Source: a bacterium (GTDB taxonomy: Bacteria; JAMCPX01). Taken from it: 64,000 bases of DNA. Below are positions 1 to 64,000 of this stretch, piece after piece. How positions within the stretch are numbered: the first letter of the stretch is position 1; every line of letters begins with the position of its first letter. The DNA is taken from NCBI GenBank assembly GCA_021787665.1, contig JAJYLN010000009.1, positions 1 to 64,000 on the forward strand. Reading direction: 5' to 3'. The translations under genes and the position numbers were made by a program. A model generated the notes under the pieces. It was not told the origin of the DNA. It saw only the letters and a list, made by a program, of their open reading frames with translations, and searched no databases.

Positions 1-135
1 TCCAGTTCAGATTGAAATGCTCGGCCACATCTTGCCACGACAGTTTCTTCGCTAATACCCCTACCGCCTTTGCCAATGCCGTTGTAACTCGGCTATAGCG
101 AGGCGCCCATGGTACCTTCTCTATCCGGGGATAGA
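1..135 (-). pseudogene. ISL3-family transposase fragment
   Basis: Read on the minus strand, an open frame runs off the window edge and encodes a piece resembling the middle of ISL3-family transposases. It has a VPWA motif, then an SR-x-T helix segment, then a helix-turn-helix-like stretch containing the LSWQDVAEHF motif. Only about 45 residues are present and there is no start codon. The right end of the homology stops close to where the neighbouring RAYT relic begins, so the gene looks cut by a later insertion. The rest of the transposase may lie outside the window. The family call rests on motif resemblance only. Confidence 0.55.
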
Positions 136-140
136 CTGGG

Positions 141-443
141 GTCAGGGCTACGCATTTGACAAATGCAAATGTATTCAGTTGATGTAAGAAGAGTGTATTA
201 TGTCAAGACCACTAAGGATATTGTGTGGCGATCTACCATGTGACAGTTCGAGGGAATGAAAAGAAGTCTATATTCAAGGATGATAAGGACTATGCGAGGC
301 TTTTGTTGTACGGGAAGGGAACAGGTATATACCTGTGTTACCGGTACAGTAGGATGAGGCTCAGAGAGATAGGTGGATATTTTAGTATAGGTGGGTTTGG
401 TGTGACGCGATCCACAGCACTTGCTATGGAATATTTTTTGTGA
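141..443 (+). pseudogene. RAYT / IS200-like (Y1) transposase relic
   Basis: A REP-associated tyrosine transposase (Y1 nuclease) remnant. An ATG at 200 begins MSRPLRI, the usual N-terminus, but the continuation AIYHVTVRGNE, which carries the first metal-binding His region, is in another frame from about 225. After roughly 30 more residues the frame jumps to a helix-turn-helix-like C-terminal motif (LREIGGYF). The catalytic Tyr and the HxH core are therefore missing. A hairpin (GCATTT-gac-AAATGC at 152-166) and a GGGGTCAGG-like sequence just upstream resemble the flanks of such elements. It carries both a frameshift and an internal deletion, so it should be inactive. Confidence 0.6.
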
Positions 444-503
444 AAACTATCCCTATGTACATCATGCAGCACCTCCCCGAGCGCCGAGGACAGGAGGCTC
501 ACG

Positions 504-668
504 ATGAACATCCTCGTGCTCGGCGAGCTGTCCAATATGGTGCTGCATGACCATAGTATCGTCGGCGCCGATGGCTACTTCAGTTTTGCTGATGACGGCG
601 CGCTCGCGTCCCTGAAGCAGCAGTTCCTCCGGGCCATCGCGGTCCTGAGCAGACGACATAACTATTGA
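504..668 (+). CDS. small hypothetical protein (54 aa)
   Basis: A short frame that begins ATG after a good AGGAGG ribosome-binding site six bases upstream and ends at TGA. It encodes 54 residues starting MNILVLGELSNMV and ending in a basic RRHNY tail. Third-position GC is like that of neighbouring host genes. I recognise no family. It lies between the transposase relics and the DUF4845-like gene, so it may equally be a fragment of an older gene. The reverse strand is also open here, so coding is not certain. Confidence 0.3.
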   Translation: MNILVLGELSNMVLHDHSIVGADGYFSFADDGALASLKQQFLRAIAVLSRRHNY

Positions 669-699
669 CTATTGAGAAATCATAGGTAAATATACCTAC

Positions 700-1089
700 A
701 TGAGACGTATGAAGAAGGTGTACCCGTGTGCCGATGCTCGGCTCGGTGCCTCGAAGCTTTCGATATTAATTTGGATACTACTTCTTGCCAGCATTGTCGA
801 CGTCGCCATAAAGATAGTCCCGGTCTATATCACCAATTACCAGATACAGAACCTCTTCGAGGTCAACGCAAACCGCATACAGACGACCCCTATAAGGGAT
901 ATACGGGCGGACATAACGTCCAAGCTGAAGAACATCCATGCCCCCCTCACTATAAACGACGTGTCCATAACGCAGGACGGTACCGGGGCCGTGACGATCT
1001 CTGCCACGTATTCCGTTGTCGTAAAATTTATTGACGGTTATAAAATAACGTTGCATTTTAGTCCGAAAGCGAGGTCGCATGCGCGGTAG
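700..1089 (+). CDS. DUF4845-like single-pass membrane protein
   Basis: A 129-residue protein with one hydrophobic segment at about residues 19-39 (LSILIWILLLASIVDVAIKI) followed by a small soluble domain. The layout (short basic N-terminus, membrane helix, VPxY motif, an alpha region, then beta strands ending in LHFSPKA) resembles DUF4845 proteins, pseudopilin-like envelope proteins of unknown role. A second ATG three codons in (709) could be the true start. It ends about 80 bases before a strong hairpin and is probably not part of the pyrimidine operon. The family match is from pattern only and the function is unknown. Confidence 0.5.
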   Translation: MRRMKKVYPCADARLGASKLSILIWILLLASIVDVAIKIVPVYITNYQIQNLFEVNANRIQTTPIRDIRADITSKLKNIHAPLTINDVSITQDGTGAVTISATYSVVVKFIDGYKITLHFSPKARSHAR

Positions 1090-1166
1090 GCGTGCCTCCT
1101 CGGGGCTAACTATGCGGGGCTAACATCGATGAAAGGATGTTTTATAAAAGATATACACAGGGGCAG

Positions 1167-1197
1167 AAACAGTGGCGCTGTAAGCGCCACTGTTTTT
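1167..1197 (+). terminator. intrinsic terminator or pyr attenuator
   Basis: A perfect 12-base-pair stem (1167-1178 with 1184-1195), a five-base loop TGTAA and a run of T after the stem. It lies in the 224-base gap between the DUF4845-like gene and pyrB. It could end transcription of the upstream gene. It could also act as an attenuator in the pyrB leader, since no pyrR gene is visible in the window. Just upstream the ten-base sequence CGGGGCTAAC occurs twice (1101-1110 and 1115-1124). Confidence 0.75.
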
Positions 1198-1216
1198 GTA
1201 TGGAGGTGGAGCCGCA

Positions 1217-1288
1217 ATGTTCCGGGAGCATCCCATAACGATAGAGCGGCTACGCAGCCGGGAAGGCAGGCCGGAGGAGACGATATAG
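1217..1288 (+). CDS. possible 23-codon leader ORF before pyrB
   Basis: A short frame starting ATG after a GGAGGTGGAG ribosome-binding site and ending at TAG, 25 bases before the pyrB start. It encodes MFREHPITIERLRSRE and seven more residues. A translated leader would fit translation-coupled control of pyrB. However, the terminator-like hairpin lies before it, not after it, unlike enteric pyrL. Its reality is not established. Confidence 0.25.
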   Translation: MFREHPITIERLRSREGRPEETI

Positions 1289-1313
1289 GCGCAGGATATG
1301 AAGGAGATCGGGC

Positions 1314-2252
1314 ATGATATCTGAAAGGGGCATTATCGGACTGAAGGATCTCGATAGGGGCGATATAGAGCGTATAGTCGATACCGCGTTCTCCCTGAGG
1401 CAGACTTCCCTTAAGGGGGGGAAGGCGACGCCGTCCCTGATGGGGCAGACGGTCGTCAATCTCTTCTTCGAGGCGAGCACGCGTACGAAGACATCGTTTG
1501 AGATCGCAGCAAAGAGGCTTTCTGCGAACGTGGTGAACTTCTCGTACGGATCGAGCAGCATTGCCAAGGGGGAGACGACGATAGATACCGCGAGGAACAT
1601 AGAATCGATGAAGCCGGCGCTCTTTGTCATACGACATGCTTCTTCCGGTGTCATGGAGCTGTTGTCGAAGCACCTCCATACCCCTATCATCAGCGCCGGC
1701 GACGGCACGAACGAGCACCCGACACAGGGCCTGCTCGACATTATGACCATCATGGACGAGAAGAAGCGCATCGATGGGCTGAAGGTCGTCATTGCGGGCG
1801 ACATCTATCACTCGAGGGTCGCACGCTCGGACATCTACGGCATGGGTAAGCTCGGAGCAAAGGTCTCCTTCTTCTCTCCGCCCACGCTGATCACGGATGA
1901 CTTCGCGAGCCTCGGGGCGACCGTCACGTACGACGCACAGGAAGCTTTCACGGACGCGGACGTCATCATCATGCTCAGGATACAACTCGAGAGGCAGAAG
2001 ACCGGGCTTTTCCCCTCGACGAGGGAGTACGCAAGGATCTTCGGCCTGAACGAGCAGAAGCTGGGGCTCGCGAGGCCCGACGTGATCGTGATGCATCCCG
2101 GGCCGATAAACCGGGGACTGGAGCTCTCGAGCTGCATTGCGGACAGTGCAGCACATTCGAGGATCATGAGGCAGGTCGAGAACGGCGTCTCGGTCCGTAT
2201 GTCGGCCATTTACCATACGATAGGAGGGGGGCATGGACCTATTGATCATTAA
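1314..2252 (+). CDS. pyrB: aspartate carbamoyltransferase catalytic subunit
   Basis: Condenses carbamoyl phosphate with L-aspartate to N-carbamoyl-L-aspartate, the committed step of pyrimidine synthesis. The 312-residue chain is the usual length. The carbamoyl phosphate motif STRTKTSFE (about residues 52-60) and the GDGTNEHPTQ motif (about 130) are intact, as is the HPGPINRG motif near the C-terminus. No pyrI regulatory subunit is present. The start has a GGAG site eight bases upstream. The gene overlaps pyrC by 20 bases, so the two are translationally coupled at the head of the pyr operon. Confidence 0.97.
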   Translation: MISERGIIGLKDLDRGDIERIVDTAFSLRQTSLKGGKATPSLMGQTVVNLFFEASTRTKTSFEIAAKRLSANVVNFSYGSSSIAKGETTIDTARNIESMKPALFVIRHASSGVMELLSKHLHTPIISAGDGTNEHPTQGLLDIMTIMDEKKRIDGLKVVIAGDIYHSRVARSDIYGMGKLGAKVSFFSPPTLITDDFASLGATVTYDAQEAFTDADVIIMLRIQLERQKTGLFPSTREYARIFGLNEQKLGLARPDVIVMHPGPINRGLELSSCIADSAAHSRIMRQVENGVSVRMSAIYHTIGGGHGPIDH

Positions 2253-3555
2253 CGGGCTGCTGATTGACCCTTCTCAGGACATCGAGAATCTGAACGCGCT
2301 TCTTATCGAAGGCAGCTCCGTACGGGGCATCGTTGACCGGGCTTCGTACAGCGTTCAGGGAGACAGCGCTCAAGTGAAAGGCTACCCGGGTAAAAAGTTT
2401 TCCGTCATCGACGCGAAGGACAAATGGGTCGTACCGGGGCTCATCGACATCCATACCCATATGAGGGACCCGGGCTACGAGTACAAGGAGGACATCATCA
2501 CCGGTACGAGGGCTGCGATGTTGGCCGGCTTTACTTCGGTATGCGCGATGCCGAACACAAGGCCGGTGAACGACAACAAGGCTGTTACGCACTACATGAT
2601 CTCGAAGGCCGAGGCTATGGGGTACGTCAATCTGTTCCCTATCGCTGCTGCGTCCAAGGGGAGTGAGGGCGCGGAGCTTTCCGAGATCTACGACCTCGTT
2701 GAGGCTGGCGCCGTTGCGGTGTCGGACGATGGAATGCCCATTGCTTCCGCCGAGCTGCTCAGGAAGGTGCTGCTATACATAAAGCCCATCGGCATGCCGG
2801 TCGTTGACCATCCGGAAGAGCTCTCGCTCGGCAGGTCCGGGTACATGAACGAGGGTACCGTATCGGTCAGGCTTGGACTGGACGGCATACCGCAGACTGC
2901 CGAGAGCATCGCCGTGGCGCGGGACATTCTGCTGGCCGGGGAGACGGGATCGCGGCTTCACCTGGCCCACATCAGTACGAGGTACTCCGTCGAGCTTGTT
3001 CGGTGGGCGAAAAAGATGGGCATACCCGTCACGTGCGAGGCGACCCCGCATCACTTCTCGCTCTCCGATCAGGCCGTCGAGGGGTACAACACGGATGCGA
3101 AGGTCAATCCTCCGCTGCGATCGGAGCGGGACAGACAGGCGTTGCTCGAGGCGATTTCGGACGGTACGATCGACTGCATCGTGTCCGACCACGCGCCGCA
3201 CGGTCGCGACGAGAAGGAGATAGAGTTCGATAAGGCCCTGAACGGCATCTCCGGCCTCGAGACGTCTCTGGGGCTCTCCCTGCAGCTCGTGCACAGCGGC
3301 ATCATAGACAAAAGAAGGCTTGTCCGACTCATGTCACAGCAGCCAGCGCAGATCATGGGTCTCAAGGGCAAGGGTACGCTCAGGCCGGGCTCGGATGCGG
3401 ACGTCACGATCATCAGCCCGGACGACACCTGGATCGTGGACAGAGATACGTTTGTGTCAAAAGGAAAGAACACGCCGTTTCACGGCATGGAGCTCAGGGG
3501 CAGGGCATGGATGACCATAACGGGAGGCACGATACATGGCGATACTCGTTTTTGA
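2233..3555 (+). CDS. pyrC: dihydroorotase (class I)
   Basis: Cyclises carbamoyl aspartate to dihydroorotate, the third step of pyrimidine synthesis. At 440 residues it matches the class I bacterial form, an amidohydrolase-superfamily TIM barrel. The zinc motif DIHTHMRDPG is at about residues 72-81 and the SDHAPH motif, carrying the catalytic Asp, is at about 318. It overlaps pyrB by 20 bases and carA by 20 bases. In some bacteria class I enzymes pair with PyrB in a complex, and the adjacent order fits that, but a complex cannot be read from sequence. Confidence 0.96.
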   Translation: MDLLIINGLLIDPSQDIENLNALLIEGSSVRGIVDRASYSVQGDSAQVKGYPGKKFSVIDAKDKWVVPGLIDIHTHMRDPGYEYKEDIITGTRAAMLAGFTSVCAMPNTRPVNDNKAVTHYMISKAEAMGYVNLFPIAAASKGSEGAELSEIYDLVEAGAVAVSDDGMPIASAELLRKVLLYIKPIGMPVVDHPEELSLGRSGYMNEGTVSVRLGLDGIPQTAESIAVARDILLAGETGSRLHLAHISTRYSVELVRWAKKMGIPVTCEATPHHFSLSDQAVEGYNTDAKVNPPLRSERDRQALLEAISDGTIDCIVSDHAPHGRDEKEIEFDKALNGISGLETSLGLSLQLVHSGIIDKRRLVRLMSQQPAQIMGLKGKGTLRPGSDADVTIISPDDTWIVDRDTFVSKGKNTPFHGMELRGRAWMTITGGTIHGDTRF

Positions 3556-4654
3556 GGACGGCTCCGTATTCAGAGGGAAGTCCTTCGGGTACCGGGGCGT
3601 GGCGTCCGGCGAGGTCATATTCAATACCTCCATGATGGGCTATCAGGAGGAACTCACAGACCCGTCCTACTACGGCCAGATACTCGTGTCGACGTATACC
3701 CAGATCGGGAACACCGGCACAACCCCCCAGGACTGCGAGTCTGACCGGACGTACCTGGGAGGGTTTATCGTCAAAGAGTATCTCGATTATCCTTCGAACT
3801 TCAGGTCGAAGGAATCGCTCGACAGTTTTATGATCCGTCACCGTGTGGTGGGTATGTCCGACATCGATACGAGAATGCTGGTCAGACGGCTCAGGATAAA
3901 GGGATCAATGATGGGCATCGTGTCTTCCTTCGACGAGGGAGAGGACGAGCTCAGGAAGCGGCTGCAGAAAGCGCCGGTACTCGTTGGTAGGGACATCGTT
4001 ACCGAGATTACGGCAAAGCAGGCCTACGATTTCGATGAGTCCCGGTGGTCAATCCAGCGGGGGTATGAGAGGATGGCCAACCAGGATGGCCCGATGGTGG
4101 CCGTGTACGATTTCGGGGTCAAACGGAACATCCTGCGATCACTCGTGTCTGCTGGCATGCGGGTACGGGTCTTCCCCTGCACGACGCCGGTAGGCGAGCT
4201 GCTGAAAAGCGAGTACAAGGGCGTCGTGCTTTCCAACGGTCCCGGCGACCCGGTCGCCTTGTCGTATATTATCGAGAACGCCAGGGAGCTCATCAGGAAC
4301 AACAAACCGATACTCGGCATATGTCTGGGCCATCAGATACTCGGCCTTGCGCTCGGCGGCGAGGCAATCAAACTGAAGTTCGGCCATCACGGCGCGAACC
4401 AGGCGGTCCTCAACGTAAAGACCCACGGCGTTGAGGTCACGGTTCAGAACCATGGGTTTGCGATACGACCGGAGTCAGTGCAGGACCGCGTGCATATCAC
4501 GCACATAAATCTGAATGACAGGACACTCGAGGGCTTCTACCACAAGGACAGACCCATACTGTCGGCACAGCACCATCCTGAAGCGTCGCCGGGCCCGCGG
4601 GAGGCAGGTTACCTATTCAGGGAGTTCGCGAGGCTGGTGCATGAACGGGCTTAG
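3536..4654 (+). CDS. carA: carbamoyl-phosphate synthase small (glutaminase) subunit
   Basis: Hydrolyses glutamine and passes ammonia to CarB for carbamoyl phosphate synthesis. It has 372 residues with the CPSase small-chain domain first and a class I glutamine amidotransferase domain second. The nucleophile Cys is in GICLGHQ (about residue 263) and the catalytic His and Glu are in the QHHPEASPGP motif near the C-terminus. It overlaps pyrC by 20 bases and the next gene by 14. Two genes separate it from carB in the same operon, which is unusual next to the common carA-carB pair. Confidence 0.97.
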   Translation: MAILVFEDGSVFRGKSFGYRGVASGEVIFNTSMMGYQEELTDPSYYGQILVSTYTQIGNTGTTPQDCESDRTYLGGFIVKEYLDYPSNFRSKESLDSFMIRHRVVGMSDIDTRMLVRRLRIKGSMMGIVSSFDEGEDELRKRLQKAPVLVGRDIVTEITAKQAYDFDESRWSIQRGYERMANQDGPMVAVYDFGVKRNILRSLVSAGMRVRVFPCTTPVGELLKSEYKGVVLSNGPGDPVALSYIIENARELIRNNKPILGICLGHQILGLALGGEAIKLKFGHHGANQAVLNVKTHGVEVTVQNHGFAIRPESVQDRVHITHINLNDRTLEGFYHKDRPILSAQHHPEASPGPREAGYLFREFARLVHERA

Positions 4655-5282
4655 TACGGGAATAAAGGATGGTCTGTCCATCCTGTACGACTATGCCTCC
4701 GACAGGTTCAAGCAGGCCACGGCTGATGCGCGTGCGGAGTTCGATCGGCTTGTACCCATACCGCCCGTCGACGATGCCGAGATGCATAACAGGCTCGTCA
4801 TGTTCAGTCACTGGTTTTTGATAGACAGGTACGTGCGCGCCAGCAAGACGCCGGCCGATGTGTTTTACGAAGAAAAGCTGCTCGCATTCTCCTACGAGGA
4901 AGAAGAGATCTACCGGGCATTGAAGATCGGCACCATCGGTATATACAAGATAACCGGCGGGCAGGAGAGTACGGCCGTCGATGTCGCGACGGGCGAGAAG
5001 TTCAGATTTAGCATGGAGCATGATGCCGCGCTTCAGTCGAGCAACGAACTCATGACGATGAGGTTCGTCCGCCTGAAAGAGGGTGTGTACCTGCTCGCCT
5101 CTTATTGTACGCATCACTGCAGTACCATTGACTTTATACGGTCCGAGCTCGGTCTGATCGACCGGTTCGATCGGGTGGCCTTCTCGGCGCGGGTGCTCGA
5201 GCTTTCTGCGCTGAGCATCAAGAGCAGGAAGTACGGGTGGGTTGCCCCGATGATGATCTACAGGGGGACGACGAAGCTATGA
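4641..5282 (+). CDS. hypothetical protein in pyr/car operon (213 aa)
   Basis: I do not recognise this family. The start chosen is the ATG overlapping the end of carA (MNGLSTGIKDGL); the frame stays open further upstream but only inside carA. The protein looks soluble and helical, with no signal peptide or membrane segment. It has an acidic EEEEIY patch near the middle, a stretch resembling a small beta domain (GIYKITGGQESTAVDVATGE), and a CTHHC motif at about residue 156 that could bind metal. Its stop overlaps the start of the next gene (ATGA). Tight coupling between carA and a radical SAM gene suggests co-expression with pyrimidine synthesis, but no function can be assigned. Confidence 0.75.
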   Translation: MNGLSTGIKDGLSILYDYASDRFKQATADARAEFDRLVPIPPVDDAEMHNRLVMFSHWFLIDRYVRASKTPADVFYEEKLLAFSYEEEEIYRALKIGTIGIYKITGGQESTAVDVATGEKFRFSMEHDAALQSSNELMTMRFVRLKEGVYLLASYCTHHCSTIDFIRSELGLIDRFDRVAFSARVLELSALSIKSRKYGWVAPMMIYRGTTKL

Positions 5283-6322
5283 GGTTATCTCATTCAGGGT
5301 ATGTAGCAAGTAAAATTCCCCCTTCTCCCCCTTTTTCAAAGGGAGAAACAAAATTATTCCCCTCTTTAATAACGAGGGGTGAGGGAAGATTTTTGCACAA
5401 GTACCCATCATACCTCGACCTGCTTCATAGCGGTGAGCTCGAGAAGCGGGTCGAAGCGTCAAAAAAGTATCTCTCTCCCTGCACAGTCTGCCCGAGAGAG
5501 TGCAGGACCAACAGGCTGGAGGGCCAGAAGGGCATATGTCTGTCCGGCAGAGACGTCAGGGTCTCGAGCTACAACCTCCATTACGGAGAAGAGCCGCCGA
5601 TATCGGGTACAAGGGGATCAGGCGCCCTATTTTTTGCGGGGTGCAGCCTGAAGTGCAGGTTCTGCCAGAACTATCCGATAAGCCAGCTCAACCACGGCAA
5701 CGACTGCTCCCCCGTCGAACTTGCCGGCAGGATGCTCGAACTCCAGCGCATGGGCGCGCACAACATCAATCTTGTGACGCCCACACACGTCGTCCCCTCT
5801 ATCATCGAGGCCACCTTCATTGCAGCACACAACGGGCTCACTATACCCCTTGCGTATAACTCGGGCGGCTATGACGCCATGGACATGCTCAGGCTGCTCG
5901 ACGGAATCGTAGACATCTATATGCCAGATATAAAATATGCTTCCGATGAGCGTGCCTTCAGATATTCCACGGTGAGGGACTACGTCGCCGTCAACAGACA
6001 GGCGATTATCGAGATGCACAGGCAGGTCGGCGATCTCGTGCTGGATGGAAGCGGCGTTGCGCACCGGGGCCTGATTATCCGGCACCTCGTACTTCCGGAC
6101 GACATCGCGGGCACACGCGCGTCGATGGAGTTCGTAGCTGAGCACGTGTCCAGGCAGACCTACGTCAGCCTTATGAGCCAGTATTTCCCGGCGCACAGGG
6201 CCCATAGCTACCGGGAGCTGTCAAAGTGCATAACGCAGGAAGAGTACGCCTATGCTTTCAAGTGTCTTGAGATGTACGGATTAGAGAACGGATGGGTGCA
6301 GGAGAAAATTAACAATGAGTGA
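5279..6322 (+). CDS. PflA/PflX-like radical SAM protein with repeat-derived N-terminal insert
   Basis: A radical SAM enzyme of the PflX-like family (COG1313, related to pyruvate formate-lyase activating enzymes, function unsettled). The SAM cluster motif CSLKCRFC gives Cys 122, 126 and 129. A preceding Cys set (68, 71, 75, 87) is typical of the family, which usually begins near the YPSYLDLL motif seen here at about residue 42. The ATG chosen overlaps the stop of the previous gene. Residues about 13-38 are encoded by an inserted twin-hairpin repeat that is read through in frame. Whether translation starts here or at a later unrecognised start is unclear; there is no ATG between the repeat and the conserved domain. 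Confidence 0.85.
   Translation: MRLSHSGYVASKIPPSPPFSKGETKLFPSLITRGEGRFLHKYPSYLDLLHSGELEKRVEASKKYLSPCTVCPRECRTNRLEGQKGICLSGRDVRVSSYNLHYGEEPPISGTRGSGALFFAGCSLKCRFCQNYPISQLNHGNDCSPVELAGRMLELQRMGAHNINLVTPTHVVPSIIEATFIAAHNGLTIPLAYNSGGYDAMDMLRLLDGIVDIYMPDIKYASDERAFRYSTVRDYVAVNRQAIIEMHRQVGDLVLDGSGVAHRGLIIRHLVLPDDIAGTRASMEFVAEHVSRQTYVSLMSQYFPAHRAHSYRELSKCITQEEYAYAFKCLEMYGLENGWVQEKINNE
5312..5394 (+). repeat. twin-hairpin repeat, copy 1 (inside radical SAM gene)
   Basis: About 83 bases made of two imperfect inverted repeats rich in C-runs and G-runs: one around CCCCCTTTTTCAAAGGG and one around TTCCCCTCTTTAATAACGAGG. The element is AT-rich between the arms and unlike the surrounding coding DNA. A second copy of the same design, in the opposite orientation, lies at about 38785-38866. 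It resembles short palindromic, MITE-like repeats spread through many bacterial genomes. Here it lies in frame at the 5-prime end of a coding sequence. Confidence 0.75.
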
Positions 6323-6325
6323 TAC

Positions 6326-9300
6326 ATGCCGAAAAGAAAAGATTTAAAGAAGATCATGCTCATTGGCTCGGGGCCTATCATCATAGGACAGGCATCTGAG
6401 TTCGACTACTCCGGCACGCAGTCATGCAAGGCATTGAGGGCCGAGGGCATAGAGGGCGTGCTGGTGAACAGCAACCCGGCGACGATCATGACAGACCCGG
6501 AGTTCGCGGACAGGACGTACATAGAGCCCATCACCCCGGATATACTCCAGAAGATAATCGCGTCGGAGAGGCCGGACGCTCTGCTGCCAACGATGGGCGG
6601 TCAGACGGCTCTGAATATGGCTGTTGCGCTCTCTGACTCCGGCGTCCTGAAGCAGTACGGCGTCGAGCTCATCGGCGCGCGGCTGGATACGATCAAAAAG
6701 GCCGAGGACAGGGAGCTCTTCAAGTCTTCCATGCAGAAGATAGGGCTGAAGGTCCCGTTCAGCAGGTACGCGCACTCAAAAGAGGAAGGTATACGCTTCG
6801 CGAAGGACATCGGATTCCCGGTGATCATCCGGCCCTCGTTTACGCTCGGAGGGTCCGGCGCGAGCATCGCCTATAACAGGGAGGAGTTCGAGGACAAGCT
6901 CGATTACGGGCTCGGTGCCAGCCCCTCGCACGAAGTCCTGCTCGAGGAGTCCGTCCTCGGGTGGAAGGAGTTCGAGCTCGAGATGATGCGGGACAAAAAC
7001 GACAACTGTATCGTCGTATGCTCGATCGAGAACTTCGATCCGATGGGCGTACATACCGGGGACAGCATAACCGTTGCTCCTGCCCAGACGCTGACGGACA
7101 AAGAGTACCAAAATATGCGGGACGCTGCCATCGGGATCATGCGTGAGATAGGGATAGAGAGCGGCGGGTCCAACATCCAGTTCGCTATCAACCCGGCCAA
7201 CGGGGACATGGTCGTCATAGAGATGAACCCCCGGGTCTCTCGGAGCTCGGCCCTGGCATCGAAGGCGACCGGCTACCCGATAGCGAAGGTCGCTACGAAG
7301 CTCGCCATCGGGTATACGCTCGACGAGATAACGAACGATATCACCAAGAACACGAAAGCATCGTTCGAGCCCAGCATCGACTACGTCGTGACGAAGATAC
7401 CGAAGTTCACCTTCGAGAAGTTCCCGCAGGCGGACAACACGCTCACCACGCAGATGAAGTCCGTGGGCGAGGCGATGGCGATAGGCAGGACGTTCAAGGA
7501 GTCGTTCCAGAAGGCCCTGCGGTCTCTCGAGTCCGGACTCTACGGTTTGGTACCGAGGATACATCCAAACGATTACCGGGCCCCGGGTACGAGGGATAGC
7601 CTGGTTTCCGGGCTGAAGAGGCCCTCGCCGGACCAGCTCTTTTCTATAGGCGATGCGCTGAGGATGGGGCTTTCGGTGCAGGAGATCCATGGGTATACGA
7701 TGATAGACCCATGGTTCCTGAACAACCTGCGGGAGATGGTAGCGTACGAGGACACGATTCGATCACTGAAGGGCTACTCCCTGTCTTCCGGACAGGCGGT
7801 CAAGGTGATAAAGGAAGCGAAGAAAATGGGATTTGCAGACCGGTACATCGCGGGCCTGCTCGGCGTTGCCGAGTCTGCACTGAGGAAGTCCCGGATAGCC
7901 AGCAGTATCGGGCCCGTTTATAAAGTCGTGGACACCTGCGGCGCTGAGTTCGAGGCATACACGCCGTATCTGTATTCGACCTATGAAGAGGAGAACGAAT
8001 CTTCTGTCTCCCGGAAGAAGCGGGTGATCATCCTGGGGAGTGGACCGAACAGAATCGGCCAGGGCATAGAGTTCGACTACTGCTGTGTGCATGCAAGCTT
8101 TGCGCTGAGGGAAGAAGGCTATGAGTCCATCATGATCAATTCCAACCCGGAGACCGTGAGCACGGACTACGATACGTCCGACAAATTGTACTTCGAGCCC
8201 GTTACCTTCGAGGACGTCATGAGCGTCGTCGATCACGAGAAGCCACAGGGCGTTATCGTACAGTTCGGCGGTCAGACGCCCCTGAAGCTTGCCAAGATGC
8301 TTGAGGCTGCCGGTGTCCAGATACTCGGCACGTCCCCTGATAGCATCGACATAGCCGAGGACAGGAAGAGGTTCAGGGAGCTACTCGAGAGGATAGGGCT
8401 CAGACAGCCCGCGAGCCTCACGGCTACTTCGACAGAGGAGGCCATCCGGATCGGTAACACCATCGGGTTCCCCCTTATCCTAAGACCGTCCTACGTGCTG
8501 GGTGGCAGGGCGATGGAGATCGTCTATGATACCGAAAGTCTCGTCGAGTACATGGAGAAAGCCGTGAACGTGAGTGAGGACAAGCCCGTGCTGGTGGACA
8601 GATTTCTCGAGAGCGCTACCGAGATAGACGTCGATGCGATATCCGACGGGGACCTCGTCGTGGTCGGCGGCATCATGGAACACATCGAGGAGGCCGGCAT
8701 ACACTCGGGCGACAGCGCGTGCTCGCTCCCGCCTTTCTCTCTGTCCAAGCACCTGGTAGACGAAATTACCATGCAGACCAAAATCATTGCGAAGTCGCTC
8801 GATGTGATCGGCCTGATCAATATCCAGTTTGCGGTAAAGGACAACGAGGTGTACATCCTGGAGGTCAACCCCAGGGCGAGCAGGACGGTGCCGTTCGTCT
8901 CGAAGTCTATAGGGGTACCGCTCGCGAAGCTTGCCATGAAAGTGATGCTCGGCAGGAAGCTGAAAGATCTGGGTTTCACAAAAGAGGTGGTGACTGACTA
9001 TGTTACCGTGAAGGAAGCGGTACTGCCATTCATCAAGCTACCGGGCGTGGACACACTGCTCGGTCCTGAGATGAAGTCGACCGGCGAAGTCATGGGCATC
9101 GATAGGGACTTCGCGCTCGCGTTCGCAAAGTCGCAGCTTGCGTCCAACACCGTGCTGCCGTCCCGGGGGAACGTGTTTATCAGCGTGAAGGACAGCGACA
9201 AGATGCTGATTGTGCCGATTGCAAAAAGCCTGAAGGAACTCGGGTTCAATATCGTTGCGACCCGTGGTACCGCCGAGGTCCTGAGATCGAGCGATATCGA

Positions 9301-9592
9301 AGTCCGGGTCGTGAACAAGGTGCAGGAAGGGAGACCCCATATCGTGGACCTGATAAAGAACGGAGATATCGGAATGCTGATCAATACGACATTCGGAAAG
9401 AAGTCGATACGGGACTCGTACTCCATACGGAGATCTGCTATTACGTACAACATCCCTTACTACACCACCATCGAGGGTGCGCAGGCCGCCTACAAGGCGA
9501 TCGTCGCCCTCATCAATGGCACTATTACCGTTACGCCAATCCAGAGTCTGTACAGGCATCAGGGACCGGGGGGAGGAACAGAGCATGCATAA
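6326..9592 (+). CDS. carB: carbamoyl-phosphate synthase large subunit
   Basis: Makes carbamoyl phosphate from bicarbonate, ammonia supplied by CarA, and two ATP. At 1088 residues it has the full architecture: two tandem halves, each with a pre-ATP-grasp domain and an ATP-grasp domain (first half from about residue 8 with [18 protein letters not shown], second half from about 566 with [12 protein letters not shown]), and a C-terminal MGS-like allosteric domain from about 945. The start follows the radical SAM stop by three bases with only a weak upstream GGAG. It overlaps greA by eight bases. Confidence 0.97.
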
Positions 9593-10076
9593 ATTTCCCA
9601 TTACTAAGACAGGATACGACAGCCTGAAGGAGAAGCTGAGGGTGCTCCAGCAGGTCGAGAGACCGAAGGTGGTCGTCGCCCTCGCTGAGGCGAGAAGCCA
9701 CGGCGATCTGAGCGAGAACGCAGAGTACGAGAGCGCGAAGGAGAAGCAGTCGTATCTGGACAGCAAGATACGGGAGATAGAAAACAAGCTTGCGAATGCG
9801 GAGATTATCGAGGTCGACAAGAGCAAGATCGACATCGGACAAGTCGCTTTCGGCGCATATGTGTCAATCAAGGAGCTGGGCACGGGCAGGGTCGTGAGCT
9901 ATCTCATCGTTGGAGAGGAGGAGGCCAATCTCGACAACGGCAGGATATCCATCACGTCGCCGCTTGCCCGGGAGCTTATCGGGTGCAGGAAGGGCGATGT
10001 CATAGAGCTCGAGGCCAGGAAGGCGATAAAGGAGTACGAGGTCGTTGAGATTTCGTACGACAGAATCCCGAAGTGA
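9585..10076 (+). CDS. greA: transcription elongation factor GreA
   Basis: Stimulates transcript cleavage by backtracked RNA polymerase. It is 163 residues long, with the N-terminal coiled coil carrying the hallmark [14 protein letters not shown] motif (about residues 32-45, with the acidic tip residues) and the C-terminal FKBP-like domain ending [12 protein letters not shown]. The start is the ATG overlapping the carB stop (MHKFPITK). GreA at the end of a carB operon is a recurring arrangement in several bacterial groups. It closes the pyr operon here. Confidence 0.96.
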
Positions 10077-10133
10077 CAGCATGTGCCGATCGCAGCCGGC
10101 GGTCGCCCACGGGAGGAGAGAAAGGGGAACGAT

Positions 10134-11279
10134 ATGGACGAGAGGATTACACAGGACGCACGACATTTTATTGACAGCGTGAGCAGGTTCGTAAAGGACG
10201 AGTGTATGCCGGTTGAGGACTCGATAGAGGAGACAGGAAGGCTGCCCGAAGCGCTGGTTCGCACGATGAGGGACATGGGGCTGTTCGGACTCAGGATACC
10301 TTCCGAGTACGGCGGTGCGGGCATGAACTTGCTCGACTATTGCTACGTGTTGAAGGAGCTTTCGAAGTCCCACGATGCCATACGCGCGATCATGAGCGTG
10401 AATAACGGCATCGGCTCCATGGCGATCGTGAACGAAGGGACTGAGGAGCAGAAGAGGCATTACTTACCGCTCCTCGCAAGTGGCGAATACATAGCGTCCT
10501 TCGCCCTGACGGAGCCGGGCGCTGGCTCCGATGCGTCCGCCCTGACGACGATGGCGGAAAGAACGGAGAAGGGATGGGTGCTGAACGGCATGAAACACTT
10601 CATAACGAACGCTCCGATAGCCGACATCTTTACTGTCATTGCGCTGACGGACAAGGAAAAGAGGGCGAAGGGCGGGATCAGCGCGTTTCTCGTGGACAAG
10701 GGCTCCCGGGGCCTGCGCATCGGCAATGTCCACAGCACCATGGGCGGGAAGGGCTGGCTACAGGCCGAGGTCATATTCGAGGATTGCCTCGTACCGGACG
10801 CTGGCCTGCTCGGCATGCCCGGCAGTGGTTTCAGAATAGCGATGAAAACACTCAACGAGGGGAGGCTCTCTGCTGCCGCATCCGCGATCGGAATAGGCGA
10901 GAGACTGCTGTCCATGGGCGTGGAGTATGCAAAGCTGAGGAAGCAATTCGGCAAGCCCATTGCGGAGTTCGAGGCTATCCAGTGGATGCTTGCTGATAGT
11001 GCCACGGAGCTGTATGCGGCTGACAGGATGCTTGCGGACACCGCCTCCCGGTTCGACCACGGTGAGGACATCCGCACCCACTCGAGCATGACGAAGCTGT
11101 TCGCGACCGAAGCTGCGTTCCGGGTAGCGGACCGGGTGCTCCAACTGCACGGGGGCATGGGCTTCATGAAAGAGACGAAGATCGAGCGGCTCTTCAGGGA
11201 CATACGGGCGTACCGGATCTTCGAGGGCACGTCCGAGATACAGAGGTTCATGATAGCGCGGGAGCTGTTGAAGGATTAA
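10134..11279 (+). CDS. acyl-CoA dehydrogenase
   Basis: An FAD-dependent dehydrogenase of the acyl-CoA family that introduces the alpha-beta double bond in acyl-CoA and passes electrons to ETF. It has 381 residues with the three standard domains. ALTEPGAGSDASAL, the FAD-site motif, is near residue 125. LQLHGGMGF and YRIFEGTSEIQ are near the end, and Glu 364 in the latter is the expected catalytic base. The start (MDERITQD) has an AAAGGGGA site. It follows greA by 57 bases and could be read from the same transcript. Chain-length specificity cannot be told; short-chain or glutaryl-type substrates are equally possible. Confidence 0.92.
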   Translation: MDERITQDARHFIDSVSRFVKDECMPVEDSIEETGRLPEALVRTMRDMGLFGLRIPSEYGGAGMNLLDYCYVLKELSKSHDAIRAIMSVNNGIGSMAIVNEGTEEQKRHYLPLLASGEYIASFALTEPGAGSDASALTTMAERTEKGWVLNGMKHFITNAPIADIFTVIALTDKEKRAKGGISAFLVDKGSRGLRIGNVHSTMGGKGWLQAEVIFEDCLVPDAGLLGMPGSGFRIAMKTLNEGRLSAAASAIGIGERLLSMGVEYAKLRKQFGKPIAEFEAIQWMLADSATELYAADRMLADTASRFDHGEDIRTHSSMTKLFATEAAFRVADRVLQLHGGMGFMKETKIERLFRDIRAYRIFEGTSEIQRFMIARELLKD

Positions 11280-11331
11280 GAAGCACGGAAGTGTTCTGGC
11301 ATTTTCGACAAGACTCTGGTAGAATGTCGCT

Positions 11332-12537
11332 ATGTTTGGTCAATTTCTGATACAGCGAAAAGCTATAACGATGGAGCAGCTTACCGAGGCTCTCAATGCA
11401 CAGGTCGTATTCGGAGGCAGGCTGGGCACAAACCTCGTCGAATCCGGCGTCCTGTCAGAGGCCACGCTCGAAGTCCTGCTGGCGGCGTACTATAACCTTA
11501 CGGCCCTGCCCCTCGAGAAAACACAGAACATAAAGACGAGTGTCCTGAAGCTGGTGCCCCTGAATATCGTAAAGAGGCTGAGGGTGATACCCTTTGAGCA
11601 GGGTGAAAAGCAAATCCACGTCGTCTTTATGGATCCCGCCAGGCTTGATGCGATCGACGAGCTCTCTTTTGTAACGGGTATGACCGTACGGCCGTATGTA
11701 GTACCGGAGATACGGTTCCTGCTTATGCTGGAGCATTATTATGGTATAAAAAGGGACGTCAGGTATATAACCATGTCAAAGCAGGACACCGGGCGGTTCA
11801 TGTCCGACAGAATGAGCAGCAGACCTACCCCGGCAAGGACGCGCACCGAAGACAGGCGCCTGCCGCAGACGGTCGACCGCACAGGCCCTTCAGCGGTCAT
11901 TGCGCCGTTGTCCTCCGGCGAAGAACTTACCACGGAGGAAGAGTTCCAGAAGATGCTCAGAACCACATCCCCGGTAACCGAGAACGGGGCACCTGCCCTG
12001 GAACTCTCGCAGGACATGGAGATGGATCAGGAACTGCGTCTCACGCACCCGGGGAACATGGCTGAGGCCTTATCCATGCTGTCGACTTCAGGCACACGCG
12101 ACGATATAGCTGCCGTCGTGCTCGGGCATGCGCTTTCCGTATTCAAGAGGGCCGCGATGTTCATCATCTACAAGGGTATCGCAATGGGGTGGGAGGGTGT
12201 CGGGCAGGGGGTCAAGAGAACGAACATCAAGCAGCTCATGATACCCCTGGACCAGGCGTCTGCCTTCAAGTTCGTGCATGACACCGGCGCGTATTTCGTG
12301 GGCCCTGCGCAGGACAACGAGCTGAACAGAGACTTCTTTCTCCTGCTCGGCGGGAAGCCCCCCAGGACGGTCGTTATCCTGCCGATCCACTACAGGGGCA
12401 GCCTCGTACAGATGCTCTACGGAGACAACGGAGGGGGCGAGTTCGCCTCTACGGACTTCGGAGAGCTCCTGGTGCTCCTGCAAAAGGTGCCGGAGGTCCT
12501 TGGGACGCTCGTGACGAAGATGAGGAGGATGGCGTGA
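11332..12537 (+). CDS. GspE N-terminal (MshEN)-domain protein without ATPase
   Basis: A 401-residue protein. Residues 1 to about 150 resemble the T2SSE-N/MshEN domain found in front of type II secretion and type IV pilus ATPases, with the FGQFLIQRKAI and LVESGVLSE motifs; some of these domains bind c-di-GMP. After a low-complexity linker (about 160-235) comes a second soluble domain of about 165 residues with an alpha/beta pattern that may be GAF-like. There is no Walker A motif, so it is not a secretion ATPase. It overlaps the following lipase gene by four bases. It may be a regulatory or c-di-GMP-sensing protein; that is inference. Confidence 0.7.
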   Translation: MFGQFLIQRKAITMEQLTEALNAQVVFGGRLGTNLVESGVLSEATLEVLLAAYYNLTALPLEKTQNIKTSVLKLVPLNIVKRLRVIPFEQGEKQIHVVFMDPARLDAIDELSFVTGMTVRPYVVPEIRFLLMLEHYYGIKRDVRYITMSKQDTGRFMSDRMSSRPTPARTRTEDRRLPQTVDRTGPSAVIAPLSSGEELTTEEEFQKMLRTTSPVTENGAPALELSQDMEMDQELRLTHPGNMAEALSMLSTSGTRDDIAAVVLGHALSVFKRAAMFIIYKGIAMGWEGVGQGVKRTNIKQLMIPLDQASAFKFVHDTGAYFVGPAQDNELNRDFFLLLGGKPPRTVVILPIHYRGSLVQMLYGDNGGGEFASTDFGELLVLLQKVPEVLGTLVTKMRRMA

Positions 12538-13352
12538 TTATCGTCAGCATCCTTGCGTGGGTCTTCAGAGTCGTCCTGGTGTATGTCATCCTGCAGTTCG
12601 TACTGACGATCTATGACAGACTCAGCGTGCAGCACAAGCCCCTGGAGGGCGGCCTGGGCATCGTGGTGTGGGAGGTCCTGTATGAGGCAATGGTGACGTG
12701 GCTTGCGTTTCTGACCTATGGCATAGGCTTCATCGACTACGATGCGATCTTTCTCAGAAGGCGGGACAAAAGGTACCCGCCGGTTCTGCTCATCCATGGC
12801 TATATGATGAACAGGGCATACTACCTGTACCTGCATGTCAGGCTCGCTCTCGATGGGTTCAGAGTGTTCAGCGTGAACCTGTATCCGCCCCTGCGCTCCA
12901 TACCAGAGCTTGCCGAGCGCCTGGCCGACAAGATGGACTACATAGCGGACAAGACAGGGGAGAAGGAGGCCTTCCTGATAGGGCACAGCATGGGCGGTCT
13001 CGTAGCGCGGTCTTACGCTGCCTCACCAAGGGGGAGCGGCAGGGTAAAGAGGCTCATAACCATTGCGAGCCCACACAGGGGCACCCGCATCGCCGTCCTG
13101 GGCCTCGGAAAGAACGCAAGGGAGATGGTGCCCGGCAGCGCGTTCCTGCAGTCACTCGATGAGAAGCCGTTACCACGTATCTATGCGCTGTGGTCGACAC
13201 TGGACAACATGGTCGTGCCTCCGGAAAATGCGTATACCGAGGGCATGCCCAACATGTCCGTGCCGTTCCGGGGCCATATTGCAATGCTGTTTTCGAATAC
13301 CGTGTACAGACACGTTGTTTTCCTGCTCAGGGGAGAGACAGAAGACGCCTGA
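12534..13352 (+). CDS. alpha/beta hydrolase (lipase/esterase, membrane-anchored)
   Basis: A 272-residue alpha/beta hydrolase of the triacylglycerol lipase/PGAP1-like kind. An N-terminal hydrophobic stretch (about residues 1-26, then more up to 70) suggests a membrane anchor. The oxyanion motif LLIHGYMMN is near residue 84 and the nucleophile Ser sits in GHSMGG near residue 150; a distal Asp and a late His (RGHIAM) complete a plausible triad. It starts at GTG overlapping the previous stop (GTGA). As the first enzyme of the lipid locus it could release or transfer an acyl chain from a membrane lipid. The substrate is unknown. Confidence 0.85.
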   Translation: MIIVSILAWVFRVVLVYVILQFVLTIYDRLSVQHKPLEGGLGIVVWEVLYEAMVTWLAFLTYGIGFIDYDAIFLRRRDKRYPPVLLIHGYMMNRAYYLYLHVRLALDGFRVFSVNLYPPLRSIPELAERLADKMDYIADKTGEKEAFLIGHSMGGLVARSYAASPRGSGRVKRLITIASPHRGTRIAVLGLGKNAREMVPGSAFLQSLDEKPLPRIYALWSTLDNMVVPPENAYTEGMPNMSVPFRGHIAMLFSNTVYRHVVFLLRGETEDA

Positions 13353-14106
13353 GCATTTACCAAATACTGAGCCTCTGCATATCCCTCCGCGGTTTGCATT
13401 CATCATACCGGTATATAATCATGCAGCCGGGATCGGGTCTGTTATCGCGCGCGCCCTTTCGCTCGGGTTCCCGATCTTCGTCGTAGACGACGGATCGACC
13501 GATACCACGCCGGAGGTCTTAAAATTGATCCAGGGGGTAACGGTCATACGCCACCCCCAAAACCTCGGTAAGGGAGCGGCACTGCTTACCGGCTTTGCCG
13601 CAGCTGCCGTAATCGCCGACTTTGCCATCACCATAGATGCGGATGGCCAGCACGACCCCGTGGACGCTCTCCGGCTCGTCGGGCTGTTGAAATCTGGCCG
13701 GCCGGCGCTTGTAATCGGGAGACGGGAAAACATGCTTGACGATACGACGATTAAATGGACCAGCCGCTTCGGCAGGAAGTTCTCGAACTTCTGGGTTTGG
13801 ATTTCCGGCGGGCCGTTCCTATCTGACACGCAGAGCGGGTTCAGGGTATACCCGCTGCGCGAGATACTCGGTCTTAGGTCCAGGGCAAGGAGGTTCCAGT
13901 TCGAGGTGGAGATCGTGGTACTGGCGCACTGGAAAGGCATAGGTATCATCGAGGCGCCGGTGAAGGTGACGTATCAGCGCGGAAAGGACCGTGTGTCCCA
14001 TTTCCGACCTTTTGTTGATTTCTGGAGGAATGGCGGGACGTTCGGCAGGCTGATAGCCCTGAGGCTTCTGCCCATGCCCCTGAGACGGAGATTGATCCAG
14101 AAATGA
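13315..14106 (+). CDS. family 2 glycosyltransferase (dolichyl-phosphate mannose synthase-like)
   Basis: A GT2 enzyme that moves a sugar from a nucleotide donor, often to a lipid carrier. The FIIPVYNHA strand, the DDGST motif, the KGAALLTGF motif and the metal-binding DADGQHDP motif are all present. A late hydrophobic and basic tail suggests peripheral membrane binding. The start is unclear: the conserved domain has no ATG in front of it outside the lipase gene. TTG at 13315, overlapping the lipase end, is used here, and CTG at 13375 is the alternative. It overlaps the next gene by four bases. In aryl-polyene-type loci a GT2 domain is paired with an acyltransferase, and a separate acyltransferase follows two genes on. 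Confidence 0.82.
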   Translation: MFSCSGERQKTPEHLPNTEPLHIPPRFAFIIPVYNHAAGIGSVIARALSLGFPIFVVDDGSTDTTPEVLKLIQGVTVIRHPQNLGKGAALLTGFAAAAVIADFAITIDADGQHDPVDALRLVGLLKSGRPALVIGRRENMLDDTTIKWTSRFGRKFSNFWVWISGGPFLSDTQSGFRVYPLREILGLRSRARRFQFEVEIVVLAHWKGIGIIEAPVKVTYQRGKDRVSHFRPFVDFWRNGGTFGRLIALRLLPMPLRRRLIQK

Positions 14107-17100
14107 ACGCGAATACGGCTATTATCAGGTGGAAGGTCGTTGTCCTTGTCATACTCATTTTTGCAGGGATATATGTGGCCGGGGAGCGCAACCTTCACGT
14201 GGAAACCGATATAACCAAGGGCCTGCCGAAACAGGACCATGTGATTGCCGATGCCAGATATATTATAACCCATTACCCGGTGTTCGACCGGGTCTTCATC
14301 GATATTGGCCTGACCAAGGGAGATTCAGACACCGGCATCCTCGTGAAGGCCGCTGCATATATGCAGCGGGGGCTCCAGATAAGCGGACTGTTCAAGGAAG
14401 TGGGATTGGGGTCATCTGCAAACGCCCTGCCGCTTCTGCTATCGAGGGTAGTGTCCAATCTCCCTTCGCTCTTCTCCCGGGAGGAGCTGGAAAGGAAGGT
14501 CCTTCCTCTGTTGAGCGATGGCTCCGTCAGTTCACGCCTGCAGCATGACATGAATACCCTGCAGGGGCTCGAGGGGCTGGGGCAAGCCGGCTTGATAGCG
14601 CATGACCCGCTGGGACTGCGGAACCTTGTTCTTGCACGCATGGGTGCACTCATGCCGGTGCACGATGCCACGATCTCTGACGGTTTCATTATGAGCAAGG
14701 ACCGCAGGCACATTCTTATCATCGCGGAGCCTGCACAGCAAGCGACAGACAACGTATTCGCGCGTAAGATAAACACCCTTATAAACAGTTTAATTGCAGC
14801 TATGGACCAACAAGTTGCAGGGTCCGCAGGGCAAATCACCGTCACGCCGATCGGATCATACAGGGCAGCCATCGACAATGAGAAAGTCGCGAAGAGGGAC
14901 ACCATGCGCGTGGTACTCCTCTCTACGCTGGGGATAGCACTGCTCCTGCTCATCAGCTTTCCGAGATGGTACATCGGCCTGATGGCGCTCATACCTGCCG
15001 TTGCCGGTACTGCGGCTGCACTGCTCGTGATGTCCCTGCTCAGGCACAGCATGTCCCTGCTTGCGATCGGCTTCGGAGGGGCCATTATCTCTATGAATGT
15101 CGACTACGGTATCGCGTACCTCATGTTTCTTGACCAGGCTGTGGCGACCTCCGGCACGTATGCATCGAGACAGTCGTTCTGGGTGGGGCTCGGGGCGTCG
15201 TTCACCACCGTGGGATCCTTCCTCGCATTGAGCTTCAGTGGTTTCCCGATCCTTGCGGAGATTGGCTGGTTTACCGCGATAGGCACGCTCCTTTCCTTTG
15301 CATTCGTGCATACGATCTTTCCGCTGGTATTCCACAGGATGTCGCCGGCGAGGCGGGAGGGCATTATGCCGATGGCAAAGATGACGAGCCGCCTCGCGTC
15401 CTCGAGCGGGTGGAGCGCACTCATCGTAACGGTCGTCTTCGGGCTGGTCATGGCGTTCTTTGCCAGACCGGGAGTCAGGGCCGATATACAGGCGATGAAC
15501 AACGAGAGCGCATCCACCCATAAAGCTGAGAACACGGTTATGCAGACATGGGGCAATATACTCTCAGGAGCAACGTACGTCCTTATGCAGGGGCATTCCG
15601 CCAATGCCCTGCAGGACCGCGCGGACGATCTGCATACGTTCATCAGGGAGCAGAAGTCTGTGGGTATGGTGCACGCCGGGTTCTCGCTTTCGTCCCTGTT
15701 TCCCGGGGAGGCGCTGGCACAAAAGCATGAGGCTGCATGGAAGGCATTCTGGACGACCGACAGGATCAAGGCCCTGCGCGAAACAATCTCCCGCGCAGCG
15801 TCTCTTACCGGCTTTTCCCGTAATGCCTTTGATCCGTTCTTTACGATACTGGGCGCACCAAAGCCTCCGGATACGATAATCCCCCCGGAGCTTTACCAGC
15901 TACTCGGCGTATCCCGGAGCAGGGACAACAACGAGTGGATGATGATCAGTGCAATTCAGCCCGGACCGGCCTATAACCCGAAGGTGTTCTACACAGACCT
16001 CTCTGCAGAAGGCATAGGCAAGATGCTCGATGCCGACTGGTTTACGAAGAGGCTGTCGGACCTGCTTTTCAATATGTTTGTCCGCATGGGTATACTATGC
16101 GGGGTAGGGCTCGTTGTGGTCCTGATATTCTATTTCATGGACATGGTCCTGGTAGCCCTGGCCCTGGTGCCGGTAGCATTTGCCCTGGTCTGCGCCTTCG
16201 CGACCTATCATCTGCTCCATATCCCTCTGGACATCCCGAGTCTGCTGCTGGTCGTTATCGTGTTCGGCATGGGCAGCGACTATCCTATCTACTTCATAGG
16301 CGCATACCAGCGTTATTTTGACGAGCATGATCCTTCCATGCGTCCCCTGCGTGCTGCGGTGTTCCTCAATGCGGGGTCCACGATCACAGGCCTCGGGGTG
16401 CTGGCATTCGCAGGACATACCATGCTCAGGAGTGCGGGGCTCAGCATGGTGCTCGGTCTGTGCTATGCCCTTATCGGTACGGTTGCCATCCTTCCGCCCC
16501 TATTGCGGCTGATCTACACGCCCCGGGTGGGGCGTATCGGGCAGGGCGTTACAGCGGGTTCCCGTGAACACAGGACCGGCACGTTGTCCGCGTATAGGTA
16601 TATGGAAACCTATGTCAGGATGTTTGCAAGGTTCAAAATCAAGCTTGACCCGATGTTCGAAAGGCTTGCCGGCTTCGTGCGGCCACACGACAGAGTCATG
16701 GACATCGGGTGCGGGTACGGCGTGCCGGGCGCATGGCTGATCCATCTGTATCCAGGTGTATCCTTGTTCGGTATCGAACCGAATGCAGACCGCGTGAGGG
16801 TGGCACAGAGGGCATGGGGGCACCGTGGGACTGCTGTGCAGGGCAGGGCGCCGGACGTTCCGGTATCCGAAGGCAGCTACGATACGGTCCTTATGCTCGA
16901 TATGATCCATTATATTCCGGACACAGAGCTTATGCATACCCTCGCAGCCGTAGCCTCGTGTCTGCGCCCCGGCGGGTTGCTCGTGATCCGGGCAACTGTC
17001 CCTTCATCGAAGTACGTGCCATGGGAGCGCTGGCTTGAGCAGGTCAAGCTCAGAGCACGAGGACAGCGGTATTACTTCCGGTCCCAAGACAAGGTCACCG

Positions 17101-17204
17101 AGATTGTTACAACGGCGGGCTTTGAGCCGGTATATACCGGGGAAAGTGCGAAGGGAAGAGAAGAGACATGGTTCGTGTTTCAGAAAGGGGAGGAGCGGGT
17201 TTGA
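14103..17204 (+). CDS. MMPL-family lipid exporter fused to SAM-dependent methyltransferase
   Basis: A 1033-residue fusion. Residues 1 to about 800 form an RND/MMPL-type exporter: one N-terminal membrane helix (about 8-26), a periplasmic domain, a helix bundle (about 275-460), a second periplasmic domain and a second bundle (about 655-800). It resembles the predicted exporters (COG4258) of aryl-polyene and related lipid loci. Residues about 840-1030 form a class I methyltransferase with the SAM motif MDIGCGYGVPGAW and a DMIHYIP post-II motif. A carrier that transports and a cytosolic enzyme that methylates the cargo, or its neighbours, are thus made as one chain. No stop or frameshift divides them. 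Confidence 0.87.
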   Translation: MNANTAIIRWKVVVLVILIFAGIYVAGERNLHVETDITKGLPKQDHVIADARYIITHYPVFDRVFIDIGLTKGDSDTGILVKAAAYMQRGLQISGLFKEVGLGSSANALPLLLSRVVSNLPSLFSREELERKVLPLLSDGSVSSRLQHDMNTLQGLEGLGQAGLIAHDPLGLRNLVLARMGALMPVHDATISDGFIMSKDRRHILIIAEPAQQATDNVFARKINTLINSLIAAMDQQVAGSAGQITVTPIGSYRAAIDNEKVAKRDTMRVVLLSTLGIALLLLISFPRWYIGLMALIPAVAGTAAALLVMSLLRHSMSLLAIGFGGAIISMNVDYGIAYLMFLDQAVATSGTYASRQSFWVGLGASFTTVGSFLALSFSGFPILAEIGWFTAIGTLLSFAFVHTIFPLVFHRMSPARREGIMPMAKMTSRLASSSGWSALIVTVVFGLVMAFFARPGVRADIQAMNNESASTHKAENTVMQTWGNILSGATYVLMQGHSANALQDRADDLHTFIREQKSVGMVHAGFSLSSLFPGEALAQKHEAAWKAFWTTDRIKALRETISRAASLTGFSRNAFDPFFTILGAPKPPDTIIPPELYQLLGVSRSRDNNEWMMISAIQPGPAYNPKVFYTDLSAEGIGKMLDADWFTKRLSDLLFNMFVRMGILCGVGLVVVLIFYFMDMVLVALALVPVAFALVCAFATYHLLHIPLDIPSLLLVVIVFGMGSDYPIYFIGAYQRYFDEHDPSMRPLRAAVFLNAGSTITGLGVLAFAGHTMLRSAGLSMVLGLCYALIGTVAILPPLLRLIYTPRVGRIGQGVTAGSREHRTGTLSAYRYMETYVRMFARFKIKLDPMFERLAGFVRPHDRVMDIGCGYGVPGAWLIHLYPGVSLFGIEPNADRVRVAQRAWGHRGTAVQGRAPDVPVSEGSYDTVLMLDMIHYIPDTELMHTLAAVASCLRPGGLLVIRATVPSSKYVPWERWLEQVKLRARGQRYYFRSQDKVTEIVTTAGFEPVYTGESAKGREETWFVFQKGEERV

Positions 17205-17207
17205 GGG

Positions 17208-18128
17208 ATGAACAGGCTTATCCAGTTCATCTTTTATATGAAGGGGCTGTTCTATAAGCTCAACTCTTTTTTAGCCCGCATGGTCGGGCTGTGGGTCGTT
17301 TCTTTGTCCGCATGGCTCATTACCAGTATATACTTTCTATGCCTGCCGTGGAGGACCGCCTCCAGCGTAAGGTTTTACCGGGCTCTCTATCCTGAAAGGG
17401 GTGTCCTTTCCCCTTTGTGGCATGCGTGGAAGCAATACCACCATTTTTCTACCGTATTCGTTGACAGGCTCAGGTTCGGGAAAGCAGGAGGGCTCACGTG
17501 GGTGGGTCAGGGGCTGGAACATCTCACCGCAGCAGCACAGAAAGGTGAATACGGCATCCTGCTCACCACGCATTTCGGGAACTGGGAGGCGGCGGCGCGC
17601 GGGCTTCAATCCCTGAACTTCAAAATCCTTTTATTCATGGGCTCACAGCAGTACGAGCAGATCGAGGCGCAGATCAAGCAGGACCTTGCAAACCACGGGA
17701 TCTCGATCGTGGCCGTGTCCAAAGACTCGGACGCGCAGTTCGAGGGATTGGAGGGCCTGCATTTTCTGAAGAACAAGGGATTTGTGGGGATGGCGGGAGA
17801 TCTCCTGTGGAGCAAGGGGCAGAAGTCCATCAAGGTAAAGTTCCTCGGTCATGACGTCTTCCTGCCGCAGGCCCCGTATGTCTTTGCACTGGTCACGGGC
17901 GCGCCCCTGTTCGTGTTTTTCGTCATTCGGACAGGCAAGGGTAGCTATCGGATCGTTGCCCACCCGCCGATCTATGTAAAAGCAGGGTCCAGGGACCAGA
18001 GGGACACGGCCATGCAGAGGGCAGCGCTGCATTATGTGGCACTGCTGGAACAGACCGTACGGCAGTATCCGGACCACTGGTACCACTTTACACCTCTGTG
18101 GATTGATGCTACGAAAGGAAGCGAATGA
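17208..18128 (+). CDS. LpxL/HtrB-like acyltransferase
   Basis: A 306-residue lysophospholipid/lipid A-type acyltransferase, membrane-bound at the cytoplasmic face. An N-terminal hydrophobic helix lies at about residues 24-45. The catalytic HX4E motif is seen in TTHFGNWEAA (about residue 124) and the GDLLWSKGQ motif corresponds to the second conserved block. It would transfer an acyl chain from ACP or CoA to a glycolipid. Together with the GT2 two genes upstream it mirrors the glycosyl/acyl-transferase pair of aryl-polyene-like loci. It overlaps the following radical SAM gene by four bases. Confidence 0.85.
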   Translation: MNRLIQFIFYMKGLFYKLNSFLARMVGLWVVSLSAWLITSIYFLCLPWRTASSVRFYRALYPERGVLSPLWHAWKQYHHFSTVFVDRLRFGKAGGLTWVGQGLEHLTAAAQKGEYGILLTTHFGNWEAAARGLQSLNFKILLFMGSQQYEQIEAQIKQDLANHGISIVAVSKDSDAQFEGLEGLHFLKNKGFVGMAGDLLWSKGQKSIKVKFLGHDVFLPQAPYVFALVTGAPLFVFFVIRTGKGSYRIVAHPPIYVKAGSRDQRDTAMQRAALHYVALLEQTVRQYPDHWYHFTPLWIDATKGSE

Positions 18129-19480
18129 AGGTTTTGCTTCTTTCCACGAACAGACTCACGGTCCCGTATGCGGTGTATCCGATAGGGCTTGATTATGTCA
18201 TAGGCGCACTCGCTCCTTTCCACCAGACGCAGGTCATCGACCTTTGCTGCGAGGAGTATGATCCCACGAAGCTCGAGGCACGGATAAAGAAATTCGCCCC
18301 GGATATCGTCGGGCTCTCCCTGAGGAACGTGGACACCTCGGATTCTGTCAATGCGCAGAGCTTCATCGGACAGTATAAAGATATCATGGCAGTGGTGAAG
18401 CTGGCGACACGCGCCCCGGTCGTCATCGGGGGGAGCGCGTTCAGCATATTCCCGCACCAGTTCATGCAGGAGCTGGGAGCAGATTACGGGATAGTCGGGG
18501 ACGGGGAGCGGCTGGTACAGCTTCTGGATGTCCTTCAGAAAGGAGGGGACGCCTCTGCGCTGCACGGAGTGATTGTACAAGGTCCGGATAAAGATGTTAG
18601 CGTCGCATTCTGGGAGGGCACTATCACGAGGGCATTCGACAAGGACCGTCCGAGTGTAGGGTTTTACCTGAAGAACGGCGGCATACTCAATCTCCAGACC
18701 AAGCGCGGCTGTCCGTTCAAATGCATCTATTGCACTTACCCGCTGATCGATGGTCACGGGGTCCGGTGCTTCGACCCTGCGTTGATCGGAAAGATGGCGC
18801 GGGAGCTGCAGGATGCGGGTGCAAAGTTCATCTATATAACGGACTCTTCGTTCAATGCGGACATGGCGCACAGTATCGCGGTGGCAGAGGCATTCGCCCG
18901 TAATCACGTGAGCATTCCCTGGGGAGGGTTCTTTACGCCCAAACACCTGCCCAAGGACTATTTTCGCAGGATGGCAGATTGCGGCCTGACCCATGTAGAG
19001 TTCGGAACGGATTCCCTGTGCGATACGGTACTTGCTTCTTACCATAAACCGTTCAATCTCAAACAGGTTTTCGAGAGCCATCAGATGGCCCTGGATGCCG
19101 GTCTGTACATCGCCCATTACCTGATCATAGGAGGCCCCGGAGAAACCGTACAGACCCTCAAAGAAACACTCGACAACGCGGACAAGCTCCAGCGGTCCGT
19201 GCTGTTCTTCTTTTTCAGGATGCGGGTCTACCCGGGCACAGAGCTGCATGCCATTGCCCTGAAGGAAAGCATGGCCTACGCTGACGATGTCTTCACGCGC
19301 CAAGTGTTTTACCAGACTGATCCGATGTGGAACGATGTTCTAGTGCGCACGGTACATGAGCGGTCCCGCGGGCGGTCGAACTGGGTCACGGGCTCCGGCG
19401 GTGAAGAGATGGAAAAGGTCGTTGCCCGGATGTACAGCCGCGGTCGTACAGGGCCGTTATGGGAAAAGCTGATTCAGTAG
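18125..19480 (+). CDS. B12-binding-domain radical SAM protein
   Basis: A 451-residue enzyme with an N-terminal cobalamin-binding-like Rossmann domain (residues 1 to about 150; DIVGLSLRNVD and VVIGGSAFS strands) and a radical SAM barrel. The cluster motif CPFKCIYC gives Cys near residues 197, 201 and 204. This architecture often performs C-methylation or skeletal rearrangement of lipids and natural products, but the reaction cannot be predicted here. It is tightly coupled with the neighbouring genes (overlaps of 4 and 22 bases), so it likely acts on the lipid made by the locus. Confidence 0.9.
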   Translation: MKVLLLSTNRLTVPYAVYPIGLDYVIGALAPFHQTQVIDLCCEEYDPTKLEARIKKFAPDIVGLSLRNVDTSDSVNAQSFIGQYKDIMAVVKLATRAPVVIGGSAFSIFPHQFMQELGADYGIVGDGERLVQLLDVLQKGGDASALHGVIVQGPDKDVSVAFWEGTITRAFDKDRPSVGFYLKNGGILNLQTKRGCPFKCIYCTYPLIDGHGVRCFDPALIGKMARELQDAGAKFIYITDSSFNADMAHSIAVAEAFARNHVSIPWGGFFTPKHLPKDYFRRMADCGLTHVEFGTDSLCDTVLASYHKPFNLKQVFESHQMALDAGLYIAHYLIIGGPGETVQTLKETLDNADKLQRSVLFFFFRMRVYPGTELHAIALKESMAYADDVFTRQVFYQTDPMWNDVLVRTVHERSRGRSNWVTGSGGEEMEKVVARMYSRGRTGPLWEKLIQ

Positions 19481-20958
19481 CCCCGCAGCGGGTGACCATC
19501 TTCCCGCTCTCGCCCGCTGTCCTTGCCGGTATCGGCGCACTCCAGATAGCCATTGCCCTTGCCTTTCTGTCTCCGCACCTGATCGCCGCGCCTCTGGTTG
19601 TTTTTCTCGTGCTCTGCCTTCTCGCCCCGTTCTTTCCGCAGGCAAGGTTCTTCATGCCCGTCATCACCAGCGGCACCAAGGGGAAGAATGCGGTTGCGCT
19701 TACCTTCGACGACGGGCCTTCACCGGAAACGACACCGCTTTTGCTGGGGCTTCTGAAAAAATACAACGTCCCTGCAACACATTTTGTGATCGGTAATAAG
19801 ATGCAGGAGCATCCTGATCTGGTCAGGATGATGCTTGCGCAGGGACATACCCTGGCAAATCACACCATGAACCACGATGTCTTTATCATGCTGAAGCCAG
19901 CAAAAAAGCTCGGGCAAGAGATCGAGCAATGCCAGAACGTGATGGCAGCATTCGGCGTCCAGCCGCTCATGTTCAGACCGCCGGTCGGCATCGTGAGCCC
20001 GAGACTCTGGAGAGAGCTCCTGATCAGGGGGATGCACTGCGTTATTTTCAGCCTCAGGGCCCGCGATATGGGAAACAGGAAAGTCGCGGGCATTGCGCGC
20101 CGGATCCTTGGCAAGGTCAGGGACGGCGACATCATCATACTCCACGATCGCGCACTCAAGACAAAGGACTTGGTTGGTCCGTGGCTCAAAGAAGTGGAAC
20201 AGGTGATAACCGGTATTCAGGCGAAGGGACTCCGGATTATACCGCTTGCAGATCTAATCGAACGGCCGATCATGGCCGGCGTGCAGGACAGCTCTGTGCA
20301 CGGGCCGATTGCGGCTTTTTATGACGGTATAGCCGGATCGTATGATCAGGAGCAGGACGCCGGGGTTATAGCGAGACTGCGCAGGACAGAGCGTGCGGCA
20401 GTGATCAAGCGGCTTTCGTCGTTCGTCCGGCAGCCGGACAGGGTGCTCGAGATCGGGGCCGGCACCGGCAGATACACGCTGGAGCTTGCGCGTCTCGCAA
20501 AAGAGGTCGTTGCCGTGGACGTGTCGGACAGAATGCTCCAGATACTGCGAGGCAAGGCACAGCGGGCGCACCTGAACAATATCAGCTTTGTACGCGGAGA
20601 TATACAGGATATCCCCGTTGATCACCGCTTCAGCCACATCTGTGCCTTTTCGTCATTGGAGTATGTTCCGGACCTTGCAGCGCTTTTAAAGAACCTGTCC
20701 GGCCAGCTTGAGCCGGGCGGCCTCTTCTATTGTACAACAGCACACCGGACGTTCTTCAGGTTTTGGGCACAGATCGGCAATGCCATGCGCCAGGGTGTTT
20801 GGCTCCATGCAAGGGGCAGACGGCAGATAAGGACGGCCCTGATGCAGGCCGGGCTAACGCCGCTGGTCATAGAATCACAGGGGACAATGTCCGTCTTGAA
20901 TGCCGGGGTGCTGCTCGAGATCCTCGCGAAAAAGGAAGGGGCAGGATACAGCACCTGA
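19459..20958 (+). CDS. polysaccharide deacetylase (NodB) fused to methyltransferase
   Basis: A 499-residue fusion. Two hydrophobic segments (about residues 14-55) are followed by a NodB-type carbohydrate esterase 4 domain with TFDDGPSPE (about 82), the metal-binding HTMNH motif, FRPPVG and the late IIILHD motif, all intact. From about residue 275 comes a class I methyltransferase with LEIGAGTGRYT near 331. The first domain would remove acetyl groups from an amino sugar, perhaps the sugar added by the GT2 enzyme, and the second would methylate. It overlaps the upstream radical SAM gene by 22 bases. This is the second methyltransferase fusion in the locus. Confidence 0.88.
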   Translation: MGKADSVAPQRVTIFPLSPAVLAGIGALQIAIALAFLSPHLIAAPLVVFLVLCLLAPFFPQARFFMPVITSGTKGKNAVALTFDDGPSPETTPLLLGLLKKYNVPATHFVIGNKMQEHPDLVRMMLAQGHTLANHTMNHDVFIMLKPAKKLGQEIEQCQNVMAAFGVQPLMFRPPVGIVSPRLWRELLIRGMHCVIFSLRARDMGNRKVAGIARRILGKVRDGDIIILHDRALKTKDLVGPWLKEVEQVITGIQAKGLRIIPLADLIERPIMAGVQDSSVHGPIAAFYDGIAGSYDQEQDAGVIARLRRTERAAVIKRLSSFVRQPDRVLEIGAGTGRYTLELARLAKEVVAVDVSDRMLQILRGKAQRAHLNNISFVRGDIQDIPVDHRFSHICAFSSLEYVPDLAALLKNLSGQLEPGGLFYCTTAHRTFFRFWAQIGNAMRQGVWLHARGRRQIRTALMQAGLTPLVIESQGTMSVLNAGVLLEILAKKEGAGYST

Positions 20959-21004
20959 TTCTTAATGACAGCCTTTCTGAGGTATAGTAAACCTGTCTTT
21001 ACAC

Positions 21005-22672
21005 ATGCCGATAACAGCAGTTAGACGTGATATCGACCCAAAGCGCCGCTCTTCCACGGTTTTGATGAACGGCAACGGGAAACGGCCGCATCTTGCAAGA
21101 TCCGTGGGCCGCCGGTTCAGATCGGCGGTATTTCCGAACAAAGTAAAACGGTATGGCCAGGGAAGCAGATTCCTAAGGGTTTATCTGGTAGCTCCCCGCC
21201 ATCCGGAAAATGTATGGTCTCTGCAAGGAACAGTTGAGGTTATCGGTGCAAAGACCCTGATGCCGAATGCTGCGCTAGCCACGCTCATGGCATTGACCCC
21301 GCCCGGGGTGTCCGTAGAATATTCTTTGGGCGACGAAAACATTGCACCGATCGACTGGGACATGCCATGCGATCTTGTCGCCGTTACCGGCAGCACCATC
21401 CATGTACGCCGGATAGCCGAGATATGTCATGCGTTCCGGAGCAGAGGAATACCGATCGCTCTGGGAGGATCGTATGCAAGTATCTATCGGGACCAGTGCG
21501 CCCCTCTTGCGGACCACCTCTTTATCGGTGAGGCGGAACGCACGTGGCCGAAATTCTTACAACAGTGGCGCGATGGCAATGCGCAACCCTGCTATGTGCA
21601 GGAGTCGCACATCGATCTCAAGGACAGTCCGCCCCCTGACTGGTCGTTGATTCATGCAAAGGATTATGTGAATCTTACGGTGCAAACGAGCCGCGGATGC
21701 CCGAACCGCTGTGATTTCTGTGATGTTATCCAATACATGGGAAGACTCTACAGGACAAAATCGGTAGAACAGATACTGGCGGAAGTGAGGAACGCCCACC
21801 GTATCGGCGCCAATTCGGTGTTTTTCTCCGATGACAACTTTTTCGGCAACCCGGCATTTACCAGGGAGCTTTTACGCGCGCTCATCCGATGGAACACTAT
21901 GCAGCTGCACCCGCTCTCCTTTGCCACGCAGATCACCCTCCAGGTGGCCGATGATGAAGACCTGCTGAAGATGTTTGCGGACGCGAGGTTTTCGGTGCTG
22001 TTCCTCGGCGTAGAGACGATACGGAGGGAAAGCCTTGAAGAAATCCACAAGACACAAAACATCAGGCATGACATGGGGGAACGGATAAAAAGGATATCCC
22101 GGCACGGTATCGTGCCCTTTTTGGGTCTTATCGTAGGCTTCGATCATGACGACATTTCGGTGTTCGATGAGCTGTACCGGTTCGTCGAGGATACCTCCTC
22201 TCCGATCGCCTGTGTCAGTCTTTTGAATGCACCTCTGAAGACACAGCTTTTCGATCGTCTTACTAAGGAAGGACGGCTGATCGGCGACGATTTTTCCGGG
22301 GAATGGCAGTTGTATACCAATATCGTTCCCAAGCAGATGAGCAGGGAGGAGCTTCAACAGCGGTTCTGGAGCTTGTTCAAGAAGCTCTATGAGCCGAAGC
22401 GCTTTGACCAAAGGCTCAGGAATTGGCTTGCACAGGTGGAATACACGAGCCCGCTGTATGTCAACAAGCGTGCAGACATGAAACAGTTTGCCACGGCACT
22501 GACCATGGTGAAACATTTTGTGTTTGCATCCGACTCTTCTGTACGAAGGATGTTTTACCGTAACATTGTTCGCATGTGGAAGACGTATCCGCGCCTCATG
22601 CGGCGCACGATAACACTCCTTGCTCAGTTCCGGCACTTTTATGACTTTGTGCATGCCCGGGGAGGGGATTGA
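21005..22672 (+). CDS. B12-binding-domain radical SAM protein (DUF4070-like)
   Basis: A 555-residue protein. After a basic, probably unstructured N-terminus (the first 55 residues; an ATG 20 codons in is a possible later start) comes a cobalamin-binding-type domain (about 56-200). The radical SAM motif CPNRCDFC follows with Cys 232, 236 and 239, and a C-terminal region resembles DUF4070. Relatives include hopanoid C3 methylase-type proteins, but this one cannot be assigned to that reaction. It stands 46 bases after the deacetylase fusion and belongs to the same strand and locus. Confidence 0.87.
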   Translation: MPITAVRRDIDPKRRSSTVLMNGNGKRPHLARSVGRRFRSAVFPNKVKRYGQGSRFLRVYLVAPRHPENVWSLQGTVEVIGAKTLMPNAALATLMALTPPGVSVEYSLGDENIAPIDWDMPCDLVAVTGSTIHVRRIAEICHAFRSRGIPIALGGSYASIYRDQCAPLADHLFIGEAERTWPKFLQQWRDGNAQPCYVQESHIDLKDSPPPDWSLIHAKDYVNLTVQTSRGCPNRCDFCDVIQYMGRLYRTKSVEQILAEVRNAHRIGANSVFFSDDNFFGNPAFTRELLRALIRWNTMQLHPLSFATQITLQVADDEDLLKMFADARFSVLFLGVETIRRESLEEIHKTQNIRHDMGERIKRISRHGIVPFLGLIVGFDHDDISVFDELYRFVEDTSSPIACVSLLNAPLKTQLFDRLTKEGRLIGDDFSGEWQLYTNIVPKQMSREELQQRFWSLFKKLYEPKRFDQRLRNWLAQVEYTSPLYVNKRADMKQFATALTMVKHFVFASDSSVRRMFYRNIVRMWKTYPRLMRRTITLLAQFRHFYDFVHARGGD

Positions 22673-22890
22673 AAAGGGGCGACTCTTGACGGAAAAATTG
22701 GCCGCATCAGTGCCTCCTTGCCGAGGAGGCCTGTCATGAAGAGACAGGTCAGCCAGGTGTGCTCTGTTTAAGCGGATTTCCGGCAAATCCATGTTAGCTT
22801 GTTGTTATTGTTGTATAGCCGGCCCTCCATTGAAAGCGGGGACGTTCTTGCGGCTTGTTATAGCCATCTCTTGCATTTGTACCATCGGTA
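22673..22890 (+). promoter_or_regulatory. 218-base gap with two stacked hairpins before fabG
   Basis: The gap holds two adjacent inverted repeats: a 7-bp stem GCCTCCT/AGGAGGC (22712-22730, loop TGCCG) and a 6-bp stem CCTGTC/GACAGG (22730-22748). Neither is followed by a T-run, so they may be RNA structure in the fabG leader rather than a terminator. No clear promoter is seen; a TTGAC sequence sits at 22686. The gap splits the locus into an upstream block (lipase to radical SAM) and a downstream block (fabG, lolA-like, DUF3261). Confidence 0.4.
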
Positions 22891-22908
22891 GTGTACATAT
22901 CTCTCATT

Positions 22909-23637
22909 ATGGAAGACAAAAAATGGGCATTGGTTACGGGTGGGAGCAGGGGGATCGGCCGCGCGACGTGCGCCGAGATGGCGCGTGCCGGCTATAACGT
23001 CGTTATCAACTACAAGAGCAACGAGCCGGCAGCACAGGAGACGCTCCGCCTCGTGAAAGAAGCAGGGGGTGACGGAGAGATCGTCCAGTTCGACGTCGTG
23101 GACGCCGCTGCGACTCAGGCTGTTCTTGCGCGCTTGTTAAAAGAACACAAAATTCACGCCCTGGTGAACAATGCGGGTATCACCGCTGACGGACTTTTTG
23201 CAATGATGCCCCGGCAGAACTGGCAGTCCGTAATCCAGACTTCCCTGGATGGCTTCTACAATGTGACCAAACCGATCCTCATGAGTATGCTGCGCGTGAA
23301 GAAAGGGTGTTCGATTGTGACCATAGCCTCGGTGTCAGGTATCATCGGTAACCGGGGACAGGCCAACTATTCCGCGGCCAAGGCCGGTTTGATCGGCGCA
23401 AGCAAGGCGCTCGCCAAAGAGATCGCAAGGCTCGGCATCAGGGTGAACGTGGTCGCGCCCGGGCTCATCGAGACCGAGATGATCAAGGACGCGCCCAGGG
23501 ACATTATTCTTCAGCTTATTCCCATGGAGCGGATCGGCATGCCGGAGGAAGTCGCCAGGGTCGTTCGGTTCCTGTGCTCTGATGATGCATCGTATATCAC
23601 GGGGCAGGTCATCTCGGTAAACGGCGGCATGGTATAG
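22909..23637 (+). CDS. 3-oxoacyl-ACP reductase (FabG-like SDR)
   Basis: A 242-residue short-chain dehydrogenase. The NAD(P) motif TGGSRGIG is at residues 10-17, NNAG is at 87-90, and the catalytic triad is formed by Ser in TIASVSG, Tyr 154 and Lys 158. The sequence is close to FabG, the beta-ketoacyl-ACP reductase. The start [10 protein letters not shown] lacks a good ribosome-binding site, and a GTG six codons upstream is possible. In this locus, next to a LolA-like and a DUF3261-like gene and with FabF on the opposite strand, it is best read as the ketoreductase of a dedicated acyl or polyene chain-building system. Confidence 0.9.
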
Positions 23638-23643
23638 CAGCCT

Positions 23644-24276
23644 ATGCGGTCAGGCACTACATACAGAGGTCTGCTTGTTTTCGCCGGCATATTGATGATG
23701 CCTGTCCTTGCCAGAGAGGGATGGACCCAAACATGGGGGAGTATCCGCCAGTCTATGGCCAACGTCCACTCCGTTTCCGCGCACTTTACCCAGAAAAAGA
23801 ACCTCAGGATCCTTGCCAGGCCCCTGGTCAGCAGGGGCCTGTTTTATTACCGTGCCCCCGGGGACCTGCGATGGGAGTACCTGTCCCCGGTAAGAGATAT
23901 CCTCCTCATCCATGGGGAAAGAGTCGCCAAGTATACCTGGAGCAACGGCAAGTTTGCAGAAGATGAGGGCCCGCAGATTGAAGCAACGCGCGTCGTCATG
24001 GGACAGATATCTTCATGGCTCAACGGCGATTTCCAGGACAACAGGGCGTTTGTCCCGAAGCTCGAGCCGGGAACCCCGGCGAAGATCGAACTGGTCCCGG
24101 TAAAAGACTATCTGAAGACCTATATCGAGCGTGTGATCCTCACCCTGTCCAAAACCGAAGGCGTCATCTCTTCGATCGAGATACTTGAGCCGCAGGGCTC
24201 ATCTACCCTCATAGAATTTTCGCACATAGCCCTGAATGCAGCCATATCCGGCACCACGTTTGAAAGCATAAAATGA
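23644..24276 (+). CDS. LolA-like outer-membrane lipoprotein carrier protein
   Basis: A 210-residue periplasmic protein with a signal peptide (hydrophobic core about residues 10-22). It has the LolA fold pattern: an early HFTQKK strand, a GLFYYRAPGDLRWEY strand, and a later YTWSNG strand. True LolA carries lipoproteins from LolCDE to LolB. The specialised LolA-like proteins of aryl-polyene-type loci are thought to carry lipid instead. Its place after fabG and directly before the DUF3261-like gene (four-base overlap) favours the second role. The MMPL exporter upstream would be its inner-membrane partner. Confidence 0.85.
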   Translation: MRSGTTYRGLLVFAGILMMPVLAREGWTQTWGSIRQSMANVHSVSAHFTQKKNLRILARPLVSRGLFYYRAPGDLRWEYLSPVRDILLIHGERVAKYTWSNGKFAEDEGPQIEATRVVMGQISSWLNGDFQDNRAFVPKLEPGTPAKIELVPVKDYLKTYIERVILTLSKTEGVISSIEILEPQGSSTLIEFSHIALNAAISGTTFESIK

Positions 24277-24941
24277 AGCGTTTGCTGCCCGTTGTAATTT
24301 GTTTTGCTGCCCTCTCATGTACGACGCTCACCCCGGTCCGGCATACCGTCATAAGAGACCCTTACCTGCTGGGCAAATGCTTCCCTGCGTATCCCCTGCG
24401 TGCCTTCCGAGCCGTCCATGTCATCGATGCAACGATCCGGGGGGAAACCAGCCCCTTTATCGGTATCACGATAGCGGATGTACCCGAGAACCGCATCCGT
24501 GCCACGCTGCTCAGCGTTGAAGGGCTCGTTCTTCTGGACGCGGTAAGCGATAAAGGTACCATAGATGTCTACCGTTCGATGCAGACATTTTTATCCGCGG
24601 TTTTTGCGCAAGGGCTGTTCAGCGACATACGGTTCATGCTGTTTCCGGAGCGGGGCCATCTCATCGGTGCAACGATCAGCGCTGATGGCTCCATGACGTG
24701 TCGCTGGACGAACGGCGGTCATGAATATGAAAAGGACTCCGATGCCGCAGGAAAGATGACCATCCGAGAGTACGGTCCGGGCCATAAACACCTGCGCACG
24801 CTGACCATGTCTCCCCCGATCATCGACGGCTTGTATAAGCGTATGCAGCTTCGATCCTTCGTAGGAATCGGGTATTCCCTGTCTCTCAAATTGCTCGAGG
24901 GCGAGCCGCTCGAGCATACGGACGGGTTATTTTCCCGGTGA
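24273..24941 (+). CDS. DUF3261-like outer-membrane lipoprotein
   Basis: A 222-residue protein with a lipoprotein signal (lipobox ALSC, lipidated Cys near residue 16) and a beta-rich body. DUF3261 lipoproteins accompany LolA-like proteins in aryl-polyene-type clusters and may act as the outer-membrane acceptor, like a specialised LolB. The match rests on length, lipobox and gene context more than on a motif I can verify. It overlaps the LolA-like gene by four bases. It meets the minus-strand gene downstream tail to tail, with a 15-base overlap. Confidence 0.65.
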   Translation: MKRLLPVVICFAALSCTTLTPVRHTVIRDPYLLGKCFPAYPLRAFRAVHVIDATIRGETSPFIGITIADVPENRIRATLLSVEGLVLLDAVSDKGTIDVYRSMQTFLSAVFAQGLFSDIRFMLFPERGHLIGATISADGSMTCRWTNGGHEYEKDSDAAGKMTIREYGPGHKHLRTLTMSPPIIDGLYKRMQLRSFVGIGYSLSLKLLEGEPLEHTDGLFSR

Positions 24942-25304
24942 ACCCGATCCGGAGAACCTTTCTATAAATATTCGTACACCATAGCGGGCCAGCGCACGCA
25001 TGTATTTGATATTGTCCTTACCGATAAGTAACATCGAGGTACCCCATACCAGAAATGAGAAGCCGTATAGCGCGGGCCCGCCGATGATGAAGATGAGAGG
25101 GTTTTTCAGGTAGGTCGCTGCGATACCACTGGCAATCACGCCGGGCCAGCCGATCACATAGCTCAGCCCCATCAGTACCAATCCCAGAACAAGCACAAAA
25201 GACGGCGGTTCCTTGAAAATGCCCAGATCCGCCTTTGATTCGACCGCTTCACGCCCGTATGCAGTATGCGCTGCCCATGCTGCTATTGTCCGTAGAATCG
25301 TCAT
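24927..25304 (-). CDS. small membrane protein (125 aa), unknown
   Basis: I recognise no family. The 125-residue chain has two or three membrane segments (about residues 35-57 and 66-95) and a positively charged C-terminal tail. It lies 18 bases downstream of fabF on the same strand and probably shares its transcript. Its 3-prime end overlaps the end of the DUF3261-like gene by 15 bases. Context links it to the lipid locus, but nothing in the sequence gives a role. Confidence 0.65.
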   Translation of the reverse strand: MTILRTIAAWAAHTAYGREAVESKADLGIFKEPPSFVLVLGLVLMGLSYVIGWPGVIASGIAATYLKNPLIFIIGGPALYGFSFLVWGTSMLLIGKDNIKYMRALARYGVRIFIERFSGSGSPGK

Positions 25305-25322
25305 AGAAACCCTACGGCATTG

Positions 25323-26555
25323 CTACACCTTCCGGAAGATGAGCGAGGTGTTGATTCCTCCGAACGCAAAGTTATTGTTCATGCCCGTGGTGAACGTATA
25401 GTCACGCGCGTTACCCATGACGTGGTTCAAGGGAGGCAACAGCGGGTCCGGGTTCTCGAGGTTCTTGGACGCCGCGATAAAGCGCTCGTTGATCATGAGT
25501 ATGGTCATGATGGACTCGAGCGCCCCGCATGCACCCAGCGTATGGCCGGTAAAGCCCTTGAGCGCGCTCACCGGCACGGATGTCCCGAACACCCGGTTCG
25601 TTGCGGTCGCTTCCGCAAGGTCCCCCGCAGCTGTTGCGGTAGCGTGCGCATTGACGTGGCCGATGTCTTCAACGGATAGGCCCGCGTCTTTCAGGGCGAT
25701 TCCCATGGCGCCCGCCATGCCGTCAGCACTGGGATTGGTCAGGTGGGAGCCGTCGCAGTTCGTGCCATAGCCAACGACTTCGCTATAGATATGCGCGTCC
25801 CGTGCCTTCGCACGCTCATACTCTTCCAGTACGAGACAGGCTGACCCTTCGCCGACGACAAGACCGTCCCGATCGGCATCAAACGGTCTCGGCGTTGCAT
25901 CGGGCCGGTCGTTGTATTTTGTCGATGTGGCCCGCATGATATCGAAGATACCCGCGTCCATAAAGTGCATCTCTTCGGCGCCGCCCGCGAGCATGATCTC
26001 GGCGCGGCCTTCCTTTATCGCCTCATACCCGAATCCAACGCCCTGAGACCCGGACGTACAGGCCGTACACGATGCTATGACCGGGCCCTGAGTGTGAAAC
26101 ATCATGGCAAGGTTCGCTGCACAGGTGTGGCTCATAAACTGGAGATAGATGGACGATTGCAGCCCTTTGAGGCTCTGGTTCTTAAAGACGTCGACGAGGA
26201 AATCCTGCATGGACTGGGAGCTACCTGTGGTCGAGCCGAAGGCTACCCCGCACGCTGGAGACCCGATCACGTCTTCACTGATCCCGGAGTCCGCGATTGC
26301 CTCCATGGTTGCCAGGGCGGCAAGAATGGTGACCCTGCCCATGCTCCGCCTGTAGTTGCGCGGTATTACCTTTTCATCAACCGTGCCGCATACTCCCGCG
26401 ACCCTGGTGCGGAGATGATCTATGTCGTTCCATGCCGGCATTGCACGGACGCCACCTCGTCCGCTCTGCAGCGCTTCTTTCATTGCCTTAAGGGAGTTTC
26501 CTATGGGAGACCGGAACCCGATGCCCGTAACTACGACTCTTCGCCTTTCACTCAT
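25323..26555 (-). CDS. beta-ketoacyl-ACP synthase II (FabF-like)
   Basis: A 410-residue thiolase-fold condensing enzyme that extends an acyl chain with malonyl-ACP. The active-site Cys 166 lies in TACTSGSQ, His 304 in NAHATATAAGD, Lys 333 and His 338 in ALKGFTGHTLGACGA, so the Cys-His-His triad is intact. The usual HGTST block reads HATAT, a small departure from housekeeping FabF that fits a specialised synthase. No chain-length-factor partner or acyl carrier protein gene is seen nearby. A promoter-like pair and an AGAGGGA site precede it. Confidence 0.93.
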   Translation of the reverse strand: MSERRRVVVTGIGFRSPIGNSLKAMKEALQSGRGGVRAMPAWNDIDHLRTRVAGVCGTVDEKVIPRNYRRSMGRVTILAALATMEAIADSGISEDVIGSPACGVAFGSTTGSSQSMQDFLVDVFKNQSLKGLQSSIYLQFMSHTCAANLAMMFHTQGPVIASCTACTSGSQGVGFGYEAIKEGRAEIMLAGGAEEMHFMDAGIFDIMRATSTKYNDRPDATPRPFDADRDGLVVGEGSACLVLEEYERAKARDAHIYSEVVGYGTNCDGSHLTNPSADGMAGAMGIALKDAGLSVEDIGHVNAHATATAAGDLAEATATNRVFGTSVPVSALKGFTGHTLGACGALESIMTILMINERFIAASKNLENPDPLLPPLNHVMGNARDYTFTTGMNNNFAFGGINTSLIFRKV

Positions 26556-26583
26556 ATTTTTCCCTCTGGATAATTATTTTTGA

Positions 26584-26612
26584 TTTCTAAACGATAAATC
26601 CAAAAAGGTCAA
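26584..26612 (-). promoter_or_regulatory. candidate sigma-70 promoter for fabF-like gene
   Basis: On the minus strand TTGACC and TAGAAA are separated by exactly 17 bases, and the pair lies about 30 bases before the fabF-like start. It sits in the 68-base gap after the PlsC-type gene, so the condensing enzyme may have its own transcript. Confidence 0.5.
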
Positions 26613-26623
26613 TAAGAATGTTT

Positions 26624-27526
26624 TCACTTCGTTTCAAACTCTCCCTTTATGTTCAGTGTAGAACGGAACCGGCCTTCCATCTCTGCAGCGGTCCTGCGTT
26701 CCTCTTTTTCTATGGGCGGAGGCAGGGGGTCCAGAAACTCCAACTGGACGATCGATATATCGTAGGGTGGGTAAAACCAGCGGTCTTCATGTGGCAGGAA
26801 CGGCGGCGTGTTCCTGATGACCACGGGCTGGACAGGAACGTGGGCGGTCCGTGCGAGCTTGAAAGCTCCCGCCCTGAAGCGGTTTAGCCCATGTTTTGGA
26901 GACCGCGTGCCTTCCGGGAAAAGCATGAATTTATAGCCATCCTTCAATTGCTCCAGGGCCTTGTTCGTAGTGTCAAGCACCATAGAGGCGTCCGATCTGC
27001 CTGTTGCGAAGACCCATCCCGCCAGCCTGAACAGATAGCCCATCCCGAGGCCGGTCCTCAGAGAATGCTTTGCAATGAGCGACATTTTCGGGACATCGCG
27101 GATCATGATGAGAATATCGAAAAGGCCGGGGTGGTTGGCTATCAATACACACGGTCCGTCCATAAGCTTCCCTTTATGGGGCAGGGCCTTTAACAGCCTT
27201 CCTTTTTCCATGAGCCAGAGCCACAGCACGACGTACCCCCGGTAGAATCTCTGGTTCCACTGCCGGTCATGTCCGGCAAGCCTGTCGCGCAGGAGCAGGT
27301 ACGGCGTGAGCATATGCCCGAAGAGTATCCCGCCGCCGAACACGAGAAACATGAGCAGCATGTACTGGCCTTTCAGAACCCGAACGATCGCGCGTCGCAA
27401 AGGTGTTCTATCGGGAGTGATTGTTGTGGTCATCCGTTCACCGTCTTCTCGCTCGTCTTTACCATTGTTTTCAGTATGATCCGGATCATCAAAGGTCTTT
27501 AATAACGGATCATAGAATACGGTCAT
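26624..27526 (-). CDS. PlsC-type lysophospholipid acyltransferase
   Basis: A 300-residue 1-acyl-glycerol-3-phosphate acyltransferase-like enzyme. A membrane segment lies at about residues 52-74, the HX4D motif is in IANHPGLFD (about 132-140), and the second block is FPEGTRSPKHG (about 203-213). The start is uncertain: the first 31 residues are polar and an inner ATG (MTTTITPD) at 27433 is likely. It leads the minus-strand block with fabF and the small membrane protein. It is the second acyltransferase of the locus, of a different family from the LpxL-like one. Confidence 0.85.
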   Translation of the reverse strand: MTVFYDPLLKTFDDPDHTENNGKDEREDGERMTTTITPDRTPLRRAIVRVLKGQYMLLMFLVFGGGILFGHMLTPYLLLRDRLAGHDRQWNQRFYRGYVVLWLWLMEKGRLLKALPHKGKLMDGPCVLIANHPGLFDILIMIRDVPKMSLIAKHSLRTGLGMGYLFRLAGWVFATGRSDASMVLDTTNKALEQLKDGYKFMLFPEGTRSPKHGLNRFRAGAFKLARTAHVPVQPVVIRNTPPFLPHEDRWFYPPYDISIVQLEFLDPLPPPIEKEERRTAAEMEGRFRSTLNIKGEFETK

Positions 27527-27690
27527 CGTTTCGTCAAATGATGCCCTTGCTCAGCATCCACTTTTTGAACTGTAAACCATGTAACAGGAGTCTACGGATG
27601 CATAGACGATGATATCGTGAACAAAAGGTTTGACATGATACGGTTGAAATGGTAAGCATGTCCAACTTTATAGGGGAGGTAAGAACATCC

Positions 27691-28002
27691 ATGGCACAGA
27701 CCGGCAAAACGAGAAAACCGCCGAAGAAGTCCAAATCGGTCCTGAAGAGGCAGAGGCAGAACATCAAGAAGAGGATTCACAACGCGTCCGCTTTGGCTTC
27801 GCTGCATACGGAGATCACAAAGTTCAATACACTCCTGCAGGGCAAGGAACTTGAAAAAGCGAAGGTGTTCCTCGGAGGACTGGTCTCCCTTGTCGCGCAC
27901 CTATCCTCAAAAGGTGTATTGAAGAAACAGACGGCAAGCAGGAAGATAGCGCGGCTCACTCAGCGGTTGAATAAGTTTTTTGCTGCAAAAGCTCGATCGT
28001 GA
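27691..28002 (+). CDS. rpsT: 30S ribosomal protein S20
   Basis: A 103-residue basic, helical protein that binds 16S rRNA. The N-terminal Lys/Arg-rich stretch KSKSVLKRQRQNIKK and the later ASRKIARLTQRLNKF helix are typical of S20. The start MAQTGKTRK is supported by a GGGGAGGT site; the frame is open 14 codons further upstream but without such a site. Its last 47 bases overlap the end of holA on the other strand. The rpsT-holA-lptE neighbourhood is common in bacteria. Confidence 0.93.
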   Translation: MAQTGKTRKPPKKSKSVLKRQRQNIKKRIHNASALASLHTEITKFNTLLQGKELEKAKVFLGGLVSLVAHLSSKGVLKKQTASRKIARLTQRLNKFFAAKARS

Positions 28003-28831
28003 GCTTGTCCAGGGCCAGGGTATTGCTTATAAGGCCCTTTCTTATAGCGAGATTATACCGGTAGAGCAGACCGAGACTTTTTATCAAAGTCGGCTCTGAT
28101 GATTTACCGAGCAGTTGTCTGAGTTTCCATGCAAGCGCTCCGATTACCATGATGCTCTCTGTACCCGTTTCATGTATGCTCTTGAGAGCTTTGAGTGCAT
28201 CTTTCTGTCTGCGGGCCAGGAGGTCGTTCACGAACCCGAACGTATCGGAGTTGTCGATGTTGAATGTCAGGTCGTTCACCGCCGCTTCATCGATGGTGCC
28301 GTCTTTTCCGACATACGTCGATAGCTTGTTGAGTTCGTTCTCGACGATACCCCACGTGGCTACCTCGAATGCGTTGACGAGCATCTCCATGGCGGCCGGA
28401 GAGATTCGCACCGCGTGTCCTTTTAAGTAGCTCTGGAGGAGTGCGTAGGTGGACAAGTTTGGGGCGATGTGTCGTACGACCATCCTCGAAGACTGTATCG
28501 CCTCGAATCGTTTTTGCTTCAGCAATTCAGGGTTGTCCGATGTCATTATCAAGAGCAGTCCTTCCGGTGGGGAGGACAGGAGCGCAGCAATAGCTTCGAT
28601 CGCATCCTGTTTTAATGATTGCATATTGTTGATGATGACCGCCCTGTTTGTTGAAATGAGTGAGCCTGTACGCAGAGCGTTGTCGATCTGCTCGAGGGCG
28701 GAAGACTTCCCGTCGAAGGACTCGACCGCATTTTCCCGGCCGACATGCTCCGACACGAGCTTCTTCGCGACTGAAGAGATGTACGAGCTATCGTTACTCA
28801 CTATCAGATGGATGTTACCCATGGTCCGCAC
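27956..28831 (-). CDS. holA: DNA polymerase III subunit delta
   Basis: A 291-residue clamp-loader delta subunit, which opens the beta clamp. It follows the three-domain layout without an intact P-loop, as usual for delta. Typical blocks are the NRAVIINNMQSL strand, the LSSPPEGLLLIM stretch, and the C-terminal alpha domain with ALAWKLRQLL. An inner ATG (MGNIHLIVS) three codons in is an alternative start. It begins five bases after lptE ends, and its own end overlaps rpsT by 47 bases in the opposite direction. Confidence 0.88.
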   Translation of the reverse strand: MRTMGNIHLIVSNDSSYISSVAKKLVSEHVGRENAVESFDGKSSALEQIDNALRTGSLISTNRAVIINNMQSLKQDAIEAIAALLSSPPEGLLLIMTSDNPELLKQKRFEAIQSSRMVVRHIAPNLSTYALLQSYLKGHAVRISPAAMEMLVNAFEVATWGIVENELNKLSTYVGKDGTIDEAAVNDLTFNIDNSDTFGFVNDLLARRQKDALKALKSIHETGTESIMVIGALAWKLRQLLGKSSEPTLIKSLGLLYRYNLAIRKGLISNTLALDKLTIELLQQKTYSTAE

Positions 28832-28836
28832 CGTCG

Positions 28837-29361
28837 TCAGAAATTGCTGTGCATGGCATCGAATGCTCTCTGCATCATCGTGACTGCAAGCTGGTTGATG
28901 ACGTCTTTCTCCCTCTCCTTGGTAAGGAGGGGGTCGTTAATCGGGTAAAAGTCGAGGCTCTCGGTGAAACCGTTCATCTCCCATAGCGTTTTGTTTGTTA
29001 TGACCTGCACGAGTTTTACATTAACCGTGATCGTCAGTCTGTAAACACTCACGGTACCTGACGCGGAGAAGAAGACCGGCACGGAGCTATACGAGACTAT
29101 CGTACCATCGATAATGCCGTCAGCGCTTTGCTTCGATGCAAGTCTTGCATCGGAGGAGTCTGCCACGGTTTTTCTCATGGCCGAGGTGAACATGTCCTCA
29201 ATGGCAACCTCGTCCGTCAGATTGGTAAACACCGGCACATAAAGCTCCGTGACCTTTAAGGGTACGACTCCACCGCCTATCCCAAGGCGGTAGCCGCAGC
29301 CATGAAGAACCATAGCTGCGATGAGCAGAAACGCAGAAGACTTCTTACGCAGACTGTTCAC
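28837..29361 (-). CDS. lptE: LPS-assembly lipoprotein LptE
   Basis: A 174-residue outer-membrane lipoprotein that plugs and assists the LptD LPS translocon. The start taken is GTG at 29361, giving a basic n-region, a hydrophobic core and the lipobox VLHGC directly followed by GYRLG, the usual LptE start after the lipid Cys. The VPVFTNLT and IEDMFTSAMRK segments fit the family. A longer reading frame exists upstream but crosses a terminator hairpin. It is coupled to holA five bases away. Confidence 0.85.
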   Translation of the reverse strand: MNSLRKKSSAFLLIAAMVLHGCGYRLGIGGGVVPLKVTELYVPVFTNLTDEVAIEDMFTSAMRKTVADSSDARLASKQSADGIIDGTIVSYSSVPVFFSASGTVSVYRLTITVNVKLVQVITNKTLWEMNGFTESLDFYPINDPLLTKEREKDVINQLAVTMMQRAFDAMHSNF

Positions 29362-29405
29362 ATGAGTTCGTTCGTCAGGGTAAGAAGCCCCTTCAAAAGA
29401 TAGAT

Positions 29406-29431
29406 GCCCCGCCCTGTTGCTGTGGCGGGGC
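29406..29431 (-). terminator. intrinsic terminator after coiled-coil gene
   Basis: A perfect 8-bp GC stem (GCCCCGCC with GGCGGGGC) and a ten-base loop. On the minus strand it follows the coiled-coil gene stop by about 12 bases and is followed by a short T-rich stretch (ATCTATCTTTT). It separates that gene from lptE. Confidence 0.7.
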
Positions 29432-29443
29432 AGCATGCTATAA

Positions 29444-29890
29444 TTACAGGGTCGCGTCAGAAGAGATTGAGCTCGATTTTGCCGAGCTTGCCCTCTTTGA
29501 CCTGGTCCTGGCCCTCGTTTTCGTTGAGGTGCCCGCTTTTTTTGCAGGAGCCTGTTTTCCGGAGACCGCATCCTTGTAGAGCTTCTCGGCCTGCTTCCTG
29601 TAGCCCTCTATCTTGCCCCTGATGTCGGAAACGGCCTTTTCCACCTTGTCCTTGTAGGTGTCCAGAAGCTTGTCCTGGAGATCCATGAATACCTTCTCGT
29701 ACTTTCTTTGCTCGGCCTCAAGTTTTTGAACGACTTTCTTTATCTGTGGGTTGCTTGACGCCAGCTTTGCAACGTCGTTCGTGGTCTTGATAACGAGCTT
29801 CCGGACCTGGTCTTGCGTGCTCTTCACGACTTCCTGAGCCCCATCCCTGAACTCCCTTAAAACATCCAACAACTTTTCCCGTCTTGCCAT
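29444..29890 (-). CDS. coiled-coil protein with basic Ala/Lys/Ser tail (phasin- or H1-like)
   Basis: A 148-residue protein. Residues 1 to about 105 form a charged helix with coiled-coil character (repeated K-V-V-x-K-L and Y-K-D-K-V segments). The last 40 residues are low-complexity and basic (KQAPAKKAGTSTKTRARTRS), like eukaryote-type H1 histone tails or phasin tails that bind DNA or polyhydroxyalkanoate granules. No enzyme motif is present. It has an AGGAGG site before its ATG. It has its own terminator and a long upstream gap, so it is likely a separate transcript. Phasin-like and histone-like roles are both possible. Confidence 0.7.
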   Translation of the reverse strand: MARREKLLDVLREFRDGAQEVVKSTQDQVRKLVIKTTNDVAKLASSNPQIKKVVQKLEAEQRKYEKVFMDLQDKLLDTYKDKVEKAVSDIRGKIEGYRKQAEKLYKDAVSGKQAPAKKAGTSTKTRARTRSKRASSAKSSSISSDATL

Positions 29891-30256
29891 GTAAAACCTC
29901 CTTTACTTTTTTGTTCCTTCTACAATAACTAACTCATAAAACCCAAACTTAATGTGCTGTCAACATACTTCATCGCACCGTGACGAACAGTGCTTGCCTT
30001 TTCAGAGGAAAGCACACAATGGTCAAGCTATTATATACATCAATTGGTATTATGCAAGTTTTTTTGACAGGGCCGAGGCAGGATCGTGCATGACACGCTG
30101 GTAGGTCGCCTAACTGCTTGACAATTGTCTTCGATATACATATGTATTTGATAAACGAAAATGTAGGTTCAGTAATTGAATGGTCATTCAGTATAATGGG
30201 GTTGCGGCTTTGCCGTTGATAAAATCTAATAACTTTGAAAGGAAGGGACACTACCT
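29891..30256 (+). promoter_or_regulatory. 366-base intergenic region with divergent promoters
   Basis: AT-rich DNA between the minus-strand coiled-coil gene and the plus-strand FadL-type gene. On the plus strand TTGACA at 30118-30123 is followed after 17 bases by TATGTA at 30141-30146, a good sigma-70-like pair. A TATAAT lies at 30192-30197 with only a weak -35. Another TTGACA at 30064 has a poor -10. A minus-strand frame of 93 codons crosses the region but has no ribosome-binding site or family and is not called. Confidence 0.5.
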
Positions 30257-31582
30257 ATGACAAAAAATATGTTTTTTTTGGCGTTGGCCGCAGTGCTTCT
30301 ATTCAGCGAACACGCGAGCGCAAGCGTCTTCGACATATTCGGCGTGGATTCGAAGGGCATCGCTATGGGCGGCGCGAGGACGGCCTCCGCGGATGACTGG
30401 ACGGCGACCTACTATAACCCGGCAGGCATCACGCAGAGAAAAAATTCGGTTGGGGTTAGCTTCCTGTTTATAGGGAACCATCTCGACGTCAAGCCGCTCC
30501 CCGGCGGCACGGGACTGGAGAACAGGGATAACTCGGTCACGCAGGGCATGTCGCTCGGCTTGACCTACAACTTTGGTGTCGATTTCTTCCGGCTGGGCGT
30601 GGGACTGTACCTGCCCCTCGACGATGTCCAGAAGCAGATAACGCACTTCCCGGACGCGACAGAGTATTACTTCACGAACAAGCTGTATTTCGAGCTCGAC
30701 GAGAACATGACCGAGCGCCAGATAGTGCTGCCGACTATAGCATTCAAGCTGTTTCCGTTCCTGTCGATAGGCGCTGGCGTGTCGCTGTTTATCCATTCGA
30801 GCACCTATTCCAACGTGTATGTGCCGAGCGTCATCAACCTGAGCGATGTCTATATCAATGTAAACGACGTACAGACGTACACCTATGTGCCGAACCTTGG
30901 TGTACTCTTTAACCCGTCGAAGGACTTCAAGATAGGGGTCTCGTACATGGGGAAGGACAGCTTTCCTCTGGAAGGGGCAGCATTTGTCTACGCGCCTTCT
31001 TCTCCTATCGGGCAGCACTTCACCCAACCCATAGAGCAGATAATATTTTTTACACCGGCGCATCTGTCCGCCGGGATCATGTACCGGCCCATCGACAACT
31101 TAGAGCTGGACGGCACCATCACGTGGGTTGAGTGGTCGCAGTACCGGGACAACCACAATGTATCTCCGGACACCCAGTGGATAGATCCCAATACCAATAC
31201 CCTTCAGCCGGGGCAGGCATGGAACGACATCTATGTGCCGAGAATAGGCGTGGAGTACAGGCCTGCGCCTCCATGGAGTATCATGGCGGGCTATTACTAT
31301 GAGCCCACGCCGGTCCCGCCGCAGACGCAGCGAACAAACTTCGTCGACAATGTCAAGAACGTAATTTCCGTGGGTGGTGGCTACCGGCTGCCGTATAAGG
31401 GCGGGAACCTGAGCTTCCTCGTCCATTTCCAGGCGCAGTTGCTGGGTGAGCGGACGACGAAGAAGGTGATCGCGGTGGACGCAGACCCGAACACGCCCGG
31501 CATACAGAACCCCGGGTATCCGGGCTACGTGAGCAAGGGCTATATGCTGAATACCGGGTTCGAGGTAAACTATGCTTTCTGA
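30257..31582 (+). CDS. FadL/OMPP1-family outer-membrane transporter
   Basis: A 441-residue beta-barrel protein of the family that takes up long-chain fatty acids or aromatic hydrocarbons. A signal peptide (residues 1 to about 22, ASA cleavage) is followed by the hallmark N-terminal plug region with the GGARTASADDWTATYYNPAG motif, and aromatic-rich strands run to the final Phe (NYAF). The start has a GAAAGGAAGGGA site. It overlaps the next gene by 11 bases. Hydrophobic substrate uptake may feed the acyl-CoA enzymes found elsewhere in the window, but no direct link is shown. Confidence 0.9.
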   Translation: MTKNMFFLALAAVLLFSEHASASVFDIFGVDSKGIAMGGARTASADDWTATYYNPAGITQRKNSVGVSFLFIGNHLDVKPLPGGTGLENRDNSVTQGMSLGLTYNFGVDFFRLGVGLYLPLDDVQKQITHFPDATEYYFTNKLYFELDENMTERQIVLPTIAFKLFPFLSIGAGVSLFIHSSTYSNVYVPSVINLSDVYINVNDVQTYTYVPNLGVLFNPSKDFKIGVSYMGKDSFPLEGAAFVYAPSSPIGQHFTQPIEQIIFFTPAHLSAGIMYRPIDNLELDGTITWVEWSQYRDNHNVSPDTQWIDPNTNTLQPGQAWNDIYVPRIGVEYRPAPPWSIMAGYYYEPTPVPPQTQRTNFVDNVKNVISVGGGYRLPYKGGNLSFLVHFQAQLLGERTTKKVIAVDADPNTPGIQNPGYPGYVSKGYMLNTGFEVNYAF

Positions 31583-32237
31583 GGGAAACGTGTATGAGAA
31601 GGGCCGCTCCGCTATCGTGGACTTCTATCTGCATCACGAGAAGGTCATCATAACGCTGTCCCTGGCCGTGTTCCTTACGTGCGGATTCTACTATGTGGAC
31701 TGGCACAATCAGGTCCTGTGGAAGGGGGGCATGCGGTTTCACGACATCAGCACACCGATAGACCGTGCAGTCCCGTTTGTACCCCAGTTTATATGGATCT
31801 ACCTGCTCTACTATCCCTTGTGTTTCACACCGGTATTCCTGCTGCACGACATGGACACCTTCAGGAGGGTGGCCGGTGCGTACCTCATGGAGTTCGTCAT
31901 TGCGTTTGTCGTATTTGTCTTGTACCCGGTAAAGATGGTCAGGCCCCGGGTCATCCCGGACTCGTTAAGCACGAAGGCCGTTGCACTGCTCTACCATATC
32001 GACCCCGGCTTCAACGTGTTCCCGAGCATGCATGTTGCGAATTCGCTGCTGGTCGCTCTGCTTTTCTTAAAGTATAGCAAGCCCCTGGGTGTACTGTTCA
32101 TACTCATTGCGGTCCTGATATCCGTATCTACGCTCTACGTCAAACAGCACTATCTGCTCGATGTCGCTAGCGGCGTGCTTGATGCCCTCATCGTGTACCC
32201 CATGATATTCCGGGGTCACAAGGCGTGGACCGCTTGA
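31572..32237 (+). CDS. PAP2-family membrane phosphatase (AUR1/IPC synthase-like)
   Basis: A 221-residue integral membrane protein with about six helices. The three PAP2 phosphatase signatures are visible: K-x-RPR (about residue 118), PSMHVAN (about 151) and KQHYLLDVASG (about 195), with the catalytic His residues in the last two. It dephosphorylates a lipid phosphate or transfers a phospho head group. It overlaps the FadL-type gene by 11 bases, so the two are co-expressed. Relatives include inositolphosphotransferases, but the substrate is not known. Confidence 0.85.
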   Translation: MLSEGNVYEKGRSAIVDFYLHHEKVIITLSLAVFLTCGFYYVDWHNQVLWKGGMRFHDISTPIDRAVPFVPQFIWIYLLYYPLCFTPVFLLHDMDTFRRVAGAYLMEFVIAFVVFVLYPVKMVRPRVIPDSLSTKAVALLYHIDPGFNVFPSMHVANSLLVALLFLKYSKPLGVLFILIAVLISVSTLYVKQHYLLDVASGVLDALIVYPMIFRGHKAWTA

Positions 32238-32250
32238 TGTCTGACTGCGT

Positions 32251-33171
32251 ATGAGGAACTACTCAGTCGGGATAGACATCGGAGGCACGTCGGCGAAGTT
32301 CGGCGTCGTCGGCCACGACTGTCGTATCCTCTGCAGGCGCTCGTTTGTTACCTCAGGAACTATGGACCAGGGTCAGATGATCGATTTTATCGTTTCCGGC
32401 ATAGGAACCATACTGCACGCGTGCGGGCTTACGCCGGGCGACATCGAAACGGTCGGCATCGGCGTACCGGGAACGGTACGGTATGGACGCGGCATTGTAG
32501 AGAGCTCCCCGAACTTTCCCACGTGGCAGGGGTTCCGTATGAAGGAAGAACTGACCGATAGGCTCCCTCTGCAGATAGCCGTGGACAACGATGCCGAAAT
32601 GGCCGCTGTGGGAGAACGGCTCGCCGGTGCAGCGGCACGCTACGACAACTTCGTCCTCGTTACCATAGGGACCGGCATCGGTGGGGCCGTATATGCGAAT
32701 GGCCGGGCCGTCAGGGGAAGGGACGGTACTGCCGGAGAGATCGGCCACATCGTGGTCGAGCCACGGGGCAGACGGTGCGGGTGCGGCAGCAGCGGCTGCG
32801 TGGAGATGTACGCGTCCGCACGGGCCATCGTGCGGTATTACCGGGCGCACAGCCGTGATAACTCGGAAGGTATAACGGCGGAAGAAGTCTATCGCAGGGC
32901 GATCGCACGTGATCCATCGGCCCAGTACGCTTTCCATCGGATGGGCTGGTACCTCGGTGTAGCGATGACCGACGTCGTCAACCTTTTGAACCCGGAAGCG
33001 TTGCTATTTACCGGCAAGGTGAGCAGGGCGGGCAGGTTCTTTCTTCCCACGGTAAAGACTGTGGTCGATGAGCGGGCGTTCAGGCTGCCAGCACGCGGGA
33101 TAGTTTACCGGAGAGGGAAGTTGGGAGACGATGCGGCCATCATTGGTGCCGCATGCCGGGCACGGCATTGA
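32251..33171 (+). CDS. ROK-family sugar kinase (glucokinase-like)
   Basis: A 306-residue cytosolic kinase. The ATP-binding phosphate-1 motif GIDIGGTSAKFGVV is at residues 7-20, the catalytic Asp is in VDNDAEMAA, and the ROK signature with the zinc site is GRRCGCGSSGCVEMYAS (about 171-187; three Cys plus the His in EIGHIVV). It most resembles bacterial ROK glucokinases; N-acetyl sugar or fructose kinases cannot be excluded. It follows the PAP2 gene by 13 bases and converges on the mutase gene. Confidence 0.88.
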   Translation: MRNYSVGIDIGGTSAKFGVVGHDCRILCRRSFVTSGTMDQGQMIDFIVSGIGTILHACGLTPGDIETVGIGVPGTVRYGRGIVESSPNFPTWQGFRMKEELTDRLPLQIAVDNDAEMAAVGERLAGAAARYDNFVLVTIGTGIGGAVYANGRAVRGRDGTAGEIGHIVVEPRGRRCGCGSSGCVEMYASARAIVRYYRAHSRDNSEGITAEEVYRRAIARDPSAQYAFHRMGWYLGVAMTDVVNLLNPEALLFTGKVSRAGRFFLPTVKTVVDERAFRLPARGIVYRRGKLGDDAAIIGAACRARH

Positions 33172-33191
33172 GCCATCGGCAGGAACTGCTC

Positions 33192-34841
33192 CTACCTGTA
33201 TTCCCCAAACACCTTTTTCAGCACACCCGTGATCTCGCCGATGGACGCGTAGACCTTGACGGCCTCGTATATGCGCGGCATGAGATTCTCCCCGGAGTCC
33301 GCTGCATGTTGCAGTCTTTTCAGGGCACGGTCAACCGCGTTGCCGTCCCTCGCTACCTTAGTCTCGCCGAGTCTTTGTACCTGAAGCTTCTCTACCGCCG
33401 GGTCCACCCGGAGTATCTCTGCCATCCCGTCGTCCTTCTCGCGGTACTCGTTGACGCCGACGACGACATTTTCCTTCTTCTCGATTGACTGCTGGTAGCG
33501 GTACGCGGATTCCTCTATCTCACTCTTGAACGTCCCGTTTTTGATCCACGTCATAGCGCCGCCGGCCATCTCTATCCTTTCGAGGTAGACATTCACTCGT
33601 TTTTCTATCTCCCCGGTCAGCGTCTCGACGGCATACGACCCGGCGAGCGGATCCACGAAATCGGCGATACCTGACTCATGCGCGATGATCTGCTGCGTCC
33701 TGAGCGCGAGCCGTACGGACGATTCCGTGGGGAGTGCCAGCGCCTCGTCCCGGGAGTTCGTGTGCAGTGACTGGGTGCCGCCCAGCGCCGCGGCAAGCGC
33801 CTGTATCGTTACCCGTACGACGTTGTTATCGTGCTGCTGGGCGGTCAGCGTGGAGCCGCACGTCTGCGTGTGGAACCGCAGCATCATGGACTTCGGATCC
33901 TTTGCGTCGAACATGCGCTTCATAATGCCTGCCCAGATCCTCCTTGCTGCTCTGAACTTCGCTATCTCCTCGATGAGGTTATTGTGTACTCCGAAGAAGA
34001 ACGAGAGCCGCGGTGCAAACTCGTCGATAGCGAGCCCGGCCCTGATCCCGCTCCTCGCGTACTCGATCGCATCGGCAAACGTAAACGCGAGTTCCTGCAC
34101 CGCATCCGCACCGGCTTCCCGTATGTGGTAACCGGATATGCTTATCGTATTGAAGTTCGGCAGGTGGGCCCTGCAGAAGGAGAATATGTCCGTCGTGATG
34201 CGCATCGAGGGCTCTACCGGGAATATGTACGTGCCCCTGGCTATGTACTCCTTCAGGATGTCGTTCTGGATGGTGCCGGTGAGCCTATCGTGCAAGACAC
34301 GCTGCCGGTCTGCTACGGCCATGTACATGGCGAGCAGGATTGCGGATGTCGCGTTTATCGTCATAGAGGTGCTGACCTTGTCGAGCGGTATGGCGTCGAA
34401 GAGGACCTCCATGTCTTTCAGCGTGTCGATGGCAACCCCAACCCTGCCTACCTCGCCCCTTGCTGCGTCATCATCGGAGTCGTACCCCATCTGTGTGGGC
34501 AGGTCGAAGGCCACGGAGAGTCCGGTCTGGCCGGCATCGAGCAGCAGCTTGAATCGCTGGTTTGTCTTACGCGCGTCGCCGAAGCCCGCGTACTGCCTCA
34601 TGGTCCAGAGCCTGGACCTGTACATGAGGGGCTGGATGCCCCTGGTGAAGGGGTATTCCCCGGGAAAGCCGCAGTCGGTGCTGTAGTCCCGTGTCTCGGT
34701 GTCCAGGGGCGTGTAAAGTGGCTCTATGGCGATGCCGGACGGCGAGGTGAAAACATTCTTCCTCTGCTTCAGTGGTGCCTGTCTCTTCCTCCATGCCTCA
34801 ACGCGGTCTTTCAGTAGCGTGCCCCCGCGGACTTCCTTCAT
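33192..34841 (-). CDS. methylmalonyl-CoA mutase large-chain catalytic domain
   Basis: A 549-residue acyl-CoA mutase chain that interconverts methylmalonyl-CoA and succinyl-CoA, or acts on a related acyl-CoA. It has the TIM-barrel substrate domain (PYTRGIQP-like motif near residue 63; [17 protein letters not shown] near 355) but no C-terminal B12-binding DxHxxG domain. The B12 subunit must be a separate gene, and none is seen in the window. It overlaps the biotin carrier gene by four bases. Isobutyryl-CoA or ethylmalonyl-CoA mutase are alternatives; the specificity residues were not resolved. Confidence 0.92.
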
Positions 34842-35365
34842 GATGCACCAGCGTGTATCGCGAGCAATGCGGTGTCCTTTTCGACCTTGTCGCCGGCCCT
34901 GACGTACACCTCTGTTACGGTCCCGTCGGCCGGCGCCCTAATCTCGTTTTCCATCTTCATTGCCTCGACCACAACGAGCGCTTGTCCCTTCTTTACCTTC
35001 TCCGTTCTCGCTACCTTAACGTCAACGACCTTGCCGGGTATTGGTGCAAGCAGCTTGAATGCATTCTTGCCGTCGTGCAGCTTCTGGTCCTTGTTTTTTG
35101 ATGCCCCGAACGTGCTCTTAATACTTATCGCAAAATCGTGTCCGTTTACCGACACGGAACGGGGGCCGTTGTTATTGTACACGATCACATCGTACGATCT
35201 TCCGCTGCTCAGGATGGAGTAAACAGTAATGGCACGGTCCCGATGTATAAGAGAAACGTCCGCATCGACGCCTTTCCGATCGACGATACACCGGTAGCCG
35301 TTCTTTTCGGCTGCCACGATGTCGATCATGTGAACGACATCGTCGATTGCAAGATTGATCTTCAT
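34838..35365 (-). CDS. biotin carboxyl carrier protein (acyl-CoA carboxylase type)
   Basis: A 175-residue carrier. The C-terminal biotinyl domain carries EAMKMENEI, with Lys 137 as the biotin site, preceded by PIPGKVV. The N-terminal 100 residues form a small beta domain seen in free biotin carriers of propionyl-CoA or methylmalonyl-CoA carboxylase/decarboxylase systems. The start MKINLAIDD is set by a GGGAGGTG site. It is co-transcribed with the mutase, consistent with a propionyl-CoA/methylmalonyl-CoA pathway. The carboxyltransferase and biotin carboxylase partners are not in the window. Confidence 0.92.
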
Positions 35366-35410
35366 TCCTGACAGCACCTCCCGCGAAGTCCGAAAGCCAT
35401 GCAAACAGTC

Positions 35411-35482
35411 AGCCGGGAGAGGGGCTCGAACCCACAACCTGCGCATTACGAATGCGCTGCTCTACCATTGAGCTATCCCGGC
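35411..35482 (-). tRNA. tRNA-Thr (anticodon CGT)
   Basis: A 72-base cloverleaf on the minus strand with a perfect 7-bp acceptor stem (GCCGGGA with TCCCGGC), a D arm GCTC-AATGGTA-GAGC, an anticodon arm GCGCA-TTCGTAA-TGCGC and a T arm with GGTTCGAGCC. The anticodon CGT reads ACG (Thr). CCA is not encoded. It ends 45 bases before the biotin carrier gene on the same strand and may share its promoter. Confidence 0.93.
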
Positions 35483-35493
35483 ACAGCACGCAA

Positions 35494-35522
35494 ATCCTTG
35501 CAAAAATATTATCGTACGTCAA
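35494..35522 (-). promoter_or_regulatory. candidate promoter for tRNA-Thr and biotin carrier/mutase genes
   Basis: On the minus strand TTGACG is followed after 17 bases by AAGGAT, about 12 bases before the tRNA 5-prime end. The -35 is good and the -10 is weak. An alternative AT-rich TAATAT lies closer to the -35. Confidence 0.35.
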
Positions 35523-35578
35523 GCAGGTGGCCTCTGTGGGCGGCCGGATTCCCTATTTCCGTACCAGTAAGCAGGGTC

Positions 35579-36688
35579 TCACTGGAGCGTGGTGCGGAAG
35601 CGTCGGAAGCTGGCGAGCACGCTGATGATTGCCATAAGGAAGAGGATAGCGGTGTGTTCTACCACGTATGTCGTCCCCCCGCCCTCCAGCATGATGTTGT
35701 TGGCCAGACCCATAAAATGGTAAATCGGGTCGAGTACCGGAAGCCACTGGACTGCTGCAGGCATGTTCTCGACCGGAAACAAAAAACCGGAAAACATCAT
35801 AAGCGGGAATATGAAGAACATCCCCGCGAGGAGCGACTGCTGCTGGCTGCGGCAGTAGGTCGAGATCAAGACACCGAGTGCCACGGCAGTGCAAGCAAAA
35901 GCAAGGGAGGCCGCGAATAATTCGAGATAGGACCCCCGCATGGGTACGTGGAATAAAACCCGTGCCACTGCAATGCTCAGGGGCAGGTCTGCCATGCCGA
36001 GGATAAGATAGGGTATGGTTTTCCCATAGATGACCGCAGACCTTGAAACCGGGGCAGAGATGAGCATCTCGAAGGTCCCCATCTCCTTTTCCCTGACAAT
36101 GGCGGTAAGCGTCATAACCATCGTCAGCATGAGCAGGAGCATGCCGATAACGCCGGGAACCATGAATATGGAAGACTCCATGGCTGGGTTATACAGTACC
36201 CGTACCTGGAATTGGATTGGCAAGGGCGGCGCAGTCACATGCAGGTCGTCCTGAACGGTCTGCTGGACGATGTTTTGCAGGTAGCCCTCGACTGCCTGTG
36301 CCTGTATCACGTTGCTCGCGTTGACCAGAAGCTGCAATTGGGCATCGCCGCGTCCGAGAGCTTTCGTAAATCCACCGGGAGGAGGCACGAGCACGGCGTC
36401 CGCTTCATCGGAGACAATCATCTTATACGGGTTCTGCTGTGTGCCCTTTGCAGGGATGAACCACTTGCTTGCTATACTCCTCTCATAGATGTCTCGCAGG
36501 ACCTGATCGTTTGAATTGTTGAGGACCACGGCAAGGCGTATGTTCTTTACCTCGTTCGAAAGTGCATAGCCGAACAACCCGAGCTGCATGATGGGAGCTA
36601 TAAACAAAAGCGATCGCATTCTCCTATCGCGGAGCGTCTGGATGAGTTCCTTCTTAATAAAACCCAATAAGGTGCTGTATCTCTTCAT
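35579..36688 (-). CDS. ABC-2 type efflux permease (second)
   Basis: A 369-residue inner-membrane permease of the YbhR/YhhJ kind. One N-terminal helix (about residues 25-43) is followed by a large periplasmic domain (about 45-190) and five helices to the end, with the EKEMGTFEMLISAPVS coupling motif between them. The start MKRYSTLLGF overlaps the stop of the upstream permease (ATGA). It probably forms a heterodimer with that permease in a tripartite drug or lipid exporter. Confidence 0.9.
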   Translation of the reverse strand: MKRYSTLLGFIKKELIQTLRDRRMRSLLFIAPIMQLGLFGYALSNEVKNIRLAVVLNNSNDQVLRDIYERSIASKWFIPAKGTQQNPYKMIVSDEADAVLVPPPGGFTKALGRGDAQLQLLVNASNVIQAQAVEGYLQNIVQQTVQDDLHVTAPPLPIQFQVRVLYNPAMESSIFMVPGVIGMLLLMLTMVMTLTAIVREKEMGTFEMLISAPVSRSAVIYGKTIPYLILGMADLPLSIAVARVLFHVPMRGSYLELFAASLAFACTAVALGVLISTYCRSQQQSLLAGMFFIFPLMMFSGFLFPVENMPAAVQWLPVLDPIYHFMGLANNIMLEGGGTTYVVEHTAILFLMAIISVLASFRRFRTTLQ

Positions 36689-37803
36689 GGCTCGAGGTCC
36701 TTCTTGAATTTTCTTACCGCCAGAAAGATCATCGTCAGACAAAAGGCAGTCATGGACAGGAACGCCACGCCCAGATCGAAAAAGCTCGACCCCTTCAGAA
36801 AAGTATCTCTTATAATGGTGATATACCAGCGAGCAGGTAGTATTGCGGTAAGATATTGGAACGCCAGAGGCATGCTGGCTATGGGAAATATAAATCCCGA
36901 GAGCAGGGTGGAGGGAAGCATGCCCGCCATCTGAGCGAGCTGCATGGCAATCACCTGATTACGGGTGGTTACCGAGATCAGTATGCCGATGGCAAGATAG
37001 GTAAGCATGAATATAAAGCATCCCAGACCGAAGATCGCTAGATTGCCTACGAAAGGTACCTTAAAAACGGCCCTGGCAATTCCGTATATCAACAGTATGG
37101 CTATAATGCTCAATACGGTATAAGGGGCTATCTTCCCCATGATGATCTCAAGCGGCTGGACCGGGGTGGACAACAGCAGCTCCATGGATCCGTTTTCCCA
37201 TTCACGGGCAACCGTGAGTGCAGTCAGCAGTACCAGCAGGATTGACATGACGACGCCGAACAGACCGGGGATCACGAACCATGAGCTTGTCAGCTCGGGA
37301 TTGAATAAAAACCGCGTCCTGATATCGTACGGCATGGGCGGATTAAACCCGACGATCCTTTTCGAGGCAATTCCCCGAATGCTGTTGACGTATCCTACGA
37401 TCGGACCGACGGTTGAGTTGTTGGTACCGTCCACGAGTATCTGCACGTCGGCGCTTCTCCCGGCGAGCAGGTCCTTCTGGAAGTACGGCGGTATGATCAC
37501 GGCGGCACTGGCGTGTTCCGAAGACAGGTCTGCGAGTGCCTGTGCCGGCGAAACCACATGGTGGATCAGGAAATAGTCGGAGCTTCCGAAGGTCTCTATC
37601 AGCCTCCTCGAATCCTGCGTTTTGTCGAAGTCGCACACGGCTAGGGGAACGTTTTTGACGTTAAATTTCATGCTCACGCCATACATGACGATCATGAAGA
37701 CGGGCAGTACCAGGGCGACCCCCATGGTGAAGGGGTCCCTGAGGATATGGAACACCTCTTTTTTAGCAATTGCAGCGGCCCTACGCCCTACAAACGTGCT
37801 CAT
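36685..37803 (-). CDS. ABC-2 type efflux permease (first)
   Basis: A 372-residue permease of the YbhS kind with the same topology as its neighbour: an N-terminal helix, a periplasmic domain and a five-helix bundle. The cytosolic coupling motif WENGSMELLLSTPVQ (about residues 204-218) sits between the first and second helices of the bundle. Overlaps of four bases on both sides tie it to the ATPase and to the second permease. No substrate can be inferred. Confidence 0.9.
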   Translation of the reverse strand: MSTFVGRRAAAIAKKEVFHILRDPFTMGVALVLPVFMIVMYGVSMKFNVKNVPLAVCDFDKTQDSRRLIETFGSSDYFLIHHVVSPAQALADLSSEHASAAVIIPPYFQKDLLAGRSADVQILVDGTNNSTVGPIVGYVNSIRGIASKRIVGFNPPMPYDIRTRFLFNPELTSSWFVIPGLFGVVMSILLVLLTALTVAREWENGSMELLLSTPVQPLEIIMGKIAPYTVLSIIAILLIYGIARAVFKVPFVGNLAIFGLGCFIFMLTYLAIGILISVTTRNQVIAMQLAQMAGMLPSTLLSGFIFPIASMPLAFQYLTAILPARWYITIIRDTFLKGSSFFDLGVAFLSMTAFCLTMIFLAVRKFKKDLEP

Positions 37804-38723
37804 ACCTGTCCGGTCTCCTCCCTGCGGATAAACACGTCCTCGAGCGTCGGTGTAATCTCCCGGATAGTGAACTTTTCTTCATACGTGTGTCTGAGCGCTT
37901 TCCACGTCTCTTCGTTACTGACACACGCATGGAAGCGGATGCCGTAAGGCTCGAAAAACAGGAATATATCGCGTTGTTTGATGTTCGAAAACTCCCTGAA
38001 GCTCATGGCGTCCTTCGGCTCGAACTCGAGCACCGGCATGGGAAATGTAGAAGCCTTCAGACCGGCCGGCGTATCGAGCGCTATGATTCTGCCCTCGCGC
38101 ATCAGTGCTATCCTTTTACATTGCTCTGCCTCATCCATGTAATGGGTCGTCACGAAGACCGTCTTACCGTCTTCGGACAGTCTGTGGATCAATGCCCAGA
38201 AGCTGCTGCGTGCTTCCGGAGAGACCCCCGCAGTCGGCTCGTCCAGAAAGATGATCTCCGGCGCGTGGAGGAGAGCCGCTGCAAGCGACACTTTTTGCTT
38301 GGTGCCTCCGGACAGATCCCTGACCATGGTCTTCAAGGACCGGTCGAATGAAATAAAGTCGAATAATTCCTTTCGCCTTCTGGCATAGTCGGTTTTGTCC
38401 AGCTTACGCAGTGCGGCGATGAAATCTAGGTTCTCTTCCACGGTCAAGTCATTGTAGAGGGTGAATTTCTGCGACATGTACCCGACCCTCGATTTTATGG
38501 CGCGCGTGCCTTCGTTCGAATCAACGCCCGCGACGTGCACGGACCCATCGGTCGGGAGCAGCAGGCCGCATAGTACCCGGATCGTGGTTGTCTTGCCTGC
38601 TCCGTTTGCACCGAGAAACCCGAAGATCTCGCCGCGGTCCACTGTGAAGGTAATGTTATCGACCGCGGTAAAATCCCCGAATTTGACGGTTAGGTTTTCT
38701 ACTGCCACGACAGCATCAGTCAT
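37800..38723 (-). CDS. ABC transporter ATP-binding protein (YbhF-like, first)
   Basis: A 307-residue ATPase. Walker A GANGAGKTTT is near residue 39, the signature LSGGTKQKVSL near 139, Walker B IIFLDEPTAG near 160, and the H-loop in VTTHYMDEAEQC. The tail of about 90 residues is longer than in a minimal ATPase and is typical of the ABC-2 exporter class. It is coupled to the permease genes. In E. coli YbhF both nucleotide-binding domains are in one chain; here they are two genes. Confidence 0.93.
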   Translation of the reverse strand: MTDAVVAVENLTVKFGDFTAVDNITFTVDRGEIFGFLGANGAGKTTTIRVLCGLLLPTDGSVHVAGVDSNEGTRAIKSRVGYMSQKFTLYNDLTVEENLDFIAALRKLDKTDYARRRKELFDFISFDRSLKTMVRDLSGGTKQKVSLAAALLHAPEIIFLDEPTAGVSPEARSSFWALIHRLSEDGKTVFVTTHYMDEAEQCKRIALMREGRIIALDTPAGLKASTFPMPVLEFEPKDAMSFREFSNIKQRDIFLFFEPYGIRFHACVSNEETWKALRHTYEEKFTIREITPTLEDVFIRREETGQV

Positions 38724-38784
38724 AAATCCCGAACTCCTGCGTTACCTGTTTTAAAGTGAGACCGTTTCATAATTCTAACTTTAA

Positions 38785-38866
38785 AAAAATATCCCTAGCC
38801 CCTCTCTTTCAAAGAGGGTGATTTTTGTATTTCCCCCTTTGGAAAAAAGGGAAATACGGGGGATTT
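38785..38866 (-). repeat. twin-hairpin repeat, copy 2
   Basis: About 82 bases with the same two-hairpin design as the copy at 5312-5394, in the opposite orientation: one inverted repeat around CCCTCTTTGAAAGAGAGGGG and one around CCCTTTTTTCCAAAGGG. It fills most of the 154-base gap between the two ABC ATPase genes. Being intergenic it could form RNA hairpins in the operon transcript and affect relative expression or stability. Confidence 0.7.
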
Positions 38867-38877
38867 TCTGAAGGAAT

Positions 38878-39612
38878 CTACTCATGCCTGCTCCGCTTCA
38901 GGAACAGTTCATCGAAGCTTCTTACGCCTTCCCATTCCAACAGCTTCCTCGGTTCGCCTTCTGCGACGACCTTCCCGTTTTCCATCAAATGGACATTGCC
39001 GCATCGTTCCGCCTCGTCCATGTATGCAGTGGTGATGATCACCAGTATGCCCTGATCGAGCAGACCGTATATCAACTCCCAGAACTCTCGTCTGCTGATG
39101 GGATCCACTCCTGTGGTAGGCTCGTCCAGCAGCATGACGTTGGGTGATCTCAGGAGGGCGCACATAAGGCCGAGCTTCTTGTACATGCCGCCTGAAAGCT
39201 GACCAGCCGGACGATCGATAAACTCGCCGAGCCTCGTGATACGGAGAAGGTCTTCCCGCCTTTTTCTGTAGATGTTATCAGGCAGTCCGTACAGGGCGCT
39301 GAAGAAATCGAGGTGTTCGCCCACGGATAGGTCCGGATACAGACTTTGGCTCTGGGGCATGTACGCTACACCGGGGCGCACCGCTTCAAAGTCCACGCGC
39401 TCTCCATCGCGATTGAACTCGATGGTCCCGGCCGTCGGTTTCAGAAGCCCCAGCACGATGCGCATGAGAGTCGTCTTCCCCGTTCCCTCCGGACCGATGA
39501 CTCCGTGCATCGTGCCGGAAGAGAATGCCATGGTGATGCCGTCGAGGGCCATGGTGGCACCGAATGCCTTTCTGATGCCTTTGACGAAGATGGAGACAGA
39601 GGATTGCGACAT
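38878..39612 (-). CDS. ABC transporter ATP-binding protein (second)
   Basis: A 244-residue ATPase with Walker A GPEGTGKTTLMRI (about residue 37), the signature LSGGMYKKLGL (about 139), Walker B VMLLDEPTTGVD and an ITTAYMDEAE switch region in which the usual H-loop His is replaced by Ala-Tyr. It is probably the second nucleotide-binding domain of the heterodimeric exporter. It follows the adaptor gene by 21 bases and is separated from the other ATPase by the twin-hairpin repeat. Confidence 0.9.
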   Translation of the reverse strand: MSQSSVSIFVKGIRKAFGATMALDGITMAFSSGTMHGVIGPEGTGKTTLMRIVLGLLKPTAGTIEFNRDGERVDFEAVRPGVAYMPQSQSLYPDLSVGEHLDFFSALYGLPDNIYRKRREDLLRITRLGEFIDRPAGQLSGGMYKKLGLMCALLRSPNVMLLDEPTTGVDPISRREFWELIYGLLDQGILVIITTAYMDEAERCGNVHLMENGKVVAEGEPRKLLEWEGVRSFDELFLKRSRHE

Positions 39613-39633
39613 ACGGAAGACCTCCCGGCCCTG

Positions 39634-40446
39634 CTAAAACTTCCTTATCCGATCGAACACACGCTTCAGGAAGGACTCGTCGTTTGTGGACTTTTTGAGA
39701 GGGCTCAGCGCGACCTCGATCGTCATGCCCGGCTTGAGCGTCTCTGTATTGTTCGAGCCGAGAAAGCTTACCTTTACTCCGTACACCAGGCGGGTACGCT
39801 GCTCCTGTGTCTGTACATTTTTCGGCGTGAACTCGGCCTCATCGTTGATCTTGACGATCTTACCTTCGAATTCACGGTTGTTCAACTCGGGCAGGTAACC
39901 TTTCAGTGCCATGCCCGGCTTCAGCAGTGCAACATCCGGCTGCGGCACATAGATGTATGCCCAGATGTCCTTGATGTCCGCCAGCGTCAGGATCTTCATG
40001 CCGGGGACGACATATTCGCCCGGCTCGTGATACCTGCTCAGGACCGTCCCGTCGATAGGCGACTTGATCGTGCACCAGCCCAGGCGTATGTCGATGTCCT
40101 GTTTTTTGTTTCTTGCCAAATCCATCGCTGCTTTGGAGACAGCTCCGGTCTTGAACAGATGCAACGTCCTTGCATAGTCTATGTTGATGAGGTTTTCCGC
40201 CACTTTGAGGTCGTCGCACGATAGAACGACCAGAGTCTGTCCCTTGACGACGTGATCGCCTTCATGCACTTTTACGGCCTTTATCGTCGAGGCGATCTGC
40301 GACGATAAGTCTATCATGGTCGCATCCAGGGTGCCTGCGTACTTAAAATCGTGCCGGGTATCCCAGTACCTTGCTATCAATATTGCCCCCAGTATCAGTG
40401 CGATAATAATAACGATTGTCTTCGGTGCCTTCTTCTTGCCTGCCAT
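39634..40446 (-). CDS. HlyD-family periplasmic adaptor
   Basis: A 270-residue membrane fusion protein. A membrane anchor lies at residues 9-27, followed by a biotinyl-lipoyl-like half (about 55-75, VKVHEGDHVVKGQ), a shortened helical hairpin, the second lipoyl half with SPIDGTVLSRY, and a beta-barrel domain with the GMALKGYLPE segment. It links the ABC permeases to TolC. The start MAGKKKAPK overlaps the tetR stop. The short hairpin is typical of YbhG-like adaptors. Confidence 0.9.
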   Translation of the reverse strand: MAGKKKAPKTIVIIIALILGAILIARYWDTRHDFKYAGTLDATMIDLSSQIASTIKAVKVHEGDHVVKGQTLVVLSCDDLKVAENLINIDYARTLHLFKTGAVSKAAMDLARNKKQDIDIRLGWCTIKSPIDGTVLSRYHEPGEYVVPGMKILTLADIKDIWAYIYVPQPDVALLKPGMALKGYLPELNNREFEGKIVKINDEAEFTPKNVQTQEQRTRLVYGVKVSFLGSNNTETLKPGMTIEVALSPLKKSTNDESFLKRVFDRIRKF

Positions 40447-41171
40447 TACCTGTCTCCTTTCTTCAATACCCCGTTCAAAAATATGCGGACCGTTTGCTGA
40501 ATCCAACGCTCGCGTGTTTTTTCGTCCTCCAGCGAATAGCCGATAGAGATCTTGATCATCTTTGCGTTACTGATTGTGTGCCCGACGAGACTTCCGATAT
40601 TCGCCGCCGCGTAAAAAGGATCAATATCATCAGCTATTAAGCCTTTCTTTTTTGCTTGCTTAAAAAATTCTACCATAGCCTCAAAGTTCCTGCTCGCTAC
40701 TGCTTTGAAGAAATCTTCCTTTGCGATATCGGTCGTCTCGAACCATCTCTGGATAATGGTAAATATGTCGGGCTGCGAGATGACCGCTTCGATAAGCTGC
40801 CGCAAAAATATTTCGAGGCGGACTTTCATCTCGTCTCTGGTCGAAGGGGGCTGGAGTAGCTTTCGCGCGGCCTCCCACTTCTCTGTAGCGAACTGCTCTA
40901 CGATGTGGCGGAAAAGGCCTACCTTCGACCCGAAATGATAGTGTACCGCAGCGATGTTTGCGTCCGCTGCTGTACATATGTCCTCGATCGAGACCCCGGC
41001 ATAGCCTTTCTCGGCAAACAAGCGGGTGGCGGCCGTAACGATGCGTTGTGATGTCTCGTGGTCCGACTCGTTCCCCTGGTGGTGCAGGGCCGTTCCCGGT
41101 GCAACATGACGGGGCCCGTGATCCGCTGTTGGCCTTTTCAAGGACCTTTTTACTCTTTTCTCGGTGAGCAT
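40446..41171 (-). CDS. TetR-family regulator
   Basis: A 241-residue repressor-like protein. The helix-turn-helix domain spans about residues 39-85 with RLFAEKGYAGVSIEDIC and the IAAVHYHFGSKVGLF recognition helix. The C-terminal domain resembles the YbiH/CecR type. Its N-terminal 40 residues are long and basic for the family, so the start may be further in. It is divergent from tolC and heads the exporter operon, so it likely controls both through palindromes in the shared gap. Confidence 0.88.
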   Translation of the reverse strand: MLTEKRVKRSLKRPTADHGPRHVAPGTALHHQGNESDHETSQRIVTAATRLFAEKGYAGVSIEDICTAADANIAAVHYHFGSKVGLFRHIVEQFATEKWEAARKLLQPPSTRDEMKVRLEIFLRQLIEAVISQPDIFTIIQRWFETTDIAKEDFFKAVASRNFEAMVEFFKQAKKKGLIADDIDPFYAAANIGSLVGHTISNAKMIKISIGYSLEDEKTRERWIQQTVRIFLNGVLKKGDR

Positions 41172-41178
41172 ACGGATC

Positions 41179-41264
41179 CGTTAAAACATTTGATATAGAT
41201 TGTCAAGTGAATATTATAAATAATAAAACAATTGTTTGACATTATTAAATAATTGATTTACATG
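41179..41264. promoter_or_regulatory. divergent tetR/tolC control region with palindromes
   Basis: Two perfect palindromes, AAACAATTGTTT (41226-41237) and ATTATTAAATAAT (41241-41253), lie over a plus-strand TTGACA (41236-41241) that has a weak -10 near 41258. On the minus strand TTGACA (41201-41206) faces a TTAACG 16 bases on. The palindromes are natural candidates for the TetR operator. Confidence 0.5.
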
Positions 41265-41291
41265 GTTGCGATCGTGAACAGGGCAGGAGCG

Positions 41292-41309
41292 ATCCGCCAG
41301 GAGGCGGAT
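41292..41309 (+). other. small hairpin in tolC leader
   Basis: A 7-bp inverted repeat ATCCGCC/GGCGGAT with loop AGGA, about 65 bases before tolC. There is no T-run directly after the stem, so it is more likely leader structure than a terminator. Confidence 0.35.
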
Positions 41310-41375
41310 TCTTTCGAATAGGATGCACTATTCCTGTTTTTGTGGGACTCCGGACCGAGGAAAAGGAGGAAGGTT

Positions 41376-42710
41376 ATGAAGGTCATGAGGACATTGGCTA
41401 TGGTATGCGTTGCGGCGCTTTTCGCGGTGACTGCCGCCTATGGCGATCAGGTATGCCAGAACATAAGCATGGACGAAGCTGTGAAGCTCGCGCTTGCCCA
41501 TAACCCGGGCATCAAGCAAGCCGTGCAGGATGTGAGGGCAGCGGAGTCGAGGATTAGTCAGGCACGGGCCGGATTTATGCCGAGCATAACCGCTTCAGCC
41601 TCCTATATCTTTGCCCACGAGGTCCCGAAGATCGGTATTCCTGCAAACTCGATAGGTCCGGGCTTCCCGCCATCGAATATCGAATCGAGGCTCGATTCGA
41701 CCTACACATACAACGCTGGGTTTAATGCGACGTGGACGCTGTTTGCAGGGGGCATGATCCTGAACAGCTACAGCGCTACGAAGGACCTGTTCAAGGCCGC
41801 ATCGTACACCGAGCAGGACACACGGCTGGACACGGTATACCGGGTAAAAGAGGCGTACTATGACCTTTTGCTCGCACAGGACTCGGTCGGCGTTATACGG
41901 CATTCCATGGACCTCGCGAAAGAGCAGTACAGAAACGCGAAGAGCAGGTTCGAGGCGGGCAGCGTATCGGACCTCGATGTGCTCAATGCGAAGGTCAGCG
42001 TATCGAACCTCAGGCCGCAACTTCTTGCCGCACAGAACAATATAAAGCTCGCGGAACTTACCCTGAGTAACCTGATGGGCGTGGCGTTCACGGACGCTAT
42101 ATGCGGCAACCCGGCTGTCGCCATGCCTGCGCTGCCGGGGTCACTCGATGACCTGCAGGCTGAAGCTGAGCACAGCAATTTCCAGCTCAAGGCATTGGAA
42201 GGCCAAATCAGCGCCTCGAAGGCCTCCCTGGCAGTGTCGGCCGGGAAGTTCTCACCGACGCTTGCCCTTATGGCAAACTATAACTGGCTGACCAACGATT
42301 TCTCGGGAGCATGGCAGCCGGTATATCAGGCCGCACTGGTACTGGCCCTTCCTTTGTTCAATGGCGGGGGTGATGTGGGAAGGGTAAGTGAAGCCGATGC
42401 AAATTACCGTAAGCTGCTCTCTGTGAGGTATCAGCTCAGGGACACCATCGGAGTGGTGATGGAGACGGCATATGCCAACGCCCTCGTTGCTCAGAAGGAG
42501 CTACGGTCCTCCGAAGATGCGCTGGTGACCGCGCAGAAGGCCGAGTCGATGGCTGAGGAGCAGTACAGGGCCGGTACCGCCATCAATACGGACGTGCTGA
42601 ATGCCAATGTGGGGCTCAGGGAAGCGCAGCTCGACTACATAAAGGCAAAGTACAGCTACCTTACCGCACTGGCGCAGCTCGACAGGATCGAAGGCAAGAC
42701 GGCGTATTGA
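41376..42710 (+). CDS. TolC-family outer-membrane efflux protein
   Basis: A 444-residue outer-membrane channel. A signal peptide occupies residues 1 to about 24 (AAYG end). Two repeated helical halves follow, the first starting SMDEAVKLALAHNPGI and the second with EAEHSNFQLKALEGQI. The family motif GSVSDLDVLNAKV recurs as GTAINTDVLNANV. The start is fixed by an AAGGAGGAAGG site. It is divergent from the tetR-hlyD-ABC operon and supplies its outer-membrane component. Confidence 0.93.
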   Translation: MKVMRTLAMVCVAALFAVTAAYGDQVCQNISMDEAVKLALAHNPGIKQAVQDVRAAESRISQARAGFMPSITASASYIFAHEVPKIGIPANSIGPGFPPSNIESRLDSTYTYNAGFNATWTLFAGGMILNSYSATKDLFKAASYTEQDTRLDTVYRVKEAYYDLLLAQDSVGVIRHSMDLAKEQYRNAKSRFEAGSVSDLDVLNAKVSVSNLRPQLLAAQNNIKLAELTLSNLMGVAFTDAICGNPAVAMPALPGSLDDLQAEAEHSNFQLKALEGQISASKASLAVSAGKFSPTLALMANYNWLTNDFSGAWQPVYQAALVLALPLFNGGGDVGRVSEADANYRKLLSVRYQLRDTIGVVMETAYANALVAQKELRSSEDALVTAQKAESMAEEQYRAGTAINTDVLNANVGLREAQLDYIKAKYSYLTALAQLDRIEGKTAY

Positions 42711-42765
42711 ACGGGAGCTTGCCGGGCGCTTGGCCTGTCGGCATTTTTGTGCTACGGTGACGTAC

Positions 42766-43179
42766 ATGACCGAAAAGGAGTTATGGAAGGATGTCGAGGC
42801 CAACCCCTCCGACGAGACGCTGCATCAGAAGTACGTTAATGCCTGTGTGAAGCATAACCTCGAGAAGGAGGCCATCCAGCGGTATCGGCAGATCCAGAGC
42901 ACGTATCCCGCAATCGCTGCAAAGTTTACGAAACAGCTGGTAACGGTACTCCAGTTCAAGTTGATGCCTTCGCATAGCGATATGGAGGCCCTCAAGCCGA
43001 CGAAGAATCTAATCATGAGATTGTTCGGGTTCGAATATTCGATACTGATCAGCGGCGTCCTTTCTCTCGCGTATGGGCTGATCGCGGGCTCACCGTCTCA
43101 GACGTGGCTCGGTGTCGCCATCATCCTGGGGTTCATGGGCTATAAGTACTTCAGGGTAAAGCGGGCACGGCGGGGATAG
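42766..43179 (+). CDS. hypothetical membrane protein (137 aa)
   Basis: I do not recognise the family. Residues 1-80 are soluble and helical, reminiscent of a single TPR-like hairpin (KYVNACVKHNLEKEAIQRY). Two close membrane segments follow at about 92-128, and the chain ends in a basic tail. The start MTEKELWKD follows tolC by 55 bases. It may be co-transcribed with tolC, but no functional link is evident. Confidence 0.65.
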   Translation: MTEKELWKDVEANPSDETLHQKYVNACVKHNLEKEAIQRYRQIQSTYPAIAAKFTKQLVTVLQFKLMPSHSDMEALKPTKNLIMRLFGFEYSILISGVLSLAYGLIAGSPSQTWLGVAIILGFMGYKYFRVKRARRG

Positions 43180-43408
43180 GACGTCATAGGCGTCTGTTGG
43201 ATGAACAAGTATTGAACGTTCCATTCGGTTAGATCATTCTCGGCGCATGACCACTTTTTTGCAGCTATCGAAATCTTCAAGAGCCGGGTGGCCTTCAGTG
43301 TAGCGGACAGCTCGCTCTGGTCCATCTCGCAACAGAGTGCTCTGCGGGCACCGACAAGCTCATGGTCTGCGACGACCTATTCGTTATCTGAGTCCCGCCC
43401 CTGCCAGG
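43180..43408. other. gene-free stretch
   Basis: I see no supported gene here. A minus-strand frame of 61 codons has no family resemblance, and no clear terminator is visible although genes converge on this point. Confidence 0.4.
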
Positions 43409-43702
43409 CTAAACCCTCAGCACAACCATGCTCAGCAGGATGAGCGTGCACAGGCATAGCGCGACAGCAGCCCACTTCCATTCTTTCCTGTACAAAAAGT
43501 AGATGGCCGCCAGAAGCAGGGCAGTGACGGGCGTGAACACGAGGATGACGATAGACAGGTGGGCAAGGGCGTCGAAGATCGCGGCGGTGCCGGAGGAGTG
43601 TCCGGTGTCCGTCAGTTTCAGCACGGCAGCGGCCCCGGAGATTGCCATGCCCGTGTAGGAGCCGATCTTTATGACCTTGCTGATCAGCGTTCGCTCGTTC
43701 AC
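43409..43702 (-). CDS. DUF1634 membrane protein
   Basis: A 97-residue protein with three membrane helices (about residues 15-30, 45-70 and 78-96). DUF1634 proteins are found almost always beside TauE/SafE exporters, as here, where the two genes overlap by four bases. It is presumably a partner or regulator of the exporter. The assignment rests on size, topology and this neighbour. Confidence 0.75.
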   Translation of the reverse strand: MNERTLISKVIKIGSYTGMAISGAAAVLKLTDTGHSSGTAAIFDALAHLSIVILVFTPVTALLLAAIYFLYRKEWKWAAVALCLCTLILLSMVVLRV

Positions 43703-44463
43703 AGAGAGGCCCTCATTGCCTGATAGAGCATCTCAGCCGCGATGATCAGGAGCATAACCGCGAAAATGCGCTTGAGGAGTACCGCATCGATCGTTTTGAG
43801 CCGTGAGGCACCGAGCTTCGCGCCGATGAAGACACCAAGACCTACCGGCACGGCAACCGAAAAGTTTATCGAGCCCCTGAGCAGGTATACCAGTACCGCC
43901 GCAGACGCGGTGGCACCGATCATGAAGTTGCTCGTTGCGGTCGTTATTTTCACGGGCACGCCCATGATGAGGTGCATGACCGGGACGTTGATGGCACCAC
44001 CTCCCACGCCGAGCATGCCGGCCACGATGCCGGATACGCCGGTGAGCGTAATGCCGGTTGCGTAGTGACGGTAATCGCCCGGGCCGGTATCGGCCGGTGA
44101 TCGTCTCCGGATCATCTCGAACGAGGCGTAGACGATGATAACCGAGAACAGCATCTCCAGGATGCTGTCTTTGATCGCGTGGGACGCGAGACTCCCCAGG
44201 ACAGCGCCTGTCGTCGCGCCGAGCGCAAGCAACATCCCGAGTCGTAGGTCTGTTAGACCTTCGTCTATGTACCGTGCGCTTCCCCCGAGCGACGTCATCA
44301 ATACCCCCACGATGCTCGCCGCGATGGCCTCATGCATCGTTAGGTGAAAATAAGGTATCAGCGCAAGACAAGGCACGATGATAGCTCCGCCGCCGAGACC
44401 GAGAAGCGCGCCCAGCGTGCCTGCAACCAGGCCCACCAGGAAAAGAAGTATCGGGTAAGCCAT
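43699..44463 (-). CDS. TauE/SafE-family anion exporter
   Basis: A 254-residue inner-membrane protein with about eight helices. The two internal repeats each carry a GxGGG motif: GALLGLGGGAIIVP (about 18-31) and GMLGVGGGAINVP (about 150-162). The family exports sulfite, sulfoacetate or other organosulfonates. The start MAYPILLFL is chosen because a GGAGG lies 11 bases upstream and the family begins with its first helix; an ATG six codons earlier overlaps the upstream gene. Sulfur anion transport is the likely role. Confidence 0.87.
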   Translation of the reverse strand: MAYPILLFLVGLVAGTLGALLGLGGGAIIVPCLALIPYFHLTMHEAIAASIVGVLMTSLGGSARYIDEGLTDLRLGMLLALGATTGAVLGSLASHAIKDSILEMLFSVIIVYASFEMIRRRSPADTGPGDYRHYATGITLTGVSGIVAGMLGVGGGAINVPVMHLIMGVPVKITTATSNFMIGATASAAVLVYLLRGSINFSVAVPVGLGVFIGAKLGASRLKTIDAVLLKRIFAVMLLIIAAEMLYQAMRASL

Positions 44464-44464
44464 A

Positions 44465-46381
44465 CTATCGGTGTCCTCCATCCCCGGCCGGATGGTCTCT
44501 GGAGAAGCCGATCATGAACCTCTCGAACTCGCCGGCAGGCAGGGGTCGTGAAAAGTAGTAGCCCTGTGCCTCGTCGCATCCTGCATCTCTCAGGAAATCG
44601 GCCTGCTCTTTCTTGTCGGTTCCCTCTGCTATGGTCTTGAGATGGAAGACGCGTGCCAGAGAGATGATCGTTTCCGTGATGGCTGCATTCTCCCTGTCCT
44701 GCGGGACGTTTTTTACGAACGAGATGTCGATCTTCAGGGCCGTAACCGGTAGCTTCTTCAGGTACGAGAGCGAGGAGTACCCGGTGCCGAAGTCGTCGAG
44801 AGACACGGATATCCCGCAATCTCTCACCTGGAGAATTTTTTCGACGTTCCTCTCGATGTTTTTCATAAACAGGCTCTCGGTTATCTCGAGCTCTACATCG
44901 GATGGTTTGATACCTGCTTCCTTTATCGCTGTTATCGTCATGCTTGCGAAGTCTTGTTGCTCGAGTTGCTCGGCCGATACGTTGACTGCGACCCTCAGCG
45001 CATGGCCTTTCTCCTTCCACAGCCGTATCTGTCTCGATGCCTCTCCCAGTACCCATTGGCCGACGTTCAGGATCATTCCCGTTTCTTCGAGGATCGGTAT
45101 GAACCGTACGGGCTTTACCAGTCCCTCATCAGGGTCCTTCCACCGCAGCAGGGCCTCTGCACCGATGATCGTAAAGGTCTTCAGGTCTATTTTCGGCTCG
45201 TAGTATACCATGAACTCCCGGTTCTCGAACGCTTTTACGAGCTTGATCTTCATCTTTGCTATCTCGGAGAGCCGCTGGTTTATGGCGGGCGAGTAGATGA
45301 TAAGGCTGTTCTTTCCTGTCTCCTTTGCCCGTGCCAGGGACGCCTCAGCGAGCTTGATCAGCTCTTCCGCGTTCTTGCCATCGTCCGGGTATATGGATAT
45401 GCCCATACTGAAGGTTATGGACACCTCCCGGTCTCCTGTGATGATCGGCTTCGAGAATGCGGCGTTTACGCTCTCCACTCGCCTGTAGATAGCTTCCTCG
45501 TCGCTGAGGTCGGTGCCGATGAGGGCAAACTCGTCAGCGCTGATCCTTCCCAGGAGGTCCGGTGGCTTTGTTATGGAAGATAGCCTCTGCGCTATACCCT
45601 TGAGCAACATATCTCCCTTTGTGTAGCCGAGTAGGTCGTTTATGCCCTTGAATCTGTCAATGTCCATCACTATCAGGGCGAGAAGTTTGCCGGACGCAGC
45701 CGAGCCATCGATGAGCCTCTGGAGCCCCTGCAGCAGATGCTCCCTTGTCAGCAGGCCGCTCAACGGGTCGAAGATCAACAGATACCTCGCTTTTTGGAGT
45801 TTGCCTATGTTGCTGAGTGCGAAGGACACGTCTCCCGCTATCTCCTCCAATACCCTCGTCTCGTCCTTCCCGAAGGTGAACGGCGTACCGGCGTAGAGCG
45901 TGATGGCGCCGATGACCTCGTCGTCGGAGCTAATGGGCAGGGCGGCGTACGCCCTGAACCCGAAGCTCAGCGCCCTTTCCTTCCATGCGCTCGATACGGC
46001 GGCGTGTCCGACGTCATTGCTCGCAACGATGCGCTTATCCCTGATCGCCGCGGCTGTAGGGTCCGTGGAGTGGTCGGCCCCCTGCGATAGCGGGAGCCTT
46101 ATGTCTTTGATATAGGCCTCGCCCTCGCCCCAGAGGCTGACTGGCCTTATCTCCATGGTCTCCTTGTCCAGGAGGCCGATCCAAGCAAACTTGAACCCCC
46201 CCTCGTCCACGATGATCGGACATACGCTCTCGAACAGTTCGTTGACGTCGTCGACCCTGATAATGAACTCGTTTATTTTGCTCAGCACGCTATACAGGTT
46301 GTTCATCCCTTTCATGCGCCTGAGGTCTTCTTCCGTGATCGCCGGGGGCTTCTTGCTGCTGTCTGCAGCGGTATGGTCCAT
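44465..46381 (-). CDS. GAF-GGDEF-EAL protein with degenerate GGDEF
   Basis: A 638-residue c-di-GMP signalling protein: GAF domain (about 40-195), GGDEF domain (about 200-365) and EAL domain (about 385-625). The GGDEF active-site loop reads SADEF (281-285), so cyclase activity is unlikely. The EAL domain keeps EALLRW, the Asn of NVSAEQ, ELEITES, LDDFGTGYSS and AEG, so it should be an active c-di-GMP phosphodiesterase, perhaps controlled by GTP binding at the GGDEF site. The start MDHTAADSS is preferred over one 15 codons upstream. Confidence 0.88.
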   Translation of the reverse strand: MDHTAADSSKKPPAITEEDLRRMKGMNNLYSVLSKINEFIIRVDDVNELFESVCPIIVDEGGFKFAWIGLLDKETMEIRPVSLWGEGEAYIKDIRLPLSQGADHSTDPTAAAIRDKRIVASNDVGHAAVSSAWKERALSFGFRAYAALPISSDDEVIGAITLYAGTPFTFGKDETRVLEEIAGDVSFALSNIGKLQKARYLLIFDPLSGLLTREHLLQGLQRLIDGSAASGKLLALIVMDIDRFKGINDLLGYTKGDMLLKGIAQRLSSITKPPDLLGRISADEFALIGTDLSDEEAIYRRVESVNAAFSKPIITGDREVSITFSMGISIYPDDGKNAEELIKLAEASLARAKETGKNSLIIYSPAINQRLSEIAKMKIKLVKAFENREFMVYYEPKIDLKTFTIIGAEALLRWKDPDEGLVKPVRFIPILEETGMILNVGQWVLGEASRQIRLWKEKGHALRVAVNVSAEQLEQQDFASMTITAIKEAGIKPSDVELEITESLFMKNIERNVEKILQVRDCGISVSLDDFGTGYSSLSYLKKLPVTALKIDISFVKNVPQDRENAAITETIISLARVFHLKTIAEGTDKKEQADFLRDAGCDEAQGYYFSRPLPAGEFERFMIGFSRDHPAGDGGHR

Positions 46382-46536
46382 GGCCGATAAAATAACATAC
46401 CGGCGTAAAATTACAAGGCTCAACAAGGGAGGCTATCCAGCGTGTTCCCCCGGTTTAATCATGCCCACCTGAAGGAAATCGTTACCGATGTATCAAGGAT
46501 GTGTCAGGAGGTACGCCCATGCCGGTGTATCCGCCG

Positions 46537-49437
46537 CTACGAGCACATCACCGAGAAGGGACAGTACTTGCAGGTGTTCGGATCGTCCGCCGGTGCGAAT
46601 GGGGTATCGAGATTGAAGATCTCATGTATCAGGGTATCGATGACCTCCCGGCACGTATCGTAATATAGCTGCCGGTCTATCTGAGCACGGCCGCCTCGGT
46701 CGAAAAGGTTCGTCTTCATGTCTTTGCCGCTTTGTTTCCCGAGCATCAGCAGCGTGGCTTCCATCTGATTTATGCCGATGTCCGGATGCTGGTATCTGTA
46801 AAGCATGATGTAGAAAGGCAGTTGTACCGATTTGATCCGGTCTTTCCATCTTGCGCGATTTTCAGGCCTGAAATCTTCTGTGTCCTTCGACGGGACGTCG
46901 CTGCTTGAGCCCGTCTTGTAGTCTATGATGTATATGTTTCCTCCCCTGCGGTCAACCCTGTCTATCTTGCCGATAAGCTTTATATCGTACCCACCTGCAC
47001 GGTACGGCATCCGATGCCAGTCCTCCACTTCCTGTATTACGATGTCTTTCTGCTCCGTGGTGTCCTGCAGGAGGATAAGCTGCAAACGTCTTCGTATCTG
47101 GCTTTTTACGATGTAGCTGAACCCGTCTTCATACTCCGAGTATTCCTTTTCGAACACTTCGTCTATAATCCTATGGAGTCTCCCGCGATCTGCTTCATCT
47201 ATGCGCAGCGGTTTATGCGTCTTGGGCTCATAAAACCTTTCCAGTATTGCATGGACGATAATCCCGATGTCCCTTGCCTCAAAATCGGATGTGGTATCAG
47301 CCCTTTCCTCGAAGCCGAGGACTTGTTGATAATAGAAGCCCAGTTGACACCGGAGATAGGTGTCAAGGCTGCTCGGGGAAATGCTCTTGTTCCGGGCAAG
47401 GTAATCGAGCATCTGCCTTGATTTCTGGACTTCGGACGGCTTGCCCGTCGAAAACGACACCTGCAGGGACACCTTGTCCTCATACACCTCGTCGTTTTTC
47501 TTTTTAATGTCCCACAGGATCCTTTGCACGAACCTGCTCGGCTCCGTGTCCTGATTGTCGAGATAGAAGACGTGGGAACGATCTGCCTGCATCAACAGGA
47601 GATAAAAATAATATTTGTAGATCGCTTCCGTCATCCTGTACGTGGTGAGTCCCAGGTGTTTTCTGACCTCGTAGGGCAGCAGGGGGTCTTCTTTTCTGCC
47701 GGCTGGAATAATCCCCTCATTGGCGTCCAGGAAATACACGGACCGGAACTTGAGGTTCCGTGTCTCAAGGAAACCGAGGACCTGCAGTCCCTTTAACGGC
47801 GTTCCCGTGAACGGGACGCTCAGCCCATTCAAATAGTTTCTGATGAGCAGGAAATAAGCAGAGTCCCTGTCGAATTTCAGCGCACCCAGCCCTGAGAGCC
47901 TTAGCCTGTGCAGGTGCTCGATCAGGCTGTACACGAACTCGTCATAGTATTCATGCAGGTTCGCCGTGCTTTTTTCGGAGATCAGGGATACCAGTGCGAG
48001 GATCCGTTCGGCAAAGCCGGCAATGTCCTGAATCGACTCAAAAGCCCTGATTGCATGGTCGTGCAAAAACTTGAGGTGATTGGCAACGTCGTTCACGGAC
48101 AGCGCCGCAACGGCAGAAGCGTTTATTCTGCAAAAGTTCAGAAGATCGACCTTTTTATTTCTCACCTCGATGGCATAGTCGCCGTGCTCTACCCCTTCGA
48201 GTGTAATCGTCTTGCCGAGGTTTGCGGACAAGACCTCTTCGAGGCTATGGACTATGATCCTCGATACCTCGGACGAGCCGATACACTTTATGTTCTTTAT
48301 ATAGGGATGGAGCATAAGCCTGAGGTAGGTGTCGACAGGATACCGGGCATCGTGCGCCCGTTCCTGCAGCCCGAAGATGTTCTCAAGCATGGAATAGACC
48401 GGTGTAGAAACGATGGGATAGCCCATCGATATGTTGAAATCGTTGCGGGCGAGCGGCAAGGTCCAGTTTACGACCGGGAAGAGCAGCCCCGGATCGGGTA
48501 CGACGATAGCATCCTTTGCCGTAAAAGCAGCTTTTTTCTCTTTTTGTAACACGTCGTTGAGCGCGAATATCTGGGCGTGACTGTCCGATGCCTTGTGGAA
48601 CGTCACACTGCAGTCCGACCAATCGACGTCTGTATTGAGGGATTCGTCGCGTATGGACAAGAATTTCGTACCGTCACCGAGCCCTGGTCCGTTTTGAAAA
48701 ACAAACTGGACATTGGGCAGGTCTTTTATCGATGAAAATATGCTTTTCTCCGATTGCGTAAAACTGAAAAAACCCGCGATCAAGATATGCTCGAAGTCGT
48801 TCAAAAAACCGGACGATTGCTTCGGGTCTGTTGCAAGCCTGTCATAGAGCATGGAGCGCGTCATGAGCCCGCGTGCTTCCATGAGCTCATAAAACTTCTC
48901 ATAGAGTGTGGAAAAATGGCCGAGCTTCAGGGAAAAGCGTTTGAGCCTGTCCCTGAAGAAGGGCCTTTCATCGAAGTATGTATCGACGGATCGAATGGTC
49001 GCCATAGGCACGCGCTGAATTTTCAGTTCTTCGAAGGCTTTGAATAGCTCCATTCCCCACGGGAAAAACTCGTCGAGAGAGATGCCCGGGGAACCGCCGG
49101 GCGGCGTTCCTTCTTTTGATCCCGTGAAAAGAGCGCCGGCATCCGTCCGGTGTTCTTTGTAGAGGATGGCTATCGCATCGATGTCCGTTGCCTCTTTCCC
49201 TATACGCCCAGTCGTTTTCTGCCAGTATAGTATGAACTCGTCGATTGAAAGAATGAGGGGCGGTTCATAGACTTTCCCGAGTTTTTCGGCGAGATATTTT
49301 CGTAGGAAATAGGACGGTCTCTTGCCGGGGAAGATGACCATATTGTTCTGCAATGTCCGCGATTCAAGTAAGGTGGCGCCGATACTGCCGATGACATCGT
49401 CCCTTGCGCCGAGGATCGTATAAGAAGGCGTATTCAT
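46537..49437 (-). CDS. AddB-like nuclease subunit with Fe-S/PD-(D/E)XK C-terminus
   Basis: A 966-residue protein resembling AddB/RexB-type recombination subunits. The N-terminal two thirds are helicase-like without a convincing Walker A. The C-terminal PD-(D/E)XK domain has the GIIVHAILERFY helix, a Asp-rich region and the catalytic IIDYKTGSS motif. Cys 697 and the terminal trio Cys 956, 959 and 965 match the four-Cys iron-sulfur staple of AddB. It overlaps the separate nuclease gene by four bases and works with the helicase upstream in double-strand break end resection. Confidence 0.83.
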   Translation of the reverse strand: MNTPSYTILGARDDVIGSIGATLLESRTLQNNMVIFPGKRPSYFLRKYLAEKLGKVYEPPLILSIDEFILYWQKTTGRIGKEATDIDAIAILYKEHRTDAGALFTGSKEGTPPGGSPGISLDEFFPWGMELFKAFEELKIQRVPMATIRSVDTYFDERPFFRDRLKRFSLKLGHFSTLYEKFYELMEARGLMTRSMLYDRLATDPKQSSGFLNDFEHILIAGFFSFTQSEKSIFSSIKDLPNVQFVFQNGPGLGDGTKFLSIRDESLNTDVDWSDCSVTFHKASDSHAQIFALNDVLQKEKKAAFTAKDAIVVPDPGLLFPVVNWTLPLARNDFNISMGYPIVSTPVYSMLENIFGLQERAHDARYPVDTYLRLMLHPYIKNIKCIGSSEVSRIIVHSLEEVLSANLGKTITLEGVEHGDYAIEVRNKKVDLLNFCRINASAVAALSVNDVANHLKFLHDHAIRAFESIQDIAGFAERILALVSLISEKSTANLHEYYDEFVYSLIEHLHRLRLSGLGALKFDRDSAYFLLIRNYLNGLSVPFTGTPLKGLQVLGFLETRNLKFRSVYFLDANEGIIPAGRKEDPLLPYEVRKHLGLTTYRMTEAIYKYYFYLLLMQADRSHVFYLDNQDTEPSRFVQRILWDIKKKNDEVYEDKVSLQVSFSTGKPSEVQKSRQMLDYLARNKSISPSSLDTYLRCQLGFYYQQVLGFEERADTTSDFEARDIGIIVHAILERFYEPKTHKPLRIDEADRGRLHRIIDEVFEKEYSEYEDGFSYIVKSQIRRRLQLILLQDTTEQKDIVIQEVEDWHRMPYRAGGYDIKLIGKIDRVDRRGGNIYIIDYKTGSSSDVPSKDTEDFRPENRARWKDRIKSVQLPFYIMLYRYQHPDIGINQMEATLLMLGKQSGKDMKTNLFDRGGRAQIDRQLYYDTCREVIDTLIHEIFNLDTPFAPADDPNTCKYCPFSVMCS

Positions 49438-50051
49438 GATACTTGTTTTACCTCAGCCTCTTTTATATACGCCAGAAAGCCCTTTACGATCCTACCGGGA
49501 TAGAGCTCCCCGAGGAGCCGCAGGTAGTTCTTTATTTGCGCGTCGTAGTCTCCGGACTCCGTGCCCGATTTGAAGTCGACGACCGTGACCTCTGCGGGCG
49601 CAACGATGACCTTGTCCATACGGAAGAGATTGCCCTCCCTGTCTACGAACTCTTTTTCATTGAAGATCTTTTCTCCGGGCCGGAGAGTAAAGAATACGGT
49701 TACGGACGCCGTATCGAGGAAATGGACCACTGTTTTGATAATATCGTCTTCAGGCAGGGGTACGTTCTGCAAAGCAGGCAGCTCGCTGCATAGTCTGTGT
49801 AGTGTACCGGGCAGGTCCCGGGGGATGGTTTCTATACCCGCAAGCACGGCATGGAATACATCCCCGTTGTGTGCTTCCCTATATCTATGGTAGGTCCATT
49901 GTCGGGAGTAAGAAGGTGCAGCTGGCCCGTCATCGGTTTGTGGGGCACAAATCTGCAGAGGAGCTATGTCCTTTTCGGATTGCTCTTCTACCTTTCTCCA
50001 TTTCCCGGATGACTGTTCCCTGAACAATGCTTCAAGAAGCGCTTTTTTCAT
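49434..50051 (-). CDS. detached AddA C-terminal nuclease domain
   Basis: A 205-residue protein equivalent to the C-terminal nuclease domain of AddA/RecB-type helicases. The active-site pattern is MDKVIV followed by VVDFKSG (Asp then D-x-K), and a QIKNYLRLL helix follows. It begins 20 bases inside the end of the helicase gene in another frame. The helicase-like subunit lacks this domain, so the two together make one AddA. The junction is an A6 tract: loss of one A would fuse the frames. It is therefore either a natural split, a recent mutation or a sequence error. Confidence 0.8.
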   Translation of the reverse strand: MKKALLEALFREQSSGKWRKVEEQSEKDIAPLQICAPQTDDGPAAPSYSRQWTYHRYREAHNGDVFHAVLAGIETIPRDLPGTLHRLCSELPALQNVPLPEDDIIKTVVHFLDTASVTVFFTLRPGEKIFNEKEFVDREGNLFRMDKVIVAPAEVTVVDFKSGTESGDYDAQIKNYLRLLGELYPGRIVKGFLAYIKEAEVKQVS

Positions 50052-52659
50052 GTGTTTCCTTTGTTTTTTGGGTTATCACGATGTGGTAAAGCTCCTGCTT
50101 TGCTCTCGTCGTAATGACATAGAGCGTGTTCAGCGTCTGGGCCATTTCTTCCGTTTCCCTCGAAATTTTGATCGCGTCCAGCGTCCTGCTCAGCTTCGTG
50201 TCTTCCTTGGTGATTCGGTACAACAGGACGTCAGGATCCTCGGTATCACTCTTATGTATGTACAGAGGGTCGGTCGGATCTTTTTCATCGGAGATGAGGT
50301 TGATGATAACGGACCTTTCGAGGCCTTTAGAACCGTGAAACGTCATCACGTTGACAGCGTTCGTGTATTCGGGCAGTGCGATACTGAAACGCTCGGCACT
50401 TTTATCCTCTCCGCCGTTATTCCGTGCATGAGCAAGCAGTCCCTTTATATCGTGTACGCCTTCGGCCTGAAGCGTATTCACCGTATCGAGGAACTTTACC
50501 AAGCATGCTGACTCGTTGCTGAAATGTTCGAATACATGGAATGTCTTGTACATGTCCGAAACGAGCTCATACACGGGCTTGTACCCGACCGAGGCAAACA
50601 GCCGCTCGAAATCGCTTTTCCAAATAGCGGAAAAAGCCGGGTAGTTCTGAAACCATGTATAGAGATAGCCCTTGCCCTGGAAGCGCCATGCATGCATGAG
50701 CTCCGTGACTTTTTGTTTAAAGGCCGAAGGGGCCAGCCCGTTGCCGGTATGATGGGCTGCAAAGATATTCCCCGCAATGAATTGAGCGAAGGAAAGGTCG
50801 TCCACCGGAGAATCCAGAAATTGCAGAAGGGCTATGGTCTCGGCTATGATCGTGCGCGTCCTGATATCGAGAGACGAGGAGGAAACGACGGGTATGCGCG
50901 CTTCGTTGAGCCATGCGACAACGGATTTAATATGGTTGTTCCTCTGAACGAGTATCAGGATATCTTTCCAAAGGAACCTGCTGATGACTCCCCCGGAAAC
51001 GCCGTCACCCTTCAAGATCTCCAGCAGGGCCTGTTTTGCCCCGGCAGCCTTCTCATCAGCAGTACCGTAACGTACGGTCTTTATCTTCACGAACCCGCTA
51101 TCCTTTTTCTCTTGCTCCACCTTCTGCGGGAACGAGGTGAGTCCTGTGACGTCTACAAGGCCTTCCCTGGCAAGGTAATCCTTCAGCCTGTTCTGGAAAA
51201 CATCTTCCACATAGTCGAGAATGTGTCCGCCACTCCTGCGATTGATGGTAAGGTCCTTCACCTCTATACCGTTGGGCAATGAATCGAGCGAAAGGTACTT
51301 CGAGTGTCTGGTAGCCTGCGCTAAGAGCAGGTCCTTCATTATGCCGTAATCGGCGTTGCGGAACATATAAATTGCCTGCTTGAGATCGCCGACCATGAAC
51401 AATGACCCGCCCTGCGACAGCGATTCCTCTATCAATGCCCTGAGGTTGCGCCATTGGATCTTATCGGTGTCCTGGAATTCATCGATAAGGTAGTGGTAGA
51501 GTGTGTCACCCAGCTTGAGATAAATTTCCGGCACGGTACCCTTGTTGAGCTGATCGGACAACATCTTCGAGATCTGCTGGATGTGCATGCCCATGGATGG
51601 GGACCGTTCGACCTGCCTGAGATGACGCTTGAAGACATCGTATAAGACAATATAGGCATTGAAATATGAGGCCGACAGCAGTTCTACCAGCGCGCTTATC
51701 TGCTCATCAAGCGCCAATTTGATCCGGAGGGCTTTATCATCGAGGGTGAGCTTGCCTTCCTTATTTATCCTGACCCGGCACAGGATCCCGTGGGTGCCCA
51801 ATTGCGACCTGTATTCTTCTATATGCTGGTAAAGCACGTCGTCTTCGATGTCCTTTCCGATGATCTTCTTCGTGGTCTCGTCGACCTTATCCGGAACAAT
51901 GGCCGCCAGGGACTGCGATAACGTCAGTACCTCTTTAAATACCTTTTTAATCCCCGCCTTTCTTTCTCCTTCCTCCCGGAGATGAAAGGTGCCGTACAAT
52001 TTATTTTCCTGCATCAGGAAATTCTCAAAAATAGCTTTCATATCGCTGATAGGGTTCCACTTATAGCTTCCCGCTGCCGGCATATTTTGTAAAAAATTAT
52101 CGATTTGTGCTCTTATACTGGTATCCGAGCGGCTGAATACCGCATACAATGCCGTATCGACAAGGCTTGCATAATCCGTGGAAATCTCCTGATCGGGCCG
52201 TAAACCCAGCTCATCCGCGGCGCTGCGCATCACCCTTGCCATGAATTTATCTATGGTCTGGATATGGAAGTCGCTGTAGTTGTCCAAAATGAAGTTAAGC
52301 TGCGCAGCCGCTTTTTCCCGCAAGACCACCTCGGAAAGGGACAGCAGAGGGAGCATGCCGTCTCTGTTTTTTTCGGGGTTCTTTCCCATGGCGATATCGG
52401 CAAGCAGTTCGAGGATCTTGGTTTTCATTTGTTTTGCTGCCTTTCTGGTAAAGGTTATTGCCAGGAGGTTACGTATGTCGTTTGTGGGGGTGCCGTTTAC
52501 ATCTTTAATCGCGTCCGAGAGCAGAAACTGCACGTACCGGTGCGTAAGGGTATACGTCTTACCGGTTCCAGCGGAAGCGCTGATGAGCAGCGCGTGCGGA
52601 GAAGGGAATCCGAGATCGCTGTCTCGCTTGAGGACCGAATCTTTTGTATAGCCTTCCAT
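50032..52659 (-). CDS. AddA-like UvrD/Rep-family helicase
   Basis: An 875-residue superfamily 1A helicase that unwinds DNA ends. Walker A SASAGTGKTYTLTHRY is at about residues 27-42, motif II DEFQDT near 390, the MVGDLKQAIYMFR motif follows, and the late MTFHGSKGLE and TRAKQELY motifs (V and VI) are present. The C-terminal nuclease domain normally present in AddA is missing and is encoded by the next frame. A GTG six codons upstream is an alternative start; neither start has a strong ribosome-binding site. With the AddB-like gene it forms an AddAB-type complex. Confidence 0.9.
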   Translation of the reverse strand: MEGYTKDSVLKRDSDLGFPSPHALLISASAGTGKTYTLTHRYVQFLLSDAIKDVNGTPTNDIRNLLAITFTRKAAKQMKTKILELLADIAMGKNPEKNRDGMLPLLSLSEVVLREKAAAQLNFILDNYSDFHIQTIDKFMARVMRSAADELGLRPDQEISTDYASLVDTALYAVFSRSDTSIRAQIDNFLQNMPAAGSYKWNPISDMKAIFENFLMQENKLYGTFHLREEGERKAGIKKVFKEVLTLSQSLAAIVPDKVDETTKKIIGKDIEDDVLYQHIEEYRSQLGTHGILCRVRINKEGKLTLDDKALRIKLALDEQISALVELLSASYFNAYIVLYDVFKRHLRQVERSPSMGMHIQQISKMLSDQLNKGTVPEIYLKLGDTLYHYLIDEFQDTDKIQWRNLRALIEESLSQGGSLFMVGDLKQAIYMFRNADYGIMKDLLLAQATRHSKYLSLDSLPNGIEVKDLTINRRSGGHILDYVEDVFQNRLKDYLAREGLVDVTGLTSFPQKVEQEKKDSGFVKIKTVRYGTADEKAAGAKQALLEILKGDGVSGGVISRFLWKDILILVQRNNHIKSVVAWLNEARIPVVSSSSLDIRTRTIIAETIALLQFLDSPVDDLSFAQFIAGNIFAAHHTGNGLAPSAFKQKVTELMHAWRFQGKGYLYTWFQNYPAFSAIWKSDFERLFASVGYKPVYELVSDMYKTFHVFEHFSNESACLVKFLDTVNTLQAEGVHDIKGLLAHARNNGGEDKSAERFSIALPEYTNAVNVMTFHGSKGLERSVIINLISDEKDPTDPLYIHKSDTEDPDVLLYRITKEDTKLSRTLDAIKISRETEEMAQTLNTLYVITTRAKQELYHIVITQKTKETHEKSAS

Positions 52660-52753
52660 AGCCAATGTTTTTAGCACAACCGGTCATGAAAGCAATAGGT
52701 CCATAAAGGTCTTTTTGTTTGATTTTTAACGGCTTCATGGCTATCTCCATAGT

Positions 52754-53632
52754 ATGCTGGAAGAGTCCGACAGAATAGCGGGGAATGCATATATGATAGG
52801 CAGTACGGTGATGCCCGTGTACCTGATCGCCGGCTCGAAGCTGTGCATCCTCATAGACTCCGGCATGACCATGATGGGGCCGGTCTTCATAGACAAGGTC
52901 AGATCGTGCATCGGTAGCAGCGACATTCCCCTGTATCTGCTGCTCACCCATAGCCATTACGACCACGTGGGCTCGATCGCGTACCTGAAGAAGCGCATCC
53001 CGAGACTCAAGGTCGGTGGCTACCATACTGTCGACCAGGTGCTCCAGAGCAGTCGGGCCGTTGAGCTGATAACGTCCCTGAACCGGGACGGAGAGAAGAT
53101 GCTGGGCATAGACGATCCGGAAATCGCGTTCAGGACGTTCAGGCTGGACATGCCGCTGAAAGGAGGGGAGACCTTTGATGCCGGGGACGATGTCCTCGAG
53201 GCGATTTATACCCCCGGCCATACGAAGGACTCCGTGTGCTACTACCTGAAGAACGCCAGAGTCATGTTTACTGGCGAGGCAGCAGGCATCAAGACTCCGG
53301 CCGGCGATATTCTGCCGGAGTTCCTTACGAGCTACCGGTCCTATATCGAGGGCCTGGAAAACCTGCAGCGCTATCCCGTCGACTATATCGCCGTGGGGCA
53401 CGGCCCGGTCATAGAAGGGGAGGAGGCACACCGGTACATCGAGGACTCCCTGCGTGCCACGCACATATTTGCGGAAAGGATCAAGGCATATTACAATGAG
53501 ACCGGAAGCATGGATGGAGTCGTCGCACGCATAAAGGAGCAGGACTACGTCCGGTCCGGCAGCGGACAGCCGGAGCGGGCGTATACGATAAACCTCAATG
53601 CCAAGGTACGGGCAGTTGTAGAAGACAGATAA
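52754..53632 (+). CDS. MBL-fold metallo-hydrolase
   Basis: A 292-residue metallo-beta-lactamase-fold hydrolase. The metal motif THSHYDH supplies His 66, His 68, Asp 70 and His 71; further ligands are the His in YTPGHTKDS and in VGHGPV. The C-terminal helical part could help bind substrate. Such proteins include glyoxalase II-like thioesterases and lactonases, and the substrate is not known. It is divergent from the helicase gene, with 94 bases between them, and is followed after 20 bases by a MerR-type regulator, so it may be under that regulator. Confidence 0.88.
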   Translation: MLEESDRIAGNAYMIGSTVMPVYLIAGSKLCILIDSGMTMMGPVFIDKVRSCIGSSDIPLYLLLTHSHYDHVGSIAYLKKRIPRLKVGGYHTVDQVLQSSRAVELITSLNRDGEKMLGIDDPEIAFRTFRLDMPLKGGETFDAGDDVLEAIYTPGHTKDSVCYYLKNARVMFTGEAAGIKTPAGDILPEFLTSYRSYIEGLENLQRYPVDYIAVGHGPVIEGEEAHRYIEDSLRATHIFAERIKAYYNETGSMDGVVARIKEQDYVRSGSGQPERAYTINLNAKVRAVVEDR

Positions 53633-53652
53633 TCTATGCTATAGCGGTCGAG

Positions 53653-54129
53653 ATGGCGGGCAAAAAAAAGAAGACAGAAGGCATGACGACGGTAGAAAAG
53701 CTGTACTCGATAGGGGAGGCATCCAGGAAGCTCGATCTCGCTGCACCGACCCTGCGGATGTACGAGCACCGCGGCGTCCTGATCCCGTATAAATCGAAGA
53801 CGGGGAGACGGTTCTACTCCAAAGCCGACCTGGAACGGGTGAAGTGCATGAGACATCTCATCAAGGACGTCGGTTTAAACCTCGAAGGTATACGGAGGCT
53901 GTTCTCGTTGCTGCCGTGCTGGGAGATAAAACCGTGCAGCAAAAAGAACCGGCTACGGTGTCCGGTCTACCTCGACAGCACCAAGCCCTGCTGGATGTTC
54001 CAATCGGTGGTGTGCAGGGCCGATCGGATCGAGTGCAAGTCGTGCAGAATATACCTGATGTCGGACAACTGTACCGATAAGCTCAAGGGCATCCTGAGGG
54101 GCATCCAGTCTCTCGGAGACCGGGCTTAG
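53653..54129 (+). CDS. MerR-family regulator with Cys-rich C-terminus
   Basis: A 158-residue regulator. The MerR winged helix spans about residues 17-85 (LYSIGEASRKLDLAAPTLR motif), with a short dimer helix to follow. The C-terminal part holds eight Cys (89, 95, 103, 113, 121, 128, 131, 140) in a CWEIKPC ... CPVY ... CW ... C ... CKSC pattern. This small Cys motif is seen in other signalling proteins and probably binds a metal or Fe-S cluster. It could sense redox state or metal. The gene follows the MBL hydrolase. Confidence 0.85.
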   Translation: MAGKKKKTEGMTTVEKLYSIGEASRKLDLAAPTLRMYEHRGVLIPYKSKTGRRFYSKADLERVKCMRHLIKDVGLNLEGIRRLFSLLPCWEIKPCSKKNRLRCPVYLDSTKPCWMFQSVVCRADRIECKSCRIYLMSDNCTDKLKGILRGIQSLGDRA

Positions 54130-54133
54130 GCTC

Positions 54134-54895
54134 TTACCGAACGCGTGGGAGGTCCGCTTCCTCCGTTCGTGGCTTGTCAGGACGGGAATGGGCAGCGCTG
54201 GCAGGCATGTCCCTGAGGACCTTCGTCACCTGCCGGGGAGGCAGGAGGGCCTTGACCCTCTCGAGCCCCTTGCTCAGGACGACATCCGCATGGGCGATAT
54301 CGTGGATGTCGGTGGCCAGTATATCGATGATGCCGGCGTTCAAAATCCTGCCGGCGGCCTTCATGACGTCGAACCCGTATATGCCGATCAGACTGCCTAT
54401 GTTCATCTGGAGCAGGAAGCCGGCCTGTTTGAATAGGTATGCCTTGTTCGGATCCTGCACGACGTCAGCGTACCGCTCCACATGCGCGATTATACAGCGC
54501 AGGCCGGACCTGCGGAGCGCAGATAGGTGCAGGGAAACCTCTCCGATGAACGGTATTTCCACCAGAAAGGTGTCCGAGTCACCGAGCGGTATGAAATAGT
54601 CGGACGCTTCTCCTCTGTCGAGTGTAGCGTCGAAATAGTTCTCCGCGCCGGGGAGGATCGAGTAGCCAGTCAGCATGTCGCCGGCCTTTTCTGTTATGCC
54701 CCGTATCCTCTCCCTGCATCTGGAAAGCAGTGCCCCCCTGTCATTTCCGGGCATGTTGTGCGGCGTGGCAAAGGATACTGAAAAGCCGGCAACCGCAAGC
54801 GCCTTCATCATCCGGACGGATTCCTCGACGGTGCCGGCGCCGTCATCGACGTCGTAGAGGATATGGGAGTGTATGTCGATGTACCCTTTGTTCAT
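54134..54895 (-). CDS. CpsB/CapC-type PHP tyrosine phosphatase
   Basis: A 253-residue manganese-dependent protein tyrosine phosphatase of the PHP superfamily that acts on bacterial tyrosine kinases of capsule and EPS synthesis. The metal motif DIHSHILYDVDDG is at residues 7-19, TPHNM near 45, and HVERYADV near 137; the late DIHDIAHAD motif completes the site. No tyrosine kinase or capsule gene is adjacent, so its substrate is not local. It converges on the MerR gene with a four-base gap. Confidence 0.85.
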   Translation of the reverse strand: MNKGYIDIHSHILYDVDDGAGTVEESVRMMKALAVAGFSVSFATPHNMPGNDRGALLSRCRERIRGITEKAGDMLTGYSILPGAENYFDATLDRGEASDYFIPLGDSDTFLVEIPFIGEVSLHLSALRRSGLRCIIAHVERYADVVQDPNKAYLFKQAGFLLQMNIGSLIGIYGFDVMKAAGRILNAGIIDILATDIHDIAHADVVLSKGLERVKALLPPRQVTKVLRDMPASAAHSRPDKPRTEEADLPRVR

Positions 54896-54925
54896 AGGTT
54901 TCTCGGACGGGTCGTTCCTGGCGGT

Positions 54926-55582
54926 CTACGAGATCGTTTTCTGCTCTTTCGGCATGACGATGTCCGCCTCGGTGCAGGCCAGTACGTCCTTTGCGGACAC
55001 GCCGGGAGCCAGTTCCTTCAGGACCAGTCCTTTCTCGGTTACTTCGAGCACACAGAGGTTCGTGATGATCATAGAGACGCAACGGAAACCGGTAACAGGG
55101 TAGGTCAGCGACTTCACGATCTTCGGTCTGCCGTCCTTCGTCGTGTGCATCATCATGACGATGATCTTCCCGATGCCTACGACGATGTCCATCGCGCCGC
55201 CCACGCTGGGCATCATACCCTGCGCAGTCCAGTTCGCGAGGTCACCGTTCCCGGACACCTGATAGGCACCCATGATCGCGAGGTCAATGTGCCCGCCCCT
55301 GATCATCGCGAAGGAGACGTCGCTCGGGAAAAAGCTCGCCCCCTTGACATAGGTGACGGGTTGCTTGGCAGCATCCACGAGGTCTGGGTGAGCCTCGCCC
55401 TTTCTGGCAAAGCCGCCCATGCCGAGGAGGCCGTTCTCCGTATGGAAGAAAACCGTTTTATCCGATGGGACAAAATCGAGCACGAGCGTGGGCATGCCTA
55501 TGCCGAGGTTTACGCAGAAGCCGTCCCGGATTTCCATGGCGGCCCTCCGTGCCATATCCTTCTCACTCATACCAGCGATCAT
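54926..55582 (-). CDS. 3-oxoacid CoA-transferase subunit B
   Basis: A 218-residue beta subunit that carries the catalytic glutamate: Glu 49 in FFHTENGLLGMGG forms the acyl-glutamyl-CoA intermediate. The early VNLGIGMPTLV motif binds CoA. It overlaps the alpha subunit gene by 20 bases. The start ATG at 55582 has a GGGGGAG site four bases upstream; the ATG four codons later is also possible. Succinyl-CoA:acetoacetate or a similar 3-oxoacid specificity is likely, though butyrate-acetoacetate transferase cannot be excluded. Confidence 0.9.
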   Translation of the reverse strand: MIAGMSEKDMARRAAMEIRDGFCVNLGIGMPTLVLDFVPSDKTVFFHTENGLLGMGGFARKGEAHPDLVDAAKQPVTYVKGASFFPSDVSFAMIRGGHIDLAIMGAYQVSGNGDLANWTAQGMMPSVGGAMDIVVGIGKIIVMMMHTTKDGRPKIVKSLTYPVTGFRCVSMIITNLCVLEVTEKGLVLKELAPGVSAKDVLACTEADIVMPKEQKTIS

Positions 55583-56252
55583 ACCGCTCCCCCTTTACGA
55601 CCCTGTCCACGAATATCCCCGGCGTGTGTATCGTGTTTGGGTCTATATCCCCTGCGCCGGCGACCTCCTCGACCTCAGCGACCGTGATATCGGCAGCCAT
55701 CGCCATGAGCGGATTGAAGTTTGCGCCGGTGTAACGGTACACGAGATTTCCGTACACATCGCCCCGGTACGCCTTTACGAAGGCGAAGTCTGCGCCGAGC
55801 GGCTGTTCCAGTATGTACCGGGCCCCCTGGATGGTGCGGGTCTCTTTGCCGCTGCCAAGCAGGGTACCAGCACCCGTCCTCACATAGAAACCGCCTATGC
55901 CGGCGCCCTTTGCACGTATACGCTCGGCAAGCGTGCCCTGGGGAACCAGCTCGAGTTCCACCTTGCCCTGCTCATAGAGCTCCTTGAACGACTTCGTTGC
56001 TGTCGGGAACGAGCCTATGAACTTTCTGACTCTGCCGGCCTTGAAGAGTATGGCAAGGCCGTACTCGGTGTCCCCGAGCCGTGAGCCCGGGTTGTTGCTG
56101 ATGACCGTGATGTCCCTCGTACCCTGCTCATACAGAGCGCGTATCAGGTTCTGGGGAATGCCGGACAGGCCGAACCCGCCGAACATGATCACGGCGCCGT
56201 CCTTCACATCGCGTATCGCCTCGAGGGACTCCCTGTATATTTTATTCACCAT
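55563..56252 (-). CDS. 3-oxoacid CoA-transferase subunit A
   Basis: A 229-residue alpha subunit of a two-gene CoA-transferase. The GGFGLSGIPQNLIRAL motif at about residues 25-40 is the diagnostic CoA-transferase 1 signature, followed by the NNPG and GGFYVRTGAGT motifs. It is the first gene of the pair and has a 20-base overlap with subunit B. With the acyl-CoA dehydrogenase and mutase elsewhere in the window it fits a cell that handles short acyl-CoAs. Confidence 0.9.
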   Translation of the reverse strand: MVNKIYRESLEAIRDVKDGAVIMFGGFGLSGIPQNLIRALYEQGTRDITVISNNPGSRLGDTEYGLAILFKAGRVRKFIGSFPTATKSFKELYEQGKVELELVPQGTLAERIRAKGAGIGGFYVRTGAGTLLGSGKETRTIQGARYILEQPLGADFAFVKAYRGDVYGNLVYRYTGANFNPLMAMAADITVAEVEEVAGAGDIDPNTIHTPGIFVDRVVKGERYDRWYE

Positions 56253-56349
56253 GGTATCGAGACCCTAATATAGAAATCAGGGAATTGCAACCTTGGACGG
56301 TATGATCTTGCTCATACACTTTCGGTGGACCGGTGCTTAGTATAATAGT

Positions 56350-57687
56350 ATGAGGCTTGCGACGGACAGATCCCCGGGGCTCACGATACCGTTCAGGTAC
56401 CTGTTCACGGGTGTGGCGGTGCTTTTGCTGGTATCCGCCGGCATCGTACTCCATGCGCAGGCGCTGACAGGATATTTCTTCAGGTCGCCGGTGTTTCTGG
56501 CGCTGACCCACCTCATCACCCTGGGCTGGATAACCCTGACGATCATGGGTGCGATGTTCCAGTTGGTCCCGGTGGTGACCGAAAAAGCGCTGTTCAGCGA
56601 GAGGGTCGCGCGGGCAGTCTATTACCTGTACCTCGTGGGGCTTGTGCTGCTGGTACGGGCGTTCGTCTCGGATACCAGTGCCGGCATGGGCGCTGGTATC
56701 GTAAGCGCTGCCATAGTCCTGTTCCTCTCGGATATTGCGGTAACGATGTTCCGGCGTGCCGGCCAGGGCCCTGCGGTGACCGGAGCGGTGGTTCCTTCGG
56801 GAGTCCATCAGGGAGCGGTGAGCGGTACAGGGCGGGCAGACCTGGCGGTCTGGTATGTCAGGGCAGCGATGGTCTTTCTCCTCATGACAGTCGTCATGGG
56901 GTCCCTTGCAGCGGCGGGCCTGCACAGGCATATCGTGGACAATCCTCTTGCACTGTTATCAATGCATATGACCATCGCGGGCATAGGATGGGTCTGCTTC
57001 GCCGTGATCGGCTTCTCGTTCAGGCTCGTACCCATGTTTGTCCTTTCCCACGGCTACGATGAGACCTACGGCTGGACTTCCTTTGCCATGCTCCTGACCG
57101 GGCTCGTTTTGCTTGTCCTCCATTTCACCCTTGAACTGGTTGTCCCCGGCTTCTGGCCCGATGGAACCAGCTGGCTCGGCCTGGCGGGCGCCATGGCCAT
57201 TCTCGCAGGGATCGTGGGCTATACACTCCAGATGCGCGTGATCTTCAGAAACAGAGTCCGCAGGCAGATCGAGCCTGCCCTGTGGTTCACGATCTGTGCG
57301 ACGGCCTATTTCGTCATTGCGGGTGCGGCCCTCGTATGGATGTTTGCGTTCCGTTACCCCATCAGGCTCGGTTCGGTAACGGTCATTGCGGGACTGTTCG
57401 GCTTTGCTGGCATGTACATCATAGGCATGATGCACAAGATCGTGCCGTTCCTGCACTGGTACAATAAGTACAGCTCGGGGATAGGGACCCGGGAGGTGCC
57501 CATGACAAGGGACATGATAAGCGGGCCGCTGACATGGGTGCAGTTGTTCGTCTTCAATGCGGGCATGGTGCTTCTCGCTTCCGGTATACTCACCGGCACA
57601 GGCAGCGTCATCCTTGTCTCGGGCGTCCTGCTGTTTTCCGGGTCCCTGATGTTTGCATGGAATATGGTCAATGTCTTGAGAACGTAA
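56350..57687 (+). CDS. polytopic membrane protein, heme-copper oxidase subunit I/NnrS-like
   Basis: A 445-residue protein with about twelve membrane helices. The repeated pattern His-(L/M)-hydrophobic-Gly-W (LTHLITLGWITLTIMGA near residue 55, MHMTIAGIGWVCF near 210) and a late GMMHKIVPFLHWYNKY motif resemble proteins loosely related to cytochrome oxidase subunit I and NnrS. Several conserved His could bind heme or copper, but a full heme-copper site is not shown. It leads a small operon with DUF59 and DUF1858-DUF2249 proteins, a grouping seen in nitric oxide and oxygen respiration contexts. Confidence 0.7.
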   Translation: MRLATDRSPGLTIPFRYLFTGVAVLLLVSAGIVLHAQALTGYFFRSPVFLALTHLITLGWITLTIMGAMFQLVPVVTEKALFSERVARAVYYLYLVGLVLLVRAFVSDTSAGMGAGIVSAAIVLFLSDIAVTMFRRAGQGPAVTGAVVPSGVHQGAVSGTGRADLAVWYVRAAMVFLLMTVVMGSLAAAGLHRHIVDNPLALLSMHMTIAGIGWVCFAVIGFSFRLVPMFVLSHGYDETYGWTSFAMLLTGLVLLVLHFTLELVVPGFWPDGTSWLGLAGAMAILAGIVGYTLQMRVIFRNRVRRQIEPALWFTICATAYFVIAGAALVWMFAFRYPIRLGSVTVIAGLFGFAGMYIIGMMHKIVPFLHWYNKYSSGIGTREVPMTRDMISGPLTWVQLFVFNAGMVLLASGILTGTGSVILVSGVLLFSGSLMFAWNMVNVLRT

Positions 57688-57700
57688 AAAGGAGGAAGCC

Positions 57701-58000
57701 ATGGTCACGCAACAGGAAGTCATGAAGGCGCTCGAGGCCGTGATAGACCCGGAACTCGGGCTCAATATCGTGGAGATGGGGCTGGTCTATGGCGTGAAGG
57801 TGGAGAACGACCAGGTCCACGTGAGCATGACGCTGTCCGCGCGGGCGTGCCCGCTGCACGGAAGCATGCTCAGCGGTGCCGAAAACGTGATCAAGAGGAT
57901 GGACGGCGTGAAGGCCGTGGTCGTGGAGCTTGTCTGGGACCCGCCCTGGACACCGGACATGATAGCCCCTGAGACGAGGAAGCGCATGGGGTTCAGATGA
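57701..58000 (+). CDS. DUF59/MIP18-family metal-sulfur cluster protein
   Basis: A 99-residue protein of the SufT/PaaD-like family, used in Fe-S cluster assembly and some oxygenase complexes. The hallmark DPELGLNIVEMGLVY stretch is at about residues 17-31 and the conserved Cys lies in ARACPLHGSML near residue 49. The start has an AAAAGGAGGAAG site, 13 bases after the membrane protein. It overlaps the next gene by four bases, so the three are one operon. Confidence 0.9.
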   Translation: MVTQQEVMKALEAVIDPELGLNIVEMGLVYGVKVENDQVHVSMTLSARACPLHGSMLSGAENVIKRMDGVKAVVVELVWDPPWTPDMIAPETRKRMGFR

Positions 58001-58806
58001 AGATAACGCCTCAGACGAGGATAGCGGACATGATCAGGGCATACCCGGTGCTGATCGACGTCCTTGTAACTTACCATGATCGCTTCAAGTTGCTGAAGAA
58101 CCCGGTGATGAGGCGGACCTTTGCGCGATTTGCCACGGTCAGGCATGCCGCAAGGGTCGCCGGCGTCAACCTCACCGAGCTCGTACAGCTCCTGAACAAC
58201 AGCATAGGGGAAAAGGTATCGGATGAGGTTAGTGCCGGTGTGGATAGCTCTCCTCAAGAGGGAAGACCGCCGGCCGGTATACCGATAAAGGCGATGATAG
58301 AAAGGGAGCGCATAAAGGTCACGGGCCTCGATGTCCGGTCGATCATACGAAGCGGCGGGGAGCCGTTCAACATGGTCATGCAGACCGCGGCAAGGGTAAA
58401 GCAGGGAGAAGCCATGGTGCTCGATGCCCCGTTCGAGCCGGCGCCCCTGTATGACGTGCTCCGGAGAAAAGGCTTCGAGTACCAGACAGAGGTGCTGGAT
58501 GCCAATCATTACCGGGTATGGTTTTACAGAACGACAAACGCCGGGACCATGCAGCCGGGTCATGACGTTGCAGAAAGGCTCAGGGAAGAGGACGACACGG
58601 TGTACCTCGACGTCAGGGGGCTCGAGCCGCCGGGACCGATGGCGCTCGTGCTCGAGACGATGGCAGGGCTCGATCCTTCGAAGAGGCTCGTGGTACAGCA
58701 CGAGCGTGTCCCGGTGTTCCTGTATCGGAAGCTTGACGAGCGCGGGTATAGGCATGAGACGAAGGAGCGCGGTCCTCACGACGTGCAGATTATCATAAGG
58801 AAATAA
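57997..58806 (+). CDS. DUF1858-DUF2249 domain protein
   Basis: A 269-residue protein with three parts: a DUF1858 domain (residues 1 to about 72, TRIADMIRAYP), a first DUF2249 domain (about 105-180, LDVRSIIRSGGEPFNM) and a second DUF2249 domain (about 202-268, LDVRGLEPPGPMALVL). DUF2249 resembles the TusA sulfur-carrier fold but without the Cys in the first strand here. Similar proteins travel with nitric oxide reductase and hemerythrin genes. It is coupled to the DUF59 gene. Confidence 0.85.
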   Translation: MKITPQTRIADMIRAYPVLIDVLVTYHDRFKLLKNPVMRRTFARFATVRHAARVAGVNLTELVQLLNNSIGEKVSDEVSAGVDSSPQEGRPPAGIPIKAMIERERIKVTGLDVRSIIRSGGEPFNMVMQTAARVKQGEAMVLDAPFEPAPLYDVLRRKGFEYQTEVLDANHYRVWFYRTTNAGTMQPGHDVAERLREEDDTVYLDVRGLEPPGPMALVLETMAGLDPSKRLVVQHERVPVFLYRKLDERGYRHETKERGPHDVQIIIRK

Positions 58807-58813
58807 GGGGAGG

Positions 58814-58831
58814 ACGGTCTCTGAAGACCGT
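58814..58831 (+). other. hairpin after DUF1858-DUF2249 gene
   Basis: A perfect 7-bp inverted repeat ACGGTCT/AGACCGT with loop CTGA, starting eight bases after the stop codon. There is no T-run, so termination is uncertain. The rest of the gap to hemE (to 58965) shows no further gene. Confidence 0.4.
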
Positions 58832-58965
58832 AGGTAGTGTCTCCTTTCATCTGTATATACGACGCCCGGGAAGAAAGCCTGGGGTACTACAACGACAGCG
58901 AGCAGTACGAGTGACTCGATAGAAGGTGCGAGCCCGGGGAACGGTGAATCTTAGCGGTGCAGTCT

Positions 58966-60012
58966 CTATCGTTCCGACAGCTCGTGGATGAGTTCTACCA
59001 GGGCCTTGACGTGCGATTCCGGCGTTGTCGGAAGCACACCGTGGCCGAGGTTGAAGATATGGCCGTTCCGTCCGGCCGTCATGCCGAGGATGGTCTTAAC
59101 CTGCCTCTTTATCTCGTCGGTCCGGGCGAAAAGCACCGCTGGGTCGAGATTGCCCTGGATGGCCTTGCTGTGTCCGATGAGTTCCCATGCCTGGTCGATG
59201 CGGATACGCCAGTCGACACCTATGACATCGCCGCCGGAACTGCTCATGAGCCGGAGCAGACCGGCATTGTCGGTCGCAAAGTTTATGACCGGGGCACGGT
59301 ACTTCTTCAGACCGTTGAGTATTCTCGTATTAAAGGGCATGACGTACGCTTCATAGTCAGGGGGGCTCAGACAGCCTGCCCAAGAGTCGAAAAGCTGTAC
59401 AGCGTCAGCGCCGGCCTCTATCTGCGCGCCCAGGTAAAGCAGAACGGTCTCCGAGAGTCTCGTCATCAGCTTGTTCCATGCGCCGGGGGCCCGGAGCATC
59501 ATCGCCTTTGTGGTGAGGTAATTTTGGGAATGGCCACCCTCGACGAGGTAGCTCGCCAGAGTAAACGGGGCGCCGGAGAACCCTATAAGGGGCGTTTCCG
59601 TGCCCAGGGCCCGCTTTACGAGCTTTATCGCGGAGAGCACATAGTCCAGGGACTCGTGCGGGTCTGTGGTCTTCAGTGCGTCTATATGCCGCAGGGTTCT
59701 GATTGGCCGGTGGATGACCGGGCCATTCTGCTCGGTGAAGCCGAAGCCCACTCCCATGCCTTCGAGTGGGAGCAGGATATCGGCAAAGATGATGGCTGCA
59801 TCGACGCAGAGCCTCTCGACCGGCAGCAAGGTCACCGTGGCGGCCGTGTCAGGGTCCTTGCACATCTCTATGAACGAGTGCCGGGCCCGTATCTTCCTGT
59901 ATGACTGCATGAACCTGCCTGCCTGGCGCATGATCCATACGGGGGTCATGTCCACGGGCAGCCTCCTGCACGCGTTCATGAACCTCTGTTTTCTGGTCAT
60001 TTTTTCTCTCAT
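58966..60012 (-). CDS. hemE: uroporphyrinogen decarboxylase
   Basis: A 348-residue enzyme that decarboxylates uroporphyrinogen III to coproporphyrinogen III in heme synthesis. The signature PVWIMRQAGRFMQSYR (about residues 21-36, with the substrate-binding Arg) and the later FSGAPFTLASYL motif are present, as is the NLGHGVLPTTP end motif. Length is normal. It stands alone as the only tetrapyrrole gene here. The oxidase-like operon upstream on the opposite strand hints at a heme-using neighbourhood, but this is weak. Confidence 0.95.
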   Translation of the reverse strand: MREKMTRKQRFMNACRRLPVDMTPVWIMRQAGRFMQSYRKIRARHSFIEMCKDPDTAATVTLLPVERLCVDAAIIFADILLPLEGMGVGFGFTEQNGPVIHRPIRTLRHIDALKTTDPHESLDYVLSAIKLVKRALGTETPLIGFSGAPFTLASYLVEGGHSQNYLTTKAMMLRAPGAWNKLMTRLSETVLLYLGAQIEAGADAVQLFDSWAGCLSPPDYEAYVMPFNTRILNGLKKYRAPVINFATDNAGLLRLMSSSGGDVIGVDWRIRIDQAWELIGHSKAIQGNLDPAVLFARTDEIKRQVKTILGMTAGRNGHIFNLGHGVLPTTPESHVKALVELIHELSER

Positions 60013-60052
60013 GGATACGGTGACCGTAGCAGATTATAGAAGGGAAAACAAT

Positions 60053-60310
60053 TCAATTCACTGCATGTAAAGCCAGCCGGTTGCCTTCGCAATCGACGAA
60101 GACACCGATATATCCTGCGATTATCTTAGTTCTTGGCAATAATGTTTTTCCGCCATGAGCTTCTATTCTGTCGATTACCTCCTGGATCGAGGGATTAGCA
60201 TTGAGGTAAATGAGTACCCCTTCCATTGGCGGATTTATTGGATTCGTTCCTGACCGACCAGAAACATTCGACATAATATAGGAGTTTATCGCCAGGATTT
60301 CGCTTTTCAT
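60053..60310 (-). pseudogene. 5-prime-truncated VOC (glyoxalase/bleomycin-resistance) gene
   Basis: The 85-residue frame matches the C-terminal half of the vicinal oxygen chelate family: EGVLIYLNANPS, then DRIEAHGGKTLLPRT, then GVFVDCEGNRLALH. The N-terminal half, with the first metal-binding His and the FY-x-x-x-F-G-W block, is missing. The upstream DNA soon runs into the end of the ABC ATPase gene. It lacks a good ribosome-binding site. It is therefore best treated as a remnant of a full-length VOC gene. Confidence 0.7.
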
Positions 60311-60346
60311 AGATAACGTTTCGTACGCTCTTCATGTATCCGCACG

Positions 60347-61333
60347 TCAAGACACGTTCAGCGGATGGATACACCGCGCGGTGTGGCCGGGCGTGTACTC
60401 CGTAAGGTCCGGGTCTCTGTCGAGGCATTCCTTTGTCCTGTAGGCACAACGGTCATAGAACCTGCACCCCACGTAATGGTCGTAGTGCGGTCTCACACTG
60501 CCCGGTATTGCCGAGAGCCTCTGCGGCGAGTTAGATGCTATGTCCGTCAGCTCCGGTATAGCCATGAGCAGCGCCTTCGTGTAGGGGTGGTGGGGCCTCG
60601 AGAAAACCTCGTCTGTCCTTGCCTGTTCGACGATCACGCCGCCGTACATGACGATGAGCCTGTCCACGAGCTCCTCCGTGACACCTAAGTCGTGGGTGAT
60701 GAGCAGCAGGGTGAGGTCGTAGTGTTTCTTCTCGTACTTGAGCAGGTCCAGGATCTGCGCCTGAATAGTGACATCGAGGGCAGTTGTTGGCTCATCCGCG
60801 ATGACCAGGGATGGCTTATGTACCAGGGCGATCGCAAGCATCACCCGCTGCCTCATACCTCCGCTGAGCTCGTGGGGATATTTGTGCCGGGTCTGCGCCG
60901 GCTCCGGCAGTCCGACATCTTCGAACATGGTCAGTACGAGCTGCTCCAGTTCCGGGCGCTTGATGCCAGGGGTATGTGCCCTGACTGCTTCAGAGATCTG
61001 GTATCCGACCGTAAACAGAGGGTCAAGCGATGCAAGGGGGTCCTGAAACACCATGGATATATGTTTTCCCCTGATCCGCCTTAGTGTCCTGTCCGGAAGA
61101 GAGAGAAGTTCTGTGTCGCCGAACTTGACGCTCCCGGAGTCGTAGAGGGCGTTGGAGGGCAGCAGTTTGAGGATCGACAGCCCCAGGGTCGTCTTGCCGC
61201 TCCCGCTCTCTCCCACGATACCGGTGCTCTCGCCACGGTCTATGGAAAGGGATATCCCGTCGAGGGCCTTGTGGACGCCTTCAGCGGTTGCGTAGGAGAC
61301 CGTCAGGTCATATATGTCGAGCAAGTGTGACAC
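60347..61333 (-). CDS. oligopeptide/dipeptide ABC transporter ATPase (DppD/OppD-like)
   Basis: A 328-residue ATPase. Walker A GESGSGKTTL is at about residues 40-49, the signature LSGGMRQRVML near 157, and Walker B VIADEPTTALD near 177. The C-terminal oligopeptide-transporter extension has HHPYTKALL and four Cys (in VGCRFYDRCAYRTKEC and ARC) that match the [4Fe-4S]-binding tail known for DppD. No permease or binding-protein gene is adjacent, so it is an orphan in this window. The rest of the operon may lie elsewhere. Confidence 0.9.
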   Translation of the reverse strand: MSHLLDIYDLTVSYATAEGVHKALDGISLSIDRGESTGIVGESGSGKTTLGLSILKLLPSNALYDSGSVKFGDTELLSLPDRTLRRIRGKHISMVFQDPLASLDPLFTVGYQISEAVRAHTPGIKRPELEQLVLTMFEDVGLPEPAQTRHKYPHELSGGMRQRVMLAIALVHKPSLVIADEPTTALDVTIQAQILDLLKYEKKHYDLTLLLITHDLGVTEELVDRLIVMYGGVIVEQARTDEVFSRPHHPYTKALLMAIPELTDIASNSPQRLSAIPGSVRPHYDHYVGCRFYDRCAYRTKECLDRDPDLTEYTPGHTARCIHPLNVS

Positions 61334-61394
61334 GGGCCTTGCTTTTCGTGGCTCTGTTTATAGGTAATAACTCGAGCATGCCGAGTCCTCAACA

Positions 61395-62639
61395 TCACCG
61401 TACCACCTGCGGAGCTGTTTTGTCGCGGTGTCGTTCGGGACGGTCCTTACGCCTGTCCTTGTATATCTGCAGGAAAAGCTTGCTCATCTTCACGGACTGC
61501 GATTCAGGTGCATAAAAGCTATCCCACGCGTCGAAGTACAGCTTCTGGAGGGTCTCCGGCTTCATCAGGCGCGGCTGAAAGACCACCGTCGATGCATTAT
61601 AATGGTTCCAGTCCGTATCGAATATCCTGCCCTCAGCGTTCATCTGCTCGTAGACCTGCGTGCCCGGGAATGGCGTGAGCACGGTAAACTCTGCGAGATC
61701 GAGCTCTACGGTGAGGAGGAAATCGATGAACCTTTTGATGAAGTCTTCGGTATGCTCGTCCATGCCCAGAAGGATGGTGCCTTCCACACCGATGCCGTGA
61801 TCATGGTACATCTTTATCCTGTCTCTGATCTTGTCCGAGATGGTGTATATGGCATGATAGACATACCAGCACCCGGCTTTCCGCGCCAGTTCCAGGACCT
61901 CTGGTGTCGGAGATAGGGGGTGCGACACCCATCGCTTCCCCATGCCCGCCATCGAACGAAATACCTTTTTCTCCCATTCCACATTTTGTTCCAGGGAGTT
62001 GTCCACGATGAACAGGAGGTCAGAGCTGCTTTCCATGTCCGCGATGACGTGCTCGATCGGACGCATGCGGTGGATGCGCCCGCCCAGATACGGGACACAG
62101 CACGGATAACAATTAAAGCGGCAACCCCGTGATGTCTGGACAAGGTCAACCAGCTCCCACCCTTTGTATACATAGTCTCTCTTCTTATTATAGAGGTCAC
62201 GTCGGGGGTTCGGTATCCTGGCGATGTCCGGAAATCCGCGCATTGAATACGACTTTTGGAGGCTCCCGTTCCGGAAGTCTTGAACAACCTGTCCTAGCAG
62301 GCCTTCCACCTCGCCGGTAACGATGCTGTCGGCGTGCTGGGCGGCCTCGTCAGGACGTAGAGAGACGTGCAGACCACCGAGAATAACCGTCTTGCCGCGC
62401 TTCCTGAATTCACGGGCTATCTCGTAAGCGCGCGGAGCCTGACAACTCAGCATAATGGATATGCCGATCACGTCGAAGTCTCCCTCGAAATTGACCGGCT
62501 GCACATTTTCGTCGCACACGCTGGCTTCTACATGATCCGGGAGGCTTGCGGCTACGGTTATGATACCCAGCGGAGGCAGGGTGAACGGTGTTTGCGAGGG
62601 CAGTTTCGGCCATCGCGGAAAGATCAAATGGAACTTCAT
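61395..62639 (-). CDS. B12-binding-domain radical SAM protein
   Basis: A 414-residue enzyme with an N-terminal cobalamin-binding-like domain (about 1-125; DVIGISIMLSC and VILGGLHVSL strands) and a radical SAM barrel whose cluster motif CRFNCYPC gives Cys 173, 177 and 180. It is followed by one more Cys (181). It resembles the many uncharacterised lipid or natural-product radical SAM enzymes. It is alone in its transcript unit as far as can be seen. The substrate is unknown; it is the third enzyme of this type in the window. Confidence 0.88.
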   Translation of the reverse strand: MKFHLIFPRWPKLPSQTPFTLPPLGIITVAASLPDHVEASVCDENVQPVNFEGDFDVIGISIMLSCQAPRAYEIAREFRKRGKTVILGGLHVSLRPDEAAQHADSIVTGEVEGLLGQVVQDFRNGSLQKSYSMRGFPDIARIPNPRRDLYNKKRDYVYKGWELVDLVQTSRGCRFNCYPCCVPYLGGRIHRMRPIEHVIADMESSSDLLFIVDNSLEQNVEWEKKVFRSMAGMGKRWVSHPLSPTPEVLELARKAGCWYVYHAIYTISDKIRDRIKMYHDHGIGVEGTILLGMDEHTEDFIKRFIDFLLTVELDLAEFTVLTPFPGTQVYEQMNAEGRIFDTDWNHYNASTVVFQPRLMKPETLQKLYFDAWDSFYAPESQSVKMSKLFLQIYKDRRKDRPERHRDKTAPQVVR

Positions 62640-62968
62640 AGTTTTTATATTCCGTTTCGCTTTTATTTCCTGTGGCTATACCATACTTTTATCCATTATG
62701 GCAAATTATTCAGGATTCTGCAAATAATTATACAAAGAGGATTCGCGTATAGAGCCAACACTCGCAACCCACTGCAAGATTCTCGAAGAATACTCAAATA
62801 AAATGGCTCCATTTTCGGAGTTGCGCCATAGAGCACCATAGAGCATCGTACTTGACTTATAGAGGATACACAATATACTTTGGAATAGTATAGCGATTGA
62901 TGAATCCCGCGAGAGATTTTACAAGCTGCGGCAGCTATCTCGGGGCGGGGTAAAAGGAGGTAGACCAT
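62640..62968. other. 329-base AT-rich intergenic region
   Basis: AT-rich DNA between the radical SAM gene (minus) and a secreted-protein gene (plus). It holds one good plus-strand promoter (next entry) and a strong ribosome-binding site AAAGGAGGT before the plus-strand gene. Frames crossing it have no recognisable product. Confidence 0.45.
62852..62879 (+). promoter_or_regulatory. candidate promoter of secreted-protein gene
   Basis: TTGACT and TATACT are separated by 16 bases and lie about 90 bases before the start codon. This is one of the best sigma-70-like pairs in the window. Confidence 0.55.
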
Positions 62969-63712
62969 ATGGTTTTCCTTGCAGGTATAGTACTTCACAC
63001 GGTGCTTATAGCGGCGCAGCAGAGGACCACTACGGAATTCCGGATTACCAAGGCGTATGTGTCCTATGAGGCACGCGAGACCAACCTCGGCTCTTCGTTA
63101 AAAACGACGATTGGACGTAACAAAGACCTATCCCTTTTGCTGCTCACCTCTCCCGAAGGCACACAGGCAAAGCTAGTTATCTCGGCCGCTGGGTTCAAGA
63201 CCGACAGGCCCATGAGGGACTGGTCCGTAAAAACGCTGTATCTGAAGTCCGGCACGTATCCGGAAATAACCTTTGCAGTGACAAAAATAGACGGGGAGAG
63301 CCTGTCAAAGGTTCTGCAGCCATTACAAAAAGGAACTGCTCTCAAAGCGGACCCCATCGGCATGCTTGTCGGCCTGTTTGTCCCGGACAAAGAAGGTGCC
63401 TCCTTGCTCTTGCGTGCCGGTGGAGAGGATATAGCAATACGCGGAAAACTCAGGGACGACATTCTCAAAGCCATCAACACCGGCAAGGGTGATATTCCGG
63501 TGACCGGGAAGCTTACGGTAGCAGGAGGGGCAAAAGATTTTGGTACGGTTGTGTCTTTCCACAAAACCGGGAACAATAAGTTTACGCTCTCGACCGTGAT
63601 CGATGCAAAGTTTACCGATTTCGGCTTGTCCGCGCCCGCGATACCGTGGTTTATCGAGGTGCACAACAACCTGGTACTCCAGGGACATGCCATCATTGAA
63701 GTTTTAAAATAG
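62969..63712 (+). CDS. secreted or envelope protein of unknown function (weakly YceI-like)
   Basis: A 247-residue protein with a short N-terminal hydrophobic segment (residues 2-17) that could be a signal peptide. The body is beta-rich, with several alternating hydrophobic strands (KLTVAGGAKDFGTVVSF, FTLSTVIDAKFTDFGL). The order of strands and the late DFGLSAPAIP segment remind me of YceI-like lipocalins, but I cannot confirm it. The start has a strong AAAGGAGGT site and a promoter-like pair upstream. It is probably a single-gene transcript. Confidence 0.65.
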   Translation: MVFLAGIVLHTVLIAAQQRTTTEFRITKAYVSYEARETNLGSSLKTTIGRNKDLSLLLLTSPEGTQAKLVISAAGFKTDRPMRDWSVKTLYLKSGTYPEITFAVTKIDGESLSKVLQPLQKGTALKADPIGMLVGLFVPDKEGASLLLRAGGEDIAIRGKLRDDILKAINTGKGDIPVTGKLTVAGGAKDFGTVVSFHKTGNNKFTLSTVIDAKFTDFGLSAPAIPWFIEVHNNLVLQGHAIIEVLK

Positions 63713-63759
63713 TCCCGTGTCTTCGCCTGCCCACGTTTTATTACAATAATTACAAATGC

Positions 63760-63787
63760 TTGACAACGAGCGTTAGACATGTAATTT
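63760..63787 (+). promoter_or_regulatory. candidate promoter near window end
   Basis: TTGACA is followed after 16 bases by TAATTT. It lies 20 bases before the first ATG of the partial frame that runs off the window. Confidence 0.5.
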
Positions 63788-63807
63788 TTTTTCCTTGGGA
63801 CACGAAT

Positions 63808-64000
63808 ATGGTGAAATCGGACAGCGCAGCAGTGAAGAAGCCCGCAGCAAACAGCGTGGATTCTTCGTCGGTAAGGAATATTAATCGTATAGCTCGGCGT
63901 GCCACCGCTGTACATAGCGGTCAGACGCACGGGCTATCCAAGCAAAGTTTGGATCGAGGCGATTCGGGCAAGCACCCATACAGTGTGGCGGAGAGCCCGT
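63808..64000 (+). CDS. partial gene, 5-prime end only (64 codons)
   Basis: An open frame starts at ATG and continues without a stop to the window edge. The first residues are polar and basic (MVKSDSAAVKKPAAN), then Arg/His/Ser-rich. I recognise no family in this fragment. No strong ribosome-binding site is seen, but a promoter-like pair lies just upstream. The small, polar start resembles the N-terminus of FlgM-type or regulatory proteins only in composition, which is no evidence of identity. Confidence 0.4.
   Translation, partial: MVKSDSAAVKKPAANSVDSSSVRNINRIARRATAVHSGQTHGLSKQSLDRGDSGKHPYSVAESP

Follow-up and report, generated by a model that had tools for sequence, protein, structure and literature searches.

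Gene content of the window locus

The window analyzed here is a stretch of 64,000 nucleotides in which a group of genes at 12534-27526, running from a lipase to a PlsC-type acyltransferase, had been listed in an initial annotation. Pfam and NCBIfam matches uphold this gene set and add a deacetylase that had gone unnamed. Family profiles were also compared with the aryl-polyene (ape) cluster of E. coli CFT073 (c1186-c1204; PMC8253772), using the ORFs of an E. coli stretch without ape genes as decoys and leaving the N-terminal halves of the ketosynthase/chain-length-factor (KS/CLF) fusion out of the ApeR-like KS profile.

At the left edge, on the forward strand, are genes for an MshEN-domain protein of the c-di-GMP-binding type (11332-12537; PF05157) and an alpha/beta-hydrolase of the lipase/esterase type with a GHSMG motif (12534-13352; PF00561). 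Both are probably flanking genes, because no copies of either were found in the foreign clusters, and we have set them aside as pathway members. The lipase, previously counted within the locus, is present but adjoins the cluster only in genomes G000 and G002; in G002 (locus L062), the MshEN and lipase genes directly adjoin an ACP-ApeI-ApeP-ligase group.

The genes that follow on the forward strand overlap or abut, except for gaps of 46 bp before rSAM2 and 218 bp before the FabG gene. They encode a GT2 glycosyltransferase, of uncertain start codon, that corresponds to the N-terminal part of ApeJ (13342-14106; PF00535; family profile against ApeJ, E=7e-56); an ApeM-like MMPL/RND lipid exporter fused to a C-terminal class-I SAM methyltransferase (14103-17204; PF03176, PF13489; ApeM E=2e-21); and an LpxL-type acyltransferase with an intact HX4E motif that corresponds to the C-terminal part of ApeJ (17208-18128; PF03279), whose family profile scores 148 bits to ApeJ and 12 bits to E. 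coli LpxL. These are followed by rSAM1, a B12-binding radical SAM enzyme with a CxxxCxxC motif that belongs to the TIGR04072 'lipid biosynthesis / ladderane' family (18125-19480; 382 bits, cut-off 360), a NodB-like polysaccharide deacetylase fused to a SAM methyltransferase, with TFDDG and HTMNH motifs (19459-20958; PF01522, PF13649), and rSAM2, a radical SAM enzyme with DUF4070 (21005-22672; PF04055, PF13282). Both methyltransferase fusions reported earlier are present, and the one with MMPL is kept elsewhere in the phylum and in Desulfobacterota. The description of both radical SAM enzymes as B12-type holds for rSAM1, whereas Pfam detected no B12-binding domain in rSAM2.

The forward-strand genes end with an ApeQ-like 3-ketoacyl-ACP reductase (22891-23637; ApeQ 282 bits, FabG 217 bits), an ApeL-like periplasmic carrier related to LolA (23644-24276; PF03548; ApeL 40 bits, LolA 23 bits) and a DUF3261-like lipoprotein with its lipobox cysteine at position 16 (24273-24941), which would take the role of ApeN. 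The last three genes are convergent to the rest, on the reverse strand. They encode a conserved membrane protein of 125 aa with long hydrophobic helices (24927-25304; AF2 pLDDT 89.4, all helical), for which no match was found in Pfam or NCBIfam; an ApeR-like, FabF-like beta-ketoacyl-ACP synthase with its Cys-His-His triad intact (25323-26555; PRK09116 469.9 bits, cut-off 470; ApeR 484 bits, FabF 332 bits); and an ApeD-like PlsC-type acyltransferase (26624-27526; PF01553; ApeD E=2e-33, or 7e-18 with a stricter set). Alignments show intact catalytic motifs in the KS, FabG, LpxL, PlsC, deacetylase and radical SAM proteins.

The earlier naming of the lipoprotein as DUF3261-like is upheld. Its PF11659 match of 20.4 bits is just below the Pfam cut-off of 22.3 and its match to ApeN is weak by sequence (hhalign P 8e-4), but its AF2 model (pLDDT 88.9) is folded like LolA/LolB, aligning with LolB of P. 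gingivalis (9tpm; VIA Z 14.2, rmsd 3.6, 185 aligned) and of V. cholerae (8cm1; VIA Z 12.3, rmsd 3.5, 157 aligned).

Two further blocks in the same genome

The locus had been described as lacking ACP, ligase and dehydratase, which is true inside the window only. Contig C22 extends past the window to 76,926, and the apparent absence arises because the window ends before these genes of the second block are reached. Within the window lie rSAM61, a radical SAM gene recognized by its ORF and CxxxCxxC motif, which is the first gene of that block (61395-62639, reverse strand; the block ends at 76,774), which in G003 and G007 adjoins the KS/CLF block, and which is also found in single-locus clusters; a gene for a YceI-domain protein that adjoins the block and is a conserved neighbor in the phylum (62969-63712, forward strand; PF04264); and rSAM63, a radical SAM gene that is cut by the window end at 64000 (63760-65052, forward strand).

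The region of C22 that lies 34-49 kb beyond the window locus encodes an ApeH-like AMP-ligase (71356-72732; ApeH E=6e-61), two hotdog dehydratases, an ACP (73571-73822; ApeF 74-97 bits, AcpP 51-55 bits), two FabF-like synthases, a thioesterase, a dehydratase-PPTase fusion, further radical SAM enzymes and a phytoene-desaturase-like oxidase (75263-76774). One dehydratase is ApeP-like (72729-73250; ApeP E=3e-16), is above its Pfam cut-off and has as its best PDB match 6qsr_B, a FabA/FabZ-type dehydratase; the other is ApeI-like (73187-73558; ApeI E=6e-12).

A third block, on contig C20, includes two further ACPs (68298-68901), a KS/CLF fusion corresponding to ApeO plus ApeC (68898-71102; Ketoacyl-synt and Ketoacyl-synt_2) and a second phytoene-desaturase-like oxidase (71065-72567), together with an aromatic amino-acid ammonia-lyase, a thioesterase and a FakA-FakB-type fusion. 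One of these ACP families scores 69 bits to ApeE and 28 to AcpP and the other ties at 33, such that each of the three dedicated ACPs in the genome scores at least as well to ApeF or ApeE as to AcpP. The fusion scores 281 bits to ApeO and 250 to FabF, and its second, CLF half matches ApeC (E=4e-9) and by eye lacks the cysteine. The active-site triad is kept in KS1, KS2 and the ApeR-like KS by alignment, and KS1 and KS2 are closer to FabF than to ApeR or ApeO in profile scores. Pathway genes are found in at least three separate parts of this genome (C22:13.3-27.5 kb, C22:61.4-76.8 kb and C20:68.3-76.3 kb).

Linkage in other genomes

The blocks are united as one locus in Desulfobacterota and other bacteria. 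Relatives of the radical SAM gene were used to define 80 foreign loci, of which 58 combine genes of the window block with those of the remote blocks, as do 37 of the 42 loci longer than 15 kb. Relatives of rSAM63, mostly 64-69% identical, are present in 51 of the 80, the 125-aa protein family in 32, and a deacetylase near rSAM1 in about half; copies of rSAM2 with 60-65% identity occur in three clusters (L100, L102 and L124). Every block is present in 30 genes within 37 kb of a metagenome-assembled genome (G063, contig JAQTNV010000009.1), another contig (G064, JAUXGL010000033.1) carries one contiguous cluster of 28 genes in 32 kb, and Desulfosarcina widdelii has blocks A, B and C for the most part, in about 27 kb. 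These single contigs and the locus counts support the earlier proposal that the genes form one aryl-polyene-like pathway.

Partial unions are seen inside the phylum, a small one in which the pathway is dispersed. A desaturase-like gene abuts GT2-MMPL in G003, G006, G007 and G008; in G005 the deacetylase/methyltransferase is followed by FabG-LolA-DUF3261-KS; and in G008 KS-PlsC is contiguous with FakAB-lyase-KS/CLF-ACP-ACP. G002 keeps the synthesis block with MMPL, LolA and the ApeR-like KS absent except for distant matches, and the blocks are therefore separable.

Proposed pathway and its alternatives

We suggest, with a probability of roughly 0.78, that an aryl-polyene-type envelope-lipid pathway is dispersed over this genome and that the window locus supplies its attachment and export half together with one synthase and one reductase. 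The locus makes up about half of the pathway's roughly 30 genes, whose task is probably to make a modified polyene fatty acid, link it to a lipid and carry it to the outer membrane. From the gene families, their intact motifs and their linkage across genomes we infer substrates, order of steps and product as follows. The ammonia-lyase would produce an aryl-acrylic acid by deaminating an aromatic amino acid, and the ApeH-like ligase would put this or another starter onto a dedicated ACP. The KS/CLF and KS enzymes would elongate it with malonyl units, with reduction by FabG and dehydration by the ApeI/ApeP-like and PKS-type dehydratases; no enoyl reductase was recognized in the blocks, and the chain would therefore remain a conjugated polyene. 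Tailoring of the head or chain, probably without O2, may fall to five radical SAM enzymes, two phytoene-desaturase-like oxidases and two methyltransferases. The acid would be freed by a thioesterase and may be re-activated by the FakA-FakB-type kinase, and the GT2, deacetylase, LpxL-like and PlsC-like enzymes would join it to a glyco- or glycerolipid. Export of this lipid would be the work of the MMPL-methyltransferase fusion, with the LolA-like carrier and the LolB-like lipoprotein bringing it to the outer membrane. The lyase has similar scores to PAL, TAL/aminomutase and HAL structures and models; it was not found in G001, G002 or G003 of the phylum, and six of ten foreign genomes lack a close copy of it, and thus the aryl starter is not universal. 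This point, the separable blocks of G002, the closeness of KS1 and KS2 to FabF and the lack of counterparts of ApeA, ApeB and ApeG weigh against the proposed reading.

The best-surviving alternative, which we consider unlikely, is that the product is a polyunsaturated or ladderane-like cyclized lipid rather than an aryl polyene, with the radical SAM and desaturase-like enzymes converting a polyene to a hydrocarbon or cyclized chain, as in the 2009 proposal for Kuenenia and Desulfotalea. Kuenenia stuttgartiensis and Desulfotalea psychrophila have ladderane-type FASII clusters (PMC2649909, PMC4790861) that, by published annotation, share with the genes described here radical SAM enzymes including the B12 type, phytoene-desaturase-like genes (a ladderane-type feature, in two copies here, on C22 and C20), an aromatic-acid-type (phenylacetyl-CoA-ligase-like) ligase, a glycosyltransferase, a membrane protein, methyltransferases, FabZ, FabG, ACPs, KS pairs with a non-canonical partner and a deacetylase-like gene. 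Ladderane-type clusters include FabF paralogues that have lost active-site residues; here KS1, KS2 and the ApeR-like KS retain theirs, and the CLF half of the C20 fusion by eye lacks the cysteine. The published Kuenenia list lacks the ammonia-lyase and LolA/LolB-like genes present here; the lyase and the complete LolA/MMPL/GT2 export set better suit an envelope aryl-polyene lipid. Although rSAM1 exceeds the cut-off of TIGR04072, which is named for ladderane-type loci, it barely does so, and a second subfamily at about 600 bits sits in different loci. D. psychrophila produces C31:8 and C31:9 hydrocarbons, in keeping with this alternative, but ladderanes were not found in it (PMC2649909). The anammox AmxMT1 (8HD2) was not among the structure matches listed for the two methyltransferase domains, a family too broad to inform.

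We note that another candidate for the 'missing' half, the TIGR04072 loci of about 600 bits in G003 and G004, was rejected because those loci carry a different gene set. The radical SAM gene of G041 scores 617 bits to TIGR04072, and no hydrazine synthase was found in the four genomes of its phylum.

Less probable still is the reduced pathway initially proposed, independent of the other two blocks, in which a glycolipid is built using housekeeping ACP with no dedicated ligase or dehydratase. The content of the window itself, the physical separation of the blocks in this phylum and the presence in G002 of a synthesis block without export blocks are consistent with it, but other bacteria have these families side by side in a single locus, blocks touch each other in different genomes within the phylum, and the genome does carry three dedicated ACPs, an ApeH-like ligase and ApeI/ApeP-like dehydratases; we rejected this reading on the content of the contig past 64 kb. 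A flexirubin-like pigment pathway, with a lyase-derived starter, a LolA2-like carrier and an FlxB-like reductase, and an aryl polyene esterified to dialkylresorcinol or a similar lipid, is highly improbable, as the lyase, SDR reductase (FabG) and carrier do score in NCBIfam flexirubin families (314 bits to FlxA, 314 to FlxB and 91 to LolA2) but all below the curated cut-offs (700, 340 and 125), and the lyase is matched with higher scores by BagA/FevW and HutH models.

Under the aryl-polyene-type reading, the apparent oddity of a polyene-lipid locus without its synthetic core becomes a complete pathway conserved across anaerobes, uniting aryl-polyene envelope-lipid machinery with five radical SAM enzymes. 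It gives a concrete hypothesis for the product of many non-anammox 'ladderane' clusters, and Desulfosarcina widdelii is a culturable organism that carries most of the pathway and is open to testing. A biosynthetic pathway can persist though its cluster is broken up, and core genes absent within a window must not count as truly absent.

Comparison with known clusters

The earlier suggestion that the locus may be undescribed holds in part. Related deltaproteobacterial clusters of unknown product were noted in 2009 (PMC2649909), and antiSMASH calls 'ladderane' clusters in Desulfobacterota and other phyla (PMC9902471); our literature search turned up no paper in which aryl polyene, radical SAM and ammonia-lyase occur together. 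It is conceivable, though doubtful, that the radical-SAM-rich non-anammox 'ladderane' clusters are aryl-polyene-type envelope-lipid clusters and that the anammox ladderane pathway grew on the same chassis, such that the 'non-canonical FabF' partners would be chain-length factors and the phenylacetyl-CoA-ligase-like gene would encode a starter ligase of the ApeH type, with ladderanes arising from an ACP-bound polyene as its radical-SAM-modified product.

Among the 18 Ape proteins of E. coli CFT073, 14 are matched by family profiles (ApeC, D, E, F, H, I, J, K, L, M, O, P, Q and R), and ApeN has a counterpart by fold; in seven families the Ape match beats the housekeeping paralogue (FabG, FabF, AcpP, LpxL and LolA as rivals). 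The genes here include the KS/CLF pair, dedicated ACPs, ligase and dehydratases, ApeQ and ApeR, and the attachment and export set ApeD, ApeJ, ApeK, ApeL, ApeM and ApeN. The lipoprotein ApeA, the methyltransferase ApeB and ApeG have no significant profile match, the best methyltransferase reaching E=0.055 against ApeB. The genes differ from ape in that ApeJ is represented by two genes, ApeO and ApeC are fused, and the MMPL protein carries an unrelated methyltransferase; the five radical SAM enzymes, the ammonia-lyase, the FakAB and PKS-DH/PPTase fusions, the deacetylase and the desaturase-like genes are extra. They are also dispersed over three places in this genome, whereas they are contiguous in other bacteria.

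Results

All of the families that the initial annotation named between positions 12534 and 27526 are found there. From 13.3 to 24.9 kb, genes that almost all abut or overlap encode, in order, a GT2, an MMPL exporter-methyltransferase fusion, an LpxL-like acyltransferase, a B12-binding radical SAM enzyme (rSAM1, 18125..19480, plus strand), a polysaccharide deacetylase-methyltransferase fusion, a radical SAM enzyme with DUF4070, FabG, a LolA-like carrier and a DUF3261-like lipoprotein; three convergent genes downstream of 24.9 kb and up to 27.5 kb encode a small membrane protein, a ketosynthase (KS) and a PlsC-type acyltransferase. The catalytic motifs of the KS, FabG, LpxL-like, PlsC-type, deacetylase and radical SAM proteins are intact, and rSAM1 scores above the cut-off of TIGR04072, a radical SAM family whose name refers to ladderane-type loci. 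The DUF3261-like protein falls under the Pfam cut-off and aligns weakly to ApeN of the aryl-polyene (ape) cluster of E. coli CFT073. Its structural model (pLDDT 88.9) has as top Foldseek match LolB of Vibrio cholerae (E=6.5e-6), and VIA-align comparisons with several LolA/LolB structures give Z of 12-15 over about 150-187 residues; the protein is thus predicted to have a LolA/LolB fold.

Elsewhere in the window, a methylmalonyl-CoA-mutase-like gene adjoins a biotin-carrier-like gene (33192-35446), the minus strand carries a tRNA gene at 35411-35482, and two ABC-2-type permeases, an ATP-binding protein, a TetR-type regulator and a TolC-like outer-membrane protein, assigned by eye, are encoded at 35579-42710 and probably constitute an efflux system.

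The contig (C22) is 76,926 bases long and the window stops at 64,000. A second block, at 61.4-76.8 kb, encodes three radical SAM enzymes, a phytoene-desaturase-like oxidase, two FabF-like synthases (KS1 and KS2), an acyl carrier protein (ACP), an AMP-ligase, ApeP-like and ApeI-like dehydratases, a 4HBT thioesterase and a PKS-type dehydratase-phosphopantetheinyl transferase fusion. A third, at 68.3-76.3 kb of contig C20, encodes two ACPs, a fusion of KS and chain-length factor (CLF) whose CLF half, read by eye, has no catalytic Cys, a second desaturase-like oxidase, an aromatic amino-acid ammonia-lyase and a thioesterase. It also holds a fusion of a FakA-type Dak2 and a FakB-type DegV domain, resembling fatty-acid kinase FakA-FakB (14557-16284 of the extracted locus), which lies inside the lipid cluster and is conserved in foreign clusters. 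Because ACP, ligase and dehydratase genes lie on C22 beyond position 64,000, with further ACPs on C20, the reported absence of these functions was an effect of the window's edge, and use of a housekeeping ACP is not supported.

We searched rSAM1 against one genome per species (84,980 species) and took the best 80 loci, most of them from Desulfobacterota with a few from Myxococcales and Spirochaetes MAGs. The rSAM1-type gene has both window-block and second-block genes no more than 10 kb away in 58 of these 80, and in 37 of the 42 loci longer than 15 kb; we estimate that chance would place unrelated single genes of a multi-megabase genome this close in about 1 locus in 100 or fewer. One foreign contig (JAQTNV010000009.1) carries 30 genes from all blocks within 37 kb and another (JAUXGL010000033.1) carries 28 within 32 kb; in Desulfosarcina widdelii, about 27 kb contain most of the pathway genes but no close copy of the lyase. 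The MMPL-methyltransferase fusion is conserved across the foreign cluster-bearing bacteria. Since each of the first two contigs carries the blocks together, gene arrangement settles that the blocks belong to one predicted pathway.

Within the phylum the picture is less compact. Among nine genomes, all of one family, window-type genes occur in eight, split into pieces; because these assemblies are fragmented, the spacing of the blocks is certain only on C22. Four genomes have the second-block desaturase-like gene immediately before GT2-MMPL. The MshEN-lipase pair, with which the window locus opens, precedes ACP-ApeI-ApeP-ligase in G002; FabG-LolA-DUF3261-KS directly follows the deacetylase fusion in G005; the KS-PlsC pair is contiguous with a C20-type block in G008; and in G003 and G007 a second-block radical SAM gene adjoins the KS/CLF gene and its ACPs. 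The proposed synteny holds in foreign genomes, but in the source phylum the genes are in pieces, and G002, which has the synthesis block and no export blocks, is a weak point for a single pathway.

Several other loci were noted. In a Desulfobacterales MAG, a single 1370-aa ORF spans MMPL, methyltransferase and LpxL-type acyltransferase (locus L137, 9255-13367). In Deltaproteobacteria MAG CSMAG_2928 (the source of JAUXGL010000033.1), the ammonia-lyase gene (L163, 2707-4260) is broken by one in-frame TAG, as is an MMPL-type match; error, pseudogene formation or TAG recoding may be responsible. A second TIGR04072 subfamily, scoring about 600 bits, belongs to another small cluster, where its neighbours are a condensation- or acyltransferase-like protein, an FAD oxidoreductase and an AMP-ligase (L034, G003 contig C2, 6286-12013; L036, G004 contig C72, 11193-16920). 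Outside the cluster, the source genome has five rSAM1-related radical SAM ORFs, three of them adjacent, in 17 kb (contig C15, 177-195 kb).

Comparison of profiles built from the cluster families with all 18 E. coli Ape proteins found counterparts for 14; ApeA, ApeB and ApeG had none among these families. The Ape protein outscores the housekeeping paralogue in seven families (in bits: ApeR 484 versus FabF 332, ApeQ 282 versus FabG 217, ApeO 281 versus FabF 250, ApeF 74 versus AcpP 51, ApeE 69 versus AcpP 28, ApeJ 148 versus LpxL 12, and ApeL 40 versus LolA 23), and the second C20 ACP family is tied at 33 versus 33. The ApeR-like KS and FabG are nearer Ape proteins, whereas KS1 and KS2 are nearer FabF (276 and 306 bits, against 166 and 186 to ApeR).

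Discussion

Family roles suggest a scheme in which the lyase and ligase would supply a starter, extension would proceed on the dedicated ACPs, and dehydration without enoyl reduction would yield a polyene. Radical SAM, desaturase-like and methyltransferase enzymes might then tailor its head or chain; a thioesterase would release the product, with the kinase fusion possibly re-activating the released acid. GT2, deacetylase, LpxL-like and PlsC-like enzymes would be responsible for attachment, MMPL for export, and the LolA- and LolB-like proteins for transfer; we infer both the order of steps and the substrates. The ammonia-lyase scores similarly against solved PAL, TAL/aminomutase and HAL structures, and no NCBIfam model matches it above its own cut-off. 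An aryl starter is strongly suggested here, though it is not a rule across cluster bearers, since the lyase was not found in three of the nine phylum genomes and a close copy is lacking in six of ten foreign genomes examined.

The locus had been thought possibly undescribed, and this is true only in part. In Kuenenia, Rattray et al. described clusters in which FASII genes accompany genes for radical SAM enzymes, phytoene-desaturase-like proteins, ligases and membrane proteins, with a strikingly syntenic cluster in Desulfotalea, for which polyunsaturated hydrocarbons and no ladderanes are reported, and similar clusters in Geobacter and Pelobacter (PMC2649909). No ladderanes were detected when the Kuenenia genes were expressed heterologously (PMC4790861), and cluster calls of the 'ladderane' type, of unknown function, come from Desulfobacterota, Myxococcota and further phyla (PMC9902471). 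Aryl-polyene genes are described in PMC8253772; we found no paper in the open-access literature joining aryl polyenes, radical SAM enzymes and an ammonia-lyase. The putative likeness of the Kuenenia clusters to the pathway proposed here is drawn from published descriptions. Relative to the ape cluster, which has no such pair, KS1 and KS2 are an additional synthase pair. The new finding is a nearly full set of aryl-polyene genes in these radical-SAM clusters, and the presence of that set in pieces in the source genome.
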